NCBI GenBank assembly: GCA_012845835.1
Contig: JABAKD010000026.1
Coordinates: forward strand, 15,290,533-15,354,532
Direction of reading: 5' to 3'
Origin: Undaria pinnatifida
Taxonomy: Eukaryota > Sar > Phaeophyceae > Laminariales > Alariaceae
DNA length: 64,000 nt
Shown: piece by piece, positions 1 through 64,000 of the stretch
Position numbering within the stretch: position 1 is the stretch's first letter
Layout of the letters: each line of letters begins with the position of its first letter
Notes under the pieces: generated by a model
What the model saw: the letters and a program-made list of their open reading frames with translations, nothing else
Told to the model about the DNA's origin: nothing
Database searches by the model: none
Made by a program: the position numbers and the translations under genes

Positions 1-104
1 TTTTTTTACGAATTTGATTTCTAAATATGAGGCTTTTCTAGCAATCTGACTTTGCATTTTGGGGGCGTGTTGAGCGTTTTAACCTTGCATTCAAATCCAA
101 GCTA

Positions 105-740
105 ATGCGCAGTCTATTAACACGACTAAGATATGCAGTTGAATCTTACGTTGAATCTTACGTTGAATCTTTGGTGGAACTTAGGTGTAAACATAGATTT
201 GAGTGGGTTAAGGTTGTCCCGTTGTCCCAGTATTCTACCGGACTACGGCATTGTTCCGTGATGGTGATGCAACTCACCATGATCACTCTCCCTTCACTCC
301 CTTCTCTCGCTACTTTCCCTTCTCCTTCTTCTTCTTCTTCTTCTTCTTCTTCTTCTTCTTCTTCTTCTTCTTCTTCTTCTTCTTCTTCTTCTTCTTCTTC
401 TTCTTCTTCTTCTTCTTCTTCTTCTTCTTCTTCTTCTTCTTCTTCTTCTTCTTCTTCTTCTTCTTCTTCTTCTTCTTCTTCTTCTTCTTCTTCTTCTTCT
501 TCTTCTTCTTCTTCTTCTTCTTCTTCTTCTTCTTCTTCTTCTTCTTCTTCTCTTTCTTTTGGTTCTTTTTCTTCTTCTTCTTTTCTCTTTGACAACAAAC
601 GCCCTTTCCAAACTATCCCTTTTTCTTTTATACCAAAAGTGATCTTAACAGACGCTTCGGTGCCACCTCTACATCTCTTCGCATATAAGACAGAGCCGCC
701 GCACAACCATTGTGTTCCCAGGCTATTAATACTGGATTAA
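105..740. repeat. (CTT)n microsatellite, about 227 bp
   Basis: An uninterrupted CTT/GAA run occupies about 325-551, roughly 75 units, with a degenerate fringe to about 590. The long Ser, Phe, Glu and Arg ORFs here are only readings of the repeat. Flanking sequence shows no coding signal. Confidence 0.95.
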
Positions 741-951
741 TTTACAGGTTTTCGCGAGTTTCTCTCTTTAGTCACTATTTTTAATCCTCGGCGGCGTTTT
801 TGTCGGAGTGTTCTTCCTCCCCTTCGTGTAACTTCGTTCGTGTGTAGCAATTATATTTTTACTTTCATCACGTAAGTTGTTCTTCTTGCAACGTTTATTG
901 TCAAAGGTCAAAGGTCGAAGATGATAAGTTTCCTCAAAACAAACCAGCACC
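741..951. other. Unassigned flank
   Basis: Nothing recognisable between the CTT array and the first MITE copy. Confidence 0.4.
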
Positions 952-1220
952 GACCCAGGCTACGGTAGGGGGGTCCCCTTTTGGGCCTTTTATTTCAGTG
1001 GCTAGGGGTCACTCGCGCGAGTAACCCCTTTGTTCTTATGCAATCTTACGTTTTCTTCATGTTTTACATTGACGAACTCAATCCGCAATGCAAAGGTGAT
1101 CTAAGCTGCGGCAAACCAAGTTCCTAAACCATCTTCATCCGTAGGGTACAGAGCTACTCGTGCGAATGGCTCAAACACACCAGTGAAAATGGGGGTATCT
1201 CCCCTACCGTAGCCTTGGTC
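952..1220 (+). mobile_element. MITE-A copy 1
   Basis: A 269-bp element with termini GACCCAGGCTACGGTAGG and the inverted CTACCGTAGCCTTGGTC. The flanks CACC/CAAC are an imperfect 4-bp target duplication. It has the two internal dyads ACTCGCGCGAGT and CTCGTGCGA described in the findings. No coding capacity. Confidence 0.85.
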
Positions 1221-1296
1221 CAACCACAACCCCTCGGTGTCATTACCACCTCGAAATATTCAGTTACCAATATGCCGTACAGATCATACTTGTGAT

Positions 1297-1503
1297 ACTA
1301 ATACTACTGCTACTATATTACTGCTGCTACTCCTACTACTACTACGATTACTACTCACATTACTACTCCTACTTCTTCTGCCACGGCTACTACTACGACC
1401 ACGACTACGACTACTACTGCTACATGTATTTTTTCTACTACTTCTGCTATATACTACTACTATCAGTACCTACTACTACTTCTGCACACACTGCTTCTTC
1501 TAA
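1297..1503. repeat. Imperfect TAC/CTA trinucleotide repeat
   Basis: About 200 bp of degraded CTA/CTG/CGA triplets. The Leu- or Tyr-rich ORFs across it are repeat artefacts. Confidence 0.85.
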
Positions 1504-1551
1504 GTGATGATAATATACTTTAATTCAGATATCTACTATGTCACTATTACG

Positions 1552-1884
1552 GATGGACGCTGGATAAGACGAAGGAGCACCTGGTAAATGTACTGTAGAA
1601 ATATAGCGCGTGCTTTAGAAACACCACAACGTATTTAAGCCCTGCCGCATTCGACGCAGCAGCATAGATAGCTCAGTCATCCAAAAAACATAACACTGAC
1701 GACCTCGGGGACCTTGATACTGATGGACGCTGCGTAAGACGAAGGAGCACCTGGTAAATGTACTGTAGCAATATAGCGTGTGCTTTAGAAACAACACAAC
1801 GTATTTAAGCCCTGCCGCATTCGACGCAGCAGCATAGCTCAGTCATCCAAAAAACAATACACTGACGACCTCGGGGACCTTGAG
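1552..1884. repeat. Tandem duplication, about 170-bp unit, two copies
   Basis: The unit beginning GATGGACGCTG and ending CCTCGGGGACCTTGA occurs at 1552-1721 and again at 1722-1884, with small indels and a few substitutions. It lies about 400 bp upstream of the proposed gene 1 start, so it is in the likely 5' region. No function is visible. Confidence 0.9.
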
Positions 1885-2288
1885 ATGGACTGGCATGAAA
1901 CCATTTCCACTGGGTACAGCATAATACCATCGCCTGCTAGACCCTGTCCTGTGGAATCAGGAAGGGTATAAACCTGTCGCACAACGACACCGCGTGGCAG
2001 GATAATCGAACGCTTGAGCGGCGAGAAGCACGGAGACTACCATAGCAATGGAAGCCGGATCACATGCTTTAATGAACAGCCAGTTTTATTAAATTCATCA
2101 TGCAGGGCGAAAACAATGTATCGCGAGATTTGCGATCGTCCTTGGCACATATAGATGTGGTAAATTTTGTCCCCAAGATCACACATTGATACGTGCGCTT
2201 CTTGCGCGTGTTGGCGCGTGATACCCCCCGTGTTCCACATGTTACGCGCTTCAGCATATTGTGAGGACCCGTCACAGACAAGGCTGAC

Positions 2289-2352
2289 ATGACCCGGTTG
2301 TCCAGGACGCTTACGACCGTGCTGGCAATTGTCACCACTCCCGCGGTGAACG
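2289..2352 (+). CDS. Gene 1 exon 1: signal peptide
   Basis: The exon encodes 21 residues starting [17 protein letters not shown], a basic n-region followed by a short hydrophobic core, as in a secretory signal peptide. It ends in a strong GTGAGT donor in phase 1. The next exon starts in phase 1, so the join is open. This ATG is the first in its frame after a stop. The exon is short and has no homology support of its own. Its value comes from the phase match and from its place just upstream of the LRR array. Confidence 0.6.
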
Positions 2353-5300
2353 GTGAGTCTAGATGTCCAACCTCCTGTCGTCAGCTAATTTGGGTTGAAC
2401 ACGAGGGCTGTCGAGGTTCTCGTATCTCCTTTTGTCCAGATGGGCGATTGTTACTGCCCTCTCGGACGTCGGACGTTGGGACCAACGCAAAAACATGATA
2501 CTTATGTGCCATATTTGATCACACGTTGGGTCGCAGCTAGTGGGCCGGAGTGTTTCACGTCGCCCATAGCTGAGCAAGACCTTTCCTTATTTTTTCCGCT
2601 TCTCTGGGACTTATGAATACACGCGAGCGCAACTTTTAGGTGAATCGAATATAGACCGGTACGTGAATCCCATAATAGCCTTGCCCGCAGTACATTGTTG
2701 GCAATCTGTTTTTATGTATGTCGCCCTGCATCTTCCAAAAACAAACCAACTTCAGACAAAATCAGCCTAGGAACGCCGCATGAGACACTTGAACTCTGGA
2801 TCGTCTCCCCCGACGCACCAGACTGACCGGTGGTATGCCTGTCTCGTATTGCTCCAGGTATCAATGCATGCCTGACCGATGATAATTGCCAACCAGGCTA
2901 CACGCAGAGGTAAGCGGGGCACTTTCTTCTCTGTAAACAGCAAAATGTTATGTGTTCGTCAGCAAATATTGAAGTGGGCTAAGCGGTGTTGAAACAATAG
3001 TTGAAACCAATTCCATTGCACATTTCGGGAGATTTTTCCGGGAAGAGTGTCCCTTCACCCACTACACCGGGGGGCGAAGTTATGCTTGGGTACTGTGGGC
3101 GGGGCATCCCACGGCAGGGTTTGCACGCTGTGGGTCAAATCCATAGGACCGATTAAGTTCCTCGCGTGCGTAATTTCTGTCAGGATGACAACGCTGTGAG
3201 TATGAATATTATACCAGGTACATGGTATACCAGGTATATGTTATCCCAGGTACATTGTATACATGGTACAATAGCGTATAGACGTGTGTTGGTCTGGTTG
3301 AGCAGGAAAGCTATTTCGCACCAATGTTTCTAGTGAGATGCCGTGCTCGTTAGGTGCTAGGAGCTCACAAACGTATGCTTCACCTCTAACGCGGAATGAC
3401 TCGGGTACGACTTCTTCTGCCTACTGACAGGCGTTCTTAGTGCTCTGGCTGAACTCCATCAAGGTAGAGACGACAGTTGCTTTTGGGGGCTTAATATTAA
3501 TCGATATATCCTGAATGAATTTGATCTATATATATGTCAACGACCCGGCAGAGACCACTCGAAGAAACCGGAGTTTGTGTCTTCGTGGAGTTTGAAAATA
3601 CTAACCCAGGCTTTCTCTCGACGGTAGATGCGGTAACTGATACGTAGGCCACATGCACCTACGACTCAGCCAATGCTTATTACACCCCCCTTGGAGTCGG
3701 GCGTTCTTCACCGGGTTTGGGCTGTGGTAAGGAACACGGCTAGGTCGTTGGCGCTGGCCTCGAGATACGTCACAGAAACTGAAAAACTTTCGAGATTACC
3801 GGCCTTCTGGCGATGTCTTCTTGGCCGGCCCTAGGCATACATTCAAGGCATCTCTGGTTCGGAGGCCGTCCGTTCACGGTCGGTGCTACTCGTACAGGTT
3901 GGATTATGTTGCAACGGTTGCGGTGACGTTCGTATGAGTGTTCACGACAATACCGGGTACACCCTTCTTTCCCAGTCGTACGTGAAGCCCGTGCATAAGT
4001 GGTAGCTACCGTTTAAAATCTAGCGATTGGATTCGGTACACCTACGATGAGATGTTGACGCATGCTACGGTAGAGGCAGCACTTTTGGTCCCCTACGGTC
4101 TGAAATGGCTTCTGAATGACGGGGCTCCTTAAGGTAACCCCGATTCTCCGGGGAAAGACCACTTCATTTTTCACGATTCTCGTTGTGTACCTAGGCCATG
4201 GGATGTTTCATCGGGTACCAGACATATGTTTTCCCCAGATGAGTTTTTGGGCGAGGTCTTAAGCTCCCAAATTCTGGATCCTCGCACAAGAACTTTGAAG
4301 CACCTCTATCGTAACGCTTGTCTGTTCCACTCACACAATGTACTCACTTAATGTTTTTTTAACTGGTTGTGCTTGATACACGGAGACGGGCCTTAATTGC
4401 CGCGCAAGACTTTGTGGTCGTTGCACTTCAGTCTGTGGGGGGTAGATGCCATGTTGCAGAGAAATAATGCATCAGCAGAAGACGCCACGTGAAAAGACAA
4501 CGTCTGCCCGAGTGTCATCTCTCCCGCCCGTAGACATGCGTATGAATCGTTTATCAACTAGTTGTGGGTACTGTATCAACCGCTACAGCCGAATAAGTCT
4601 TCCCGTGGACCCAGGCTACGGTAGGGGGGTCCCCTTTTGGGCCTTTTATTTCAGTGGCTAGGGGTCACTCGCGCGAGTAACCCCTTTGTTCCTATGCAAT
4701 CTTACGTTTTCTTTATGTTTTACATTGACGAAGTCAATCCGCAATGCAAAGGCGATCTAAGCTGCGGCAAACCAAGTTCCTAAACCATCTTCATCCGTAG
4801 GGTACAGAGCTACTCGTGCGAGTGGCTCAAACACACCAGTAAAAATGGGGGTACCCCCCCTACCGTAGCCTTGGTCCGTGCTCTTCACCTTGAATGCTCA
4901 CATCATGGCACGTCACGGCTGAGGAGATGCCATAGGCACGGTTCAGAAGTGCCCACAACAAACCAACCAATCGATGATTCAACAAGATCGTCATATATCG
5001 GCATCTCAACTCCGTTCGACTTCCGAAATTAATTGAGTTAACAAAAGGATGCCAATTAAGACTCTGATTTATATGCAGCGTTAAGAAATACAAGTTATTG
5101 CGTCGTTGGCAAGTACCACTGGAGTACACTCTTTCGACGAGGACCGACGAAATATTTCCCAACGCTGTGAGCACCAACCCTCAATGTCAAGCAGGTACCG
5201 CTGCTTTCTATCCTAAAGAGTCAACGAGTCCTGCGGCAATTGTCGTAAGGGCCTACCCGTGTTGTAGTCTCTATGGCCCGACCTTCTGACGTCACGCATG

Positions 5301-8300
5301 CTTTGTTACCTCGTCTGAAATGATTCTAGAGCCCGATGATGCATGCGTCAAACTCTGCGTCATCGATATTTCCGCTGAGGCACAACATCCGTTGAAACCT
5401 CTAATTTACGAAGGAACACAGACGTTAAACAAGGCTCATCCGAACGAGGAATCATTTCACCCAACGCTCCTGAATCAATTTGCCGGACGTGACTCACCTA
5501 CCGTACTGGGACTAGCTAAGTTAACAACATGTAGCACCTCACCCCCTAGGCCACGCCATAAACAGCTGCGACATGGAAATGATCATTGTCTCCTCCGCTC
5601 CTTCCTTAGCTGTTCTGCTGTTTTGCTTTGTGTATATATAGGTATTTCCAAGAGTGTTCAATCACGGACGCTGACCTCGACGATCTAAGGACGTGTTTTG
5701 ATTCCATCGGACGGAGCAGCATCAAAGGCCTGTGAGTGTTCATTGTTGACCGGGAGTAGAGAACATGCAATTGCGAACAAATGAATCGGGCTAGATCGAA
5801 ACATTTTATTTTTAGTTCGAGCAGAACCGATGCGTAGCGTTGTTCCGTTCCGCCATATAGATCACCAGAATTGTCGGGCCAGGTTCCGGTTTATGACAAA
5901 TGCCTCTCGGCTCGATAGTACCGTCCCATATTGTTGGAAACTATGTAGACCCTGGAGTACCGTGAAGCGTTATGTTCACAGGACGTGGACACGACCACTC
6001 ATGTTCGCTTCCTAGTACATGTGCCCGTCAAAATCTACGCCGGTTTTCTTTTTCTAACCCATCTAGGCGTATGATGTTGGAATGGGCAGCGGTGAAGACC
6101 GGCAAATGGAATAGAGAAAAAGGGGAAATGGGGGAGAGAAGAGCAAAGCGCGAAGGCGTGAGACATCGTACTTTCAACCCATCCACGATTGTATAACAAA
6201 CCTTTACACTACACCACGAGAGATGACCGCATTTTTTCGAAACAACCAAATACAATGGAGACGTGGGGAGCTATATCTGATACACTGGGTTGGGCCGTGC
6301 AATGGGTGTGGTCTAACAATACCCCTTATCTCTGTCTCGCGGTTGGTTTTCGCCGTGATTCGTTCGATGGCGCAGATACCTTAACGGCAACGCGATTACT
6401 GCCATACCTTCCGACTTGTTCGAGGACATGTCGACTTTGACAACTCTGTGAGTATTGTTGTGTTATCAAGACCTTAACCCGCTACCATGCAGTGCGACGG
6501 TTTAGCTCGTCCGGCTGCTATTAAATAGGGTACGTATCCTTCATAATTTTGCAATATTATGAACGTGCTGCCCAAGAAAAATGTTGTGGACCATAGCTAC
6601 GGTAGGAGGTGGATGACCACCTTTTAGCCACATTTTTTTCAGTGTCTCGGTGTCACTCGCGCGAGTAAGCCCCTGTTCTATTCGCACAGTAACAGGTTTT
6701 GTTGTCGTTTAATATTCTCGATGTTAATGCGAAAAGTGATGCTTACCTGCGCTGCAACAACAAATAATCGCGGAACGTGTTTTTGTCAATAAGATGCAGA
6801 GTTACTCGCGGGAGTGAAAAGCAGGGGAAGCTCCCTACAGCAGCCTTGATCTAGGTATGGCTGAACCCAGATTGCGGAACGATTACGATCACCTGCTTCC
6901 GAATATGTCGTGTGTGTTCGACCACGTCGCTGTGTCGGATCAGGTCACTGCAAGAGAATGACATCGACTTCATTGATGTGGCTTCTTTCCAACCTCTGGC
7001 GTCGACTCTGTACTACTTGTGAGTGGGGGGGCGTAGAAGACAGCACAGCAATAAGCAGAGGGTAACGAGTCATATATGTGTACTTTTGAGCGCTAAAATT
7101 CCCGTTTCCGGAGACGCGTATTACGAAACCACACCTACGTCGTAGGCAACCTGCAAATAGGACACACTTCCTTCGTGAGTGTGCAATGTATTACCTGACA
7201 GTATATATCAAGCTGTCGTACATTCCGACCGCTTCAGTCGGTTGGGAGAGAAATGTTACACCTATACATTTACGCCCAGGACGTGCCTCCCCAACGATTT
7301 CTCGAGATAAGGACCTGTTCCTCAACCGTTCACCTTAAAACAAGGTCTTCCCGTTGTCCGCACTTCTCGCAACACGCCAGCATCACTGAAAATGATCGAT
7401 TTTTGAGAACATGTTGCCCTAGGTGTGGAACCACATGAGCGTGTGAACCAAATTGTCGGAGCCATCGTTTCCATTTTAATTAGCTGACGTGCACGTATGT
7501 CTGCATGTTTGTTAAGCCTTGCTCCGTTATAGACCACCACTCTTGCACGTGCCTCCCTCGACCTATTATACCGTACTTGCGATCAACACCACAAGAAAAT
7601 GTGAACGTACAGCTGTCCCGACACGACGTGTTGCTAATCTTACCGTTCACCCGCCTGACTGTACGGGAAACGCGGGCGCCCCTCATAGTTGACACGATGA
7701 TTCTGTTGGTTCGCCGTGTGTATCATATTGCATTCGCGTTTTCCCTCTCGCAAAAAGCCAGGGTGCTGCACGAAATGTCTCCCAGGTCCTTGAAACAGGC
7801 ACCTTCGATGGTGAACATTTTGTGGCAATCCAAAGAAAGCTCTTTAGACAGAGGTCGAATAAGTTCCTCGGGTTGCAACATACAGCTTCCACAGGGAGCA
7901 GTTCGAAGATAAGCCATCTATGGGAAAACAAATATGTTTCTTCAGCGGTTGCTCGAGTTGAGCAGGCAATGGTTTCAATCTTGGAGCACACCTTTCGCAA
8001 ATTTTAGGAACATCGGCTTCAGGTTCTCGCCATCATTGCTTACGATTCTCTTCATGTATTGCATCTGAGATGGCCCTCGTGCCCCCCGGTACCAAACCAA
8101 AGCCAAATATATATATTTCATGCAGTGTTAGTCCGAAAGTGTATGATTTGCCGCAATAATGTTGGCGATCATCTCACGACGCCAGATTATACACCCCATT
8201 CCTTCAGTACTCTACGGTACATGTGTAGACTAAATCGTTGTGGCGTAGAAGTGTTGAGCTAGCTCGTAGGAATATACCACTTTATACGCTTGAAATACAC

Positions 8301-11300
8301 ACATGCGGATGACTTGCCGCTGAGCGCTGGGCCCTTCCTCTATAGTTTCAAGTGTCGTCCACATCTACCTCAGTATCCCTGGAACCCTTGATAGCTTACT
8401 ACACGCGTTATCGTCAGCATGGAACAAGCGAATTGAAGGCCAACCAACGAGATAGCTCATTCCGACCACCTAGAGCTTCAATTGACCGCGAACAGTCCTA
8501 CGTGCGGTTGTCCCCTGCCGTTCAAGGTCACTCCTGCTTTGCTCATACAGCTCATACATTCACGCGGTACCCAAACGTATACGACAGGCTTTGTTGCAGG
8601 CAGACACCACGCGTATGACAGGTACTGCTGCACACGTACGACGTCGAAAATCAGCTCAAAATTTTCCCCGTCAGTCAAGCGATCGAAACGAGCACCACAC
8701 AAATTTGAGGCAAATCCTAACATTCCGTCGCACCCGATGTTTTTTTTTCCCTTCCTTGTCCGTTTACGGTCGCAATAAATTAGGCGGCTAGACAGCAATC
8801 AGCTTACGACTATTGCCTCAGGGACGTTCCGTGGTTTGTCGAACGTGGATACCATGTAAGCGCTCAAAGAGTGATTTCCTCGAGGAGTTGGTACAAGCAT
8901 TCGTCGACTGCACAGAGGTTTGCAAGAGCAACGTTGTTCAAACGTAGGGTGTGTATTTTCTGACGGCAGGAACAGAGGGTCAACGACTGTGGCGCCGCGG
9001 CTGGTCGATGCCGTAACCAGCGACCACGTAATTTCATATAAGGCCATTAGCTACACACCCCGCGACACCGAAAGATCACACGATGCACACTGATGTAGCA
9101 GTTTACGCGATGTGAAGAGACTAGTGGATCCATTTAAAGTTTGAGATATATCTGTTTTTCTGAACTCCGCGCGAGTGACCGTTGCTACGAAGAAACATAA
9201 TATGAGTCATCCGCACAGGCAATGAGTGAGCCGGGTGTCAACGACGTTGGCTGTGCCCATATCCTTCACTTCCCCCCCGTGTGTTGCGGCTGCAACATGT
9301 TGCGTCCACTTAAAGCACCGCGGCGGTGGGTCTCCACGATATCTAATCCTGTAGTTGCATTGAGCAAGAGAAAACGTTTGAGTCGCTCCTAGGGATCGAA
9401 CGTTTTTTGCAAACCGCTTTCGACGACGTGAATATCTTCATTTTGTAGCTATCGGCTAATACGAATATATATATATACCTGATTTTTTTTGGTCAGGACT
9501 ATATCATATAAATGTAGGTGAGTGTACATCTCGATCAAATGTCTGCGAAATCATATGTAAGGTGACGAGGGATGAAGATGGTGATGGTGATGGTATTGAG
9601 CTAGCTCCTCATGTCGGGCTCTCACAAAACTCTTGGAATATGTATCATCCCTAGCACTGGATATCTCGTTCATGAACAACTGTCCTCTGCCATTGCTCAC
9701 CCCATTTCACACCGCCGGCTTTCACTTGATATACGATGCATCGTCCAGTGCAGTCCGTGCGTAGACGGTGGCAAGACCAAGGCTTTTTTGCGGGGAAACA
9801 ATGCGATTTCGGACATGCAATAGTGCCTACCCGGCATATTGTCGATGATATGGTGTTCGTAAAAACCCAGTTTTCCGGGTGTGGACTGTCGTCGTGAAGA
9901 CCATGGGATGGCTCGGAACGCTGCCCCGCTGAAATATCTGTCGACTAGCTGCGTTAGCGAGGCACACAAAGGCATTTGTGCAACAAGTGGCCTACCGCAT
10001 GCTTGGTCGCAAACTTCCACACCTATCCCCCCTGAAACACCGGCCGATGCCATATATTTCCATCCGGTGACTATTCGCGTCTGTCTTGTTCTGATTTGAT
10101 GCTTGCCATCGCGCAGGTTTCTTTTCTTCAACAAGCTTACAGCACTACCTTCCGACCTGTTTGAGGGAATGTCTGCTATCACTCGTCTGTGAGTGGTGTG
10201 CGGCTGTCTTCGTGTTACGAAGTTGTCCTCAGATGTAGCGCGGCGGTATTGCTCACGGGGAAAATCCCGAGTGGAAGCGTGGGAGCGCATGTATCGCGCA
10301 CTGTCTTGAGAAAATATGAACGTTTCAAACAGGGATCAACACTATCATTGGAATCTTAATGCCGAACGACTCTTCACAACAAGCCGCCCAATTTTCGTCT
10401 GTCCCTCGCTTGACCAATTTTGGCTTTTGGAGCAGGTCGCTGATTGGCAATGAAATATCGACCATTGACGAGGCAGCCTTCCAGCCCATGGCACTGACGC
10501 TGACTCGCTTGTGAGTGGATGGGCAACACAGTCAACAGTAGCAAAAACCGTAGGTAGCAAAATATACTCGGAGTGCTGTCAAAACTTCACGACGAATTCG
10601 GTTTTGATGCCTCGAGGGCAGGAAGTGTTGCATCGTCACCACGGTAGTGAAATATGACCTTTGATAAGGTGTTGTTAAATAACTTTGTGGTGCACCTATT
10701 GCACTGCCCGGTATATATATTTATATATATACATCGTTCTGGCGTACCCCATATATATGTTCGTTTTTGGAGACGGAGAAGGCTCAACCAATGCACTTTA
10801 TGCGTCTAGAGATGTACACACTTCCTATTTAGTGAAGCCGGATTCGGCTTGAACATGCACTGCATCTGTTGAACGAATAAAATGTGTCCAAGCCGCTCGT
10901 TGCACGACGCAATCGCTACATGCCTGTAAGATTGGCGATCATTTTTTGATTGGACTGGGACAAACTCAGCTCGAAGCAAACAATCCCAAATATTGTTTGA
11001 ATCGTTTCGATACGACTCCCACATCTACATAACTTTCTGCGTGGAGAAGCGCCCGCTGTTGACCACCGCCCCTGCTCCAGCCCTTTAATTCAATGCTAAG
11101 AATAGGTGGTCTCTATTTATGAGCCTTGTTTAGGAATGACCTGGAGTCTCTCGAGCGAGTGTTACCCCCCCTATTTATTTCTTTGCAGTGTTCAAGTTTG
11201 GTGCTACTTCAACGTCGCGTCATGAACCCGCGCTACTTCATGAGTATCTTTTTTATTCCCCTCGCTTCCTCTTCCTTAAACTCCCCACCTACTATCGAAA

Positions 11301-14300
11301 TCCGCCAAAGTAATAAACACTTCCACGCCCTGAATATCGCCTCGTTGTCGTTTCAGAGCCGTCCATGCCGCTGCTGCAATTCACACCCACCCCCGTCCCC
11401 AACGCCCCCTCCTTCACCCACCACCCGCACCATCGCCTATACCTAGCACCACGCGTATAGCAAACCCCTACATCTATGGGACCTAAAGCCCTCCCCCCTT
11501 GCCCCCGGCCTCCCGCTGCTACATTCCTCCCCGTTCCCCACAAGAAATATTTATAGTTTCCACGCACAAATAGACCTGCCCCACCCGTCCCCTCCCCCCC
11601 CTTCCCCCCTTCCGGGCCCCCCTTTTGATCAAAATCAGGCCCCCACGTCCTTCAAAACTCCGCCCTCCCCTCACCGGATATTCGACTTACAGGATTCATT
11701 TGATAAACTGATGCATTTCCTTCCAAAGCTGTCACATTTTGTCCCCCTCCGTAACGGGTTTTATAGTTTCCGCGCATAGACTGCCTAACATCACCCTGTT
11801 GACCCTGATAGCTACACTGTAGTTGCAAGGGGAGTGGCCGCCCTATATCCTTATATGAGGACACACAACCCGTAATACGCACGATCGGAGGATCACGCAC
11901 AGCTTGCAAAGATGAGTTTCGACAAAAACTTCGATCTCACAGCTGGAGTGTATTTTATTTTTTATAACAAGTATAGGTGGAAACCACGATGCTCCAAGCA
12001 TATCGCGTAAAGGCTTCTTTTCAGTGATGTACCGAGTCCCTCATGCGAGTATGATTGTGTGATAGTATAGACTAGTACGATACGGAGTAGTGTATTAATA
12101 GTGTAAAGGTATGTGTGTATGTGTGCATGTATGTATGTATGTATGTATGTATGTATGTATGTATGTATGTATGTATGTATGTATGTATGTATGTATGTAT
12201 GTATGTATGTATGTATGTATGTATGTATGTATGTATGTATGTATGTATGTATGTATGTATGTATGTATGTATGTATGTATGTATGTATGTATGTATGTAT
12301 GTATGTATGTATGTATGTTGTCATTGTTGTTGTTGTTGTTCTCACATTTACTCCCATAATCAAGTCCGTGGTCACAGGAAATGCTTCAGTCACTCTGGGG
12401 CTGAGGAATACCCCAGGGGAAAGCACAAACAAACCCAACGTGGTGCACGCAGGTATATACCGCAGCTAACGCATTACATGCCTTCACCAGAATCGTATAA
12501 AAGTGAATTCAAGAGTCAGAGTGCCGGGTCCATGCTGGTGCATACGTCTCAGTACTCGCGCCCGAAAAAACCGACTTTATACCGGTCGCCACCCAAAAAA
12601 AGCTACCAAGTATGTATTGCACGTAGCACTACGCATGCGCACGACAGACGTAAGTCAATTGGAAAAAAGAAACAAGGAAAACAAAACAAGATGAGGAAAG
12701 AGGGACAAAGTAATAAAGCGAAAAAAAAACAAAAAGAAAACGAAAAACTAAAGGATAGAAAAGCGACAAGACAAGAGAGGGAAGCAAGAAGAAGAAAAGA
12801 GAAAAATTTATAGGTCATACTGACGGACCCTCTAGTAACGGACGAAAGATGGCGTTGGGATCATAGAGGCTATCACATTGAATCATCAATGGCACTGGGG
12901 ATAGCACGCAGCATTACCAAGAAGTCAGAGCGGTCTTACGCTATCCTGTGACGGCCATCGGAATGACCACAACTTTCAAGACGATGATGGCTAAACCCAG
13001 ACTTGAGTCTCCTTGGCATGACGCCTCCCTTATCCCCCCTTCCCCGCTTCCTCCTTTCCCTTCTTCCCCCCTTCCCACCTTCCCCCATTCCCCCCTTCCC
13101 CCCTTCCCCCCTTCCCCCCTTCCCCCCTTCCCCCCTTCCCCCCTTCCCCCCTTCCCCCCTTCCCCCTTCCCCCCTTCCCCCCTTCCCCCCTTCCCCCCTT
13201 CCCCCCTTCCCCCCTTCCCCCCTTCCCCCCTTCCCCCCTTCCCCCCTTCCCCCCCTTCCCCCCTTCCCCCCTTCCCCCCTTCCCCCCTTCCCCCCTTCCC
13301 CCCTTCCCCCCTTCCTCCCTTCCCCCCTTCCCCCATTCATCCATTCCCCCCTTCCCCCCTTCCCCCCTTCCCCCCTTCCCCCTTTCCCCCCTTCCCCCCT
13401 TCCCCCCTTCCTCCCTTCCCCCCTTCCTCCCTTCCCCCCTTCCCCCCTTCCCCCCTTCCCCCCTTCCTCCCTTCCCCTTTTCCCCCATTCCCCCCTTCCC
13501 CCCTTCCCCATTTCCCCCATTCCCCCCTTCCCCCCTTTTCCCTCATTCCCCCCTTCCCCCTTCCCCCCTTCCCCCCTTCCCCCCCTCCCCCCTTCCCCCC
13601 CCACTTCCCCCCTCGCCCCGCCCTTCCCCACCTCCCCCCTCCTCCCGACCGCTTAGAGATTTCGACGATACATGGCGCTGCCGCAGCCTTTGCGCGTCGC
13701 GCTTCAGCTTTGTGATTCTCCGTTTTATGCCAATTCCGCGTGAACAACTCGGCTCCCTCCTCCACTCGTCGAAACCATCTGCCAGCCTTCAGAGCATCCT
13801 CTCGACTCCCTTCGAATATATGTTCAAACCCAAAAATATCCTTGTCAAGATTATCCATCCAGTCTTTCTCGTTTAATGCCCTTACCCCCAGCAAGCTCCC
13901 CAAACAACACCTTCTGTGGCAGACGCTCCTCCGCCATACGTGCTACAAATCTCGCAAAAAATATCCCCCGTATGCGCGCTATCACCTTTATGCTCTCGGA
14001 CGCTGTCTTGGCAAGCGCGTCGGCCTGGGGTGTGGTCGTTGCGCTTCTTTTGTGTGTATGATATGATATGATATGATAGTTCAAATACAGCAGTAGATAA
14101 GCGTACCCCTCTTACAGGAAGTTACGCCGTGGTCCTAACATGAAGGCGTTCTGCTATACGGGTAGCAGATTTGTTTTCTCAACTCTTATATGGACTACGG
14201 GGCTTCGTGCCCTACACCAAAAATCCTCCATTCGTTGCTTGGTTCGCCTTTCGACCCTATCGTTTACAAGGCCATGGAGTTGCTCATCGTGTTTAGCAGG

Positions 14301-17300
14301 TAGTATATAGTGCTGATTTGTGTCCATCTCGGAGATCAAGTGCATCAGGCCACAAACGTCAACATGGACGGTTTGTCCTCGCTGTTTCGAAATCGGTTGT
14401 CATCTTCACCACCATCATCAAACAAGTTGGGAATGTGATACTCCCGGAATCTTGCATATCTTGCACGTCGAGATTGTATGACGGATTATGCGTAGAATAA
14501 TGCTCTACTTCTATCGTATACGAAGCATTTGTTCGTTCACAACTCATGGTTAAATGGCGTATACGGTAGAGGTGTGTTATAGTCTATGCTTTTCCTGGCC
14601 CTTCTAACCCATTGAGAGGATATTCACAAGTACTCATTTCTTGACCAAAATAAGGGCCTTGGGAAAAAGTTAAAAAAAAAAGTGAACTCCGATGGAAAAT
14701 CCCGCGGCATCCATACCCCATAATGAGACTGCCAAACAAAAATTAAAGTGTGACGATGTAGGGTTGAGGTGAGTTGAAGCGTTTTTCAGTCCACTCAGAA
14801 ACGGATTTAGCAAGTAAGTATGATTTAGCATGTATGATTTAGCAAGTATGATTTAGCATGTATGATTTAGCAAGTATGGTTTAGCAAGTATGGCCTACGT
14901 CCACGGTAGCTGGCATCTCACGCCGCACATCGATGTTACACGGTATATCCGATCAACTTCAAACGAGATTTTAGTTATCGAAACCTGCTATTTTGAGAGC
15001 TTTATCGATTGGGTGTATATATTTCCTTTTTAAGGGTTGGCTGATATGCTTCATACCCACGAGCCCCGTGTGTACTTGAGGCCAGTAATTCCCCGGCACA
15101 TCGTGCTCATTGTCGCCCCGTCGTGTGTGCTGTCGTTGTCGCTCAGGTATCTTAGCGACAATCTGCTCACGACCATTCCCTCGGGCCTCTTCGCCGGCAT
15201 GGAGTATTTGCATACTTTGTGAGCATCCCACGGAAACGTATTAGGCAGTTGTCGCGAGCATTCCCCTATTGTACAGCGCGGTGACCGCATCCAGTAATCG
15301 GTTAACCATCCGATCAAGTGTCCGCTTCCGAGTGGCTCAATCAATTGGTTGCGTATGCAGTTGCTGAACGGGTGATCGTTTTGGCCTGGTAATGTTGTGT
15401 TGGGAAACGCCTGTTTCTGTCACAAACAGGTCGTAGCTGAGACGACACCGACGCACCGGTAACATCCTGCGACCAAAAAGTTGTAGATGTGTTACTTTTT
15501 CAAGGTGCGGGGAGTGTGACATGACCGCTGACGGTCATCAGTGACTCCCCACAATTTTGACATTTTTTTGGGGTATCCGCAGTGACAAATTCGCCTGTTA
15601 TTCACGGTGTCGAGCACGAGATTCGTTGCAGGAGTCAATACTGGCAGCTAAGAAACCATGTACGCGAAGGAGACGTTTCGACGGGCGAGCGCTCATTATT
15701 TCACCTTCGCCTTAGACATTGCTCCTTCACGCCGCTTGTGAATTCTTACTTGTTCGGGTAAGCCAGCGAGTTTACCAATGTTGTTTGGTTGTGAAGAAGT
15801 TTAATCAAGTGTGTAACCAACCACATTTTTTCCTAGCTGGAAAAATGGGCCACGGCAAGTTCTAAGTGAACATGCCTTTTGATGTTGATGCCCGTGCCTG
15901 CTTCAGTCCGTACATGCTCGGGACTCCGAAACGTACGCCGTAGTTGCAGTCGACAACAAACGAGATGTGAACGTGGCCTCTACGCCGTAAGTTGCAGTCG
16001 ACCACAAACGAGATGTGAAAGTGGCCGCTGGCAAATACTGGACTTGGGGTCCGGTTAAGACAATGGCCACCTACCCCGGAGATCACGGCAAGCTTTGCCT
16101 AGTTTTGGTTCACCTAGTAGAGTCTCCTAGTATACCCTGCTTGTCGCTGCTCGTTTCCCTTTTGCCCTCGGCAACATCCAGGTCCCTACACAACAACGAC
16201 CTGACGACGCTTGCGCCAGACATCTTCGACGATTTGGTCAACATGGAAAAGCTGTGAGAATCCCATCAATCGTGCAGTTGCTCCAAGCGGTCTTGGATTG
16301 CAATGTCGGCTTTTTACAGCCGGCTGTTTGCTACCAAAAAGTCTAATATGGCCTAATGAGTCCCTTCTCCGCAGTGGTACAGGCTTGACGAGCCACCACC
16401 ATGTGCTGAGTTCACATGCGGGAATGATTGCAATCACGTCTATTTGAGTGGGAGCCGCATTACGAGGTATCCCAGCAGAAACTTTAATGCCGGCCGGTTC
16501 ATCTCGGTAATCCTACAACCATACACTGATTAAAAATATTGTTACATCCAAATTACACGCTGCTTGTTGGGGCGACAACGGAAATATTTTGTTAAACCGG
16601 GCCAACCGGCCGAAAATGTTCGCGGTGACTTAATACCTGGCCTGACCTGGCACCTGGTACGTGCATTGAATAATGCTTTTCGGGACAAATATAATATTGC
16701 CGATGTCATGTGACGCACGCACCTTCTCCACCCATGCTTGCAAACGGGTGAACAATGTACGGCAAACCTATCAGCATAATGCTCAGACCCCAACACGTTA
16801 ACGCGCCAGAACTGCCAGCGGGTGTACAAGTTACAATAAGAACTGTACAGACGGTGGGCGGCAGATTTGTGCCTGTACGGAACTTCTTGCGCTCACAGGT
16901 TTCATTGTGGCGTGCACGTGCTTACCTGGTTGCGAGGGAGCCCGGAAACAGCGTAGACGTGTACACGCAAGACACTTGCCGACCAGCGATGGCCGTTGTG
17001 CGAGCGATTACCACGGTGTAATTTTCCTCCTCCCCGCTCGTAGCATTGCGGTATGTCTGGGAGAATATAAAAACGTTGCAGTTAGAACGATTTAAGCATA
17101 AGGCAACACAACGAATGTTCTCGTTCCAAAACAATGTGATGTTGAACTGAAATGGAGCGCATCATGTGCTATATGAAAACGTTTGCCGCTCTTGATTGCA
17201 GCCCCTGCTTCAGCCCAAGTATATACGGGGTGCCCAAAACCTGCACTCAATCCGATCGACACTGGTTACGAACGAAACACGGTAGACACTAATTATGACA

Positions 17301-20300
17301 TACACACGACACAGTGTGCCAGCTTTGAGCTGACGAGCTCGCCTGCGCAACCACCGACAGCACCAACGAAATACGCGACGAACATACCCTCGTTACCCCG
17401 TGTTAGTCGTCGCGCATATTGTTTTTCCGGTTTTGGTTCGTCAAGTACCTGTTTGGCAACGAACTCACGAACTGTTCCCTCGGGCGTCGCGAACTTGTTT
17501 TGCCCGTTGTGGTCCATCAGGTACCTGTACGGCAACGAACTCACCACCCTTCCTTCAGGCGTCTTCGATGGTACGGGGTCCCTTTCCTACTTGTGAGCAT
17601 TCAGGTCGTTGTGGGTATTTCTATTCTCAGGAAGTTTGCAATGGCTTGTTAACGGCAGTGACCGATTTTCACATCGAGCAGTCAGCGAAGAGCATTGACA
17701 ACCATGGTTCAACGGTGGCCAGGCTTTTTGTCATTGGTTGGGGTGATCTTGTGGTTGTATCTGCTGGGAGGCAGTTTTAGGAAGATTGTCCTTGTTCCGG
17801 TTTCTTACTCTACGTCACCACTTTTTATATATTGTGCATAATTGAATAGATTTATTCGCATTGATGCTCCGAAACCAACCAGTACACGACGAAACAGTTG
17901 TACCGCGACGGAGCCATCATTCAAAGGTGTACCTAACAGTCTGTGGCATCCCCGCTCGCAATAATTATGCCCATTGTTAACACGCACCCGGTGAACAAGG
18001 TGTTAAAGTGAACTCGCGTCAACCAAGTACTGAAAGTCATTGACAAGCTACATGCAAGGCAATTGCCGCAATGCCTGCCATTTTTTAGGGTGGAGCAAAA
18101 TTTGAACACATCCTGATGCTAGTATCTCAAACTCTTTGCAATTCAGCGATGGTAGTTAAAACATTTCAAAGGTAGACCGATCAATCACATTTTTCATCGC
18201 ATGATGAGCGGGAACCGATACAGCATGTATTGTATGGAAGCTCGCCCTGTTTGCGAGGCCCGCCACCGTATATTCGTGCACATGGACACGGTCAATACAA
18301 AACATTATTTGTCTTATCATCACGAGATTTTGACGTGATAGATACGAACAATAACTTACAGAGCGATACCCGCGAACATCAAACGTTCCCGAAAAATATA
18401 TTTCTTCCGGGAACAACGTTTTTTCGGTCTTCTTGCCTCCGCGTTAACCGTCGGTATCATGCAGGGACATACGAACCAACGACCTCGCCAGCCTTCCTTC
18501 GGACGTATTCGCCGGTGTGGCCGCGCTGGAAACCTTGTGAGCATGCAAAAATGTTGATCTGGCGGGTCTCGATACACGCTTCCTAATATCAGTTGGCGTG
18601 TTCCACCCCAAATTATCGCAGACGCTACACACGTGTGTGGCTACCTGGAGTGGTTGGCTGATTCTACCGTTGTGTCCACCCAAAACAACCGATTGTCCTT
18701 AATGCCATAACGAACGTCTCATGGCTGCTCCACTCGACGGAGGATGCTATGGAAAGCATCTCTTCAAACATATTCTTGTTCGCCAAAGGCAAACGAACGA
18801 TGGCGTCGGGGTGCCAAGGGGTATAGAACTTCAGGAGCTACAAGCGGGAGCTGGGTTTGAAACCGGAGATTCTGTTAAGAGGAAAATTGGAGAGGCTACG
18901 GGAGAACAACTCGGTAGCCGAGTCTGGACAGAAAATGTATCGTTCCTTCTAGTCTATACCATTTGGCAAAATGGTGTTCCGGTGGGCTACTGCCTGGTGA
19001 CCATATACTGTCATACTATTTATGGTAAGGTTTACCTAGGGTAGCTGGAAGCTCATTGGTGCAAGGACGTTAAGCTGTGACCCGCGAGGCCCCCATAGGT
19101 GTCTCGTTTCGATCGAATCAAGTGTGGAAAAGCTGATTATTTCTCCGTGAGCTGGCGATTGTCGCTTCACGCCGAATCGTGTATTCGATCTCCATAGTAT
19201 TTGAACTTCAGACGAAACGCGTTGTTGGGGGGAACACGTGTTTCGCACATGTACCACAAACCCAAGCAATGAAAGATTAGAAATGTAATGTATTGTTTCG
19301 ACAGTATTCTGCACTCTCTTTTTGCGAACCCCGACTTTGGCACCTCCAAGCTCCTGCGAGTCGGTAAGTGTGCACAAGACCATCGTTGATATTGTTTCCA
19401 ACTGTGTAGCCTTGAGGGAATAAGAAGAGTGATTTGTTTCCGGAGCCATCCCACGGTATGGGTGCAGCATATTCCAAGAAATACTTGAGCTCAGGACTGA
19501 CATGAAGAGCTAGGTCAATATCAACATCTGATCAACATCATCGCCGGTAACATGACTTTAAAAGGCATTCCTTCGCACAACCCGTCCAAGCTTATGCCCC
19601 ATAATCCCATAATCATAAAACAAATTATGCTCGTAAGATCATTAGTGAAGTATACTATAACCGATAGTTTCTAACTTGAAGAGCTCATCGCGGGCAAGGT
19701 ATACCTTATTTTGGCTCTAAACGTGTCACCCCTACCGAGGAATGACTCTCCGACGACTTAGAACTCTACTACAGACCACGCGAAACCTTATGTGGAGGCT
19801 CACCCGGCGATGGACACCCGGGTTGGTTTCATATCAATCCTTAAACGACCCGTCAGCATCGTCATTGCCACCGATGCCCAATAAACTAAGTAACGGCAGC
19901 TACGGCCGTCCACAGCGACAGCGTCGTAAATTTTGCTGATGACCCACCGGACCCAGCGATCACCAATATCTTCTCGGACATGTGGAGTAGGAGTACTTTT
20001 AAGGGTCCGCGGTGTCCGTCGTCGTGCTCTCGCGCTTGCCGTTGTGAACTACCAGGTTGCTATTCGGCAACCAATTGACGAGCCTTCCCCCAAGCATCTT
20101 CGCTGGTTTGGGCTCCCTTTCTTACCTGTGAGTACCTGAACAAACCAGTGTAGGTGGTTATTACAGACGTTACTTGGTTTCAGCGAACGGTGTTAACACC
20201 GAAGAAAACCTTAAAGAACAGGAAAAATTGTGTATATACGGCTGGCTTGGGTTGAACGGGCGAGAATTCCACCCGTATCTTGTGTATTGAGGAGGTTGCG

Positions 20301-23300
20301 GACGTGTCGGCATTGAGTGCCTAACAAAACTCGTTGTATCGGTAATGTTTTATTAATGTACATGACACAGGTGCACCAGGGCGTTACTCCAACAAGGAAG
20401 AAAAAACACATTCCGTTTAACGGAGTCCGTGGTCGCAAGATTAGCGCAGATCAACGCTACGGTAATGGGGTACCCCCAATGTTCGCTTCCGGGTCAAAGC
20501 CAAAAAAGGGAATAGTACTAGAGGTATACCCTTTTTTGGCATTTTTATATATTTTTTGGCTTTGACCCAGGAGTGACAAATGAGGGTACCCCCCTGTCGT
20601 AGCCTTGATAGGTATACCCGTTTTAGGCTTTGACCGGGGAGTGAAAATTGGGGGTACTCTCCTACCGTAGCCTTGATCAGAAATCACAGGTACCTGGCGC
20701 TGATCGCAGGACGTCATATTTCGCAACTGGTTTCCCCAACATAATTTCCTACTTTATGCAGTTGCGGGGCACAAGGATTCGGTTATACTGATGTAGAACA
20801 CAACCGATCTGGTCAATATGCATACATAAGATACCGGCCGACAATCCATTACTCCTATTCTCTACATTTCGAATATTTCCCGTGTCCAATGAGCTCGCAT
20901 TTGGCGTCAAGAGCTCCCGCAAAAGACCTGGCAGCCAGCGACCTTTGCTATCATGTCCATGCTGATGTAAACCACTTTCGGTTTCGGCTCGTGTGGTAGT
21001 TTGGGTATGCAATTTTAGTTCTTGTAATATCCTTCTTACTCTCCAGCTCGACCGGGTTATGCTATTGTTTTTCCTGAAGTACTTCTGGACAAGCCGCTGT
21101 TTTTTTTCCTGAAGAACTTCTGGACAAGCCGCTGACACAAGTGTTTTTTTCTTTCTCATCTCCAGTTTTCGCCTTCGTTTTGATCGCGCGAATCGTGAGG
21201 AACTTCCACCCTTCGGCCTAACTTGTCGTCTATATGCATCGACTTTCACCACGTCAAGCCATTGTTATTTCCGTCTGTCGATTTGAAATACATAAGCCAT
21301 ATGGTAAGACTCGAACCTACGACCTCGACCCCTCTAGGTAGGCAACAATATTGTTAGACCACCGGCGACGGCGAATATTTTATGCGGGCTCGTAACCAAC
21401 GCGATATTTCCGGTCGCGTCCAAACGTGAATTGCTAGCCACTGCCGGCTCATGGACGGCTTCTTGCTTCTCCTTACCCGGCTGACCCGTGTGATCAAGCG
21501 ATGACAGCAAGCATCGCTAGGATTTATAGTGACGTTGACAACCCTCCGTGTACGCATTGTGTCTCGTCACGCCTTCGCCTGTGCCTTCGCGATCAATCAG
21601 GAACCTCAACGCCAACCAGTTGACGACCCTTCCTTCAGGCGTCTTTGCTGATTTGGAGGCGCTGGAGTTCCTGTGAGCATCCTCCCACCAAGACGTACCG
21701 GGGGTTGTTGCAAGCGTTCGAAATATATTATGCTGTTTCCTCTATGAGCTCTTTGTCCAGAAGGATGACGAGCATGACCAAGCAGGTTGGTCGGTGTTTT
21801 GAGGTCCGTGATGACATATTTCTTCCACTGGGTTCGCGAACCATGTCGCGATGGTTGTCGCCAACTGTCATGGTCGACATTAAATTGGACTGCTGGTTTC
21901 AACGGGACACCAATAGCGCTTCAAGTGTGTAGTCCTCGTTTTAAAATGATTATTAAAGGGCATCACGGCTCAAGACATTCGGTCGACGTCTAACTTGCTA
22001 CTGAGATTCCACAGTGTAAAAAAAAAATGACGTTTCATTGGGGTGCACGAGAGGTCAGCTTGCGTCGACGAAGAACAAACAGCTACCCTAAACATGGGCT
22101 GCGCCAGGCTTGGTTCATGGGCTTAATATGTCCGGACCCCATCCAGCCGGCAATAGTCGCTCCAACGTAAAATTCCGCAAGTAAATGCACAGAGGATTTC
22201 TCCGTACGTCGCTGCATTACGTTGTGGGTTACTAGCCATTTGTTGTGGCTTAGAGCAGCAACAACAGGCGTACAAAATCACGCGCTCTGTTTGCCATGGC
22301 TCTAATTACGATTATGATCTTATCGGTTTTTGTTGGTACCCCTTTTCTCGTTAACTTTCGAAACCGCTGCAACATAAAACGCGTAGCAAGCTTGTTGGTG
22401 GTGGTCGGACACAACATCACAGCTTGAGGTAAACTCGACGAACAACTTGATTTCAGCAATCTCGATCTGAGTTACACCGCGAGATGTCCATCGCGGAAGA
22501 CTTCCGAATATGTGATGGGTGCGTCTGTTTCGCAGTTGATGTTTGCGGGCAGCGTTCGGACATTGAGACAGTTGAGATCGACGTGAAATGAACAGTAGTA
22601 TCAATGGCTAGAACATGACAACGTGTTTCAGCGTACAGCTGCCCCTCTGTACAGAGCGACTTCCGCGAACACCAACCAGCTGTAACAATTCAATACTCTC
22701 CTGCATACGGCATGTTTTGCCCCAACGTTCGCTTTTTCCGTCGTTGTTATTCAGGTACCTAAGTGTCAACGATATCACCAACATTCCTTCAGACGCCTTC
22801 TCTGGTTTAGAGGCGCTGGAATACTTGTGAGCATGACTATCCGTTGTGCAGGCGTTTTTCATGGGTATATTATGGTTTGGACTGCCCTAAATAAAAAACC
22901 ACGTTGTGAGGCATTCCCACAAAAGGATCGACCGTGCTGTGTGTCATGCTTAACTTGTAGCGTTTTCTCGTGCACCCCATCTCGGGAGAACTGCCGGCAA
23001 GTCGGACTCTGTCATCTTACTGTTGCTGTCACTTGTTGCGATTGAAATTGCAGTGGTTCGCCGATGAACGTGAACCTACCACCTACCACATGATCCACGT
23101 GGTTGCTCTTCATATGTGTATCGTGTGCGGAGTCGCCACTCGTGGTAATGGTTCGACGACAAAGCCCGCACCCGGTGTCAACAGTGGACTAATGCTACGG
23201 TAGCGGATGGATTACCCCCTTTTGACCACACGTTTTCAGTGGCTCTGTATCACTCGAACGAAGAACCATCCTGCCTCTTGCGGTGACAGTCTCTCTTTCG

Positions 23301-26300
23301 TTCGTGCTGTTTCACATTCTCGATATAAATTCGAGAAAGGGATGGTAGCTACACGCCGCACCAAATCAATCGCTCAACGTGTTTTTGTCGGTGAGGTACA
23401 GAGTCACTCGCGCACGAGTGGCTCAGACTCGGAAGTGAAATTTGTAGGTACCCCCCGTGCCGCTTCCATGATCAGCGCAGTACGAAAATTTATCAGTCGT
23501 GGCGCACACGCACTCGACTTGTGCCAAGTAACGATGAAGAACGTAAAGACAAAACGTAGACAGCGTATTTCTTCAACCTCTTCCGTGGGTGTTTGGTGTG
23601 CAGTATCACCTCAGATCGCAATACATCTTCGACGGAAAATACGCTGCTGGTTTCGTCGCACTGCTATTTTTCGCTGTGGCATATACGTTGTTATTTTGTA
23701 GCGATGTTAGACGGCATGAAATGCAGGCGTAAGCACGCAAAGTGACTAGGCAACCAATGGCGCCCACGTCTTTAAATGCATGCCGCATCTGCCTCGATTT
23801 TTGTATCTCATACCTCCTGCATGTCTGTTAAATTTGTCAAGCACGTTGTTGCCGCTCAGCCCTAATTGCACTTGGAGGCATACCTACTAATCATACGTCC
23901 CCCACAACCTTTAATAGCGCTGACCTAAACCCCGACGTTCTTGTTTGGAGTTTCGACCTCCTGTACATGAACGTACCTGTCTCAAGCACTACACGCACGC
24001 CGCTCCAAGCGCTGCAATTGTTTCGGTCGACATGAACTAACGCGTAGAAGACAGGCCTGCCTTATGCACGGCATCGTGCCTCGGGTTATAGTTGGACTCT
24101 TTGACCTAGAGACCATCGCTAAAACGACTCTGGTATTGACGCGTGAAAACATCTCATGGGATGCACAATGCTTATCGTCGCGATTACGCGTTTGCTGTCG
24201 TGGATATTGCAGGAACCTCGACGGGAACCAGCTGTCGTCCCTACCCTCAGGTCTATTTTCTGGTATGAAATCACTACACAGTCTGTGAGTATCCCAGAGA
24301 GCCATATAGTAGAATGTTGATGCATACATTATGTGACTTCTTTACGCAGTTCTCACAGCGACACACCGAAGAAACGTGTCGTTAAGCATGGCAGAGGCCG
24401 CGCGTCGATTTGTCTGTGGTTCGGGCGGATTTTGTGATGCAGTATGTGTTAATAGTTTCAGCTCCAGAAATGTTTCCGCGGTGCCCATTTCGGAGACCCC
24501 GTGGTACGGGTGTCACCACGCGTTTCAACTGTATATAGACCGGTGAGTTGGTTCCAAATTACAAGGAGAGAGATATCAGACGTTGTTTGCTCATCATTTC
24601 AAGGTGTATCTGAACAACGCGTTAGCTCGCAAACCCTGTTGACGCCAGATTTATCACGCGTTGTCCACGACGACTCCCAATAATTGAATCATATTTGGCG
24701 TACATAACTTTTCGTGAGCTCCTAGCGATCAGAGGGGGCGCTACATTTTCCCCGCATGATAGATTCAATCGGTAGATGTGTGGCTTTTGGCTTGTCGTTT
24801 GAGCGTCGGCCGGTGATACTCGCTCAGCTGGGGTTATACTCACTCGACGGTTTAATGTGACCCGGCTTCGACAATTCATTTGATTCGCAAGTTGATACTT
24901 CTGAAAGCGACGCACAAGACTTTAGCTTGTATATATAGCAAGAAGGCGAGCAACGTTAGTGATGTGCCTGCAAAAAACGTTCTTGATGGCTACGTTTTTG
25001 ACGGATTGCGGTGTCTTCTTTGTCCACTTCGCTTCTCAGCATTCAAGTACATGTACAAGTAATCGAGTTGGATGTCATCTTCAGGTTGGTGTTGTTGGTC
25101 TGATATATTCCAGTCTTGAGACAATGGTTTCCAACTGGGTAATGTAATATATGCATCAACAGATCCTATGTGGAGGCTCACACCGTTATTGTTGCCAGCA
25201 TATTTTTCGATTGTGCGTGCACCAGGCTCTTCAATCCTTGCGACGGGCCTGATTTCCTCCAAAACGAAATGTTGTAACTACTGCTGGCACGTGCACTACC
25301 TCGTGGTTTAGGCTTAGAACTGACTAGCTTAACCGAACAACCACAGCGAGCACCATCATAATTTAATAGCAGTTCTAAGACCCCTGACGTATCCGCGATG
25401 TATATTAATTGTGACTCATTCGCGCCTGTTTGCCGTCGGGATTTCCTAGGATTCTCTTCAGCAACGTGATCACGGCCCTTCCCGCGGACGCCTTCGCTGG
25501 TTTGCAGGGGCTGGAAACCTTGTGAGCATCCTAAGAAGTAATTGTGGGGCGTTGTTTCAATCGCTATGTTGATGAACCGAGAGGTGTTTCCTCCAAGCAA
25601 ACACTCCACCAACCCGTCACGTTTTTCCTGGCCGGGGTTTGGTTTCTGCAAGGGCATGTGATCAGACCTATCCCACGGTCGGGGTGCATGAGATTCTAAC
25701 AAGTCCCTGAGATCCTGACGGAAGCAGCTCAATGACTCACCCGATACTAAATGATTTCGGAGTCATTCGTTGCCACAACCCGACCGCCTTGGGCCTAAAA
25801 CAATATTCACCCACTCGTGAAATAACTTGATCAATTACCAACGCATAGTTCCTCCATTGAGGAGCTCAATCAGACAGGTACGACATTATTAGTTTATCCA
25901 ACATCTGCGACCCCTACCGCACTGTACCACGCTAAAAAGGGTTGATTGCTCACGTTTAACGGCCGAAATGTACCCCGTTATTTCCCGCGTGTGGGAACTC
26001 TGACGCAACGTAGGGTTATGAGCGGCCACCGCTTCTTTCCAGTCGTATATCAAGAGCATGGATCGTTGGCTGTCCTCTAATTCAAGAGGGGGAAATGGTT
26101 GCACTGACCATGTGCTAAATGTGCTCAGCACTCTTTTGTAGGAAATAGACAGGGTTTGCGATATATATAGCTGTACCGTTCTCGCTGTACGACACTGCGC
26201 TGGACAGACGAAACAGCCGTGGCTCGCGAGAGTATACCGGTTAACGTTGCAACATTTTGGTTGCTGATAATGATTGTCTCGAACCTCTGGGTCGATGTTT

Positions 26301-29300
26301 TTTGCGTCCAATCGTAGGGTGGTCTATACTTCTAGACTCTCCTTGATTTATGCGGCAGTAGACCCGGCGACCCCGCGCTGTTGAATGGAAGGGGGATAAT
26401 AAAAAACTATAAAATGAACGGGTTATCACTCAGTAAATGCCGTAGACTATACTGCTTTGGAGATAGTCCAACCTGTCGAAATTAGGGGATGCTATCCACG
26501 GTGGTATACTACTGCAGTACAGTGTACACGGTGCACCGTAGTTGGTCCGTGTCTTTATTCGATGTACGCATGGATATAGTATATGATCATATTCGAGTAC
26601 GGCACAACGCATAACACTGGTACTTCTTCATTTCCCACGTGCTGTCTACGCCGGCGTAAATATATAGCGTACCAGAGGTAGGATAGAGTGCGGCAGCACC
26701 CTTTTCAGAATTCAAGCAATGCGCACAACAGCAACAACGAAAACGGCGCGGATACTGTTGCGCATGCGCAGCAACGACCCCGCATGTACGTGATTCAGGA
26801 ACACTAGGCACAATAATTGTAGAGTAGCAGCTGAGAGAAACCGCAGTGTCGTTGATGCTCAGTATTCCTTAGCTCAACAATATGGAGACCCCGCAGTATC
26901 CACTCCAGCCCGGTTCATGAGAATCATCAAATCATCAGAAAATTTATAGAGGGGCGAAAACTAAGCTCTGCTTAACGACGTACGGGCAGCAAAGAACATA
27001 CGTGAGGAACAAAAAGAGAGGCGCGAGAGAGATTTGTGATGTCAGGACTTTTGGAGCTTTCTGTCAACAGGTCATTCAATCCGCGGATACGTTTCCTCCA
27101 GGGTATATAAGCTTGGACCACTTTTTTTTTTCTTTTTTGATCCTCCTGGGGATCCGGTTAAAAAAAGCTTGAGCTCCATACACTTTCGTTTGTGTACCAG
27201 TTTTCGTCCATCTGCAGAACGCCGACTTTGTGTCAACCTCGCCCCTCCGGTTTAGTCAACACTATGAACTTTGGACCACTTCGTTTTCGCCGCAGGGTCA
27301 CATCGAAAGCACCCGTCTCGTCCGCGATATCTACCCCCGACATCGTATTTCGGGGCGATTTCTTTTATGTTTCCTTTCAATCTGATATGTTAGTCCTAGC
27401 ATGTATCATTTGGCATTCGCCCATCAAATAACTCACTTCTACAACATTTCGTAAGCTTGGACCACTTCGTTTTCGCCGGAGGGTCACAACGAAAGCACCC
27501 GTCTCGTCCGCGATATCTACCCCCGACATCGAATTTCGGGGCGATTTCTTTTATGTTTCCTTTTAATCTGATATGTTAGTCCTAGCATGTATCATTTGAG
27601 GTGTATCTTACATTCGCCAATAAAAAAACTCACTTCTACAACATTTCCTAGGCTTGGACCACTTCGTTTTCGCCGGAGGGTCACAACGAAAGCACCCGTC
27701 TCGTCCGCGATATCTACCCCCGACATCGTAATTCGGGGCGATTTCCCTTACGTTTCTTTTTAATCTGGTATATTAGTCCTAGCATGTATCATTTGGGTAT
27801 ATTATACATTCGCCAATCAAATAACTCACTTCTACAACATTTCGTTTCACGTCATAAGAGTACAGAAGACGGATCAAAATGTGTGCCATTGAGGCTATAA
27901 TACAAATGCACCGCAAAAAAAAACAATAAAAGAGATTCAACCGCCAATTGGTTTAGAGCGTGTAACCACTGGAACGGGTTGTTTCACCCGAATATTTCTG
28001 CCTTGAAAGAACGACCCTACTCTTATATCTCTTCTCGACCACAGCAGCAACAGCAGAAGCAGTGCTAGACGCGTTCAACAACAGAGGTGCGCCACCTTTT
28101 TTCTCAACACTACCCCTCAATTTGTAATTTTAAGACATCTTCTTCTCAACACAACAGCTGATTAGGAGGAACAATAAAGTGCTACTGTACAGGATAAAAA
28201 TCTCATGGCCTAAGTGCACAACGAGAATTCCAGCAAAGTTGGTTTACCTTAAAAACAGTTCCAAACGAGTTTAGGTAAAGGAGCCCCTTTGGTCGTTCAC
28301 CACTTCAGACAAACAAAATGCTCCCTTTACCGTAGCACGCATCAACAGCAGTTTCGCACCTTATCCATTCTGAACCGTACTCTTGACATCAACAGCAGAA
28401 TAAACCTGTTTTCTCAGTGCTCCGTGAATCTACGGTATTGACCCTTCTTTAGATTGGTGTCTAGGTTCGAACTCCTGAAGGTTGAGTCAAAACTGTTACC
28501 CGAACGTTCGTGTCGTGTGGGCAACTACGCGCGCACGTCGAAATGGTTTCAAGGCTTTAGGGGGGAAAGTGCTGATCGTATGAAGTTCTGGTGGACGCGA
28601 GGTAGTGCAGACATGCGCACGCAAGAGACTGGCGGAACAGGAACAGCTCCTGTCAATTTCCAAAACGATATCTTGTCGTTTCTCACTGCCTTGGTAGCAA
28701 CTGAGTTGTCTCTCTATAGCGCGGTAGGGGTTGCCGCTGTTGGATTGCCTAATAATTCACTGGTCCGATTGACCTTCTCAAGTGAGAAACTACCGGTTAG
28801 TCATTGATAAAGTAATTTCACGAGTATATTTGGTTTTGGGACTGAGGCATAAAAGCTTCGTCGAGTTGTGCAAACGAATGCCTTCGAAGGTATGTAGAAT
28901 CTCGGGTGATGATGAGATATTGAAATCTTCATCTGAGGAACCGCAAGAAATTTCTTTATCGCCCCCACTGAGGGATGGCATTTGTTTTACGCAACCGCCT
29001 CGTCAGAAACTGACGAAGGGCCATATGGGTCGCTGGTGTGTGAAACTTGTTAACAGAGAGTAAACCGCCGACGCGCTTTATACCAAAGACCTAGAGACCA
29101 TAGAGTCCGACACAGGTCCGATCACGATTCTCGAGCCGCTGTTGAACACGGGATCTGTTTCAGTTCATGCGTGCCCGTGGCTCATGAAACAACGCGGTAC
29201 TTCCAATCTCCACCAAACGAAATATGGTACGTACTTCTGACACAAACACCACCCTTTGCGTCTCTTGCAACTTACCAAATCACAGACCGAAACACGGGGG

Positions 29301-32300
29301 ATTCCAAGAATGACATTCAAGCTCGTTACTCTCCCGGAATACGGTCGTTTTCATCGCGCTTTTACTTTCGCCGTGTTGTATGACATACCAGGGATCTAAG
29401 GTTCAACGAACTGACAAGCATTTCCTCAGGTACCTTCGACGGATTGGAGCAGCTGGAATTCTTGTGAGTACCCCACTAAGTCACAATCGGCACCATTATA
29501 GTTTTCAGGCATTCCCCAACTTTTGTGGGCGACTTCGACAGCGTGGGGGATGAGTGGAACATGTGGTTGCATGTGGAGAAACTAGTTCTTCACTTTTTTA
29601 CCGTGACCAGAGCTGAGCGGGCCATGAGTGTTTTGTTAAGCTCGCATTCTGCGGTATTTTTCGCCTTCTCGGTTACTAAGCGGTCAACCAAAACACACAT
29701 GTCATGGGGTGTCGTGCCGGGGATGACCCTGGTGCGTCTGAGCTAACCCACAGAGAGAAATTTCGGTAGTGACTTCCCTCGTTTAAACAAAGCGTGCGTG
29801 TTTCGTCCGCAGCAAAACCGCTAGTTGACTCGATCGACGCCAAATGAGGCACCCGGTTTCCCCGATGTCCAGTACCACCCCGGGTAAACCGTAGACGGAG
29901 CTTTTGCATTCAATCAAAATACGGTGTGTTCTCGGTTGTCCGAGCGGGTACATATTCATCAACACACCACAAGAAATCGTGTAAACAGGTGGTGGTAGCC
30001 TCTCGTGTGGCTCTGGTTGACGTGACACATTCATCTCTCACTCGTCGGTTGATATCTCAATGCGAAGCCTGCAATCTCAAGAGGCATCAATGTAATGCAC
30101 CTTGAGAAATGCTATTACTATCACATGCCGACAAAACCATGGACATGGAGATTCCTGTTTTCAAACACAACGTGGCTCGTGCAGAGATATCCCCCAACCA
30201 GGTGTCCAAAACCAACCTGTCGGGTGTCCTCGACTGTTTGGGTTTCATCAGGTACTTGCAATACAACGATTTGGCAGCGTTGGACGTACATCTGTTCGAC
30301 AGTCTCGCATCTGTGCGCCTCGTGTGAGTACGCCCCCCAGGTCTGACAGTCTGGAGTATGCCTACACCGAATTAAGGGGAATTTTACCGAATATCTGTTT
30401 TTTTCCGCCCGCCGTTTGGTCGGCAGAGGGCGCTCTTTAGGTTAGCCTTCCGTTAGGCATGTTCAAAACCCCCGTATGGAGTGACGTCTCGGTTAGTGGT
30501 GAAACGTGCTTGGTGTATGTTCACGGTTGACCGAAGTGACGAGAGGATTCGACCACTAATAATAGCAGGAATTCTGTTTTGGGAGGGGTCTACGCTGTAG
30601 GATAACCAAAAAGATGATAACTGTTGGCGAAGGGATGATACAGCCGCCCACAGCAGCAGTGCGTAGCGTGCGCTGCGATTATCGCATGGCCCAATCGTTA
30701 TCATGACAAGCAAATATCATCGGCTAGACGAATGATCAAGACGCGAAATCTCACAGCATCTACCGTCGGCCATTACTCACTAATATTAGGCATACCAGCA
30801 CCGTGCAACACCACTACTTGACGAATTCGGAGTAGCATCGTATTATCAGCCAAACCCCGCATGCCGTGCAGTACATTAGCACACCGTTGTGGGAGTGACC
30901 AGGGCACGGACTAAAGCCACTGTAGCAGAATCAGTATTTCGTGAACGTTTTTTTCCCCCGCGTGGTGAAGAGGCGTTGTTCAGGGCTGATGAACCCGCTT
31001 TCACTTACGGCCATGATATATGGGCGTTTTGACGTGAGGTATACACCGTCAAGCAATGGTATACCACGCTGCGAGTACAAACCTCCAGCTGTTGGGGTCC
31101 CTTGTCTTTTTCTGTTTACAGCCATGCGACGAAGCGGCAGAAACGTCGTCAGTAATGTAGGGGGTTTCTTCCCGGCGGCGGCGTTGATCTTGGGGAGTTT
31201 CTGCGCAAACGTGGAAGCTCGTTGGAGGTTCAACTTGCTACAAACATGTTACGGTGCATTCCACTTGGCCAGTTTTATTGGAACAGAAGTGTCACCTGCC
31301 GAAGGGCGTGTAGTCTATGCTTCCGCCCCCGGTAACGGTGGGCCTTCGATTTGCTTAATCAGGAACCTTGACCACAACGAACTGACGACACTACCTGCCG
31401 GTGTGTTCGAGAACCTGGGGTCTGGAACATCCCTACAGTACTTGTGAGTGCCCGCGTGCCTTGCTCCAGCGTTATTACGACGTCATTACGAGGGTTTTGG
31501 GTGGACGAAATCAGAAATTTTCGCGCCCATTGAACGTTCACCTGCCGATCTATATACATCCATATGTATATATATGTATGATGCATTTCCTTCCACAGCT
31601 GTCAGATTGTGTCCCCCTCAGAAACGGATATTATTGTTTCCGCGCACAGACTGCCTAACATCACCCTGTTGACCCTGATAGATACACTGCAATTGCAAGG
31701 GAAGTCGCCGACCCATATCCTTAATGAGGACACATAACCCGTAATACGCGCGATCGGAGTATCACACACAGCTTGCAAAGATGAGTTTCGACAAAATCTT
31801 CGATCTCACAGCTGGAGTGTATTTTAATTTTTATAGTATATATCGTAATGGATGCTCCAGTATCCCGCGTTTTCATAAATGTTTTGTTTTCGAAAATGAA
31901 ACCTTACTTTCCGCACGCTCTGCCAGTTGTGGCTGTGCGTCGTTAGGGTCGACAACCCAGCTTCATGCTTTCGAACACCTGGCATGTTCATCACACCTCC
32001 TTTGATGTCCAACCCTAACGTCTAGCTCTTCATATCCATCCGTGCTATCTCTTGTCAACCGTGTTCTGCCTAGGGTCCTGACTTACAACGAAGACCTGCA
32101 ATGCGTCCCCACACAGTAAGTGGAGGGTGTGAAGCAGCCATGGTTGACGTGGTCGAGATGATTGGCTGCAACGTTGCTAATGTCTGCAGTGTTTTTAACC
32201 TGCTATTGACGCTGGTTACGATAATAGAGGTGCACCGCTTTGTTTTTGCGAGGTTCTACGATTTGGTAGCTTGAAGATAAACAACCCCATCGCTTACGTA

Positions 32301-35300
32301 CACAACAGGAATATATTATAAAAAATGAAAATACACTCCAGCTGTGAGATCGATAATTTCGTCGAAACTCATCTTTGCAAGCGGTGTGTGATACTCCGAT
32401 CGCGCGCATTACGAGTTGTGTGTCCTCATTAAGGATATAGGTCTATATATGACAAATATACGGTCTTCTTTCGACGATTTTGGGCTCAGGAGCCCCGGCA
32501 TTCAGCAAGAGTTTTTCGCGAAACCTGCTACCTCCACAAGAGCACCCGCTTATACATAAATAACAAGGCCCTTGGTTACCATTTTACCGGCGCCAATGAG
32601 GCCTGGGCAATGGCGTGATGTCACCAATGTCCACAGCTTCTAGCATTGGTAGGCACTCAATAGCAAAATAATATACTGATTAGCAGGTATATGTGGGGCC
32701 TCGTGCCAAAAGCTCAGAGGTGAAGAGCATCTGGCTAATACCGAGGTAAAGCCTACTTGCACATAAACCAACTCAAGTTTCGAAGATTCCATTTATATAG
32801 TAATTGTTTTCCCAGTGAATATGGGCCTGAATGTCAGGGTCATAACGTGCAGAAATACTCCTTTAGACATGTCGGAAATTTTCGGTAACAATCCGATGAA
32901 ACTCTCAGAGAAACAAATCAGTGTTAAGTCCATTTTCCTATGGTGGATGTGCGAACACCTGCTAGTGCTTGAAATCGTATAATTGGATATGTAAGAGAGA
33001 CGTAGACAAGGCATGGAGTTGCTGAACCTGATGCCATATAGTAGTTGAAACTCTTATAATCCATCTCGCAAGGGATCCTTTCCTATAGAGGTTACGTTGC
33101 GTTCAGGAAATAGCACTGAAATGGTGCAAACACGACGTCGCAAAAGGTGCAGGAAGTCGCCTTCGCTCTTACACAAACCGGCCACCAAATATGTTATCGT
33201 GCATCCCACGTACTTCACACTCCACAAATAGGTGTGATGTGGTGTGGCTGTGAGTGATAAATGTTCTGTTTCTTATATTGCGATCAAGCAATCTCTAGGA
33301 CAACCATTAACTTACACCCCCGTCTTTCGATATGTGCGATGATTCCGGCATACCTGTGCAGCTTCGCTTTGGGGGCCACGGATTCTACAAGCACCTTCGA
33401 GAGCGGCGACTATTCCAACGTGGTTGTCACCGCGGGCTTTTGCGGTCTGTATCGTGTAACTTAGGGAACGATGGAGGGTCACTTTTGAGGGCGTGCTTTG
33501 AAGCTTCTCGGAGTCTCTCGCGCTAGCGACGCATTTTTGCGCGGTCTGTAGAATTGGTGTTGCTACTTCTCGTCCATCTGAATTCCCAGATGAATGGTAC
33601 TCTGCAGTGCACCACCAACCCGATAAATACTATTTTTGGTCCGTGAGGTACAGAGCCAGCTGTTCGAGTATAATTTATTAGCTCTAACCTGGTGACGAAA
33701 AGGGGGCTGCCTCCGTCATCATACTCTTGCTCTTCATTGGTTCAGGGATGGGTATCGATGTTTTCCTCAGTGATCAGCGGTGACTTTGCCCACATGTCAA
33801 TGTCTCTGTGAACATGGCACTCGAACAAATGGCTGGGAATGTATGCGATCGAACTAGGTGGTTAGACTATAGCAAGGCTATCGAAGAGTCTCAGCTCAAT
33901 AAACGAGGCCTGACCTCATCGTCGAGTCGAAACCGCGCGTCATATTCGAGTTATGTATTGCGTTTGTGATCGGAGATTGCAGGAGTTCCGCGTTTGAAGG
34001 GTTACAATCCACGGTTTGATGCTATATTTTCTGTGTCGCCTCGTGTGACGGAAGCTAGATGGAACAAATAGGCCAGACCTTTTTGAATGATACGTCCCCC
34101 ATCTTACATCGTGCCGTCTATCGAACGTGCACAACTCTAAACAGAATGCACCCCAGCCAGCAGTGTAACGTGCGATGAGGGTTTCTCGTGCAGCCCGGGT
34201 GCGGACGGCTACACTTGCGTTGGTGAGAGAGACTTTGCTGACGACGTAACATCACGACACGGTTTCAAACGTTGCGGCAGCCGATACCGCAGAGGATGTT
34301 TGCAACATATGCGTCGCACGGCCCTCGCTTCGTAAGCATGCGCAAACGAGACGGTTAACACTTACACCTGCTGTCGAATTTGCAGCTGTATCGGAGAGGC
34401 GTGGGCGGTGTGGCATTGTGGTTGATGATGTTTCTCTCACGCACTGTCTGCAAACAAACATAGGAATGTAACGAGTTGTTGAAGCGCTTGCCGAACGTCC
34501 ATCATGTGTCTTACGGCGATACCTGCAGCCAACGCGTCATGCAGCTGCTGAGGCTACTCTTATCATCGCATATCACCAACGTGAAAAGCGTTTACCGTGG
34601 CGCCCCAACAACAATGCGGTAGTGAAGCCATACCGTACAAGAGCCCCACCACCACTGTGTTGCGGTTTTATAAGCTTCCTTCCGCCCAAAAATGAGGTTT
34701 CACCATGTCGGGGGATGGACAATGCCAGTCTTTAGTGTGATGCGTGTCTTGTGTGAAACTCGACGTGCTGGCATTTCCCTACGAATGGCGTCCAGGTGGC
34801 CTCTGTTTACAATTTCGCGATGGTGTGTACGACCCAGCCGTTCGTTTGCCACATAGTCTATACTTATGATGCAGGTATTCACGGCATGTAAACGTTGGTT
34901 TTTATAGATGGGGCCAATGTTGCAAAAACGACGCAATGTATGTGTTTTATCCTTCTGGGAGCAATTCCAAAATAGCAAATGAGCGTCTTACTCAACACAC
35001 AAAGTCAGGTGTTTGCAGGAGATGTTGATAGAAGCCCCTAAATATCTTTTACACCGCTGCCACCTGTATACGGCATCCGCTGCTGGACCTTCTGACCGCG
35101 CGTTGTCCGCAACACGTTCTTCACTCACGCCAACAGCTGACACAGGTAAGATTTGCGTGTCGTCTCTAACAGATGAGTGTAATGCTGCACAAAACCCCAC
35201 AATAGTATGCTGAGCTACAGTAGTGGGGCGAGTTGAAACGGTACACGTAGGTCTTGCGAGAAACTGTCGTCGAAACCCAAGACATGCAAAAGCAGCCAAC

Positions 35301-38300
35301 GACTGTTTATGGCATGCCCCATGCCCGTTTACTTCGAAGTATCTCGCATGCCACCTACATCTTCGATCTGGCACGAGGTAGCTAGTTTGTGTCGACAGCT
35401 TTTAGGCAGTTTTGTCGGTTGTAATGGTCGGCAAAAACAACCTCTGCGTTGGGCGTGCATCAACATATATGTTTGACACATTGGCCGGACGCAGCATGAT
35501 CAGTTTCGCAATAAGAAAGTACTGGCCGTGTATCGCTCAAAGCATACGCCCTGCGTTTAGGGACATTCTTCCAATGTTTATGGTACCCGTGGAAAACGAT
35601 TAGACCTAACGGTCTCGGCATGACACTCAAACAACGCCACGAGATGTACAAGGACTGATTTTTGCACACTGCCTACACCCTTTGAGAACTTATCATTGAT
35701 CTCGGCGAGTGACGAATCTCGCTTTGCCTCTTATATATGTTTACAGTGTGTGAGGCCGACAACGACTGCGACACGGATGCCGGTGAAGAGTGCTGCATGT
35801 TGAAGCTGATTTGTGAAGTCCCGGACGCCACTGACCCCGGCGCGTGTGGTGAGGAGCGGTGTGACGTCATGAACTAGATTGGCGTTCGTTGTCCAACACG
35901 TTTTCTCCAATACGTTGACATGTATTGATACATAGAAATCAACAGGTTTAAAACTATTTGTTGAGGTGCCGTCGTTTCGCTGGTTCTAGTTGTTCGCTCA
36001 AAACATTTGATACAGCGAATTGGCGAATGCTGTGGCATCCGGTCGACGTTGACAAAGCCCCACCATAACCTGTTTGTTGTCTGGTGCGCCTTGCTTCAGC
36101 ATGGCATAACGAGCGCAAGTTTAATCCGTCCGCGTTAGCCCCAAGCAAACAGTCTGACCAAAATATCATCTCCACAGGAAACTTGTGAAGCCCGTGTCGT
36201 GGTCGAAGAGTATTCTCCACAGTGGAGATCAAGGATACCGTACGATCGAATGTGATGCCCGCCGTTCGACTGCAGACGTTTTGGTCAAACAACTCAGGGG
36301 CAGGTGTGTAGGAGACACACTCTGGGATACATGTTGTTGGCTCACCACAACACACACGTGTACGGCAGTGCTCGTCGTGACTAAGAAATACAAAAAACCT
36401 GCAGCAACCCATGCGAGTGGCTATTATGTCAACGAAATCAATAGCTAAACGTGACAAATATCTATCGTAGCCATGTTCCGACCGGTCATCCGTCATAAGA
36501 CGCTAGCTTGAAATCATTTGCGAATCAATGTGAATTTGAATCCACATTGTGCCGTTTTCGTGGTATGTCCGGCCGATTTTGTGATATCCGCGCTTTGAAC
36601 ACTGCTACCGATTTGCTGAAGTTGGTCGGAGGAACCGTGACGTGCCCCGTCGCTAAGTTCTCCCACCTACTAATTAAACATATTCAAGCAGCCGTATCCT
36701 CCAACGGTAGTTGGTTCGTGGTACCCTTAATCCCTTGCTTGGCTTGTCAGGTATGGAACCGTGACGTGCCCCGTCGCTAAGTTCACCCACCTACTAATTA
36801 ATCATATTCAAGCAGCTATATCCTGCAACGGTAGTTTGTTTCATGGTACACTCAATCCCTTGCTTGGCTTGTCAGGTATGAACGCCTTTCGAAATCTTCA
36901 CCAAGAAAACCTCTCGACGGGTTATCGGGGTATCACTCAAGTACATAGGCCACTGTTGATTGAGGGTTGCGACTCAGCTGCATGAAGCCGGTTGAAAATG
37001 AAATGAGTCTATCTAGAGCCCTCATAAGACCCAGGCTACGGTAGGGAGGTCCCCTTTTGGGCCTTTTATTTCAGTGGCTAGGGGTCACTCGCGCGAGTAA
37101 CCCCTTTGTTCATATGCAATCTTACGCTTTCTTTATGTCTTACGTTAACGAAATCAATCCGCAATGCAAAGGTGATCTAAGCTGCGCCAAACCAAGTGCC
37201 TAAACCATCTTCATCCGTAGGGTACAGAGCTACTCGTGCGAGTGGCCCAAACACACTAGTGAAAACGGGGGTACCCCCCCCTACCGTAGCCTTGGTCATA
37301 ACAGGTATTATTTTCTTCATCAACCAAGTACGAACCTCCGGCATGTTTCAGACCCACGTCATTGTGGCTGGGAAGCAGGTCTGTTGATCAATTAGCTAGT
37401 GTTGGGCTGTCTTTGTCTTGGTTTCGATGGTGGCGCGTTCGACAGTCGTTTGAACTGAAAACCCGTTATCTACGATACAAAGCACCCGGTACACCGTATA
37501 CATCGAGATTGGTGAAATGGTCGAGATTTAGTCATGTACATTTGCACGAGCTTTTCTGATGAATCTCGTCCGCCAAAACAATATCCTGGAATTGCCGGTC
37601 CTCCTGCGTTCCCTACTTCCTTCCAAGGTGATCCGCATATGACTGGATTTTTTTGTCAAAAGTTCGACTTCACCGGCGAAGACGGGGCGTGGTACGCTGT
37701 CGTCTCGGACCTCCCGTACATTCACCTCAACATGCGCGTTACCGCTCCAGTCCCTTCCTTACCCGAGATCACCTACATCACCGGAATTTCCGTAAGCACG
37801 ATCGATGCCGACGGGGTAGACCACAGCATTGTCGTTTCGGTCAAGGAACCTCACCGCATGCAGAGCGACTGCCCCGTCGGGACAATCTCCTGTCTCGCCG
37901 AGGGCGCCCTGCACGTGGTAGTCGACGGGGAAGAGGTCATGGTTGCGCCCGGCGAGGTTAGGATTGCTCCTGATACTGCGATCGCCGCTGTTAACCTCCC
38001 CGGCGCATGCCGAAGCTTTGGGTTCGAACAGTACTGGGAGCGGAAGAAACTCGAGTACCTTTCTCTACCCGACCGAAAGCTTAACCTATTGAGCGGTATG
38101 CAAGACATGTCCGATTGGGTTGTGGCCGACCCCACCGCGACGAACGCGGCAGAGTGCTCCGAATACGTAGCCCGCGTTTCGGCAGCGAGCGACGTTAGCA
38201 TGTTTGACCACCAGTCTGAACACGCTTCCTTTCAGATCGTGACCCCGGCGGCCACCATCCGCTTGAGCCACGGCAGGCTTCACCAACTGCCCATGCGCGA

Positions 38301-38656
38301 TCCCACGGATCAGTACGATCTCCCAGATCATCTTGCCTGGCAAATGAATCTCGCCATTGACCATAACGACGTGAGCCCCAACGCCACGGGCATCCTCGGG
38401 GAGACGCGTGTGCCCACTCGCGACCACAGTGGGGCGCCCATCATGCACGGCATGGGTGCCATTCGCGGTGAACAAGAAGACTGTGAGTGTCACGCACCCG
38501 CGCTCCATTTTGCGGGCCTCATTACCTGATGCCCTTGCGACGTCGATATACGGACAAGAGTGCTGAGAAGACTGTGCTACTTTTCTCTCGTCATGTAGAA
38601 TGCCTGACACAGATTGTGAGGTTTACTGTAAGGTTCATCGCGTTCGAGCCGGATAA
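2289..38656 (+). CDS. Gene 1: multi-exon secreted LRR protein (span; exons listed separately)
   Basis: This is the span of a large gene built from exons joined in one frame. Seen directly: a signal-peptide exon, a Cys exon, an N-cap-like exon, 18 LRR exons and a C-cap exon. Every junction is AG/GT, and all LRR introns are phase 2. The coding sum from 2289 to 32115 is 1565 nt with no stop. Downstream phase-1 Cys exons (34145, 35747) and a root-cap-like exon (37532) can be joined in frame through a tentative bridging exon at 33362, giving about 943 residues in all. LRR proteins of this kind bind proteins or glycans outside the cell. No kinase, GTPase or clear transmembrane segment is visible. 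The 5' part to 32115 is well supported. The 3' extension is an inference and could be a second gene. Confidence 0.8.
2858..2909 (+). CDS. Gene 1 exon 2: short Cys exon (phase 1 to phase 2)
   Basis: The acceptor CCAG and a consensus GTAAGC donor bound 52 nt that read [16 protein letters not shown] in the frame set by exon 1. Two cysteines in an Asp/Asn-rich context look like a fragment of an EGF or N-cap module. The exon enters in phase 1 and leaves in phase 2, so it converts the signal-peptide phase to the phase used by every LRR exon. Confidence 0.6.
3118..3195 (+). CDS. Gene 1 exon 3: LRR N-cap-like exon
   Basis: The exon is 78 nt, phase 2-2, between GCAG and GTGAGT. The translation begins [13 protein letters not shown] and ends [10 protein letters not shown]. 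It has two cysteines, and the closing segment runs into the next exon as [12 protein letters not shown], which reads as a continuous LRR beta-strand. That continuity is the main support. The body is not a canonical LRR and fits an N-terminal cap. Confidence 0.55.
3210..3272. repeat. Short ACCAGGTA-type tandem repeat
   Basis: Four degenerate copies of ATACCAGGTACATGGT just after the exon 3 donor. Confidence 0.75.
4063..4316. mobile_element. MITE-B copy 1
   Basis: An element of about 254 bp with ends TGCTACGGTAGAGG and CCTCTATCGTAACG. It shares GGCCATGGGATGTTTCAT and GAGTTTTTGGGCGAGGTCTT-type internal blocks with the copy at 52113. It is in gene 1 intron 3. Confidence 0.65.
4608..4876 (+). mobile_element. 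MITE-A copy 2
   Basis: A 269-bp copy nearly identical to copy 1, flanked by a perfect CGTG duplication. It is in gene 1 intron 3. Confidence 0.92.
5642..5731 (+). CDS. Gene 1 exon 4: LRR 1, CxIT type, 90 nt
   Basis: The acceptor TATATAG follows a pyrimidine-rich tract and the donor is GTGAGT; phase 2-2. The translation starts [15 protein letters not shown] and ends SSIKGL. The YFQECSIT pattern resembles the Cys-containing LRR class (LxxCxIT) rather than the LxxN class of the other exons, and the repeat is 30 residues instead of 24. It precedes the canonical array, as a first repeat would. Confidence 0.7.
6376..6447 (+). CDS. Gene 1 exon 5: LRR 2, 72 nt
   Basis: One 24-residue [21 protein letters not shown] followed by STLTTL. 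It has the LxxN asparagine and the PSxxF signature of bacterial- and VLR-like typical LRRs. The acceptor is GCAG, the donor GTGAGT, phase 2-2. It forms a pair with the 75-nt exon 6 that is repeated in exons 8 and 9. Confidence 0.9.
6594..6855 (+). mobile_element. Diverged MITE-A relic
   Basis: It starts CATAGCTACGGTAGGAGG and ends near GCAGCCTTGATC, and it keeps the dyad ACTCGCGCGAGT and the GTACAGAG-like second dyad region. Many substitutions indicate an old insertion. Confidence 0.7.
6944..7018 (+). CDS. Gene 1 exon 6: LRR 3, 75-nt type B
   Basis: A 25-residue LRR starting [18 protein letters not shown] and ending LYYL. The IDxAxFQP core replaces the LPSGVF core of the other exons. The only close relative in the window is exon 9. 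Acceptor TCAG, donor GTGAGTGG, phase 2-2. Confidence 0.88.
7019..8783 (+). other. Gene 1 intron 6
   Basis: No further LRR exon is evident. A 50-bp stretch after a TTCAG at about 8014 resembles a truncated LRR exon but is too short to claim. Confidence 0.4.
8784..8855 (+). CDS. Gene 1 exon 7: LRR 4, 72 nt
   Basis: A 24-residue [21 protein letters not shown] then SNVDTM. It differs from the other LRR exons in using a GTAAGC donor and an ATTAG acceptor. The codon split across the 3' junction is Met rather than Leu. It lies between the two duplicated 72+75 exon pairs. Confidence 0.88.
8856..10116 (+). other. Gene 1 intron 7
   Basis: I see no exon, MITE or R1 copy here. A short GGTGAT run lies near 9580. 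Confidence 0.4.
10117..10188 (+). CDS. Gene 1 exon 8: LRR 5, 72 nt
   Basis: A 24-residue [21 protein letters not shown] then SAITRL. Its PSDLFE core matches exon 5, as expected for the first member of a duplicated exon pair. Acceptor GCAG, donor GTGAGTGG, phase 2-2. Confidence 0.9.
10436..10510 (+). CDS. Gene 1 exon 9: LRR 6, 75-nt type B
   Basis: A 25-residue [21 protein letters not shown] then ALTLTRL. It shares the IDxAxFQP core and the extra residue with exon 6. It lies only 247 bp after exon 8, the shortest intron inside the LRR array. Confidence 0.9.
11288..11967 (+). repeat. R1 long copy (+ orientation)
   Basis: A modular dispersed repeat with a C-rich half (G-rich on the other strand). 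The blocks are GCCGTCCATGCCGCTGCTGC, CCTAGCACCAC, GTTTCCGCGCA, CACCCTGTTGACCCTGATAG, ACACACAACCCGTAATACGC and CTCACAGCTGGAGTGTATTT. The same blocks occur in the same order at 62040-62690. Confidence 0.85.
12127..12318. repeat. (ATGT)n microsatellite
   Basis: About 48 perfect tetranucleotide units. The Met-Tyr-Val-Cys and Tyr-Ile-His-Thr ORFs in this region are artefacts of the array. Confidence 0.97.
12318..12815 (+). repeat. R2 dispersed repeat copy 1, with purine-rich 3' tail
   Basis: It begins with TTG repeats and TTCTCAC. The body contains AGTCCGTGGTCACAGG and GAGGAATACCCCAGG and ends in about 150 bp of A/G-rich sequence. Two other copies share the body and the purine tail, which suggests a retroposed element. 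No tRNA-like A/B boxes were evident. Confidence 0.75.
13031..13635. repeat. (CCCCCTT)n minisatellite
   Basis: About 600 bp of a 7-bp unit with occasional variants. It gives long Pro/Ser/Phe or Gly/Glu/Lys ORFs in all frames, none of which should be treated as a gene. The complementary strand has dense runs of five G's. Confidence 0.95.
14055..14078. repeat. (ATATG)n short array
   Basis: About five ATATG units. Confidence 0.8.
14804..14893. repeat. 14-bp tandem repeat
   Basis: Six units of TATGATTTAGCAAG, alternating between AAG and ATG endings. Confidence 0.9.
15147..15218 (+). CDS. Gene 1 exon 10: LRR 7, 72 nt
   Basis: A 24-residue [21 protein letters not shown] then EYLHTL. Acceptor CTCAG follows the TCGTTGTC tract seen upstream of several other LRR exons. 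The donor is GTGAGCAT, also shared by exons 12, 13, 15, 16 and 18. Phase 2-2. Confidence 0.93.
16182..16253 (+). CDS. Gene 1 exon 11: LRR 8, 72 nt
   Basis: A 24-residue [21 protein letters not shown] then VNMEKL. Acceptor CCAG, donor GTGAGA, phase 2-2. The core proline is moved one position (LAPDIF instead of LPSGVF). Confidence 0.9.
16369..16443 (+). pseudogene. Decayed LRR exon in gene 1 intron
   Basis: A CGCAG acceptor-like site is followed by a stretch that aligns with exon 8 at the DNA level, including GGCTTGACGAGC near the start and CGGGAATGATTGCAATCAC near the end. Where the donor should be, the sequence reads ATTTGAGTGG, so the GT is lost. Only fragments of LRR spacing remain. It looks like a dead LRR exon, but the similarity was judged by eye. 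Confidence 0.4.
17445..17495 (+). pseudogene. Truncated, frameshifted copy of LRR exon 12
   Basis: The segment encodes YLFGNELTN and then loses the frame by one base relative to exon 12. The rest of the repeat runs straight into the polypyrimidine tract of exon 12. The site matching the CAGG acceptor reads CAAG. The start is 76 bp upstream of exon 12, so it is one arm of a tandem duplication covering an acceptor and most of an LRR exon. Confidence 0.75.
17521..17592 (+). CDS. Gene 1 exon 12: LRR 9, 72 nt
   Basis: A 24-residue [21 protein letters not shown] then GSLSYL. It is close to the consensus of the array. Acceptor ATCAG, donor GTGAGCAT, phase 2-2. Its broken duplicate lies immediately upstream. 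Confidence 0.93.
18465..18536 (+). CDS. Gene 1 exon 13: LRR 10, 72 nt
   Basis: A 24-residue [21 protein letters not shown] then AALETL. Acceptor GCAG, donor GTGAGCAT, phase 2-2. Confidence 0.9.
18537..20055 (+). other. Gene 1 intron 13
   Basis: A 155-codon minus ORF (19036-19503) lies here but has no recognised domain. Its 5' part resembles an intron segment near 25.7 kb (see findings). Confidence 0.35.
20056..20127 (+). CDS. Gene 1 exon 14: LRR 11, 72 nt
   Basis: A 24-residue [21 protein letters not shown] then GSLSYL. The last six residues equal those of exon 12, suggesting common descent. Acceptor CCAG, donor GTGAGT, phase 2-2. Confidence 0.92.
20451..20682. mobile_element. MITE-A-related nested element
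   Basis: It is bounded by GATCAACGCTACGGTAATGG and CTACCGTAGCCTTGATC. An internal CTGTCGTAGCCTTGAT end plus two copies of a GGCTTTGACC block suggest one element inside or beside another. It is in gene 1 intron 14. Confidence 0.65.
21601..21672 (+). CDS. Gene 1 exon 15: LRR 12, 72 nt
   Basis: A 24-residue [21 protein letters not shown] then EALEFL. It is close to the array consensus. Acceptor ATCAG, donor GTGAGCAT, phase 2-2. Confidence 0.93.
22755..22826 (+). CDS. Gene 1 exon 16: LRR 13, 72 nt
   Basis: A 24-residue [21 protein letters not shown] then EALEYL. The end is almost identical to exon 15. Acceptor TTCAG follows a TCGTTGTT tract, donor GTGAGCAT, phase 2-2. Confidence 0.93.
23191..23473 (+). 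mobile_element. Diverged MITE-A relic
   Basis: It begins GCTACGGTAGCGGATGG. It retains GGTACAGAGTCACTCGCGC with ACGAGTGGCTC and ends near GTACCCCCCGTGCCGC. Many changes from the young copies. Confidence 0.65.
24213..24284 (+). CDS. Gene 1 exon 17: LRR 14, 72 nt
   Basis: A 24-residue [21 protein letters not shown] then KSLHSL. Acceptor TGCAG, donor GTGAGT, phase 2-2. Confidence 0.93.
25450..25521 (+). CDS. Gene 1 exon 18: LRR 15, 72 nt
   Basis: A 24-residue [21 protein letters not shown] then QGLETL. Acceptor CCTAG, donor GTGAGCAT, phase 2-2. Confidence 0.92.
25522..29391 (+). other. Gene 1 intron 18
   Basis: This 3.9-kb interval holds a three-unit tandem repeat (27271-27844) and a small MITE-like fragment with GGTAAAGGAGCC / CTCCCTTTACC ends near 28275-28330. 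Two overlapping unrecognised ORFs lie at 28454-28807 and 28782-29063. No LRR exon was found. Confidence 0.5.
27271..27844. repeat. Tandem repeat, three units of 186-197 bp
   Basis: Units start TTGGACCACTTCGTTTTCGC at 27271, 27457 and 27654 and end TCACTTCTACAACATTTC. They differ by a few substitutions and an insertion of about 10 bp. A partial fourth start (GCTTGGACCACTTT) lies near 27111. Confidence 0.92.
29392..29463 (+). CDS. Gene 1 exon 19: LRR 16, 72 nt
   Basis: A 24-residue [21 protein letters not shown] then EQLEFL. Acceptor CCAG, donor GTGAGTAC, phase 2-2. Confidence 0.92.
30252..30323 (+). CDS. Gene 1 exon 20: LRR 17, 72 nt
   Basis: A 24-residue LRR, less regular than the rest: [18 protein letters not shown] then ASVRLV. 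The split codon at the 3' end is Val rather than Leu. Acceptor ATCAG, donor GTGAGTAC, phase 2-2. Confidence 0.88.
31363..31443 (+). CDS. Gene 1 exon 21: LRR 18, 81 nt
   Basis: A 27-residue [21 protein letters not shown] then GSGTSLQYL. The three extra residues (one GSG-like insert) fall in the convex side of the repeat. It is the last full LRR before the C-cap. Acceptor ATCAG, donor GTGAGT, phase 2-2. Confidence 0.92.
31577..31835 (+). repeat. R1 partial copy (+)
   Basis: It carries the 3' R1 blocks from GATGCATTTCCTTCCACAGC to GCTGGAGTGTATTTT. It is in gene 1 intron 21. Confidence 0.85.
32074..32115 (+). CDS. Gene 1 exon 22: LRR C-cap
   Basis: A 42-nt exon reading [14 protein letters not shown]. 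It keeps the LxLxxN start of an LRR and then ends with a cysteine and Val-Pro, as the start of an LRR C-terminal cap does. Acceptor CCTAG, donor GTAAGT, phase 2-2. It lies between two R1 repeat copies in opposite orientation. Confidence 0.75.
32320..32445 (-). repeat. R1 partial copy (-)
   Basis: The last ~125 bp of R1 in reverse orientation. With the copy at 31577 it forms an inverted pair around exon 22. Confidence 0.85.
33362..33453 (+). CDS. Tentative bridging exon (phase 2 to phase 1)
   Basis: A TGCAG acceptor opens a frame starting [15 protein letters not shown] that could link exon 22 (phase 2) with the phase-1 Cys exons. The donor is weak: either GTGTAA after 33453 or GTCTGT after 33444; both give phase 1. 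It has one cysteine and no recognised domain. It is included because some exon must make this phase change if gene 1 runs on. Confidence 0.3.
33460..33720 (+). mobile_element. Possible very old MITE-A relic
   Basis: Weak traces in the right order: GAGGGTCACTTTTGAGG, TCTCTCGCGCTAGCGA, GAGGTACAGAGCCAGCTG and GGGGGCTGCCTCCGTC. Termini are lost. Confidence 0.4.
34145..34222 (+). CDS. Cys-rich EGF-like exon
   Basis: A phase 1-1 exon of 78 nt between AACAG and GTGAGA. It reads [15 protein letters not shown] then SPGADGYTC, with four cysteines and Gly-Tyr before the last one, like half an EGF domain. Symmetric phase-1 exons are typical of extracellular Cys modules. It can splice in frame to the exon at 35747. 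Membership in gene 1 is inferred from strand, order and phase. Confidence 0.65.
35747..35848 (+). CDS. Second Cys-rich exon (phase 1-1)
   Basis: The exon follows a TTTACAG acceptor. It reads [16 protein letters not shown] and ends ATDPGAC, with six cysteines including a CC pair. At its end there is a GTGAGG donor in phase 1. If this donor is not used, the frame runs nine more codons to a TAG at 35875-35877, which would end the protein here. The C-x5-C-x8-CC-x5-C-x10-C spacing was not matched to a named domain with certainty. Confidence 0.65.
36632..36878. repeat. Tandem duplication, 124-bp unit
   Basis: GGAACCGTGACGTGCCCCGT opens both units (36632 and 36756) and CTTGGCTTGTCAGGTATG closes both. 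The units are about 90% alike. It lies in the interval between the Cys exons and the root-cap exon. Confidence 0.92.
37028..37297 (+). mobile_element. MITE-A copy 3
   Basis: A 270-bp copy with a perfect ATAA duplication. It lies 235 bp upstream of the root-cap exon. Confidence 0.92.
37532..38482 (+). CDS. Root-cap / GDPH-type extracellular domain exon
   Basis: This is the longest credible single open frame (331 codons from the ATG at 37534 to TGA at 38529). It carries [17 protein letters not shown] and WYAVVSD near the N-terminus, and near residues 286-316 ILGETRVP, a [11 protein letters not shown] motif and intervening HSGAP. These match in order the conserved blocks of the plant root-cap domain (LEA-related, vWD-like GDPHFxGxDGxxFDFxG ... 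GVLGxTY ... GEEEDY). The family is secreted and its biochemistry is not known. A GTGAGT donor after GEQED (38483) in phase 1 suggests the coding exon ends there, one base into a Tyr codon. The likely 5' acceptor is TTTAG before 37532. It can join gene 1 in frame but could be an independent gene. Confidence 0.7.
38613..38656 (+). CDS. Possible terminal exon after root-cap domain
   Basis: After the phase-1 donor at 38483, the acceptor CACAG restores a Tyr codon and 13 further codons ([13 protein letters not shown]) to a TAA. An alternative acceptor at 38570 enters the same frame. This is only a phase-consistent proposal. Reading through the donor instead gives a TGA at 38527-38529. Confidence 0.25.
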
Positions 38657-41600
38657 TGCGTCGTCGTGTACCATATCTTGGAGAGAATACGTTTGCCTCC
38701 GTGACTGGCAACGTCCATTTCGTTTCCGTTTTGAAACTTTACAAAATATTCTCACGATTGGCCCTGAAGAGTGTGCTGACGGAGGTTTTCTGCAGAATTT
38801 TTGCCAGCTGTGAGGTTGGAGCGATACTCCTGAACATGTACAGAACACCCGAGAATGTTCGTTGTTTATCCAGCCGGATGTTTGTCGTAGCCAATACTCC
38901 TAGAAGTACCAGCCACTTTGCGTATAGCTCTCCACAACTTTGACGTGCCTCGACAGCCACACACCACACAAAACCATCTGAACTGAGTTTTTCATTTTGT
39001 ACTAACCTTCCACCTCGAACCGGTTGCGATCTATGGCTTCAAACAGATCGCGTCAGAGGACCGCTAGATGTGTTCTTCTCTCAAGACCAGCACCACGACC
39101 ATTAGAGTTCCACACGTGCTTTTCGGCCCCAACGGACCTTCATGCTCTACGAACGACCCTTCGATACTGAAAAAAGTGTCAGGGCCAGAGAGTGCAGATA
39201 GACGCACTCGTGGCACGTAATGTGGGCTCCGTCTCTTCTGAATCTTGTTGGGGCGGCTGAGGGTAACTTCGTGTGTTCATGCGGCGTCTTCACCATATGT
39301 ACCGCGTGTGCGGTATGTGCCAGGGATTTCCTCGCCGTTCTTGCACAAATTTTGCCCCATCCGTGATGGCGGGGCGTGAGAATAACAGACGCCATAGTCA
39401 AAAACATGTCGGCAGACCCCCCCCCGCTCGCCCTGACGAAGGGTGACCTCGACGAGAGTTCAGGAACTCTTTACAGTATTTGTAATTTCGACGTGTTTAT
39501 TGCACTTCATCATTCTGTTTATCGTGCTAGCAACTCTTTTTACTGCAACGTTGGCATGGACGTCGGGTAGTTTTGATGTCGTGGAGCCTGTAACGGTTCA
39601 ATCAAATGAAAGTGGAATCTTCAGGAATTCATTCGTACGGGGTTATTCATCTGATCTCATGTTTTGGCGGGAAATATATATGAGGGATTGGAGGATAATG
39701 GCAGGGCCATCTCTGTGTGAGATGTAGATGCGTGCGACCATAGAGGTGAACAATTTTGTTTTCGAGATTTCTCTGATTTGAGAGGTCAAGACCTCTCCAA
39801 AAACAATTTTGGAGACAATATAATTGCCATGTACCTGACGAAAAATTCAGTGGCCTTTGAATAGGAATCACGACGAAAACCACGATCTATTTCGGACGAC
39901 TTTGGGTTGAAGATCCTCCCGTCATTAAGAAAACTCTTCAAGCGAAAAGTGATTCCTCTCTATATCGTAGACTGATCGTTAGTACGAAAACATCGTACAT
40001 GGGATCATGGTTGTGTCCATGTTTTCTATCTTGGCAGAGTTAATTCGCATTCAGGAGATACGCGCGTTTGTTTGTTTCCACGTCGGTTTTCGTGAGAGTT
40101 TTGAAGATCGCCGTCCAATATTTACATTTGCTACGTATTTTAGACCACTACTGTTTGTTTGATTATTTATTGTTTGACCGAGCAAATGTGGCAATATATC
40201 GACGCTTCTCCAAAGCGGGTAAAATACATCAAGAGTGCTGCTGATGCCCTTTGAGGTTGTTCGTCGTGTTTGGCGTGTTAGCTAGGTGAATCGTGCGTCG
40301 TGACGGGAATGCTCACGACTCATCCCCCCCTCCCCCCTTTAGACGCTAATATATTGACTTTGGGTTGTGCTTGCAGACAAGTCTGATCCAATATCCGGTG
40401 TTCGGGGTGTGTAACAGTGACATGTGCGGAGATACAGGGGCACTCAAGGTCTCACGAACAGGTACAATTTGATTGGTACGCGATGTGACCCCGGCGTAAC
40501 GAATGCCGTATATGACAACACCACAGAACGTTAATATATATACCACTTTTTACATATCCCAATCTCATATTCTCTCACTTGTGATTGATTCCACGTGCAT
40601 CGAGAACCATCTTCCTGTGAGCCATCATACACCCACTGAACCTGCAGGCTAGATTATGCTAGCATGATCGCACGACAAATGGAGTGCTGCGTCGGGTCGT
40701 AAGGTACTTGAACCCCTTTAGAGCCCCCGGACCCCTCCCTGTACTAAATCCAACGTATGTTGTCCCCAAAAAGGCGTTTCCAGTTTTAAAGGGGTTAAAG
40801 ACCTGGAGCCGGGCGATAAACATGGATTGCTCGGTTTCTCTGCAACACGACACAACAATGATGCCCAACATTACAATGTCGCCTCCAAAGCGTGAGTATT
40901 CCAGATTGCTGTAATCAGGATGCTGTGGCGTGCTGTCAGGGCGAAATAGAGGGCATCCACCAACACTGAGCCGATTTTCAAATATGAGTCGTGAACACGG
41001 CATGTGGGCATACGTAGTAAGCCAAACTGTGTACTACAACATGCGTTGTATTACTCCAGAAGATTCGATCGTCTTTTCAATTCCGTTGATTCTGGTTCAT
41101 GTCTGGTTGCCTTCGTTACTTCGCTGTTTCGCGCACAATGACTCACTAGGTTTCTTAGATAGCACTTGCTGTCGGAAGTACACTACATACGATCATCAAT
41201 CCTGATACTACGCAAGTTTCAGGGCATTTAGCTCACAAATCAAATCAATCGCCTCAACACCAAAGACGCACAAAAAAACGGTTTTCCACACCATGCCCCC
41301 AGAACAATATTTTTGGGCCTCTAATGGGTGGTGGGTACGAGATTCCCCCGCACCCCTCCACACCCCACATAACGACAAATACTTGTATAAATATAACAAG
41401 GCCGTCACCCAGTTTCTTGTACTCCGAGTATATAACAACCCTGCGCTAAATTATCTATAATTGAGAGAGGGGACATAGTTCAGGTGCAATCCGCGTAGCA
41501 CCTGAGTCGACGTGATCACGGGCTGTGACTCCCCAAGCTACTGCAGAAGAGACAGAGAAAAAAAGTGAGAGTGGCCACGGTGAGATCAGTTTACGTGGGT

Positions 41601-41987
41601 GGGGCGGGGGGGGGGGGGGTCTTACCAGCCCCCTTCGATAAGAGCTTGGCTAGAACGCGTCTGGGAAATGCGAGCAGAAGACACTCGAGTTCATTTACTG
41701 CTGCCTGTACAACTTCATCGACGGCTCATAAAGGGAGGATGGCGAGGCCAAAACATGGGTAGCAGAACACATACCGGGAAAGCAACACCTCAGAAACACT
41801 ACACCTGTCCTCACGCGCGCAAGTAGGACTCGCAAAAAAGAGTCATTTCTTTAGGCCTGAAAGCGGCGTCAAAGTGCACGTCATCTACACCATACATCAA
41901 CGTGTCCCTGATTGCTATATTCCTCCAACCCTGTAGAGTGGGTGTGGAAGTACTCTATGTCGCACGACGTAAAACGGCGGCATGCCA
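38657..41987. other. Intergenic, gene-poor
   Basis: No convincing gene. A 94-codon plus ORF (39443-39727, non-ATG start) has a strongly hydrophobic stretch like a membrane helix but no exon signals that tie it to gene 1. A palindrome-like piece with CCCCTTTA / TAAAGGGG arms sits at about 40704-40800. Confidence 0.45.
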
Positions 41988-42235
41988 GACCAAGGCTACG
42001 GTAGGGGGGGTATCCCCGTTTTCACTAGCGTGGTTGAGCCACTCGCACGAGTGGCTCTGTACCTCACGGATGAAAATGATTTAGGCAGTTGTTTTGGATC
42101 ATCTTAGGTTACCTTTGCATCGCGGATTGAAGAAAACGTAAGATAGCAAAATAACAAAGGGGTTACTCGCGCGAGTGACCCCTAGCCACTGAAATTCAAG
42201 GCCCAAAAAGGGACCCCCCTACCGTAGCCTTGGTC
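41988..42235 (-). mobile_element. MITE-A copy 4 (reverse)
   Basis: A 248-bp copy, slightly deleted, with a perfect GCCA duplication at 41984-41987 and 42236-42239. Confidence 0.92.
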
Positions 42236-44058
42236 GCCACTTCGTTGGCTCTGAGCAAAATAGATGCCAACCGAGCATGTGAGATTCAAAGAATGCTTTT
42301 ACCTAATCGAGGCAGTAAGTCGGCGGTGGCGACAAAGCTGCGAAGGCGCAAAGGAAATGCTGTCAGAGCCCCTGGTAGAACGTCGAACGTCTCCCAGCAG
42401 ACGGGCTAGTTTGCAGAGCTCTAGTAGCACGCCGTAAGGTCTCGCGGCAGAAGAAGGGATCTGATGAGTAAGACGACTCACGGTCAGACGAGCAACACTG
42501 AGACGATAGCCGAAGGTTGTCTGTCGTGGACAGGCATTGGGAAGCAGGCCGAAAGCAAGTGCTTGACAACCAAAGTATTTTTTTTGGATTTTTAAGTAAC
42601 TTCGAGGGGTCTTGTTCTCTAAGCACAATACTTCCACAGTCGTCGCCGGCCCATCATCAGACATTATTGCGCCTGAAGAACCTCACCCTATCCATCGGTA
42701 CTGGTATATATTATCTCAACCAATCTATTGGTATGTAGAACATCTGAGTGTACAGTAAAAAAAATTTACAATCACGCAATCCTTGGCTTCGAGACCAGTA
42801 TCGAGAAGGGACAATTCAATACATAACCAGAATAAAAAGAAAAAACGGCCCTCCGGGGGGAGAAGGGTGTGTGTGGTGTGCGGAGACGTTTTGAAACCTA
42901 TCCCAGAACGAAAATGACGGGGGTAGGAAAGCCTATTGCTGACGGTAGCGCCCGTGGAATGACGCTACGTAGGGCTTTGGCGTGTTTGGCTTATTCTGTG
43001 AACTCGGGATCAGTAGAACGGCAGCGCTATGGGTGGGCGGAAGAAGCTCGACACTGCCATACGTAGATTGGAGGTAAATCAGATACATTATTTGTTGAAA
43101 GCGGTGAGAATATGTCCGCTGGATCGGAAGTCGGAAGATACATATGATATGATTAGTATGATATAACATGAAAGAAGCGAACCCAGCAGGGTGGTGAGCG
43201 AATGAAGGCGAGGTGAACGGTTGCATGAAAACACCAGCGAGTCGGCTCCTGGATTTCTTATGTTGAATTGGGAACATCTTATCACACCGGCCTCCTGGTA
43301 TGAATATTCGTGTGGAAACACACACAAAATATCAGCCCCACGGGTTGAATCCCAAATAATGCTCCAAGTACACCGTAAAATTCTTCATTCAGAAAGTTCA
43401 CCTCTTCACTTCGAGTGAAAGAAGCTACTCCACTTTTATTCCATGGAGGCGGGCAGTGATGAATGGGATTGCAGAAATTGGCATCGTAAACCAGGGGTCA
43501 CGGGACCCTGACCACACCATACTCCACCAGACGTCAAACGACACAGAAACCTTGATAACTTGAGATGGACATCCAACGCCTGTTTCACTCATTACATACG
43601 AAATATCATGAACCACCGTCCTACATGCATCCCAATGTAACCCGACAACCCCCTTCACTGCTCCGAAAACGAATTAATTGAACTTTAAAATGCCCTAAGC
43701 GTAAAAAGCAATGGCCAAGATGGTAGCGACATCACATTTTACATGAATGGAAACCTAAGGGCGGCGTTAATATACCAGAGTAACGCAGCAGTACAGCATG
43801 TCGCCAAGGCTACGGTAAGGATTCCCTTTCTTTTCAATCCCCTGGTTTGAGCCACAAACGCGAGTGACTCTGTACCTCACTGGCAAACGTTAATGGGGGC
43901 TTAAGGGGGGCAGCGTAGCTTACCATTCCATACCGAATATTCGTAGCGGAAAAGTCAAGTAGCACGGACTCTAAATAACTCAAATGAACACGAGGATCAC
44001 CAGCAAGAATGCCCCAGGGCCACTCCTACAAAAGCTTTCAAAACATCATAACCCCCCT
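42236..44058. other. Intergenic, no gene seen
   Basis: A terminal MITE-A fragment lies at about 43803-43890 (CAAGGCTACGGTAAGG, then GAGCCACAAACGCGAGTGAC). Nothing else is recognisable. Confidence 0.45.
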
Positions 44059-44328
44059 GGACCCAGGCTACGGTAGGGGGGTCCCCTTTTGGGCCTTTTG
44101 TTTCAGTGGCTAGGGGTCACTCGCGCGAGTAACCCCTTAGTTACTATGCAATCTTACGTTTTCTTTATGTTTTACATTGACGACATCAATCCGCAATGCA
44201 AAGGTGATCTAAGCTGCGGCAAACCAAGTTCCTAAACCATCTTCATCCGTAGGGTACAGAGCTACTCGTGCGAGTGGCTCAAACACACCAGTGAAAATGG
44301 GGGTACCCCCCCTACCGTAGCCTTGGTC
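44059..44328 (+). mobile_element. MITE-A copy 5
   Basis: A 270-bp copy with a perfect CCTG duplication. Confidence 0.92.
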
Positions 44329-45761
44329 CCTGCTACGTAAGCATTCTTGGTTCCCTGGTCAAGTATCAAACACAATTCCTCCCAACCAAATTGAGCACTA
44401 TCTCCGAACAGCGGGAAATATAGAACCACTTAGTGCCAATATATAAAAGCACCCCCGAGACAGTTACTTAAAATTGGGGAGTCCAAGCGGCGACGTCACC
44501 AAAACGTGCCACGCAACACCGACCCCCCCTGCGTATGCCGATTGGAGTCAAACGCTGCCCGTATACCTCACCAGGCCGGACATGGTGGCCATTGGCTGTT
44601 GCAAATGCCAATGGAAACAGGACGACACCTTGACTACAGCATATAGAAGTGGATATGAGGAGATTTCCGTTCATGGGCTAATACACACGTAAAACCTAAA
44701 CAGATATGAACCATTCCACCAGATATCGCTGATTTCGCGATACATCGACATAGAGACCAACGGCGCCGCCTGTTAAACTTAAAGTGCCAAACGAAATCAA
44801 CACCACGCATTTCTACGTTTGGACGGACGCCATATGCCGGCATTGGCGTTCCCACAGGATGGACCAATGATTCGATTTTGAGGATGTTGCGAACATGTGA
44901 TGTGATCGAGGTATACCCCCATCCTCGACACCGAGTATAGTTCCCTCAGAGGAAGGAAGTGGCCTTGGTCCCGGCCAGAGCAAAGCACTGAAAACACAAG
45001 CTGACGTCGCCCTACCACAAAAAATGATTTCCTTGGCCGCCATGAAATGTCGCGAAACCCGATCAGCCCCCAATACCATGTATTGAAAAGTACGTTCGGT
45101 AGCGAAATACATTATCCCCGGGAAGAACACCTCGACGGTAGACTAGATTGACAAAGGAGAGGCTCCGCCAAACCTCCGCAAAAACAACACGGCCGAAAAG
45201 CGACCGTTACAACTTTAAATATTAAACAGAAACACATTTCCGTACGAACCGATGGGTACCAAAGGACCCATTTACTACACGAAGCAGAACAAGGCACCAA
45301 CACCCACGAACGGAAGGGTCGGGGGAGTTGTTGTCACCGAAACGTCCCAAACATATGACAATCCAAAATAAACCTTTCCACAACGAAATTCCCGTGCGTC
45401 TAGACACGATCATAGCTGGCATCATCATTCAATTCCTTGGGAGAATAAATCAAAAATGCCTCCTTATACGTGATCCCAAGCAACACCGACTAGCCGCAAC
45501 AAAACACTCGAAGCCAGTCCCTTCCCAAAGGGAAAGACAGCGGCAGTGTTCGCAGTATACCCTCCGCCATATAATGCGTTGTGTATACACATCACCACGA
45601 ACGGACTCGGCATTATTAGCGCTCACAGATAGCCACATGGCTATGGTGTACATATGTCAAGACACATTACCCGGGGTCGACACCGTACCCACACGAGCTT
45701 GAACTCAAAGGTGACACTGCCAGTTCAGTGGGTGTTGCGTGTCCCTATCAGAGTGTACTCC
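44329..45761. other. Interval between MITE copy 5 and the gene 2 stop
   Basis: It must contain the gene 2 3' untranslated region. Several short overlapping ORFs occur, none with a recognisable product. Confidence 0.4.
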
Positions 45762-46239
45762 CTAAATTGCGACCGAGGCCAAAATACGCAAGGCGCAGGC
45801 CACTGCCATCATCCCCATTGCGATACCGCTACCGGTACCCACCGAGCCGTTCGCAAGAGCAGCCTCGTTGTTTTCGAGTTCTTCGTCTCCGCCCGCGCCT
45901 GACAAGTCACTGGGAGACGGCGTCATAGTGATACTGCTACGACTGTCATCGCTGGACGACGAGGGGGTGCTGCCCGCGCTGTCATCGTCGACACTAGCCT
46001 CGGGGGCACGGGAGCTGCCCGCGAAGTCGTCATCGTCTGGATCATTTGTCGGGGCAGCATCGCTCACAGACTGGTCGGTAGTAGGGGCGGGTGTGTCGGG
46101 GATTGTCGGGGCTGTTGAGTTGGTGTTGCTGGCGTCGTCGTCCCAAGAGGAAGTTGGCGGTGGGACCCCGATCGTCGCAGCGGCCGGCGCCGAGGTCCCA
46201 AGAAACACGGTTGCTGCCTCCGTCGTGCAAGATATATAT
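45762..46239 (-). CDS. Gene 2 exon 4: S/T/P/D-rich stalk and GPI-type tail
   Basis: The acceptor CTCAG follows a long pyrimidine tract and enters in phase 2 to match exon 3. One more cysteine (YISCTTEAA) is followed by about 100 residues rich in Ser, Thr, Pro and Asp, including DPDDDD and STPSSSSDDS. The end has small residues (NGSVGTGSG) and the hydrophobic run IAMGMMAVACALRILASVAI at the very C-terminus. That is a typical GPI attachment signal. The stalk is likely O-glycosylated (inference). Confidence 0.82.
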
Positions 46240-49200
46240 CTGAGACGTTTGGCGCAATGGGAAATTCGGAGAAGAAAGGGGTGAGAGATGGGGAATTAGC
46301 CAAAGTATGCCTTCGTTGGGTGGCATACCGCACTGGTCACGCTTTGTAGACACGAATGCTGCTGTAGCCCAGGCTGTATTTTTTTTTTTTTAGATGATAA
46401 ACCGTGCAATTTACCATTAGCGCTCGCGTGAAAACTCTCGATAATGAATAGCCTAGTTGTAAGGGATCATGTGCTTTACACAAGAAGGTCAATTGATGAA
46501 CGACTTGGGGCTATACCGGTGTGCAGCGTACGGGGCACGGTAGATCGGGGGGCCAACGGAGTAGAGTATCGGAGGGGGTGATACAGTGCGGAAGAGAGGA
46601 ATGAGGTTGACCGTTGAGGGTAGGAGACCGCTGTGAACCAAGACGGTGAGGGCCATATAATGATCGAAATGTTCACGGATGAAAACTAGAAATTCCACCT
46701 TCGTCGTGGACTGAAAAGAAGCAAGGATGCTTGCTCATGTTGGCTTTACCTCTCCTGCCTAATATTCGACCCGAAGAACAGTTGTAGTCGATAATCGCTG
46801 CGGCAGGGGCAATATTCTATCCTCCTCTGTACGCGATCTGCCTCGTGTTGCCGCGAGGCAGTCCAAGGAAGAGGAAATACGACGCGTGGCGACTGTGTTG
46901 ATCAATGTCACACGGAAGCTCTGTCTGTGACAAGAGGTTAAGATCTGAATGCTCCTTCGGCTTCATTGGACAGTTGTACAAAGGACCTCCCCGGTGAGGG
47001 AAAGCATTCAAACATTTGTGGAAAGTCTCGAGTAACGTGATTGAAGGGACTGCCCAGTGTCTAATTGATGCTACCCTTAGTGCAAAGAACCAGTTAAAGC
47101 AAATTGAACTGTGGATCCCTCTACCAGCCCCTCGCCATGTTCGCACTGCCGTGGCCACCGTGCCCGTTGACATGCAAGTTCCCTCGCTGATCATCCGCAC
47201 GGATTGTTTGCGACTACGACGTGATGGAGTAACTCATAAACGTGAGATACCAGGCTCCCTTCATATTCTGAGCGCTAAAACCCTGCTGTTTCTATCGCTC
47301 ATCGTAGCGGCCAATTCCATTAGAAGCATCATGGTAAATCTACACCATCACAAACGCTATTACCCCGAGTGACCGGACGGTGACTCGCGCGAGTGAACCT
47401 ACACTGTTGATAAAAAGGCCCCAGCAGTTCCCCCAGAACCGTGGCCACACGAGCAATTGCTGAACTTGACTATCTATATCATGACCTAAACAAATCCTTC
47501 GGCTTGTGCAAATTTTAACACCATAGGAGTTCGCCGGTAGAGACGACATGCCTGTTTTGACCATGCCGTTGAATCGGGAGTACCGACAAAACGTACCACT
47601 TGTGTATCGGAGCACGCGTGGGGGCTAACAACGCAAGAAACAAGGCATGCACACCAAACAAATTGCAGTCCAGAAGAAACGTCTACGTGGCGAAACCTAA
47701 CACGGAATACCCTCACATTGCCGCCCCGCGACACTGAAATGTCCATCGACAGCAGGACGCTGGTACGATAGCTGCATGTAGCAGGTGTTGACCGAAACCG
47801 TTTCTAGATGACGGGTTCTCTAACCCCTCAACCCTTCTTGATAGAACTAACGCTTTGTAAATATGTTCGTTGATCTTTTTGCCATTGTATATAGTGGGCA
47901 GGGGGTGCGTATGATTCCCAGAAAAGATTGGCGTACCTTTACCTCACGACTGGCGACAACCGTCGACCCTCGGCACTCTGTTCTTGTGCGCATGGCCGGC
48001 GACGTCTTTTCGGTATCTAGACCAAGGCTACGGTAGGGGGGGTACCCCCATTTTCACTGGTGTGTTTGAGCCTCTCGCGCGAGTGGCTCTGTACCCAACT
48101 GATGAAGGTGGTTTAGGTACTTGTTTCGGCGCAGCTTAGATCACATTTGCATTGCGAATTAATTTCGCCAATGTAAAACATGAAGAATACGTAAAATCGC
48201 ATACGAAAAAAGGGTTACTCGCGCGAGTGACCCCTGGCCACTGAAATAAGAGGCCCAAAAAGGGACCCCCCTACCGTAGCCTGGGTCTCTACGCAAACGT
48301 TTCGATTGCCTCTCACCCGTAGTAAAAGCCATTGGCCGCTTCCGTGGAACACAAGGGAGGCGAGAACTCGCTAGGACCGGTAACATGGAGCCAGACGTCT
48401 CCAGAGCACGTGCTGTCTTCAGTCGAAAAACCCTGCATCTCGAAGCTGCCATCTTGGTGGCATTGACTCATTGCGTACATTTCGGACGCTGATTGTTGGG
48501 TACAACTCCCATCCAAGCTCTCCCCCGCAATATCGCTGTTCGCAATAACCACCGAATTGCCGGTTGGGTCGGTGCAGCTCGCGTCGTGATACTCGTCCGC
48601 GATGAAGTTTAAGGTAGTAGGAGAAAGCCTCGACGGCTCTGCGCGGTGCGAAATGGGATTCGTGTTTGGGGTCGCGGGTGGAGTTGGCGGGCGTACGACT
48701 GGTGTCAGTGTCTAGGGTTGCCGTTCGGGAAGAAGCATTAGAAGAGGGAAAAGGGGAGAGGTGTCTGGCTACTATCTTGGCGCTCGTGGCCTCGTCCTGG
48801 TGCATGATGTGTATCCGTGCCGATAATTTTGATTAAAGTGTCGGTTAATATTGGATGACGTGTTTGTCTGTGACCGATATAATAGACCAACAGAAAATGA
48901 CTGAGAGCAGGTTGTATTAAAAAAAATCATACAAAACTCCGGCCGTAAGATCGAAGATTTCGTCGAAACTAACCCTTGCAAGCTGTGTGTGATACTCCGA
49001 TCGAGGGTAGGTGGTCGTTAACCTGACGAATTACCCCACGTGTTGCAGGCTCAGACAAGAGAACCAAGATTTGCACACATGTGTAGGTGGGAACAGTCGA
49101 CGAAACGCTGAAAGCGTTGCCGCGGACGGGTGATGGCGACTAGGTATCACCTGTTCAAGGTTGCCATGGATTTCCCAATAAATTCACCCAGGTTTGTGTA

Positions 49201-52200
49201 TGAAGGGCGTTTTTATGACAGCCAGTCAATTGCTTACGTTTGTCTTCTCTTCGGTGTGTGTGAGATGCATTCCAGAGGTCGCCAAAAAGTTCGAAAATAT
49301 ATAAAAAACTCACAGGCATTATCAAGGTTTGCGGCGTTCAAACGCGTAAAGTCACACAATCGAAATCAACGACGATCAATGAGTTGATGCATGGGTTTCA
49401 ACGTGGGCTATGAATTTTCCAATAAATCCACCCAGGTTTGTGTATGAAACGCGTTTGCATGATAGCCAGTGCATTGTTTACGTTCGTCTTCTCTTCGGTT
49501 TGTGTGAGATGAATTCCAAAAGTCGCCCAAAAGTTGAAAAAAACTAAAATTCAGGGTCATGATAAGATTTGCGGCGTACAAATGCGTAAAGCCACTCAAT
49601 CGAAATCAACGACTCTCAACGTGGGCTACTTGTGTTAATTTTCAATGCCAACGATCTTTGTATGCTCCAAATCCCGAACGACCAGCGTCACTCAGAAACG
49701 GTACACGGCGCCCATTGGTTGAAAAGCGGAAAAAAGTAGATAAACATACATTCGTGTGTAACAAAATAGTACTCTGTGGGTTTAGACCTAGACTACAAGG
49801 TTTGTGGTTTTCGGAAATGGAATTTGTAGAGTTGGCATTGATACATTCCCTTACAAACGGAATAAACATCAACAGGTGCTGTGTGTCTGACGAGACATTG
49901 CATGATATTGCATAATGGACCTTTTGCGATATACACCTGAATGGATACAGGGCTCCCCGGCTGTTGTACACGAAGGTATACCGGTACCCCGGGTATTGTG
50001 CCAGTTCTTGCGTAAGTCACAATTTTGTCGGTGAAGGGTTTAACAATCTTACGGAACTCACTGAGCTAGGGTACGGGTGCGGATATGTTACATAACTCAC
50101 AAAGGTTACGGGGGACGCACAGACTCCAAAAACTTTCCGGGCAAGTGAAACGAAGCTGTACCCGCACCCCGGGCATTCGTGGCACTGGCGTGCAGAACAT
50201 ACGGAAGTTCCGGGAACGGGTGCGAAAGTCGTACAGAACTTACAGATACTCCGGATACGGTTATGCATGTCCAGTAGAACTTGCAGACCTTTTGTATGTA
50301 GAATGATACACGGGGTAAATACCCCGGGTGTGGTTCCGTGCGTATTCTGCAGAACATAACGGTTAAAGAATTCGTCGGAATTCACTTTAGCAAGCCGTGC
50401 GTGATACTTTGATCGCCCTTGTTACAGGGCATGTGTCCTCACTACAGCTACGAGAAGCGGTCGGCAACTGCCCTCAGCACTAGCTTGGACCAGGTGATCT
50501 TACTTAGTCAGTGCGCGGACACCTGAAGATCCTGGACAAAAAACTGACGCATCATGTAGGACGTCACCGCTTTCTGTGAATGAATGGTTCGAAGCGTAAA
50601 TCAGGTACTTATATATATATATTATAAAAAATGAAAATACACTCCAGCTGTGAGATCGAAGATTTCGTCGAAACTCATCTTTGCAAGCTGTGTGTGATAC
50701 TCCGATCGCGCATATTACGAGTTGTGTGTCCTCATTAAGGATATAGGTCGGCGACTCCCCTTCCAACTACAGTGTAGTTATCAGGGTCAACAGGATGATT
50801 TTAGTCAGTCTGTGCGCGGAAACTATAAAACCCGTTTCTGAGGGAGACAAAATCTGACAGCTGTGAAGGGAAATGTAACCTATGATCAATTGAATTTTGT
50901 AAGTCGAATAACCGGTGAGGGGGTGGGGCGGAGTTTTGAAGGACGTGGGGGCCTGGTTTTGATCACAAGCGAGCGGGTTTGGAGGAGGGGGGTGGGGGGG
51001 GGGAAGGGGGCAATTTGTGCATGTAAGCTATAAATCCTTTCGAGGGAATAAATCTGACGGTTTTGGCATCAGTATATTATTGGGGGCGGGGGGGGGGGGG
51101 GGGGGGGGGGGGGCAGCTCAATATGTGCCTGGAAACTATACATTATTTTGAGGGGATAAATGTGACGGTTTTGGAAATTATACATCAGTTTATCATGTAT
51201 ATCATGGGGTAAGTCGTACAATCAGTGAGTAAAGAGAGGGTGGAGTGTTCGAGGGGGTGGGGTTGGGATGGGTTGGGGGGGAGGTGGGGGGTGTGGGGGC
51301 GGGGGGGGGGCGGGGGGGGGAGGAAGGGCTTTAGGTGAGGGGTTTGTTATACGTGTGGTGCTAGGTCTAGGCGATGGTGCGGGTGATGGGGAAAAAGGGG
51401 GCGTTCGAGGCGGAGGGGGGGGGGGGGAACACAGCGGCATGGATGGCTCTCGAAAGATAATGAGGTGATATCCTGTGCGTGAAGTCTTTATTAATGTGGC
51501 GGATTTCGATATTTGGTGGGGCGATTGTGTAAGGGAGAGCAAGAGGGGGGGGGGGGGGGGCGGGGGGGGATTTTTTAGGAGGTTTAGGTCACAAATAATA
51601 TTCAAATACACTTCGGCTGTGAGATCAAAGATATGTAGCAGCTTGTTATACGCGTGGTGCTAGGTCTAGGCGATCGTGCAGGTGGTCGGAAAAGAGGGGG
51701 CGTTGGAGGGGGGGGGGGGGGGGGAGGAAGGGCTTTAGGTGAGGGGTTTGTTATACGTGTGGTGCTAGGTCTAGGCGATGGTGCGGGTGATGGGGAAGGA
51801 GGGGGCGTTCGAGGCGGGGGGGGGGGGGGGGGGACACCTCGGCATGGATGGCTCTCGAAAGATAATGAGGTGATATCCTGTGCGTGACCTTTATATATAT
51901 ACTCGGAGTATATATCAAGTCCCGCGTACTGTTCGTGAATCCGGCGCACTATGATTTTTATTTGGTCGGCTGGGAGAGAAAATATGTAGGTTCTGGGAGC
52001 TTACGCGAGTCTCTACCGTAACCCACTTGATCCGGCTGACGCGAATGACCATACTTCTTTCACCATGCCCAAATGCTTCTCTTTGGAAAACTAGGTGCAG
52101 TACCCGACTCCTTCTACGGTAGAGGTGGCACTTTTCGCGGATATTTTTTCGGCATGATTGGGCTCCTTAATTAACCCAAATTTGTCGGAAATAGAACATT

Positions 52201-55194
52201 ATTTTTTTGCATGATGATTTCGTTGCATATCTAGGCCATGGGATGTTTCATTCTGTAACAGTTTTAATTCACCCCAAATCAGTTTTTGGGGGAGGTCTTG
52301 AACTCCCAGATTGAGCAACCTCTGAATATGTGTGGTGAACCTCTACCGTATCACGCGTGATATGTTGGTATACTGACTGCCGAGTTCCTCACCGTTGGCG
52401 TCGACGCATTCAGTCATGACCGAACAAAGTTCCCCGTTGATGCATTCTGCACCGTTCGAAAAACAACCTGAGAAGTTTGGACCCGAAGAGCTCAACGCGA
52501 GTTCCTCCGTGCACGTTCCGTCGGAGAAGAAGTCAGCACTGAATTCTCCGGTAGCCACGTCGCATGTATAGACCGCGCTATAGTTTTCGGAGAAGAACGT
52601 GCACTCGTTGAAATACCCTACGCAGAAAATACCCGATGTACCAGCAGGGGGAAGGAGCACGAAGAGAACGGAGGATACGTGTAAGGGCGAAAGCGAGAAC
52701 GCACATTAACGGCATAATCAGAAGCACGGTGCACGGGAGGCAACGAGAGAGGAGAAAAAACGAGCAAAACAGACGAGGATGACGAGGGAGTACCTACTGG
52801 GGACACATACGAGCAGGGCCAGCAAAAAAAAGAATGAAGCGTCTTAGAGTCAAAGCTAGTCAAAGACTGCATGCTAGGACTTGAAATTTCGAAGCACTGA
52901 CCGTGGCTTTACAGTGCATGTGCAGGTTCAAACAGTTTGAGAACCGGACTTAAACTCGTTGAGATATCCAACAAAACTCCAAATTGACATTTTTCCCGAC
53001 ATTGTTGGCCTACAAATGCGTATGGTAGCTCCAAAAACTATCTTTTCCGATCAATCAAGGTCAAAAATGATATAGACGGTCCCGAGGACACCAGGAGACG
53101 ACAGATATTAGTTGTACTGCCTCATTCGTGACCCATCACGAGCATGGCCACACAAAACTGTTCATTTCCATTAAACACGTGGACTAGTGATGAGAACAAG
53201 TGGTATATTTTGGGAGTTTCAATCTGAAATGTCAACCTCATATTTGAACCGCATGTTTGCAAACAAACGTGAGACTCGCCTTTTTTTCATTTTTTTTCAA
53301 AAAAAAAGTTATGGCCGCTTTAGTACTTTATAGCTTATTTTCAAGGACGTCAGCCGTGAGTTGGACGATTTTCAGGTCAATACTCATAGTATTTGTTCGG
53401 GTCGTTGTATCGATCATATCTCGAACAAAAAAGAACAAAAACCAAAAGAGTCTCACGTTGGTTGCTTGGGGCATGATCAACACCGTGTCAAAAAAACACA
53501 TCTCGACATTTAAAATAAAATAAAAACATCGCCAATTTACTCGAAATCCGCACCTTGGCTGGCCTAGCTCGTAAATGATCGGACGCCACCGGTCAGCAAG
53601 GACCAGTATCATGTTCCAGGCATAGACTGCAGTATCAATATTTGAATAGAGAAGATTGACGAGCGCGCACACCCTACGCTCCGTGTTGCAATATATACCG
53701 CTACGACACAAACCACCGACAGCACAGAGTTACATTGAAGCCCCCGTTCGTAACCAAAAGCACCGTCGTGAGTGCATCCGTTATTTACAACAACACCCGA
53801 CGGGCTCAAAGTGTAATAATACCTATCGTTCAACGCTACCGATATAGTCGATAGACTAGTCTATATAGCGCAAATGTCAAAACTGTGTTTTATATATATT
53901 TTTCAAGGTTTTACCTAGCATACATTGTAGTTTTACGTGTAGACTAAATATACCTGGCTGGATAAAAATCTAGGAAGGAGACGACAGGGACCTCTGATGG
54001 ACCAATATACCTTTGTTGCGAGGAAAACAGAAATGCAACGTGAAACTCTTGACGAAGGCAGCCGCAGCAGCGCGCTGCTTCGTAAGTGTGTATAGCGATC
54101 GCGACCGTATCCGCGACTGTAGGAACGCAAAACATGGACGCCTCATCGAAATACCAACGTCCCAGTTGCACCTACGCCAACATCACTAGTTCCATTTGAA
54201 AGCGTTACCTCACTTATTATGTAGACATTCCATCTTTTAACCTTCCATGAATCCGACAGACAAAAGTTACAAGTATTTTTCCTGGTAAATAAATTAATCA
54301 CATGGTTCGTGTGTGCCATTACCCGCAATAACATCATGGACAGCGCTACATTCCCAAAAAATATCCCGATGTCTGCAACATCAATCATCGATGGCAACAT
54401 CAGCGTCGGGGTCCAACAACTTATGCTTCCACTTTGTTCGCGCATTCGTCATTAGCCCGCCGATAGGGAACGTGGGGAAATTCCTCTGAAAAAAAACTAG
54501 TCTAGTCTATACATATTACTTTCAGCTTAGCTTGAGCGTAGGGTGATATCGGGCAGATACCGCTACCTGGTAAGAATTTGGTGCGTCAGATTGTGTCCCG
54601 CTAACAAAGCAGTTTTAGAGCTTACAGTGCACGGATTGATGAGCATCACCACCGTTTTGATCCTGGTACAAGTTCCAAGGAGGGTCGCCGACCTATGGAC
54701 CAGCCGCCCCGTTGCCCTATCAGGTTATCCTCGGGCCCTGGTATATTAGGTCAGTTTTGTTAGTTCCAGTCCCCCCGAGTGCATACTCGTACAAATTTGT
54801 ATGGACTTTTTCTTGTGCACAAGTTGGCTTGCGGATAGCGCGACAAGGTGAGTTAGCTCACTCGATTAAAACCGACGAGCAGTGGAATTTCATAGACCCC
54901 TTGCGTGGCAAAATTTGGATGCAAGAACCGTGGAGAAGAAGGGACGACATCTGTGACTAGCTGGTACCACGGCTTGATAGGGACAGCTTACGCGATACCT
55001 ACAATGGGATCCGAAGAGTGCGCCAGCTAGCGTTGGGCTGCGAAAGCAACTGCGTGCAATCGACATAGGATGCGTATTAAAATACGTGGAAGTGTGGTGA
55101 GATAAAGCTTTATTTTTCCCCATTCTCCAGAGGATAAAGGCAATCAGCTTCAAAATATGAGAACTGACTCAAAATTGGTCTAACTCAGACCTCT

Positions 55195-55228
<34 letters not shown>

Positions 55229-58200
55229 GTCCTCAACTCCTGAAAATATTGTATTTATAAAATGTTGATAGTGACAGCGTACAGAGTTCTCAACTTTGAG
55301 GGGGGGAGTTACCGACTTTAATTCTCGAATGCTGTATTAAGAGTAATATATAAGATAACTATTAATATTCTGTAATCGTACTCTTCCCGATATTGAAGCC
55401 CGGGGGAGAGAAAAACAAAATAAACCGCTCACCATACGTATGATAGAGCAGAACAGTGGAAACTACAGTAATACATTTGTAAAATAGATGTGATGTTAGA
55501 TTTAGCTCAAAATTCCCCACCCAAAGTAAAAATACCAATACTTACCATTATAGTGGACCTAAAAAACGATCCTCCCAACAAAAACTCATCTATATTGTAT
55601 ATTTTAAGTACCAACAACGCAGCTTGCAAAGATGAGTATTGACCTAAAATTCGTCAAACTCACGGCTGACGGCCTTGAAATTTGTAAATAAAAATATACC
55701 ACGGCTTGTCAAGAAGCTGGAAAGTACGAAGAAGTGTGAAAAAAATAAGAAGGTCTTCAGTGAGGAGGAACACGTAGTAAAAAATAGTATCATACGCACG
55801 ATCGGAGTATCACACACAGCGATTTCAAAGATGAACTTCGACGAACATTTTGAATTCTCCGATCTCACAGGTAGAAGAGTGTACGTGAATATGTTTCATA
55901 TTTAAGAAGGACATACAACCCGCAACCCGTAATACGCGCGATCGGAGTACCACACAGCTTGCAAAGATGAGTTTCGACAAATTATTCGATCTCACAGCTG
56001 GAGTGTATTTATATTTTTATAGTATTATTGCTGAAAGTGTTTCATGAGACGTGCAATGAATGAGTCATGCGTTTGTGTGATATTGTTGTTGTTCTCACCT
56101 TAACTGGCATAATTAATCCGTGGTCACAGGACAGGCTCCAGTCCCTCTGAAGCTGAGGAATACCCCAGGGAGAAACACAAACAACCCAAGGTGGTACACG
56201 CATATATCACATCTGACACGATTCATGCCTCCACCAGAAACGTATAGAAGTGAAATCGGGAGTCTACGACGTGCCAGGTTCATGCCGGGGCGTACGTCTC
56301 ATTACTCACGCCTGGAGAAACCAACTTTTCCGATGTATTCCAATTGCCATCCAAGGAAGACTACCACGTATATATTACACGTAGTACATATCACTACGCA
56401 TACGCGCCACAGGCGTAAGTCCATTAGAGAAAAGAGAGAAAGAAAATAAAAGAACAAAGAGGATAGAAAAGAAAACAGAAGAAAGCGAAACAAAACGAAA
56501 AAGGAAAGTGATATGCGTGATACTAGCTATGGGCCCCACGAAAAGTCAGCCACGTAATACTTATGGTATAACATACACCATCGAAAAAATATACTCGAGT
56601 AGACAATTCAAGAGAAGATACACTGCAGATAGATGTGAGATTTAAGATTTCGTCGAAACTTATGTTTGCTGTGTGATACTCCGCTCGCTGGTGTTACTGG
56701 GAGTGTGTTCTCATCAAGGATGTTGTTGTTGTTGTTCTCACATATCCTCGCATAACCAAGTCCGTGGTCACAGCACAGGCTCCATCCAGTCACTCTGGAG
56801 CTGTGGAATACCACAGGGTAAAACACAAACAAAACTAAAGTTGGCACACGCACACAGACTATATCAAAGCTGACCCAATGTATGCCTCGACCAGAAAAAT
56901 ATAATAAAGAGAAATCGGGAGTAAGCCTACGATTTGCCATGACCATACTGGTGCACACGTCTCGCTACTCGCGTATGGAATAACCAGCTGGGAATAACGA
57001 CTATATACCCCTTGCCACCCAAGCAAGACTACCACGTATATATTGCACGTAGTACCAATTCACTACGCATACGCACCATAGACGCAAGTTTATTTGAAAT
57101 AAGGAACAAAGAAAAGAAAGAAGGTAAAAGAAGCGGAACGAAAAGACGAGAAAGCGAAAGGATATAGGTCGGCCACTCCCCTTGGACCTACAATGTAGCT
57201 TGTACCAGGGTCAACAGGATGATGTTCAATAATCTGGTGATGTTGAATAATCTGTGCGCGGAAACTATAATACCGGTTTCTGAGGGGGGCAAAACCTGCC
57301 AGCTGTGGAAGGAAAGGCATCGGTTTATCAACTATATTTATTATCCTGTACGTCGTACAACCGGTGAGGGGAGGTATCGTAAATGCCTGGTATGTAAGTC
57401 GCCGACGTGTATCGCCTTATTTTTTTTTCGATCTTCGATATCTCACAGCTGGAGTGAATTTTCATTGTTATAACATGTGCGCCAGGTATATTATACTCAA
57501 GTTCTTGAGTTACCAAAAAATGCAAAGACGGTTTACTTCATCTCATGTATTATTCTTTCGCCACTCTTCTCGCTCTCTCTCCATGGACCAACTCAGGTTC
57601 GCGGTCACATTGCCTCCCCCCCATGATACGGGCTTTTCATTTTTTCGCGCGAAAAGAATTCCGCATTTATTTTCTGATTTTGTCGACTCCCGTCGAATTG
57701 TGCATACTATTTTACAGTCTACATACCTGTAAATCACTTCTAATAGGTAGGAATAATAAGAGTACAGCAAAAAAAAGTGGTCATGTGGACACTGAAAAAA
57801 TCACACAACCTCGAAGGTGATTTATTTTTACATACGTACGTACTTGCGGTGTGGGAGTAGGCCTAATCAACACGGACACCTGTTGGGTGAAATAATAGAT
57901 GTCATTGGGTATATGTAGAACGGTTAATAAACCGGTTAAACACTGCTGTGTATGTGATAGCAGCTCACGAAACATGACCACTCCGTCATTGGGGCGGAGG
58001 TTCTGGTACCGGAATTATACAGTGATTGGTAACGGGTAATGGAAATCATCACTATCAAATTGGACTATACTATAGTCAAATCGTTTAAGCAAAACGGTTA
58101 GACTAGCCTAATTGAACAGCGTGTGAGAACCTATGTTACCCCTGGATGAGCGTGATGATAACAATGACATCGTGACAACCACAATTTCGGACGGTGAGAG

Positions 58201-58744
58201 CCGGCCTGGCGACCTCTGGTGCTTCTAACCTGTTGAGGCGTTCGCAAAGACAACGAGGATAAGAACGTATTTTATACCTTGTATATATAGTTCGCTTCTA
58301 ACCTGTTGAGGCGTTCGCAAAGACAACGAGGATAAGAACGTATTTTATACCTTGTATATATAGTTCGCTTCTAACCTGTTGAGGCGTTCGCAAAGACAAC
58401 GAGGATAAGAACGTATTTTATACCTTGTACATATAGTTCGCTTGGCACTGGCCAGTATCGTCGTCCGAAGCGTACCTCTGACCAATGGATCTTAATCTGA
58501 CGTTTACACGCCGACCTTTGCTGTTACACATCAGACACACCCGCTTACCGATCCCCGCAATGGTGTTGTAGTACTCTTCCGCGGTGACAGACGAATAACC
58601 CATCTCCACCTCGCACGAGTCGTCAGCAAAAAACGTCGTCCTAGTCGCCAGGCCGTCAACTTCCCGCAAGCCCAAGAAGAGCAGTGTCACAACAACTGCT
58701 CTGAGAGCGACGGTGCGGCATCGAACAGATGTCTTCATCATCAT
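45762..58744 (-). CDS. Gene 2: secreted, GPI-tailed Cys-rich protein (span of four exons)
   Basis: Four minus-strand exons (58744-58549, 52617-52393, 48638-48317, 46239-45762) total 1221 nt, exactly 407 codons with the stop. Donor/acceptor phases fit as 1-1, 1-1 and 2-2. The predicted 406-residue protein has a signal peptide and two related Cys-rich repeats. The motifs YTCDVATGEFSADFFSDGTC and SQCHQDGSFEMQGFSTEDSTC are equivalent blocks. A Ser/Thr/Pro/Asp-rich stalk and a C-terminal hydrophobic tail follow. This is the layout of a cell-surface glycoprotein on a GPI anchor. The Cys repeat family was not recognised. Introns are 5.9, 3.8 and 2.1 kb. The gene runs toward gene 1. Confidence 0.8.
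48020..48287 (-). mobile_element. MITE-A copy 6 (reverse)
   Basis: A 268-bp copy with a perfect TCTA duplication, inside gene 2 intron 3 and only about 30 bp from the exon 3 donor. Confidence 0.92.
48317..48638 (-). CDS. Gene 2 exon 3: Cys repeat 2
   Basis: A 322-nt exon, phase 1 in and phase 2 out, between GCGCAG and GTGAGAGG. It reads NFIADEYHDASC, then SLDGSCTQQSASEMYAMSQC, GFSTEDSTCSGD and SPPLC. Order and spacing repeat those of exons 1 and 2. If the donor is not used, a TGA follows one codon later. A MITE copy ends only about 30 bp downstream of the donor. Confidence 0.8.
48905..49005 (-). repeat. R1 fragment (-)
   Basis: About 100 bp of the terminal R1 block (GATCGAAGATTTCGTCGAAA to GTGTGATACTCCGATCG), in gene 2 intron 2. 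Confidence 0.75.
49166..49640. repeat. Tandem duplication, about 240-bp unit
   Basis: Two diverged units, each containing CACCCAGGTTTGTGTATGAA, TCTTCTCTTCGGT and CAATCGAAATCAACGAC, at 49166-49410 and 49411-49640. Confidence 0.88.
50622..51495 (-). repeat. R1 long copy with G-run arrays (-)
   Basis: The full block order is reversed relative to 11288. The G-rich strand is + here, with runs of more than 20 G's near 51090 and several runs of 8-15. The GGAAACTATA motif recurs at about 120-bp spacing, so the inside of R1 is itself a short tandem array. Confidence 0.85.
51560..51905 (-). repeat. R1 partial copies with G-runs (-)
   Basis: Two successive partial modules with GTGGTGCTAGGTCTAGGCGA and G-runs, ending GGCATGGATGGCTCTCGAAA. 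Confidence 0.8.
52113..52354. mobile_element. MITE-B copy 2
   Basis: Ends TTCTACGGTAGAGGTGG and AACCTCTACCGTATCAC. It shares AGGCCATGGGATGTTTCAT and CAGTTTTTGGG with the copy at 4063. It lies just downstream of the gene 2 exon 2 donor. Confidence 0.7.
52393..52617 (-). CDS. Gene 2 exon 2: Cys repeat 1 core
   Basis: A 225-nt phase 1-1 exon between GCGTAG and GTGAGG. It carries eight cysteines, including NECTFFSEN, the block TCDVATGEFSADFFSDGTC and ECINGELCSVMTEC. The DGTC block recurs in exon 3 as EDSTC. The short distance to the next repeat start in exon 3 indicates tandem domains. Confidence 0.82.
55195..55227. repeat. (GAT)n microsatellite
   Basis: Eleven GAT units. Confidence 0.95.
55608..56030 (+). 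repeat. Cluster of R1 terminal fragments
   Basis: Three partial copies of the CACACAGCTTGCAAAGATGA / CTCACAGCTGGAGTG block in direct order, with different degrees of decay. Confidence 0.75.
56083..56505 (+). repeat. R2 copy 2
   Basis: It has TTGTTGTTGTTCTCAC at the start, CCGTGGTCACAGGACAGG and GGAATACCCCAGG inside, and a purine-rich tail. Confidence 0.8.
56722..57165 (+). repeat. R2 copy 3
   Basis: Same start, body and purine-rich tail as the other two copies. An R1 fragment abuts it on each side. Confidence 0.8.
57165..57475. repeat. R1 mixed fragments
   Basis: R1 blocks GGTCGGCCACTCCCCTTGG, GCGCGGAAACTATAATACC and TCACAGCTGGAGTGAATTTT in a rearranged order. Confidence 0.7.
58222..58440. 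repeat. 73-bp tandem triplication in gene 2 intron 1
   Basis: Three nearly identical 73-bp units start CTTCTAACCTGTTGAGGCG at 58222, 58295 and 58368. On the coding strand they begin about 110 nt past the exon 1 donor. Confidence 0.95.
58549..58744 (-). CDS. Gene 2 exon 1: signal peptide and start of Cys repeat 1
   Basis: The start MMMKTSVRCR is followed by the hydrophobic core VALRAVVVTLLFLGL and a plausible cleavage near VDGLA. TTFFADDSCEVEM then opens the first Cys repeat. The GTAAGC donor gives phase 1 and joins to exon 2 as AGI-G-YFNEC. The frame stays open upstream to 58975, but those residues would place the hydrophobic core internally, so the Met at 58744 is preferred. Confidence 0.8.
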
Positions 58745-59360
58745 GGCTAGGACTGTGGCCGCTGGATTGGTGTTGAGGTAGTAGGCAACGTCTCCGGAAA
58801 GACGAGTAGTCACAGATATTACCACGGAGATGTATGTTGAGCTGTGATTGACACCTGGTGCAAGACCTGGTGTAAGACAAGCGGCTGTGATTATGTCTTG
58901 GGCCTCGCTAATAGACAGTGCATCGGCAGGCGCGCGGTTGTTGTGTCTTTTACGTCCAGAGAGATGATTCGACACGTGTAGTTTCTAGTCGGGCAGGGAA
59001 CGCGGCACAAAATCGCAGAAATGTCTTAGAGAGGTGACGCATCATCTCTCGCTTATTCCACGATTTCCTTTGTGAAGGAATAAAGGACGGACATACTTCG
59101 AAGTATAACCAACACCGGACTGACTCTGCACGTCAATAACCCTAGACTACACAACAAAAATACATTTTTGTGGGTTACAAGGTTTCCTCTGATAACGTTC
59201 TAATCGTAATATTATGGGTGGGCCTTCATGGGGGCGGTTTGTGATCCACAACTGGAACACCAAACGGCCCACAACCGTATGTACAAGAAACATAAAAAAA
59301 AATTAGCAGCCTGAACAGCCCACCACGAATCGCGTGTTTATGCGTGTTCGCAATAATAAT
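58745..59360 (-). promoter_or_regulatory. 5' region of gene 2
   Basis: This is the upstream region by position. The proximal part keeps an open frame to 58975. No TATA box or other motif could be assigned. Confidence 0.3.
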
Positions 59361-59364
59361 GTGG

Positions 59365-60560
59365 TCTTCTTTGCAAGCCGTGTGTGTGAAATTTCGATCT
59401 CGCGTATTTCGGATTGTTTGCCCTCATTACAAGGATAGACTATAGGTCGGCGAGTCCCTTTGGAACTACAGTTAGCGTACGAGTTATCAGGTCAAACAGA
59501 GTTATGCTATTCAGTCTGTGCGCGGAAACTATAAAGTCCGGGAAGAAATGTGACAGCTGTCGAAGGAAATGCATCAGTTTATCAAGTGTATCCTGTGAGT
59601 CGTATAACCGGTGAGGAGAGAACGGAGGTTTTCAGGGCGTGGGGGCATGAGTTTGAACAAGAGAGAGCGGGGGGGGATGGGCGGGCGCAACTTAAAATGT
59701 GCGCGAAAACTATAAATCCTTCAAGTGGATAATTCTGACGGTTTCGGAAGGAATGCACCAGTTTGTTATGTATGTCCTGTAAGTCGTACAACCAGCGAAG
59801 AGGGGGCGGAGTGTTCGAGCGGTTGGATAGGTGGGTGGGTGGGGAGGGGGGGGGGGGGGCGGGGTCGGGGCTTTGTGCTTGAGGGTTATTGATAGCATTA
59901 GGTCGCGTAGATGCAGGGGTTTGATATGTGCGTGGTGCTAGGTCTAGCCGATGGTGCGGGTGGTGGGGAACGTAATAGTTTTTGCGTGGAAACTATAAAC
60001 CCTTCACGCTGACAAATCAGACGGTTTTGGAAAGAATGCACCAGTTCATCACGGGGGGGTCGAGGCGGACGGGGCAGCTCCATCTGTGCGTAGAAACAAT
60101 ACATTCTTTTACGGGGATAAATCTGACGGTTCTAGAAAGAATAAACAACTTTATCATGTACATCCTGTACGTCGTACAACCAGTGAGTAGAGGGCGGCGT
60201 GTTCGAGGGGGGGGAGGGGGGTCGGGGGGTGGAGAGATGGTGGGTGGGGGAGGGAGGGGGTGGAAGGTGGGGGGAGGGGGGGGGGGGGGGGGAGGGGGGG
60301 AAGATGAGGGCGGGGGGGGCGGGTAAAGGCTTTAGGTCCATAGATGTAGGGGTTTGCCATACGTGTGCTACTAAGTCGAGGCGATGGTGCGGTTGGTGGA
60401 GAAGGACGGGGCATTGGGGCGGGGGGAAGGGGGGGGGGGGGGGGGGGGGGGGGAGCAGCGGCATCCATGGCTCTAGAAAGATATTGAGATGTTACCCAGT
60501 GCGTGAAAGTGTTCATTACTCTGGCGGATTTCGATATTAGGTGGGGCGTTCGAGCAAAAG
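59365..60560 (-). repeat. R1 long copy with G-run arrays (-)
   Basis: It starts with the GTGTGAAATTTCGATCTCGC block and runs through repeated GGAAACTATA modules and G-runs up to about 20 nt (60270-60300, 60430-60455). It ends with GCGGCATCCATGGCTCTAGA and GGATTTCGATATTAGGTGGG. Confidence 0.85.
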
Positions 60561-60599
60561 AGAGCGAGACACAAAACGAAACAAAAGAGGGCGGGGGGG

Positions 60600-61180
60600 A
60601 AAAGGGTTTTTAAGAGGTTTAGGTTACAAAATATTTTTTAATACCCTCCAGGTGTGAGATCAAAGGTTTGGTCGAAACTCATATTTGCAAAATTGTGTGT
60701 CATACTCCGATCGCGCGTATTAATCATAAATGTAAGGGCTTGTTATACGCGTGGTGCTAGATCTAGGCGATCGTGCGGGTGGTGGAGAAGGAATGGGCGT
60801 TGGGGGGGGGGGGGGGGGGGTGAATGAAAGCTTCGTCTTGGATGGTTGGAAATATAATGACATGATATCAACTGCGTAGAAGTGTTTATTACTCTGGCTG
60901 ATTTCAATTATACGTGGGGCACTTGAACAAACTGGGGGGAGAAACGAAAGGGGGGCGGGGGCGAGGAGGAGAAAAGAGTTGGAGCTACGGCATGGATGGC
61001 TAGGAAGATAATGAGATAATATCATCTGGCTGGTAGTGTTTACTACTCTGGTAGATTTGATTTTAGGTGGGACGTTTTAACAAGAGGGATCGGGGGAAAG
61101 ACGGGGGGAAGGCGTTTGAACAAGAGAAATCGGGGCATGGAGGGGCGGTGGGGGGGGGGCGGGCGGAATATTTCAATATG
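60600..61180 (-). repeat. R1 partial copies (-)
   Basis: More degraded R1 modules, including GGTGTGAGATCAAAGG and TGGTGCTAGATCTAGGCGA. The edge near 61180 is approximate. Confidence 0.7.
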
Positions 61181-62039
61181 TGCGCGGAAAGTATACATGT
61201 ATGTGGTAATTGGGATACCGACAAGGTGACTTGGCGACATTGAAGGCCATACACATTGGAAACGCGGGGGAAAGTAAAACAAACTATGCAAACCAGCACA
61301 TACATTAGTCAGAAAACGGCAATAAGTAGAAAACCGTGAGATGTTGAAAAGAGGCAGCAGAACTGGACAAAGAAAAGGGAAATATAATATAATAGAAAGA
61401 AGGAGACAGGACGTCATGACCAAAATCTGGGAATGACAAAACACACGACAGGCAGCCAGCAACTGTCATACATATGTGACAGCGTCGGGCGCCAAGCCAG
61501 CGCCGCTGACACGTGCATCAGACCTGCACACGCGACATTTTCAGGCCCACAGCGTCTTCGACTCCATAGATGAAGAAAAAACAGGGCGTACAATCACCCG
61601 GTAGCTCGAATTGATGCGAAACAAGATACACGCAGAAACGGTGAAGCTGTGTAGACTACACCAACCCATACTAGTGCCCAGGGCACTACCTACATACCTT
61701 ATCATGGCCGCCTCCCATTGAATGCCGAGCGAAGCAAATTATCTGGGTGTGCATATAATAGGCAATTATTCCCTTACAGCATTTTAGGCCTGTGTGCTGG
61801 ATTGCATGTTACGTCCCTATCGTCGTGTTGATTGTAGGCTGCAATGTCGTAAAAATGACGAAAACAATTTGCTGTATTATTTCCAATAATGTGCATCGCC
61901 GTCTCTCAGAGTTTGAGACTTCGAACGTCGTCGCTCTGGCAGGCATCGGCGAACACTGCTTGTCCTACATGTATGTATACTGAATATAGATCTAAGGGTG
62001 GAAGTATCAGTTAAAGTCCAATAGCACACACCCACGCCC
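61181..62039. other. Interval without recognised features
   Basis: No gene or named repeat seen. One 63-codon plus ORF at 61792-61983 is not convincing. Confidence 0.4.
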
Positions 62040-62690
62040 TACCTGATATCGAAATCCGCAAGAGTAATATAATCTTCGACGCTGGATATCGCCTCGATGT
62101 CGTTTTCGAGCCGTCCATGCCGCTGCTGCAATTCCAACCAACCCCCGCCCCCAACGCCCCCTCCTTCCCCACCACCCGAACCATTTCCTAGACCTAGCAC
62201 CACGCTTATAGCAAACCCCTACATCTATGCGACCGGAAGCCCACCCCCCCCCGCCCCCCGCCCCCCTCAGACCCATATCCCCCCCCCCATCCCCCACAAA
62301 AAGGAATTATAGTTTCCACGCACAAATTGACCTGCCCCTGCCGTCCCCTCCCCCCCCCTCCCCCCCTCCCGCCACCCCTTTTGAAATTTGATTACAATCA
62401 GGCCCCCACGTCCTTACAACCTCCGCCCTCCCCTCACCGGTTATTCGACTCACATTATTCACTTGATAAACTGATTCACTTCTTTCAACAGCTGTCAGAT
62501 TTTGTCCCCCTCACAAACGGGTTTTATAGTTTCCGCGCACCGACTGCCTAACATCACCTTGTTGACCCTGATAGCTACGCTGTAGTAGCGAGGGGAGTCG
62601 CCGACCTATATGCTTAATGAGGACACACAACCCGTAATACGCGCGATCGGAGCATCACACACAGCTTGCAAAGATGAGTCTAAAAAATGA
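62040..62690 (+). repeat. R1 long copy (+)
   Basis: Block order as at 11288. It is C-rich on this strand. Confidence 0.85.
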
Positions 62691-62990
62691 AAATGCATTC
62701 CAGCGGTGAGATCGAAAATTTTGTCGAAACTCATCTATGCAAGCTGTGTGTGATACTCCGATCGCGCGCATTACGAGTTGTGTGTCCTCATTAAGCATAT
62801 AGGTCGGCGACTCCCCTTGCTACTACAGCGTAGCTATCAGGGTCAACAGGGTGATGGTAATATTTCAAAAAATGTAATACACTCCAGCTGTGAGATCGAA
62901 TATTTTGTTGAAACTCATCTTTGCCAGCTGTGTGTGATACCCCGATTGCGCGTATTAGGGGTTTTGTGTCATCATTAAGGATATATATGT
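62682..62990 (-). repeat. Two R1 terminal copies (-)
   Basis: Each carries the CACTCCAGCTGTGAGATCGA to GTGTGTCCTCATTAAG block. They are head-to-head with the copy ending at 62690. Confidence 0.85.
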
Positions 62991-63039
62991 AGAATCCTTC
63001 GCGAGGGTACAGGTTCGTTCCCCCTTGCCGCCTCTGTAA

Positions 63040-63061
63040 GGCATGCTGCGAAGCATGCCCT
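63040..63061. other. Perfect stem-loop with GCGA tetraloop
   Basis: GGCATGCT and AGCATGCC pair around GCGA, an 8-bp stem with a GNRA loop. No gene context supports a specific function. Confidence 0.6.
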
Positions 63062-63169
63062 AGAAAGCTTGTAGCGAGTGGGGGGGGGGCTTTCTGGCGG
63101 GTGTAAGGCCGGACTCACCCTCAAGGAATGATACCTTCTTGCTGCTGCGTGTGGCCGTGAGGTCACCTA

Positions 63170-64000
63170 CGATTCGCGTGTCTTTTTAGGCAGCAGAGGC
63201 GGGCGCCGGCAGGAGGCTGGATTCGACGACGAAGGAGGAGGGCGACTGGCCGTCGACGGTCGGGGAAGAGACGGATCGAACTCTCCCTTAACGAGAATTA
63301 TTGTTTTTCAGATCAGCACCGCAAACTGCGTGGGGAGCATTTTGTTTTTTTTTGGACGGGGGAGAAGAGGAACCGACTGGAATTGAGTGCGAACGAGAGC
63401 AAGTGCGAAGGAGCTGGCCGAGTGAGCTAAGGCGATGAGGCGGCCACGGAGAACCACAGCAGGAGGATATCACACGGAGACCCACGACCGACACGCACAT
63501 CATTATCATGAGAGCAGCGATCGTCTTTCTTTTCAGGGATATTTTTACGAGGCATTTCGTAGTACAACATGATACTTACGTCACTGAATTTTGTAGAGTT
63601 TGTAGAAGAGTTGTATACCCTTCACGGGAACGACCCGCCGCAATTTTTCAATTTTCAGGCACGAGCGTCGTAGCTGCGCTGCAACCTGTCAAATAACTCA
63701 GGAAGGAGGGGCGATCATTGATATCTGTACTGTGGTCTTTGGTTCCATTGCTCTTGTTTCACTGCATGCCCGCGGGTCGTCACTCTGACAGCACTCCAGA
63801 GAGCAGGCGCGTTCGTCTATACTCGCGATTACCGTGCGGTTCGTACGGTGCAGGCAGCCCAACCGCTGTAGTTTGTAGCCGCGAGTTGGTTAGTTGTGGG
63901 GACGGGGGAACTCTATGCTGTAGTTGAGTGGATACCCGCGGCCATGTGAGCTCAGTTTGCACATTGGACCTTTTCACTTGTGCGCCTTTTCTCGTATCGT
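63170..64000. other. GC-richer end of window, possible edge of another gene
   Basis: Base composition is higher here. A TTTTTAG acceptor-like site at 63188 opens a short frame (AAEAGAGRRLDSTTKEE) that ends at a TAA. A minus ORF at 63509-63288 starts with a mildly hydrophobic segment. Neither is strong enough to call. Confidence 0.25.

What the first reader, a model, noticed from the sequence alone, without database searches (positions are those of the whole stretch)
5642..31443. Eighteen LRRs, each on its own frame-neutral exon
Every LRR exon found is phase 2-2 and 72, 75, 81 or 90 nt long, so any one can be skipped, duplicated or shuffled without a frameshift. The joined frame is open across all of them. 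The array could yield many receptor variants by alternative splicing or by exon-level recombination, like a modular recognition repertoire. One-LRR-per-exon design with exon shuffling is, from memory, reported for LRR-GTPases of Ectocarpus. Here it appears in a signal-peptide protein without a GTPase.
Basis: partly seen in the sequence, partly recalled or inferred. Interest (0 to 1): 0.88.

Follow-up and report, generated by a model that had tools for sequence, protein, structure and literature searches.

The report
Secreted kelp repeat protein, exon-built
This kelp gene encodes a probably secreted protein whose leucine-rich repeats each sit on a separate interchangeable exon and end in a mucin-like module; the close gene copies compared keep the same exons and vary instead on the binding face.

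The parts
2289..2352 (+). exon 1: signal sequence [21 protein letters not shown](G), ends phase 1
   Evidence: similar MTRFFKALTAMLLVAPSITVVEG upstream of paralog B (matched by eye); no signal-peptide program run
2858..2909 (+). exon 2: [17 protein letters not shown](R), phase 1-2
   Evidence: GINACLESRCLAG in paralog B (weak E 1.6)
5642..5731 (+).
   Evidence: 58% identical N-caps in B and C; match in D at C33:10978980-10979043
6376..6447 (+). LRR exon 1, 72 nt, phase 2-2
6944..7018 (+). LRR exon 2, 75 nt, phase 2-2
8784..8855 (+). LRR exon 3, 72 nt, phase 2-2
10117..10188 (+). LRR exon 4, 72 nt, phase 2-2 (with the next exon, a copy of 6376+6944)
10436..10510 (+). LRR exon 5, 75 nt, phase 2-2
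15147..15218 (+). LRR exon 6, 72 nt, phase 2-2
16182..16253 (+). LRR exon 7, 72 nt, phase 2-2
17445..17488 (+). decayed partial copy of the 17521 exon (82%; 79% over 81 columns with flank), no donor seen
17521..17592 (+). LRR exon 8, 72 nt, phase 2-2
18465..18536 (+). LRR exon 9, 72 nt, phase 2-2
20056..20127 (+). LRR exon 10, 72 nt, phase 2-2
21601..21672 (+). LRR exon 11, 72 nt, phase 2-2; 83-84% identical stretch in paralogs B and C
22755..22826 (+). LRR exon 12, 72 nt, phase 2-2
24213..24284 (+). LRR exon 13, 72 nt, phase 2-2
25450..25521 (+). LRR exon 14, 72 nt, phase 2-2
29392..29463 (+). LRR exon 15, 72 nt, phase 2-2
30252..30323 (+). LRR exon 16, 72 nt, phase 2-2
31363..31443 (+). LRR exon 17, 81 nt, phase 2-2
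   Evidence: 81-nt last LRR exon also in B, C, D
32074..32115 (+). LRR C-cap exon ([13 protein letters not shown]), phase 2-2
   Evidence: LLSGNADLQCIPT in B and C
34164..34222 (+). Cys-rich exon ([18 protein letters not shown]), phase 2-1; a start 3 nt upstream would also fit
   Evidence: TCGDGFVCSPGAVGYTC in B and C
35747..35848 (+). Cys-rich exon ([16 protein letters not shown]...DPGAC), 102 nt, phase 1-1
   Evidence: same type within 1.5 kb upstream of 13 of the other 29 own-genome module loci fetched; in C
37628..38482 (+). VWD-fold module, 855 nt, phase 1-1
39047..39105 (+). last exon (YRVRGPLDVFFSQDQHHDH stop), starts in phase 1
   Evidence: family tail YRV.G.L...F

Best explanation
The region is one 37-kb gene of a brown alga, very probably the kelp Undaria pinnatifida. 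It encodes a probably secreted protein: signal sequence, N-cap, 17 LRRs of one exon each, C-cap, Cys-rich segments and a C-terminal VWD-fold module. Shown by sequence and comparison: the exon anatomy and phases; the predicted VWD fold of the module; a paralog cluster on the same contig with the same layout but 5 LRR exons; in three such paralogs the exon set is fixed while concave LRR residues change fast and the rest is conserved; and the module sits on a class 1-1 exon and is joined to many unrelated partners. Inferred: the LRR horseshoe binds a varying extracellular ligand (microbial, wall-derived or self), the VWD/Cys-rich end anchors or multimerises the protein in the cell wall or mucilage, and specificity evolves by substitution on the concave face, with rarer exon duplication or loss changing array length. 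No splice repertoire is needed.
Against: No transcript or protein data. Secretion rests on reading exon 1 and on family members; no predictor was run. Concave omega is above 1 (1.94, 1.50) but not significantly (Fisher p 0.15, 0.31), so relaxed constraint is not excluded; B against C shows no significant concave excess (5 of 11 replacements, p 0.12). Only three paralogs of one cluster were compared, B-D and C-D are not independent, and the LRR exons of a fourth cluster copy were not found in the 9 kb fetched. I had looked at the B, C and D sequences before testing positions. Within the window's own array, variable positions include others than the concave ones (14, 16, 19, 20), and its youngest exon pairs (pS 0.29-0.33, few sites) are no more diverged at silent sites than D is from B or C. 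Foldseek gave no E below 0.001 and the model has mean pLDDT 75. Ligand, location and VWD function are inferred.
Confidence: 0.67

Rival explanations
1. One reading: the array is a modular recognition repertoire in which exon skipping or exon recombination makes many receptor variants within an individual or population.
For: Every LRR exon is frame-neutral. Teng et al. 2024 report splice variants with different LRR sets, as many as nine transcripts, in Ectocarpus ROCO genes (PMC11378527, sections 11 and 15). Array length differs between paralogs (17 against 5) and a relic exon exists.
Against: B, C and D hold the same LRR exon set. No pair of the 14 72-nt exons is recent (lowest pS 0.29), and their introns share no homology beyond about 30 nt except at the relic. 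The 18 donors read GTGAG or GTAAG with no weak optional exon visible (judged by eye).
Confidence: 0.15
2. The concave residues vary because the LRR face lost its constraint after duplication; the protein is an ordinary matrix or wall protein without a recognition role.
For: Concave omega is not significantly above 1. The VWD module is shared with enzymes and other secreted-type proteins, which fits a general matrix role.
Against: Relaxation should also reach other exposed residues, but these have pN 0.06-0.08; the rest of the LRR is under purifying selection.
Confidence: 0.25
3. The gene is a degenerate or non-expressed locus, or two genes joined by my model.
For: No cDNA. The whole protein is not among the hits listed (capped lists). 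A near-invariant Gly of the module is Cys here, whereas a 98.9% identical ORF, probably of the same species, has Gly.
Against: 853 codons open over 25 exons with canonical borders; paralogs B and C preserve the exon types over 35 kb; LRRs, Cys-rich segments and module occur together in Ectocarpus P0041 and others.
Confidence: 0.07

Closest known systems
Brown algal LRR-ROCO genes (Teng 2024, PMC11378527; Zambounis 2012, not held, known from citations and memory)
   Same: One LRR per 72-nt phase-2 exon; fast-changing sites on the concave face; exon number varies
   Different: ROCO proteins carry a C-terminal ROC(-COR) GTPase; here a signal sequence, Cys-rich segments and a VWD-fold module, no GTPase. 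Alternative splicing reported there, not testable here
Non-ROCO LRR-exon sequences of Saccharina japonica (15, Teng 2024 section 15)
   Same: Same exon type outside ROCO genes
   Different: Described as mostly LRR-only and a reservoir; no secreted LRR-VWD architecture or paralog exon comparison in the parts I read
Vertebrate gonadotropin receptors, one LRR per phase-2 exon
   Same: Same phase and one-repeat-per-exon layout (stated in Teng 2024, section 15)
   Different: 7TM receptors (recalled); independent lineage
VWD domains of VWF, MUC2, MUC5AC, MUC5B, FCGBP, RGMB
   Same: Predicted fold and the GDPHxxxFxGxxFDFxG start
   Different: 10-16% identity, no Pfam match, one module per protein in the rows inspected
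Metazoan class 1-1 extracellular modules (Patthy 2021, PMC8001218, passages read)
   Same: Extracellular-type beta-rich module on a symmetric phase 1-1 exon with many partners
   Different: In a kelp; that paper asks why exon shuffling is restricted to Metazoa and says the shuffled domain types are class 1-1

Membership tests
LRR-ROCO GTPase | LRR exons of 72 nt in phase 2, one LRR each | tested here: met
   14 of 17 LRR exons are 72 nt, 17 of 17 phase 2-2
LRR-ROCO GTPase | ROC (and COR) domain | tested here: not met
   Pfam scan at E up to 1 of the 846-aa draft protein lists no ROC or COR; the final model differs only at its C-terminal end
VWD domain family | VWD fold | tested here: met
VWD domain family | match to a curated VWD sequence model | tested here: not met
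   8 of 8 domain sequences scanned against Pfam at E up to 10, no VWD model listed
VWD domain family | GDPH...F.G..FDF.G start | tested here: met
   in the module and aligned with FCGBP, whole-chain E 0.0017, no single stretch significant; that it marks VWD domains is recalled
VWD domain family | calcium binding or disulfide-linked multimers | not testable with these tools
   needs protein
Class 1-1 shuffled module | flanked by phase 1 introns on both sides | tested here: met
   of the 30 loci fetched, copies at 60% identity or more: 5' border 21 of 21 and 3' border 23 of 23 where present; complete copies at 50% or less: 0 of 5 (the 3' border of L028 read by eye)
Class 1-1 shuffled module | joined to unrelated partners, repeatedly | tested here: met
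   partner Pfam accessions (names recalled); 10 changes among 28 rows, AU p 2.7e-53 against one LRR clade; partners of the other copies in this genome not determined
Gonadotropin-receptor type LRR gene | 7TM domain | tested here: not met
   no such Pfam match listed
Somatic or splice-generated receptor repertoire | more than one exon combination per individual | not testable with these tools
   no cDNA or multi-individual DNA over the LRR exons

The most novel reading that the evidence does not exclude
Brown algae independently invented animal-style exon-module shuffling for extracellular proteins: a VWD-fold module became flanked by phase 1 introns, was spread over LRR, protease, CAP and other secreted proteins, and in the LRR branch carries a fast-diversifying recognition face, giving kelps a secreted LRR-VWD recognition family.
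Probability: 0.5. Interest if true: 0.82.

Novelty: new variant of a known kind. Interest (0 to 1): 0.58.

Why it matters
How seaweeds recognise microbes is open. This gives a concrete secreted candidate family whose binding face appears to evolve fast while its exon set stays fixed between recent paralogs, so the published idea that LRR exon shuffling makes repertoires can be tested against a simpler one. The class 1-1 VWD module is a test case for whether exon shuffling of extracellular modules, described as restricted to animals, arose again in another complex multicellular lineage.

Tried and rejected
Rejected: the module as a plant root-cap (PF06830) domain, a recalled lead; that model was not listed, and the 4 papers found looked unrelated by title. 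Rejected: loss of the 75-nt exon in paralog C, first missed because its donor reads GTATG. Dropped from the LRR label in the final count: P0019, whose LRRs lie behind the module and look like a merged neighbour gene (dropped after the first tree, whose count with it is, also 10 changes among rows of known partner).

Led nowhere: the LRR-region protein search listed mostly unnamed metagenome, bacterial and animal LRR proteins. NCBIfam gave only hits far below cut-off. In the window's own array silent sites are too diverged, and exposed sites of both faces too variable, for a selection test. My guess for the LRR exons of a fourth cluster copy (module L016) missed them, so it is not counted. Family searches of the own genome for the metalloprotease and CAP partners did not complete. 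Zambounis 2012 and Teng 2023 are not held. One paper search was malformed and was reworded. Of the 70 unannotated ORFs used for the module's 3' border, at least 13 are 96-100% identical to own-genome copies, so they are not all independent evidence; all 70 come from the best 120 of 255 hits.
Full report
OBSERVATION. Eighteen exons between 5642 and 31443 on the + strand have AG/GT borders; all are phase 2-2 and the joined frame is open. Lengths are 14 x 72, 2 x 75, 81 and 90 nt. A rule-based scan written with these exons in hand found exactly these 18 in the window and 1 hit on the reverse complement. A 79-base pattern for the 72-nt type hits 14 times and never in 100 shuffles. The 90-nt exon is an N-cap, so there are 17 repeats. 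Each LRR exon runs from one split codon at a leucine position (once Met, once Val) to the next, so skipping one would remove exactly one repeat.

THE WHOLE GENE. The model runs 2289-39105, 25 exons, 853 aa, no internal stop: signal sequence, a short Cys exon, N-cap, 17 LRRs, C-cap, two Cys-rich exons, a 285-aa module on one 855-nt phase 1-1 exon, and a short last exon. In Pfam only LRR families pass their cut-off. Counterparts of the signal sequence (by eye), second exon (weak), N-cap, C-cap and first Cys exon lie in order in paralog B, and the second Cys exon is present in paralog C.

SPECIES. Two module copies of this genome (L018, L019) are 100% identical over 279 aa to EukProt proteins labelled Undpi1 (P0197, P0017); the assembly has 511 Mb. 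I infer Undaria pinnatifida; reading 'Undpi1' so is from memory.

DOES THE EXON ARRAY SHUFFLE? Among the 14 72-nt exons of the window, pairs have median pS 0.66 and lowest 0.29 (91 pairs, about 17 silent sites each). DNA similarity of about 70-83% between exons stops within about 30 nt of the borders, except for a partial exon relic beside exon 17521. A 72+75 pair occurs twice (6376+6944, 10117+10436), at about 70% identity. So no duplication looks recent. Three paralogs on the same contig (modules L015, L013, L014 = B, C, D) each have 72+75+72+72+81; the N-cap of D lies just outside the fetched stretch. B and C are 88-94% identical in blocks covering about 31 of 35 kb; C and D mostly 81-82%, range 76-90%. 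Thus LRR exon sets are stable on this scale, while A and B-D differ by 12 LRR exons. The LRR exons of the fourth cluster copy (L016) were not found in the 9 kb fetched. Ectocarpus relatives P0041 and P0053 show 12 and 10 regular repeats, the latter from a partial model with apparently retained intron sequence. Not every LRR gene here is built so: 18 of 30 LRR_8 matches cover at least 56 of 61 positions in one frame.

WHERE IT VARIES. Between B or C and D, the x positions of LxxLxLxxN have pN 0.51 and 0.44 against pS 0.33; other codons have pN 0.09 against pS 0.28-0.29; other exposed positions pN 0.06-0.08. Omega is 1.94 and 1.50 at concave sites, not significantly above 1 (p 0.15, 0.31), and 0.27-0.28 elsewhere. 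B against C is too close to tell (5 of 11 replacements concave, p 0.12). My first class of positions was set after looking at the sequences; the second follows the LRR consensus but also came after that look.

MECHANISM. Shown: anatomy, fold prediction, fixed exon sets in three paralogs, concave variation. Inferred: secretion to the wall, ligand binding by the concave face, anchoring or multimerisation by the VWD/Cys-rich end. A splice repertoire is neither needed nor excluded.

COMPARISON WITH PRINT. Teng 2024 (PMC11378527; abstract, sections 3, 11, 15, part 1 of section 9 and search passages read) already gives 72-bp phase-2 LRR exons, positively selected concave sites, splice variants, 15 non-ROCO LRR-exon sequences in Saccharina and the gonadotropin-receptor parallel. 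Zambounis 2012 was not held; I know it from citations and memory. Patthy 2021 (PMC8001218, passages read) treats exon shuffling as restricted to Metazoa and the shuffled domains as class 1-1. A search for 'VWD domain' with 'brown algae' found no paper. Related searches (4 of 4 listed; 12 of 38; 12 of 38; 10 of 14) listed none on such a module, judged by titles and abstract starts only. PMC12879055 (PR-1 genes of brown algae) was searched for six terms; the passages shown do not mention this module.

VERDICT. The finding is real. Its exon design is known, its repertoire reading is weak, and the secreted LRR-VWD family with a class 1-1 module is the part worth following.

Noticed in passing
window 37628-38482; G000 contigs C22, C23, C26, C28, C30: The VWD-fold module is a large family in this genome (138 matching pieces); a distant group at about 32-41% identity lies in dense clusters, and the few inspected lack the flanking introns.
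   Followed up: partly
window 37654-37656: A near-invariant Gly of the module is Cys in the window; a probably same-species ORF (P0177, 328 of 331 residues equal) has Gly: polymorphism or assembly error.
   Followed up: partly
window 954-1221, 4610-4877, 37030-37297, 41988-42233, 44062-44329, 48020-48285: A 268-bp element with similar inverted ends; copies 81-97% identical on both strands.
   Followed up: partly
window 11701-11990, 31579-31835, 50614-50875, 62464-62679 and others: A second dispersed repeat of up to about 290 bp, copies and pieces 74-91% identical; copies at 11701 and 31579 lie in introns of the LRR gene.
   Followed up: no
window 45762-46295 (-) and 58418-58984 (-): Minus-strand frames that look like a Ser/Thr-rich, hydrophobic-ended C-terminus and a signal-peptide first exon; possibly one secreted gene (by eye).
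   Followed up: no
window 12109-12318, 13033-13600, 27271-27845; also 319-586: Tandem arrays (GTAT, TCCCCCCT, 197-bp unit) within introns of the gene, and a CTT array upstream of it.
   Followed up: no
G000 C35:1635894-1639373, C26:16366876-16367055 and others: Other LRR genes in the same genome carry more than one repeat in one open frame, so one LRR per exon is not the rule here.
   Followed up: no
P0145 (841 aa, EukProt, species not named): Same type of N-cap, 12 regular LRRs and C-cap, but other Cys-rich segments in front and no VWD module behind in this sequence.
   Followed up: no
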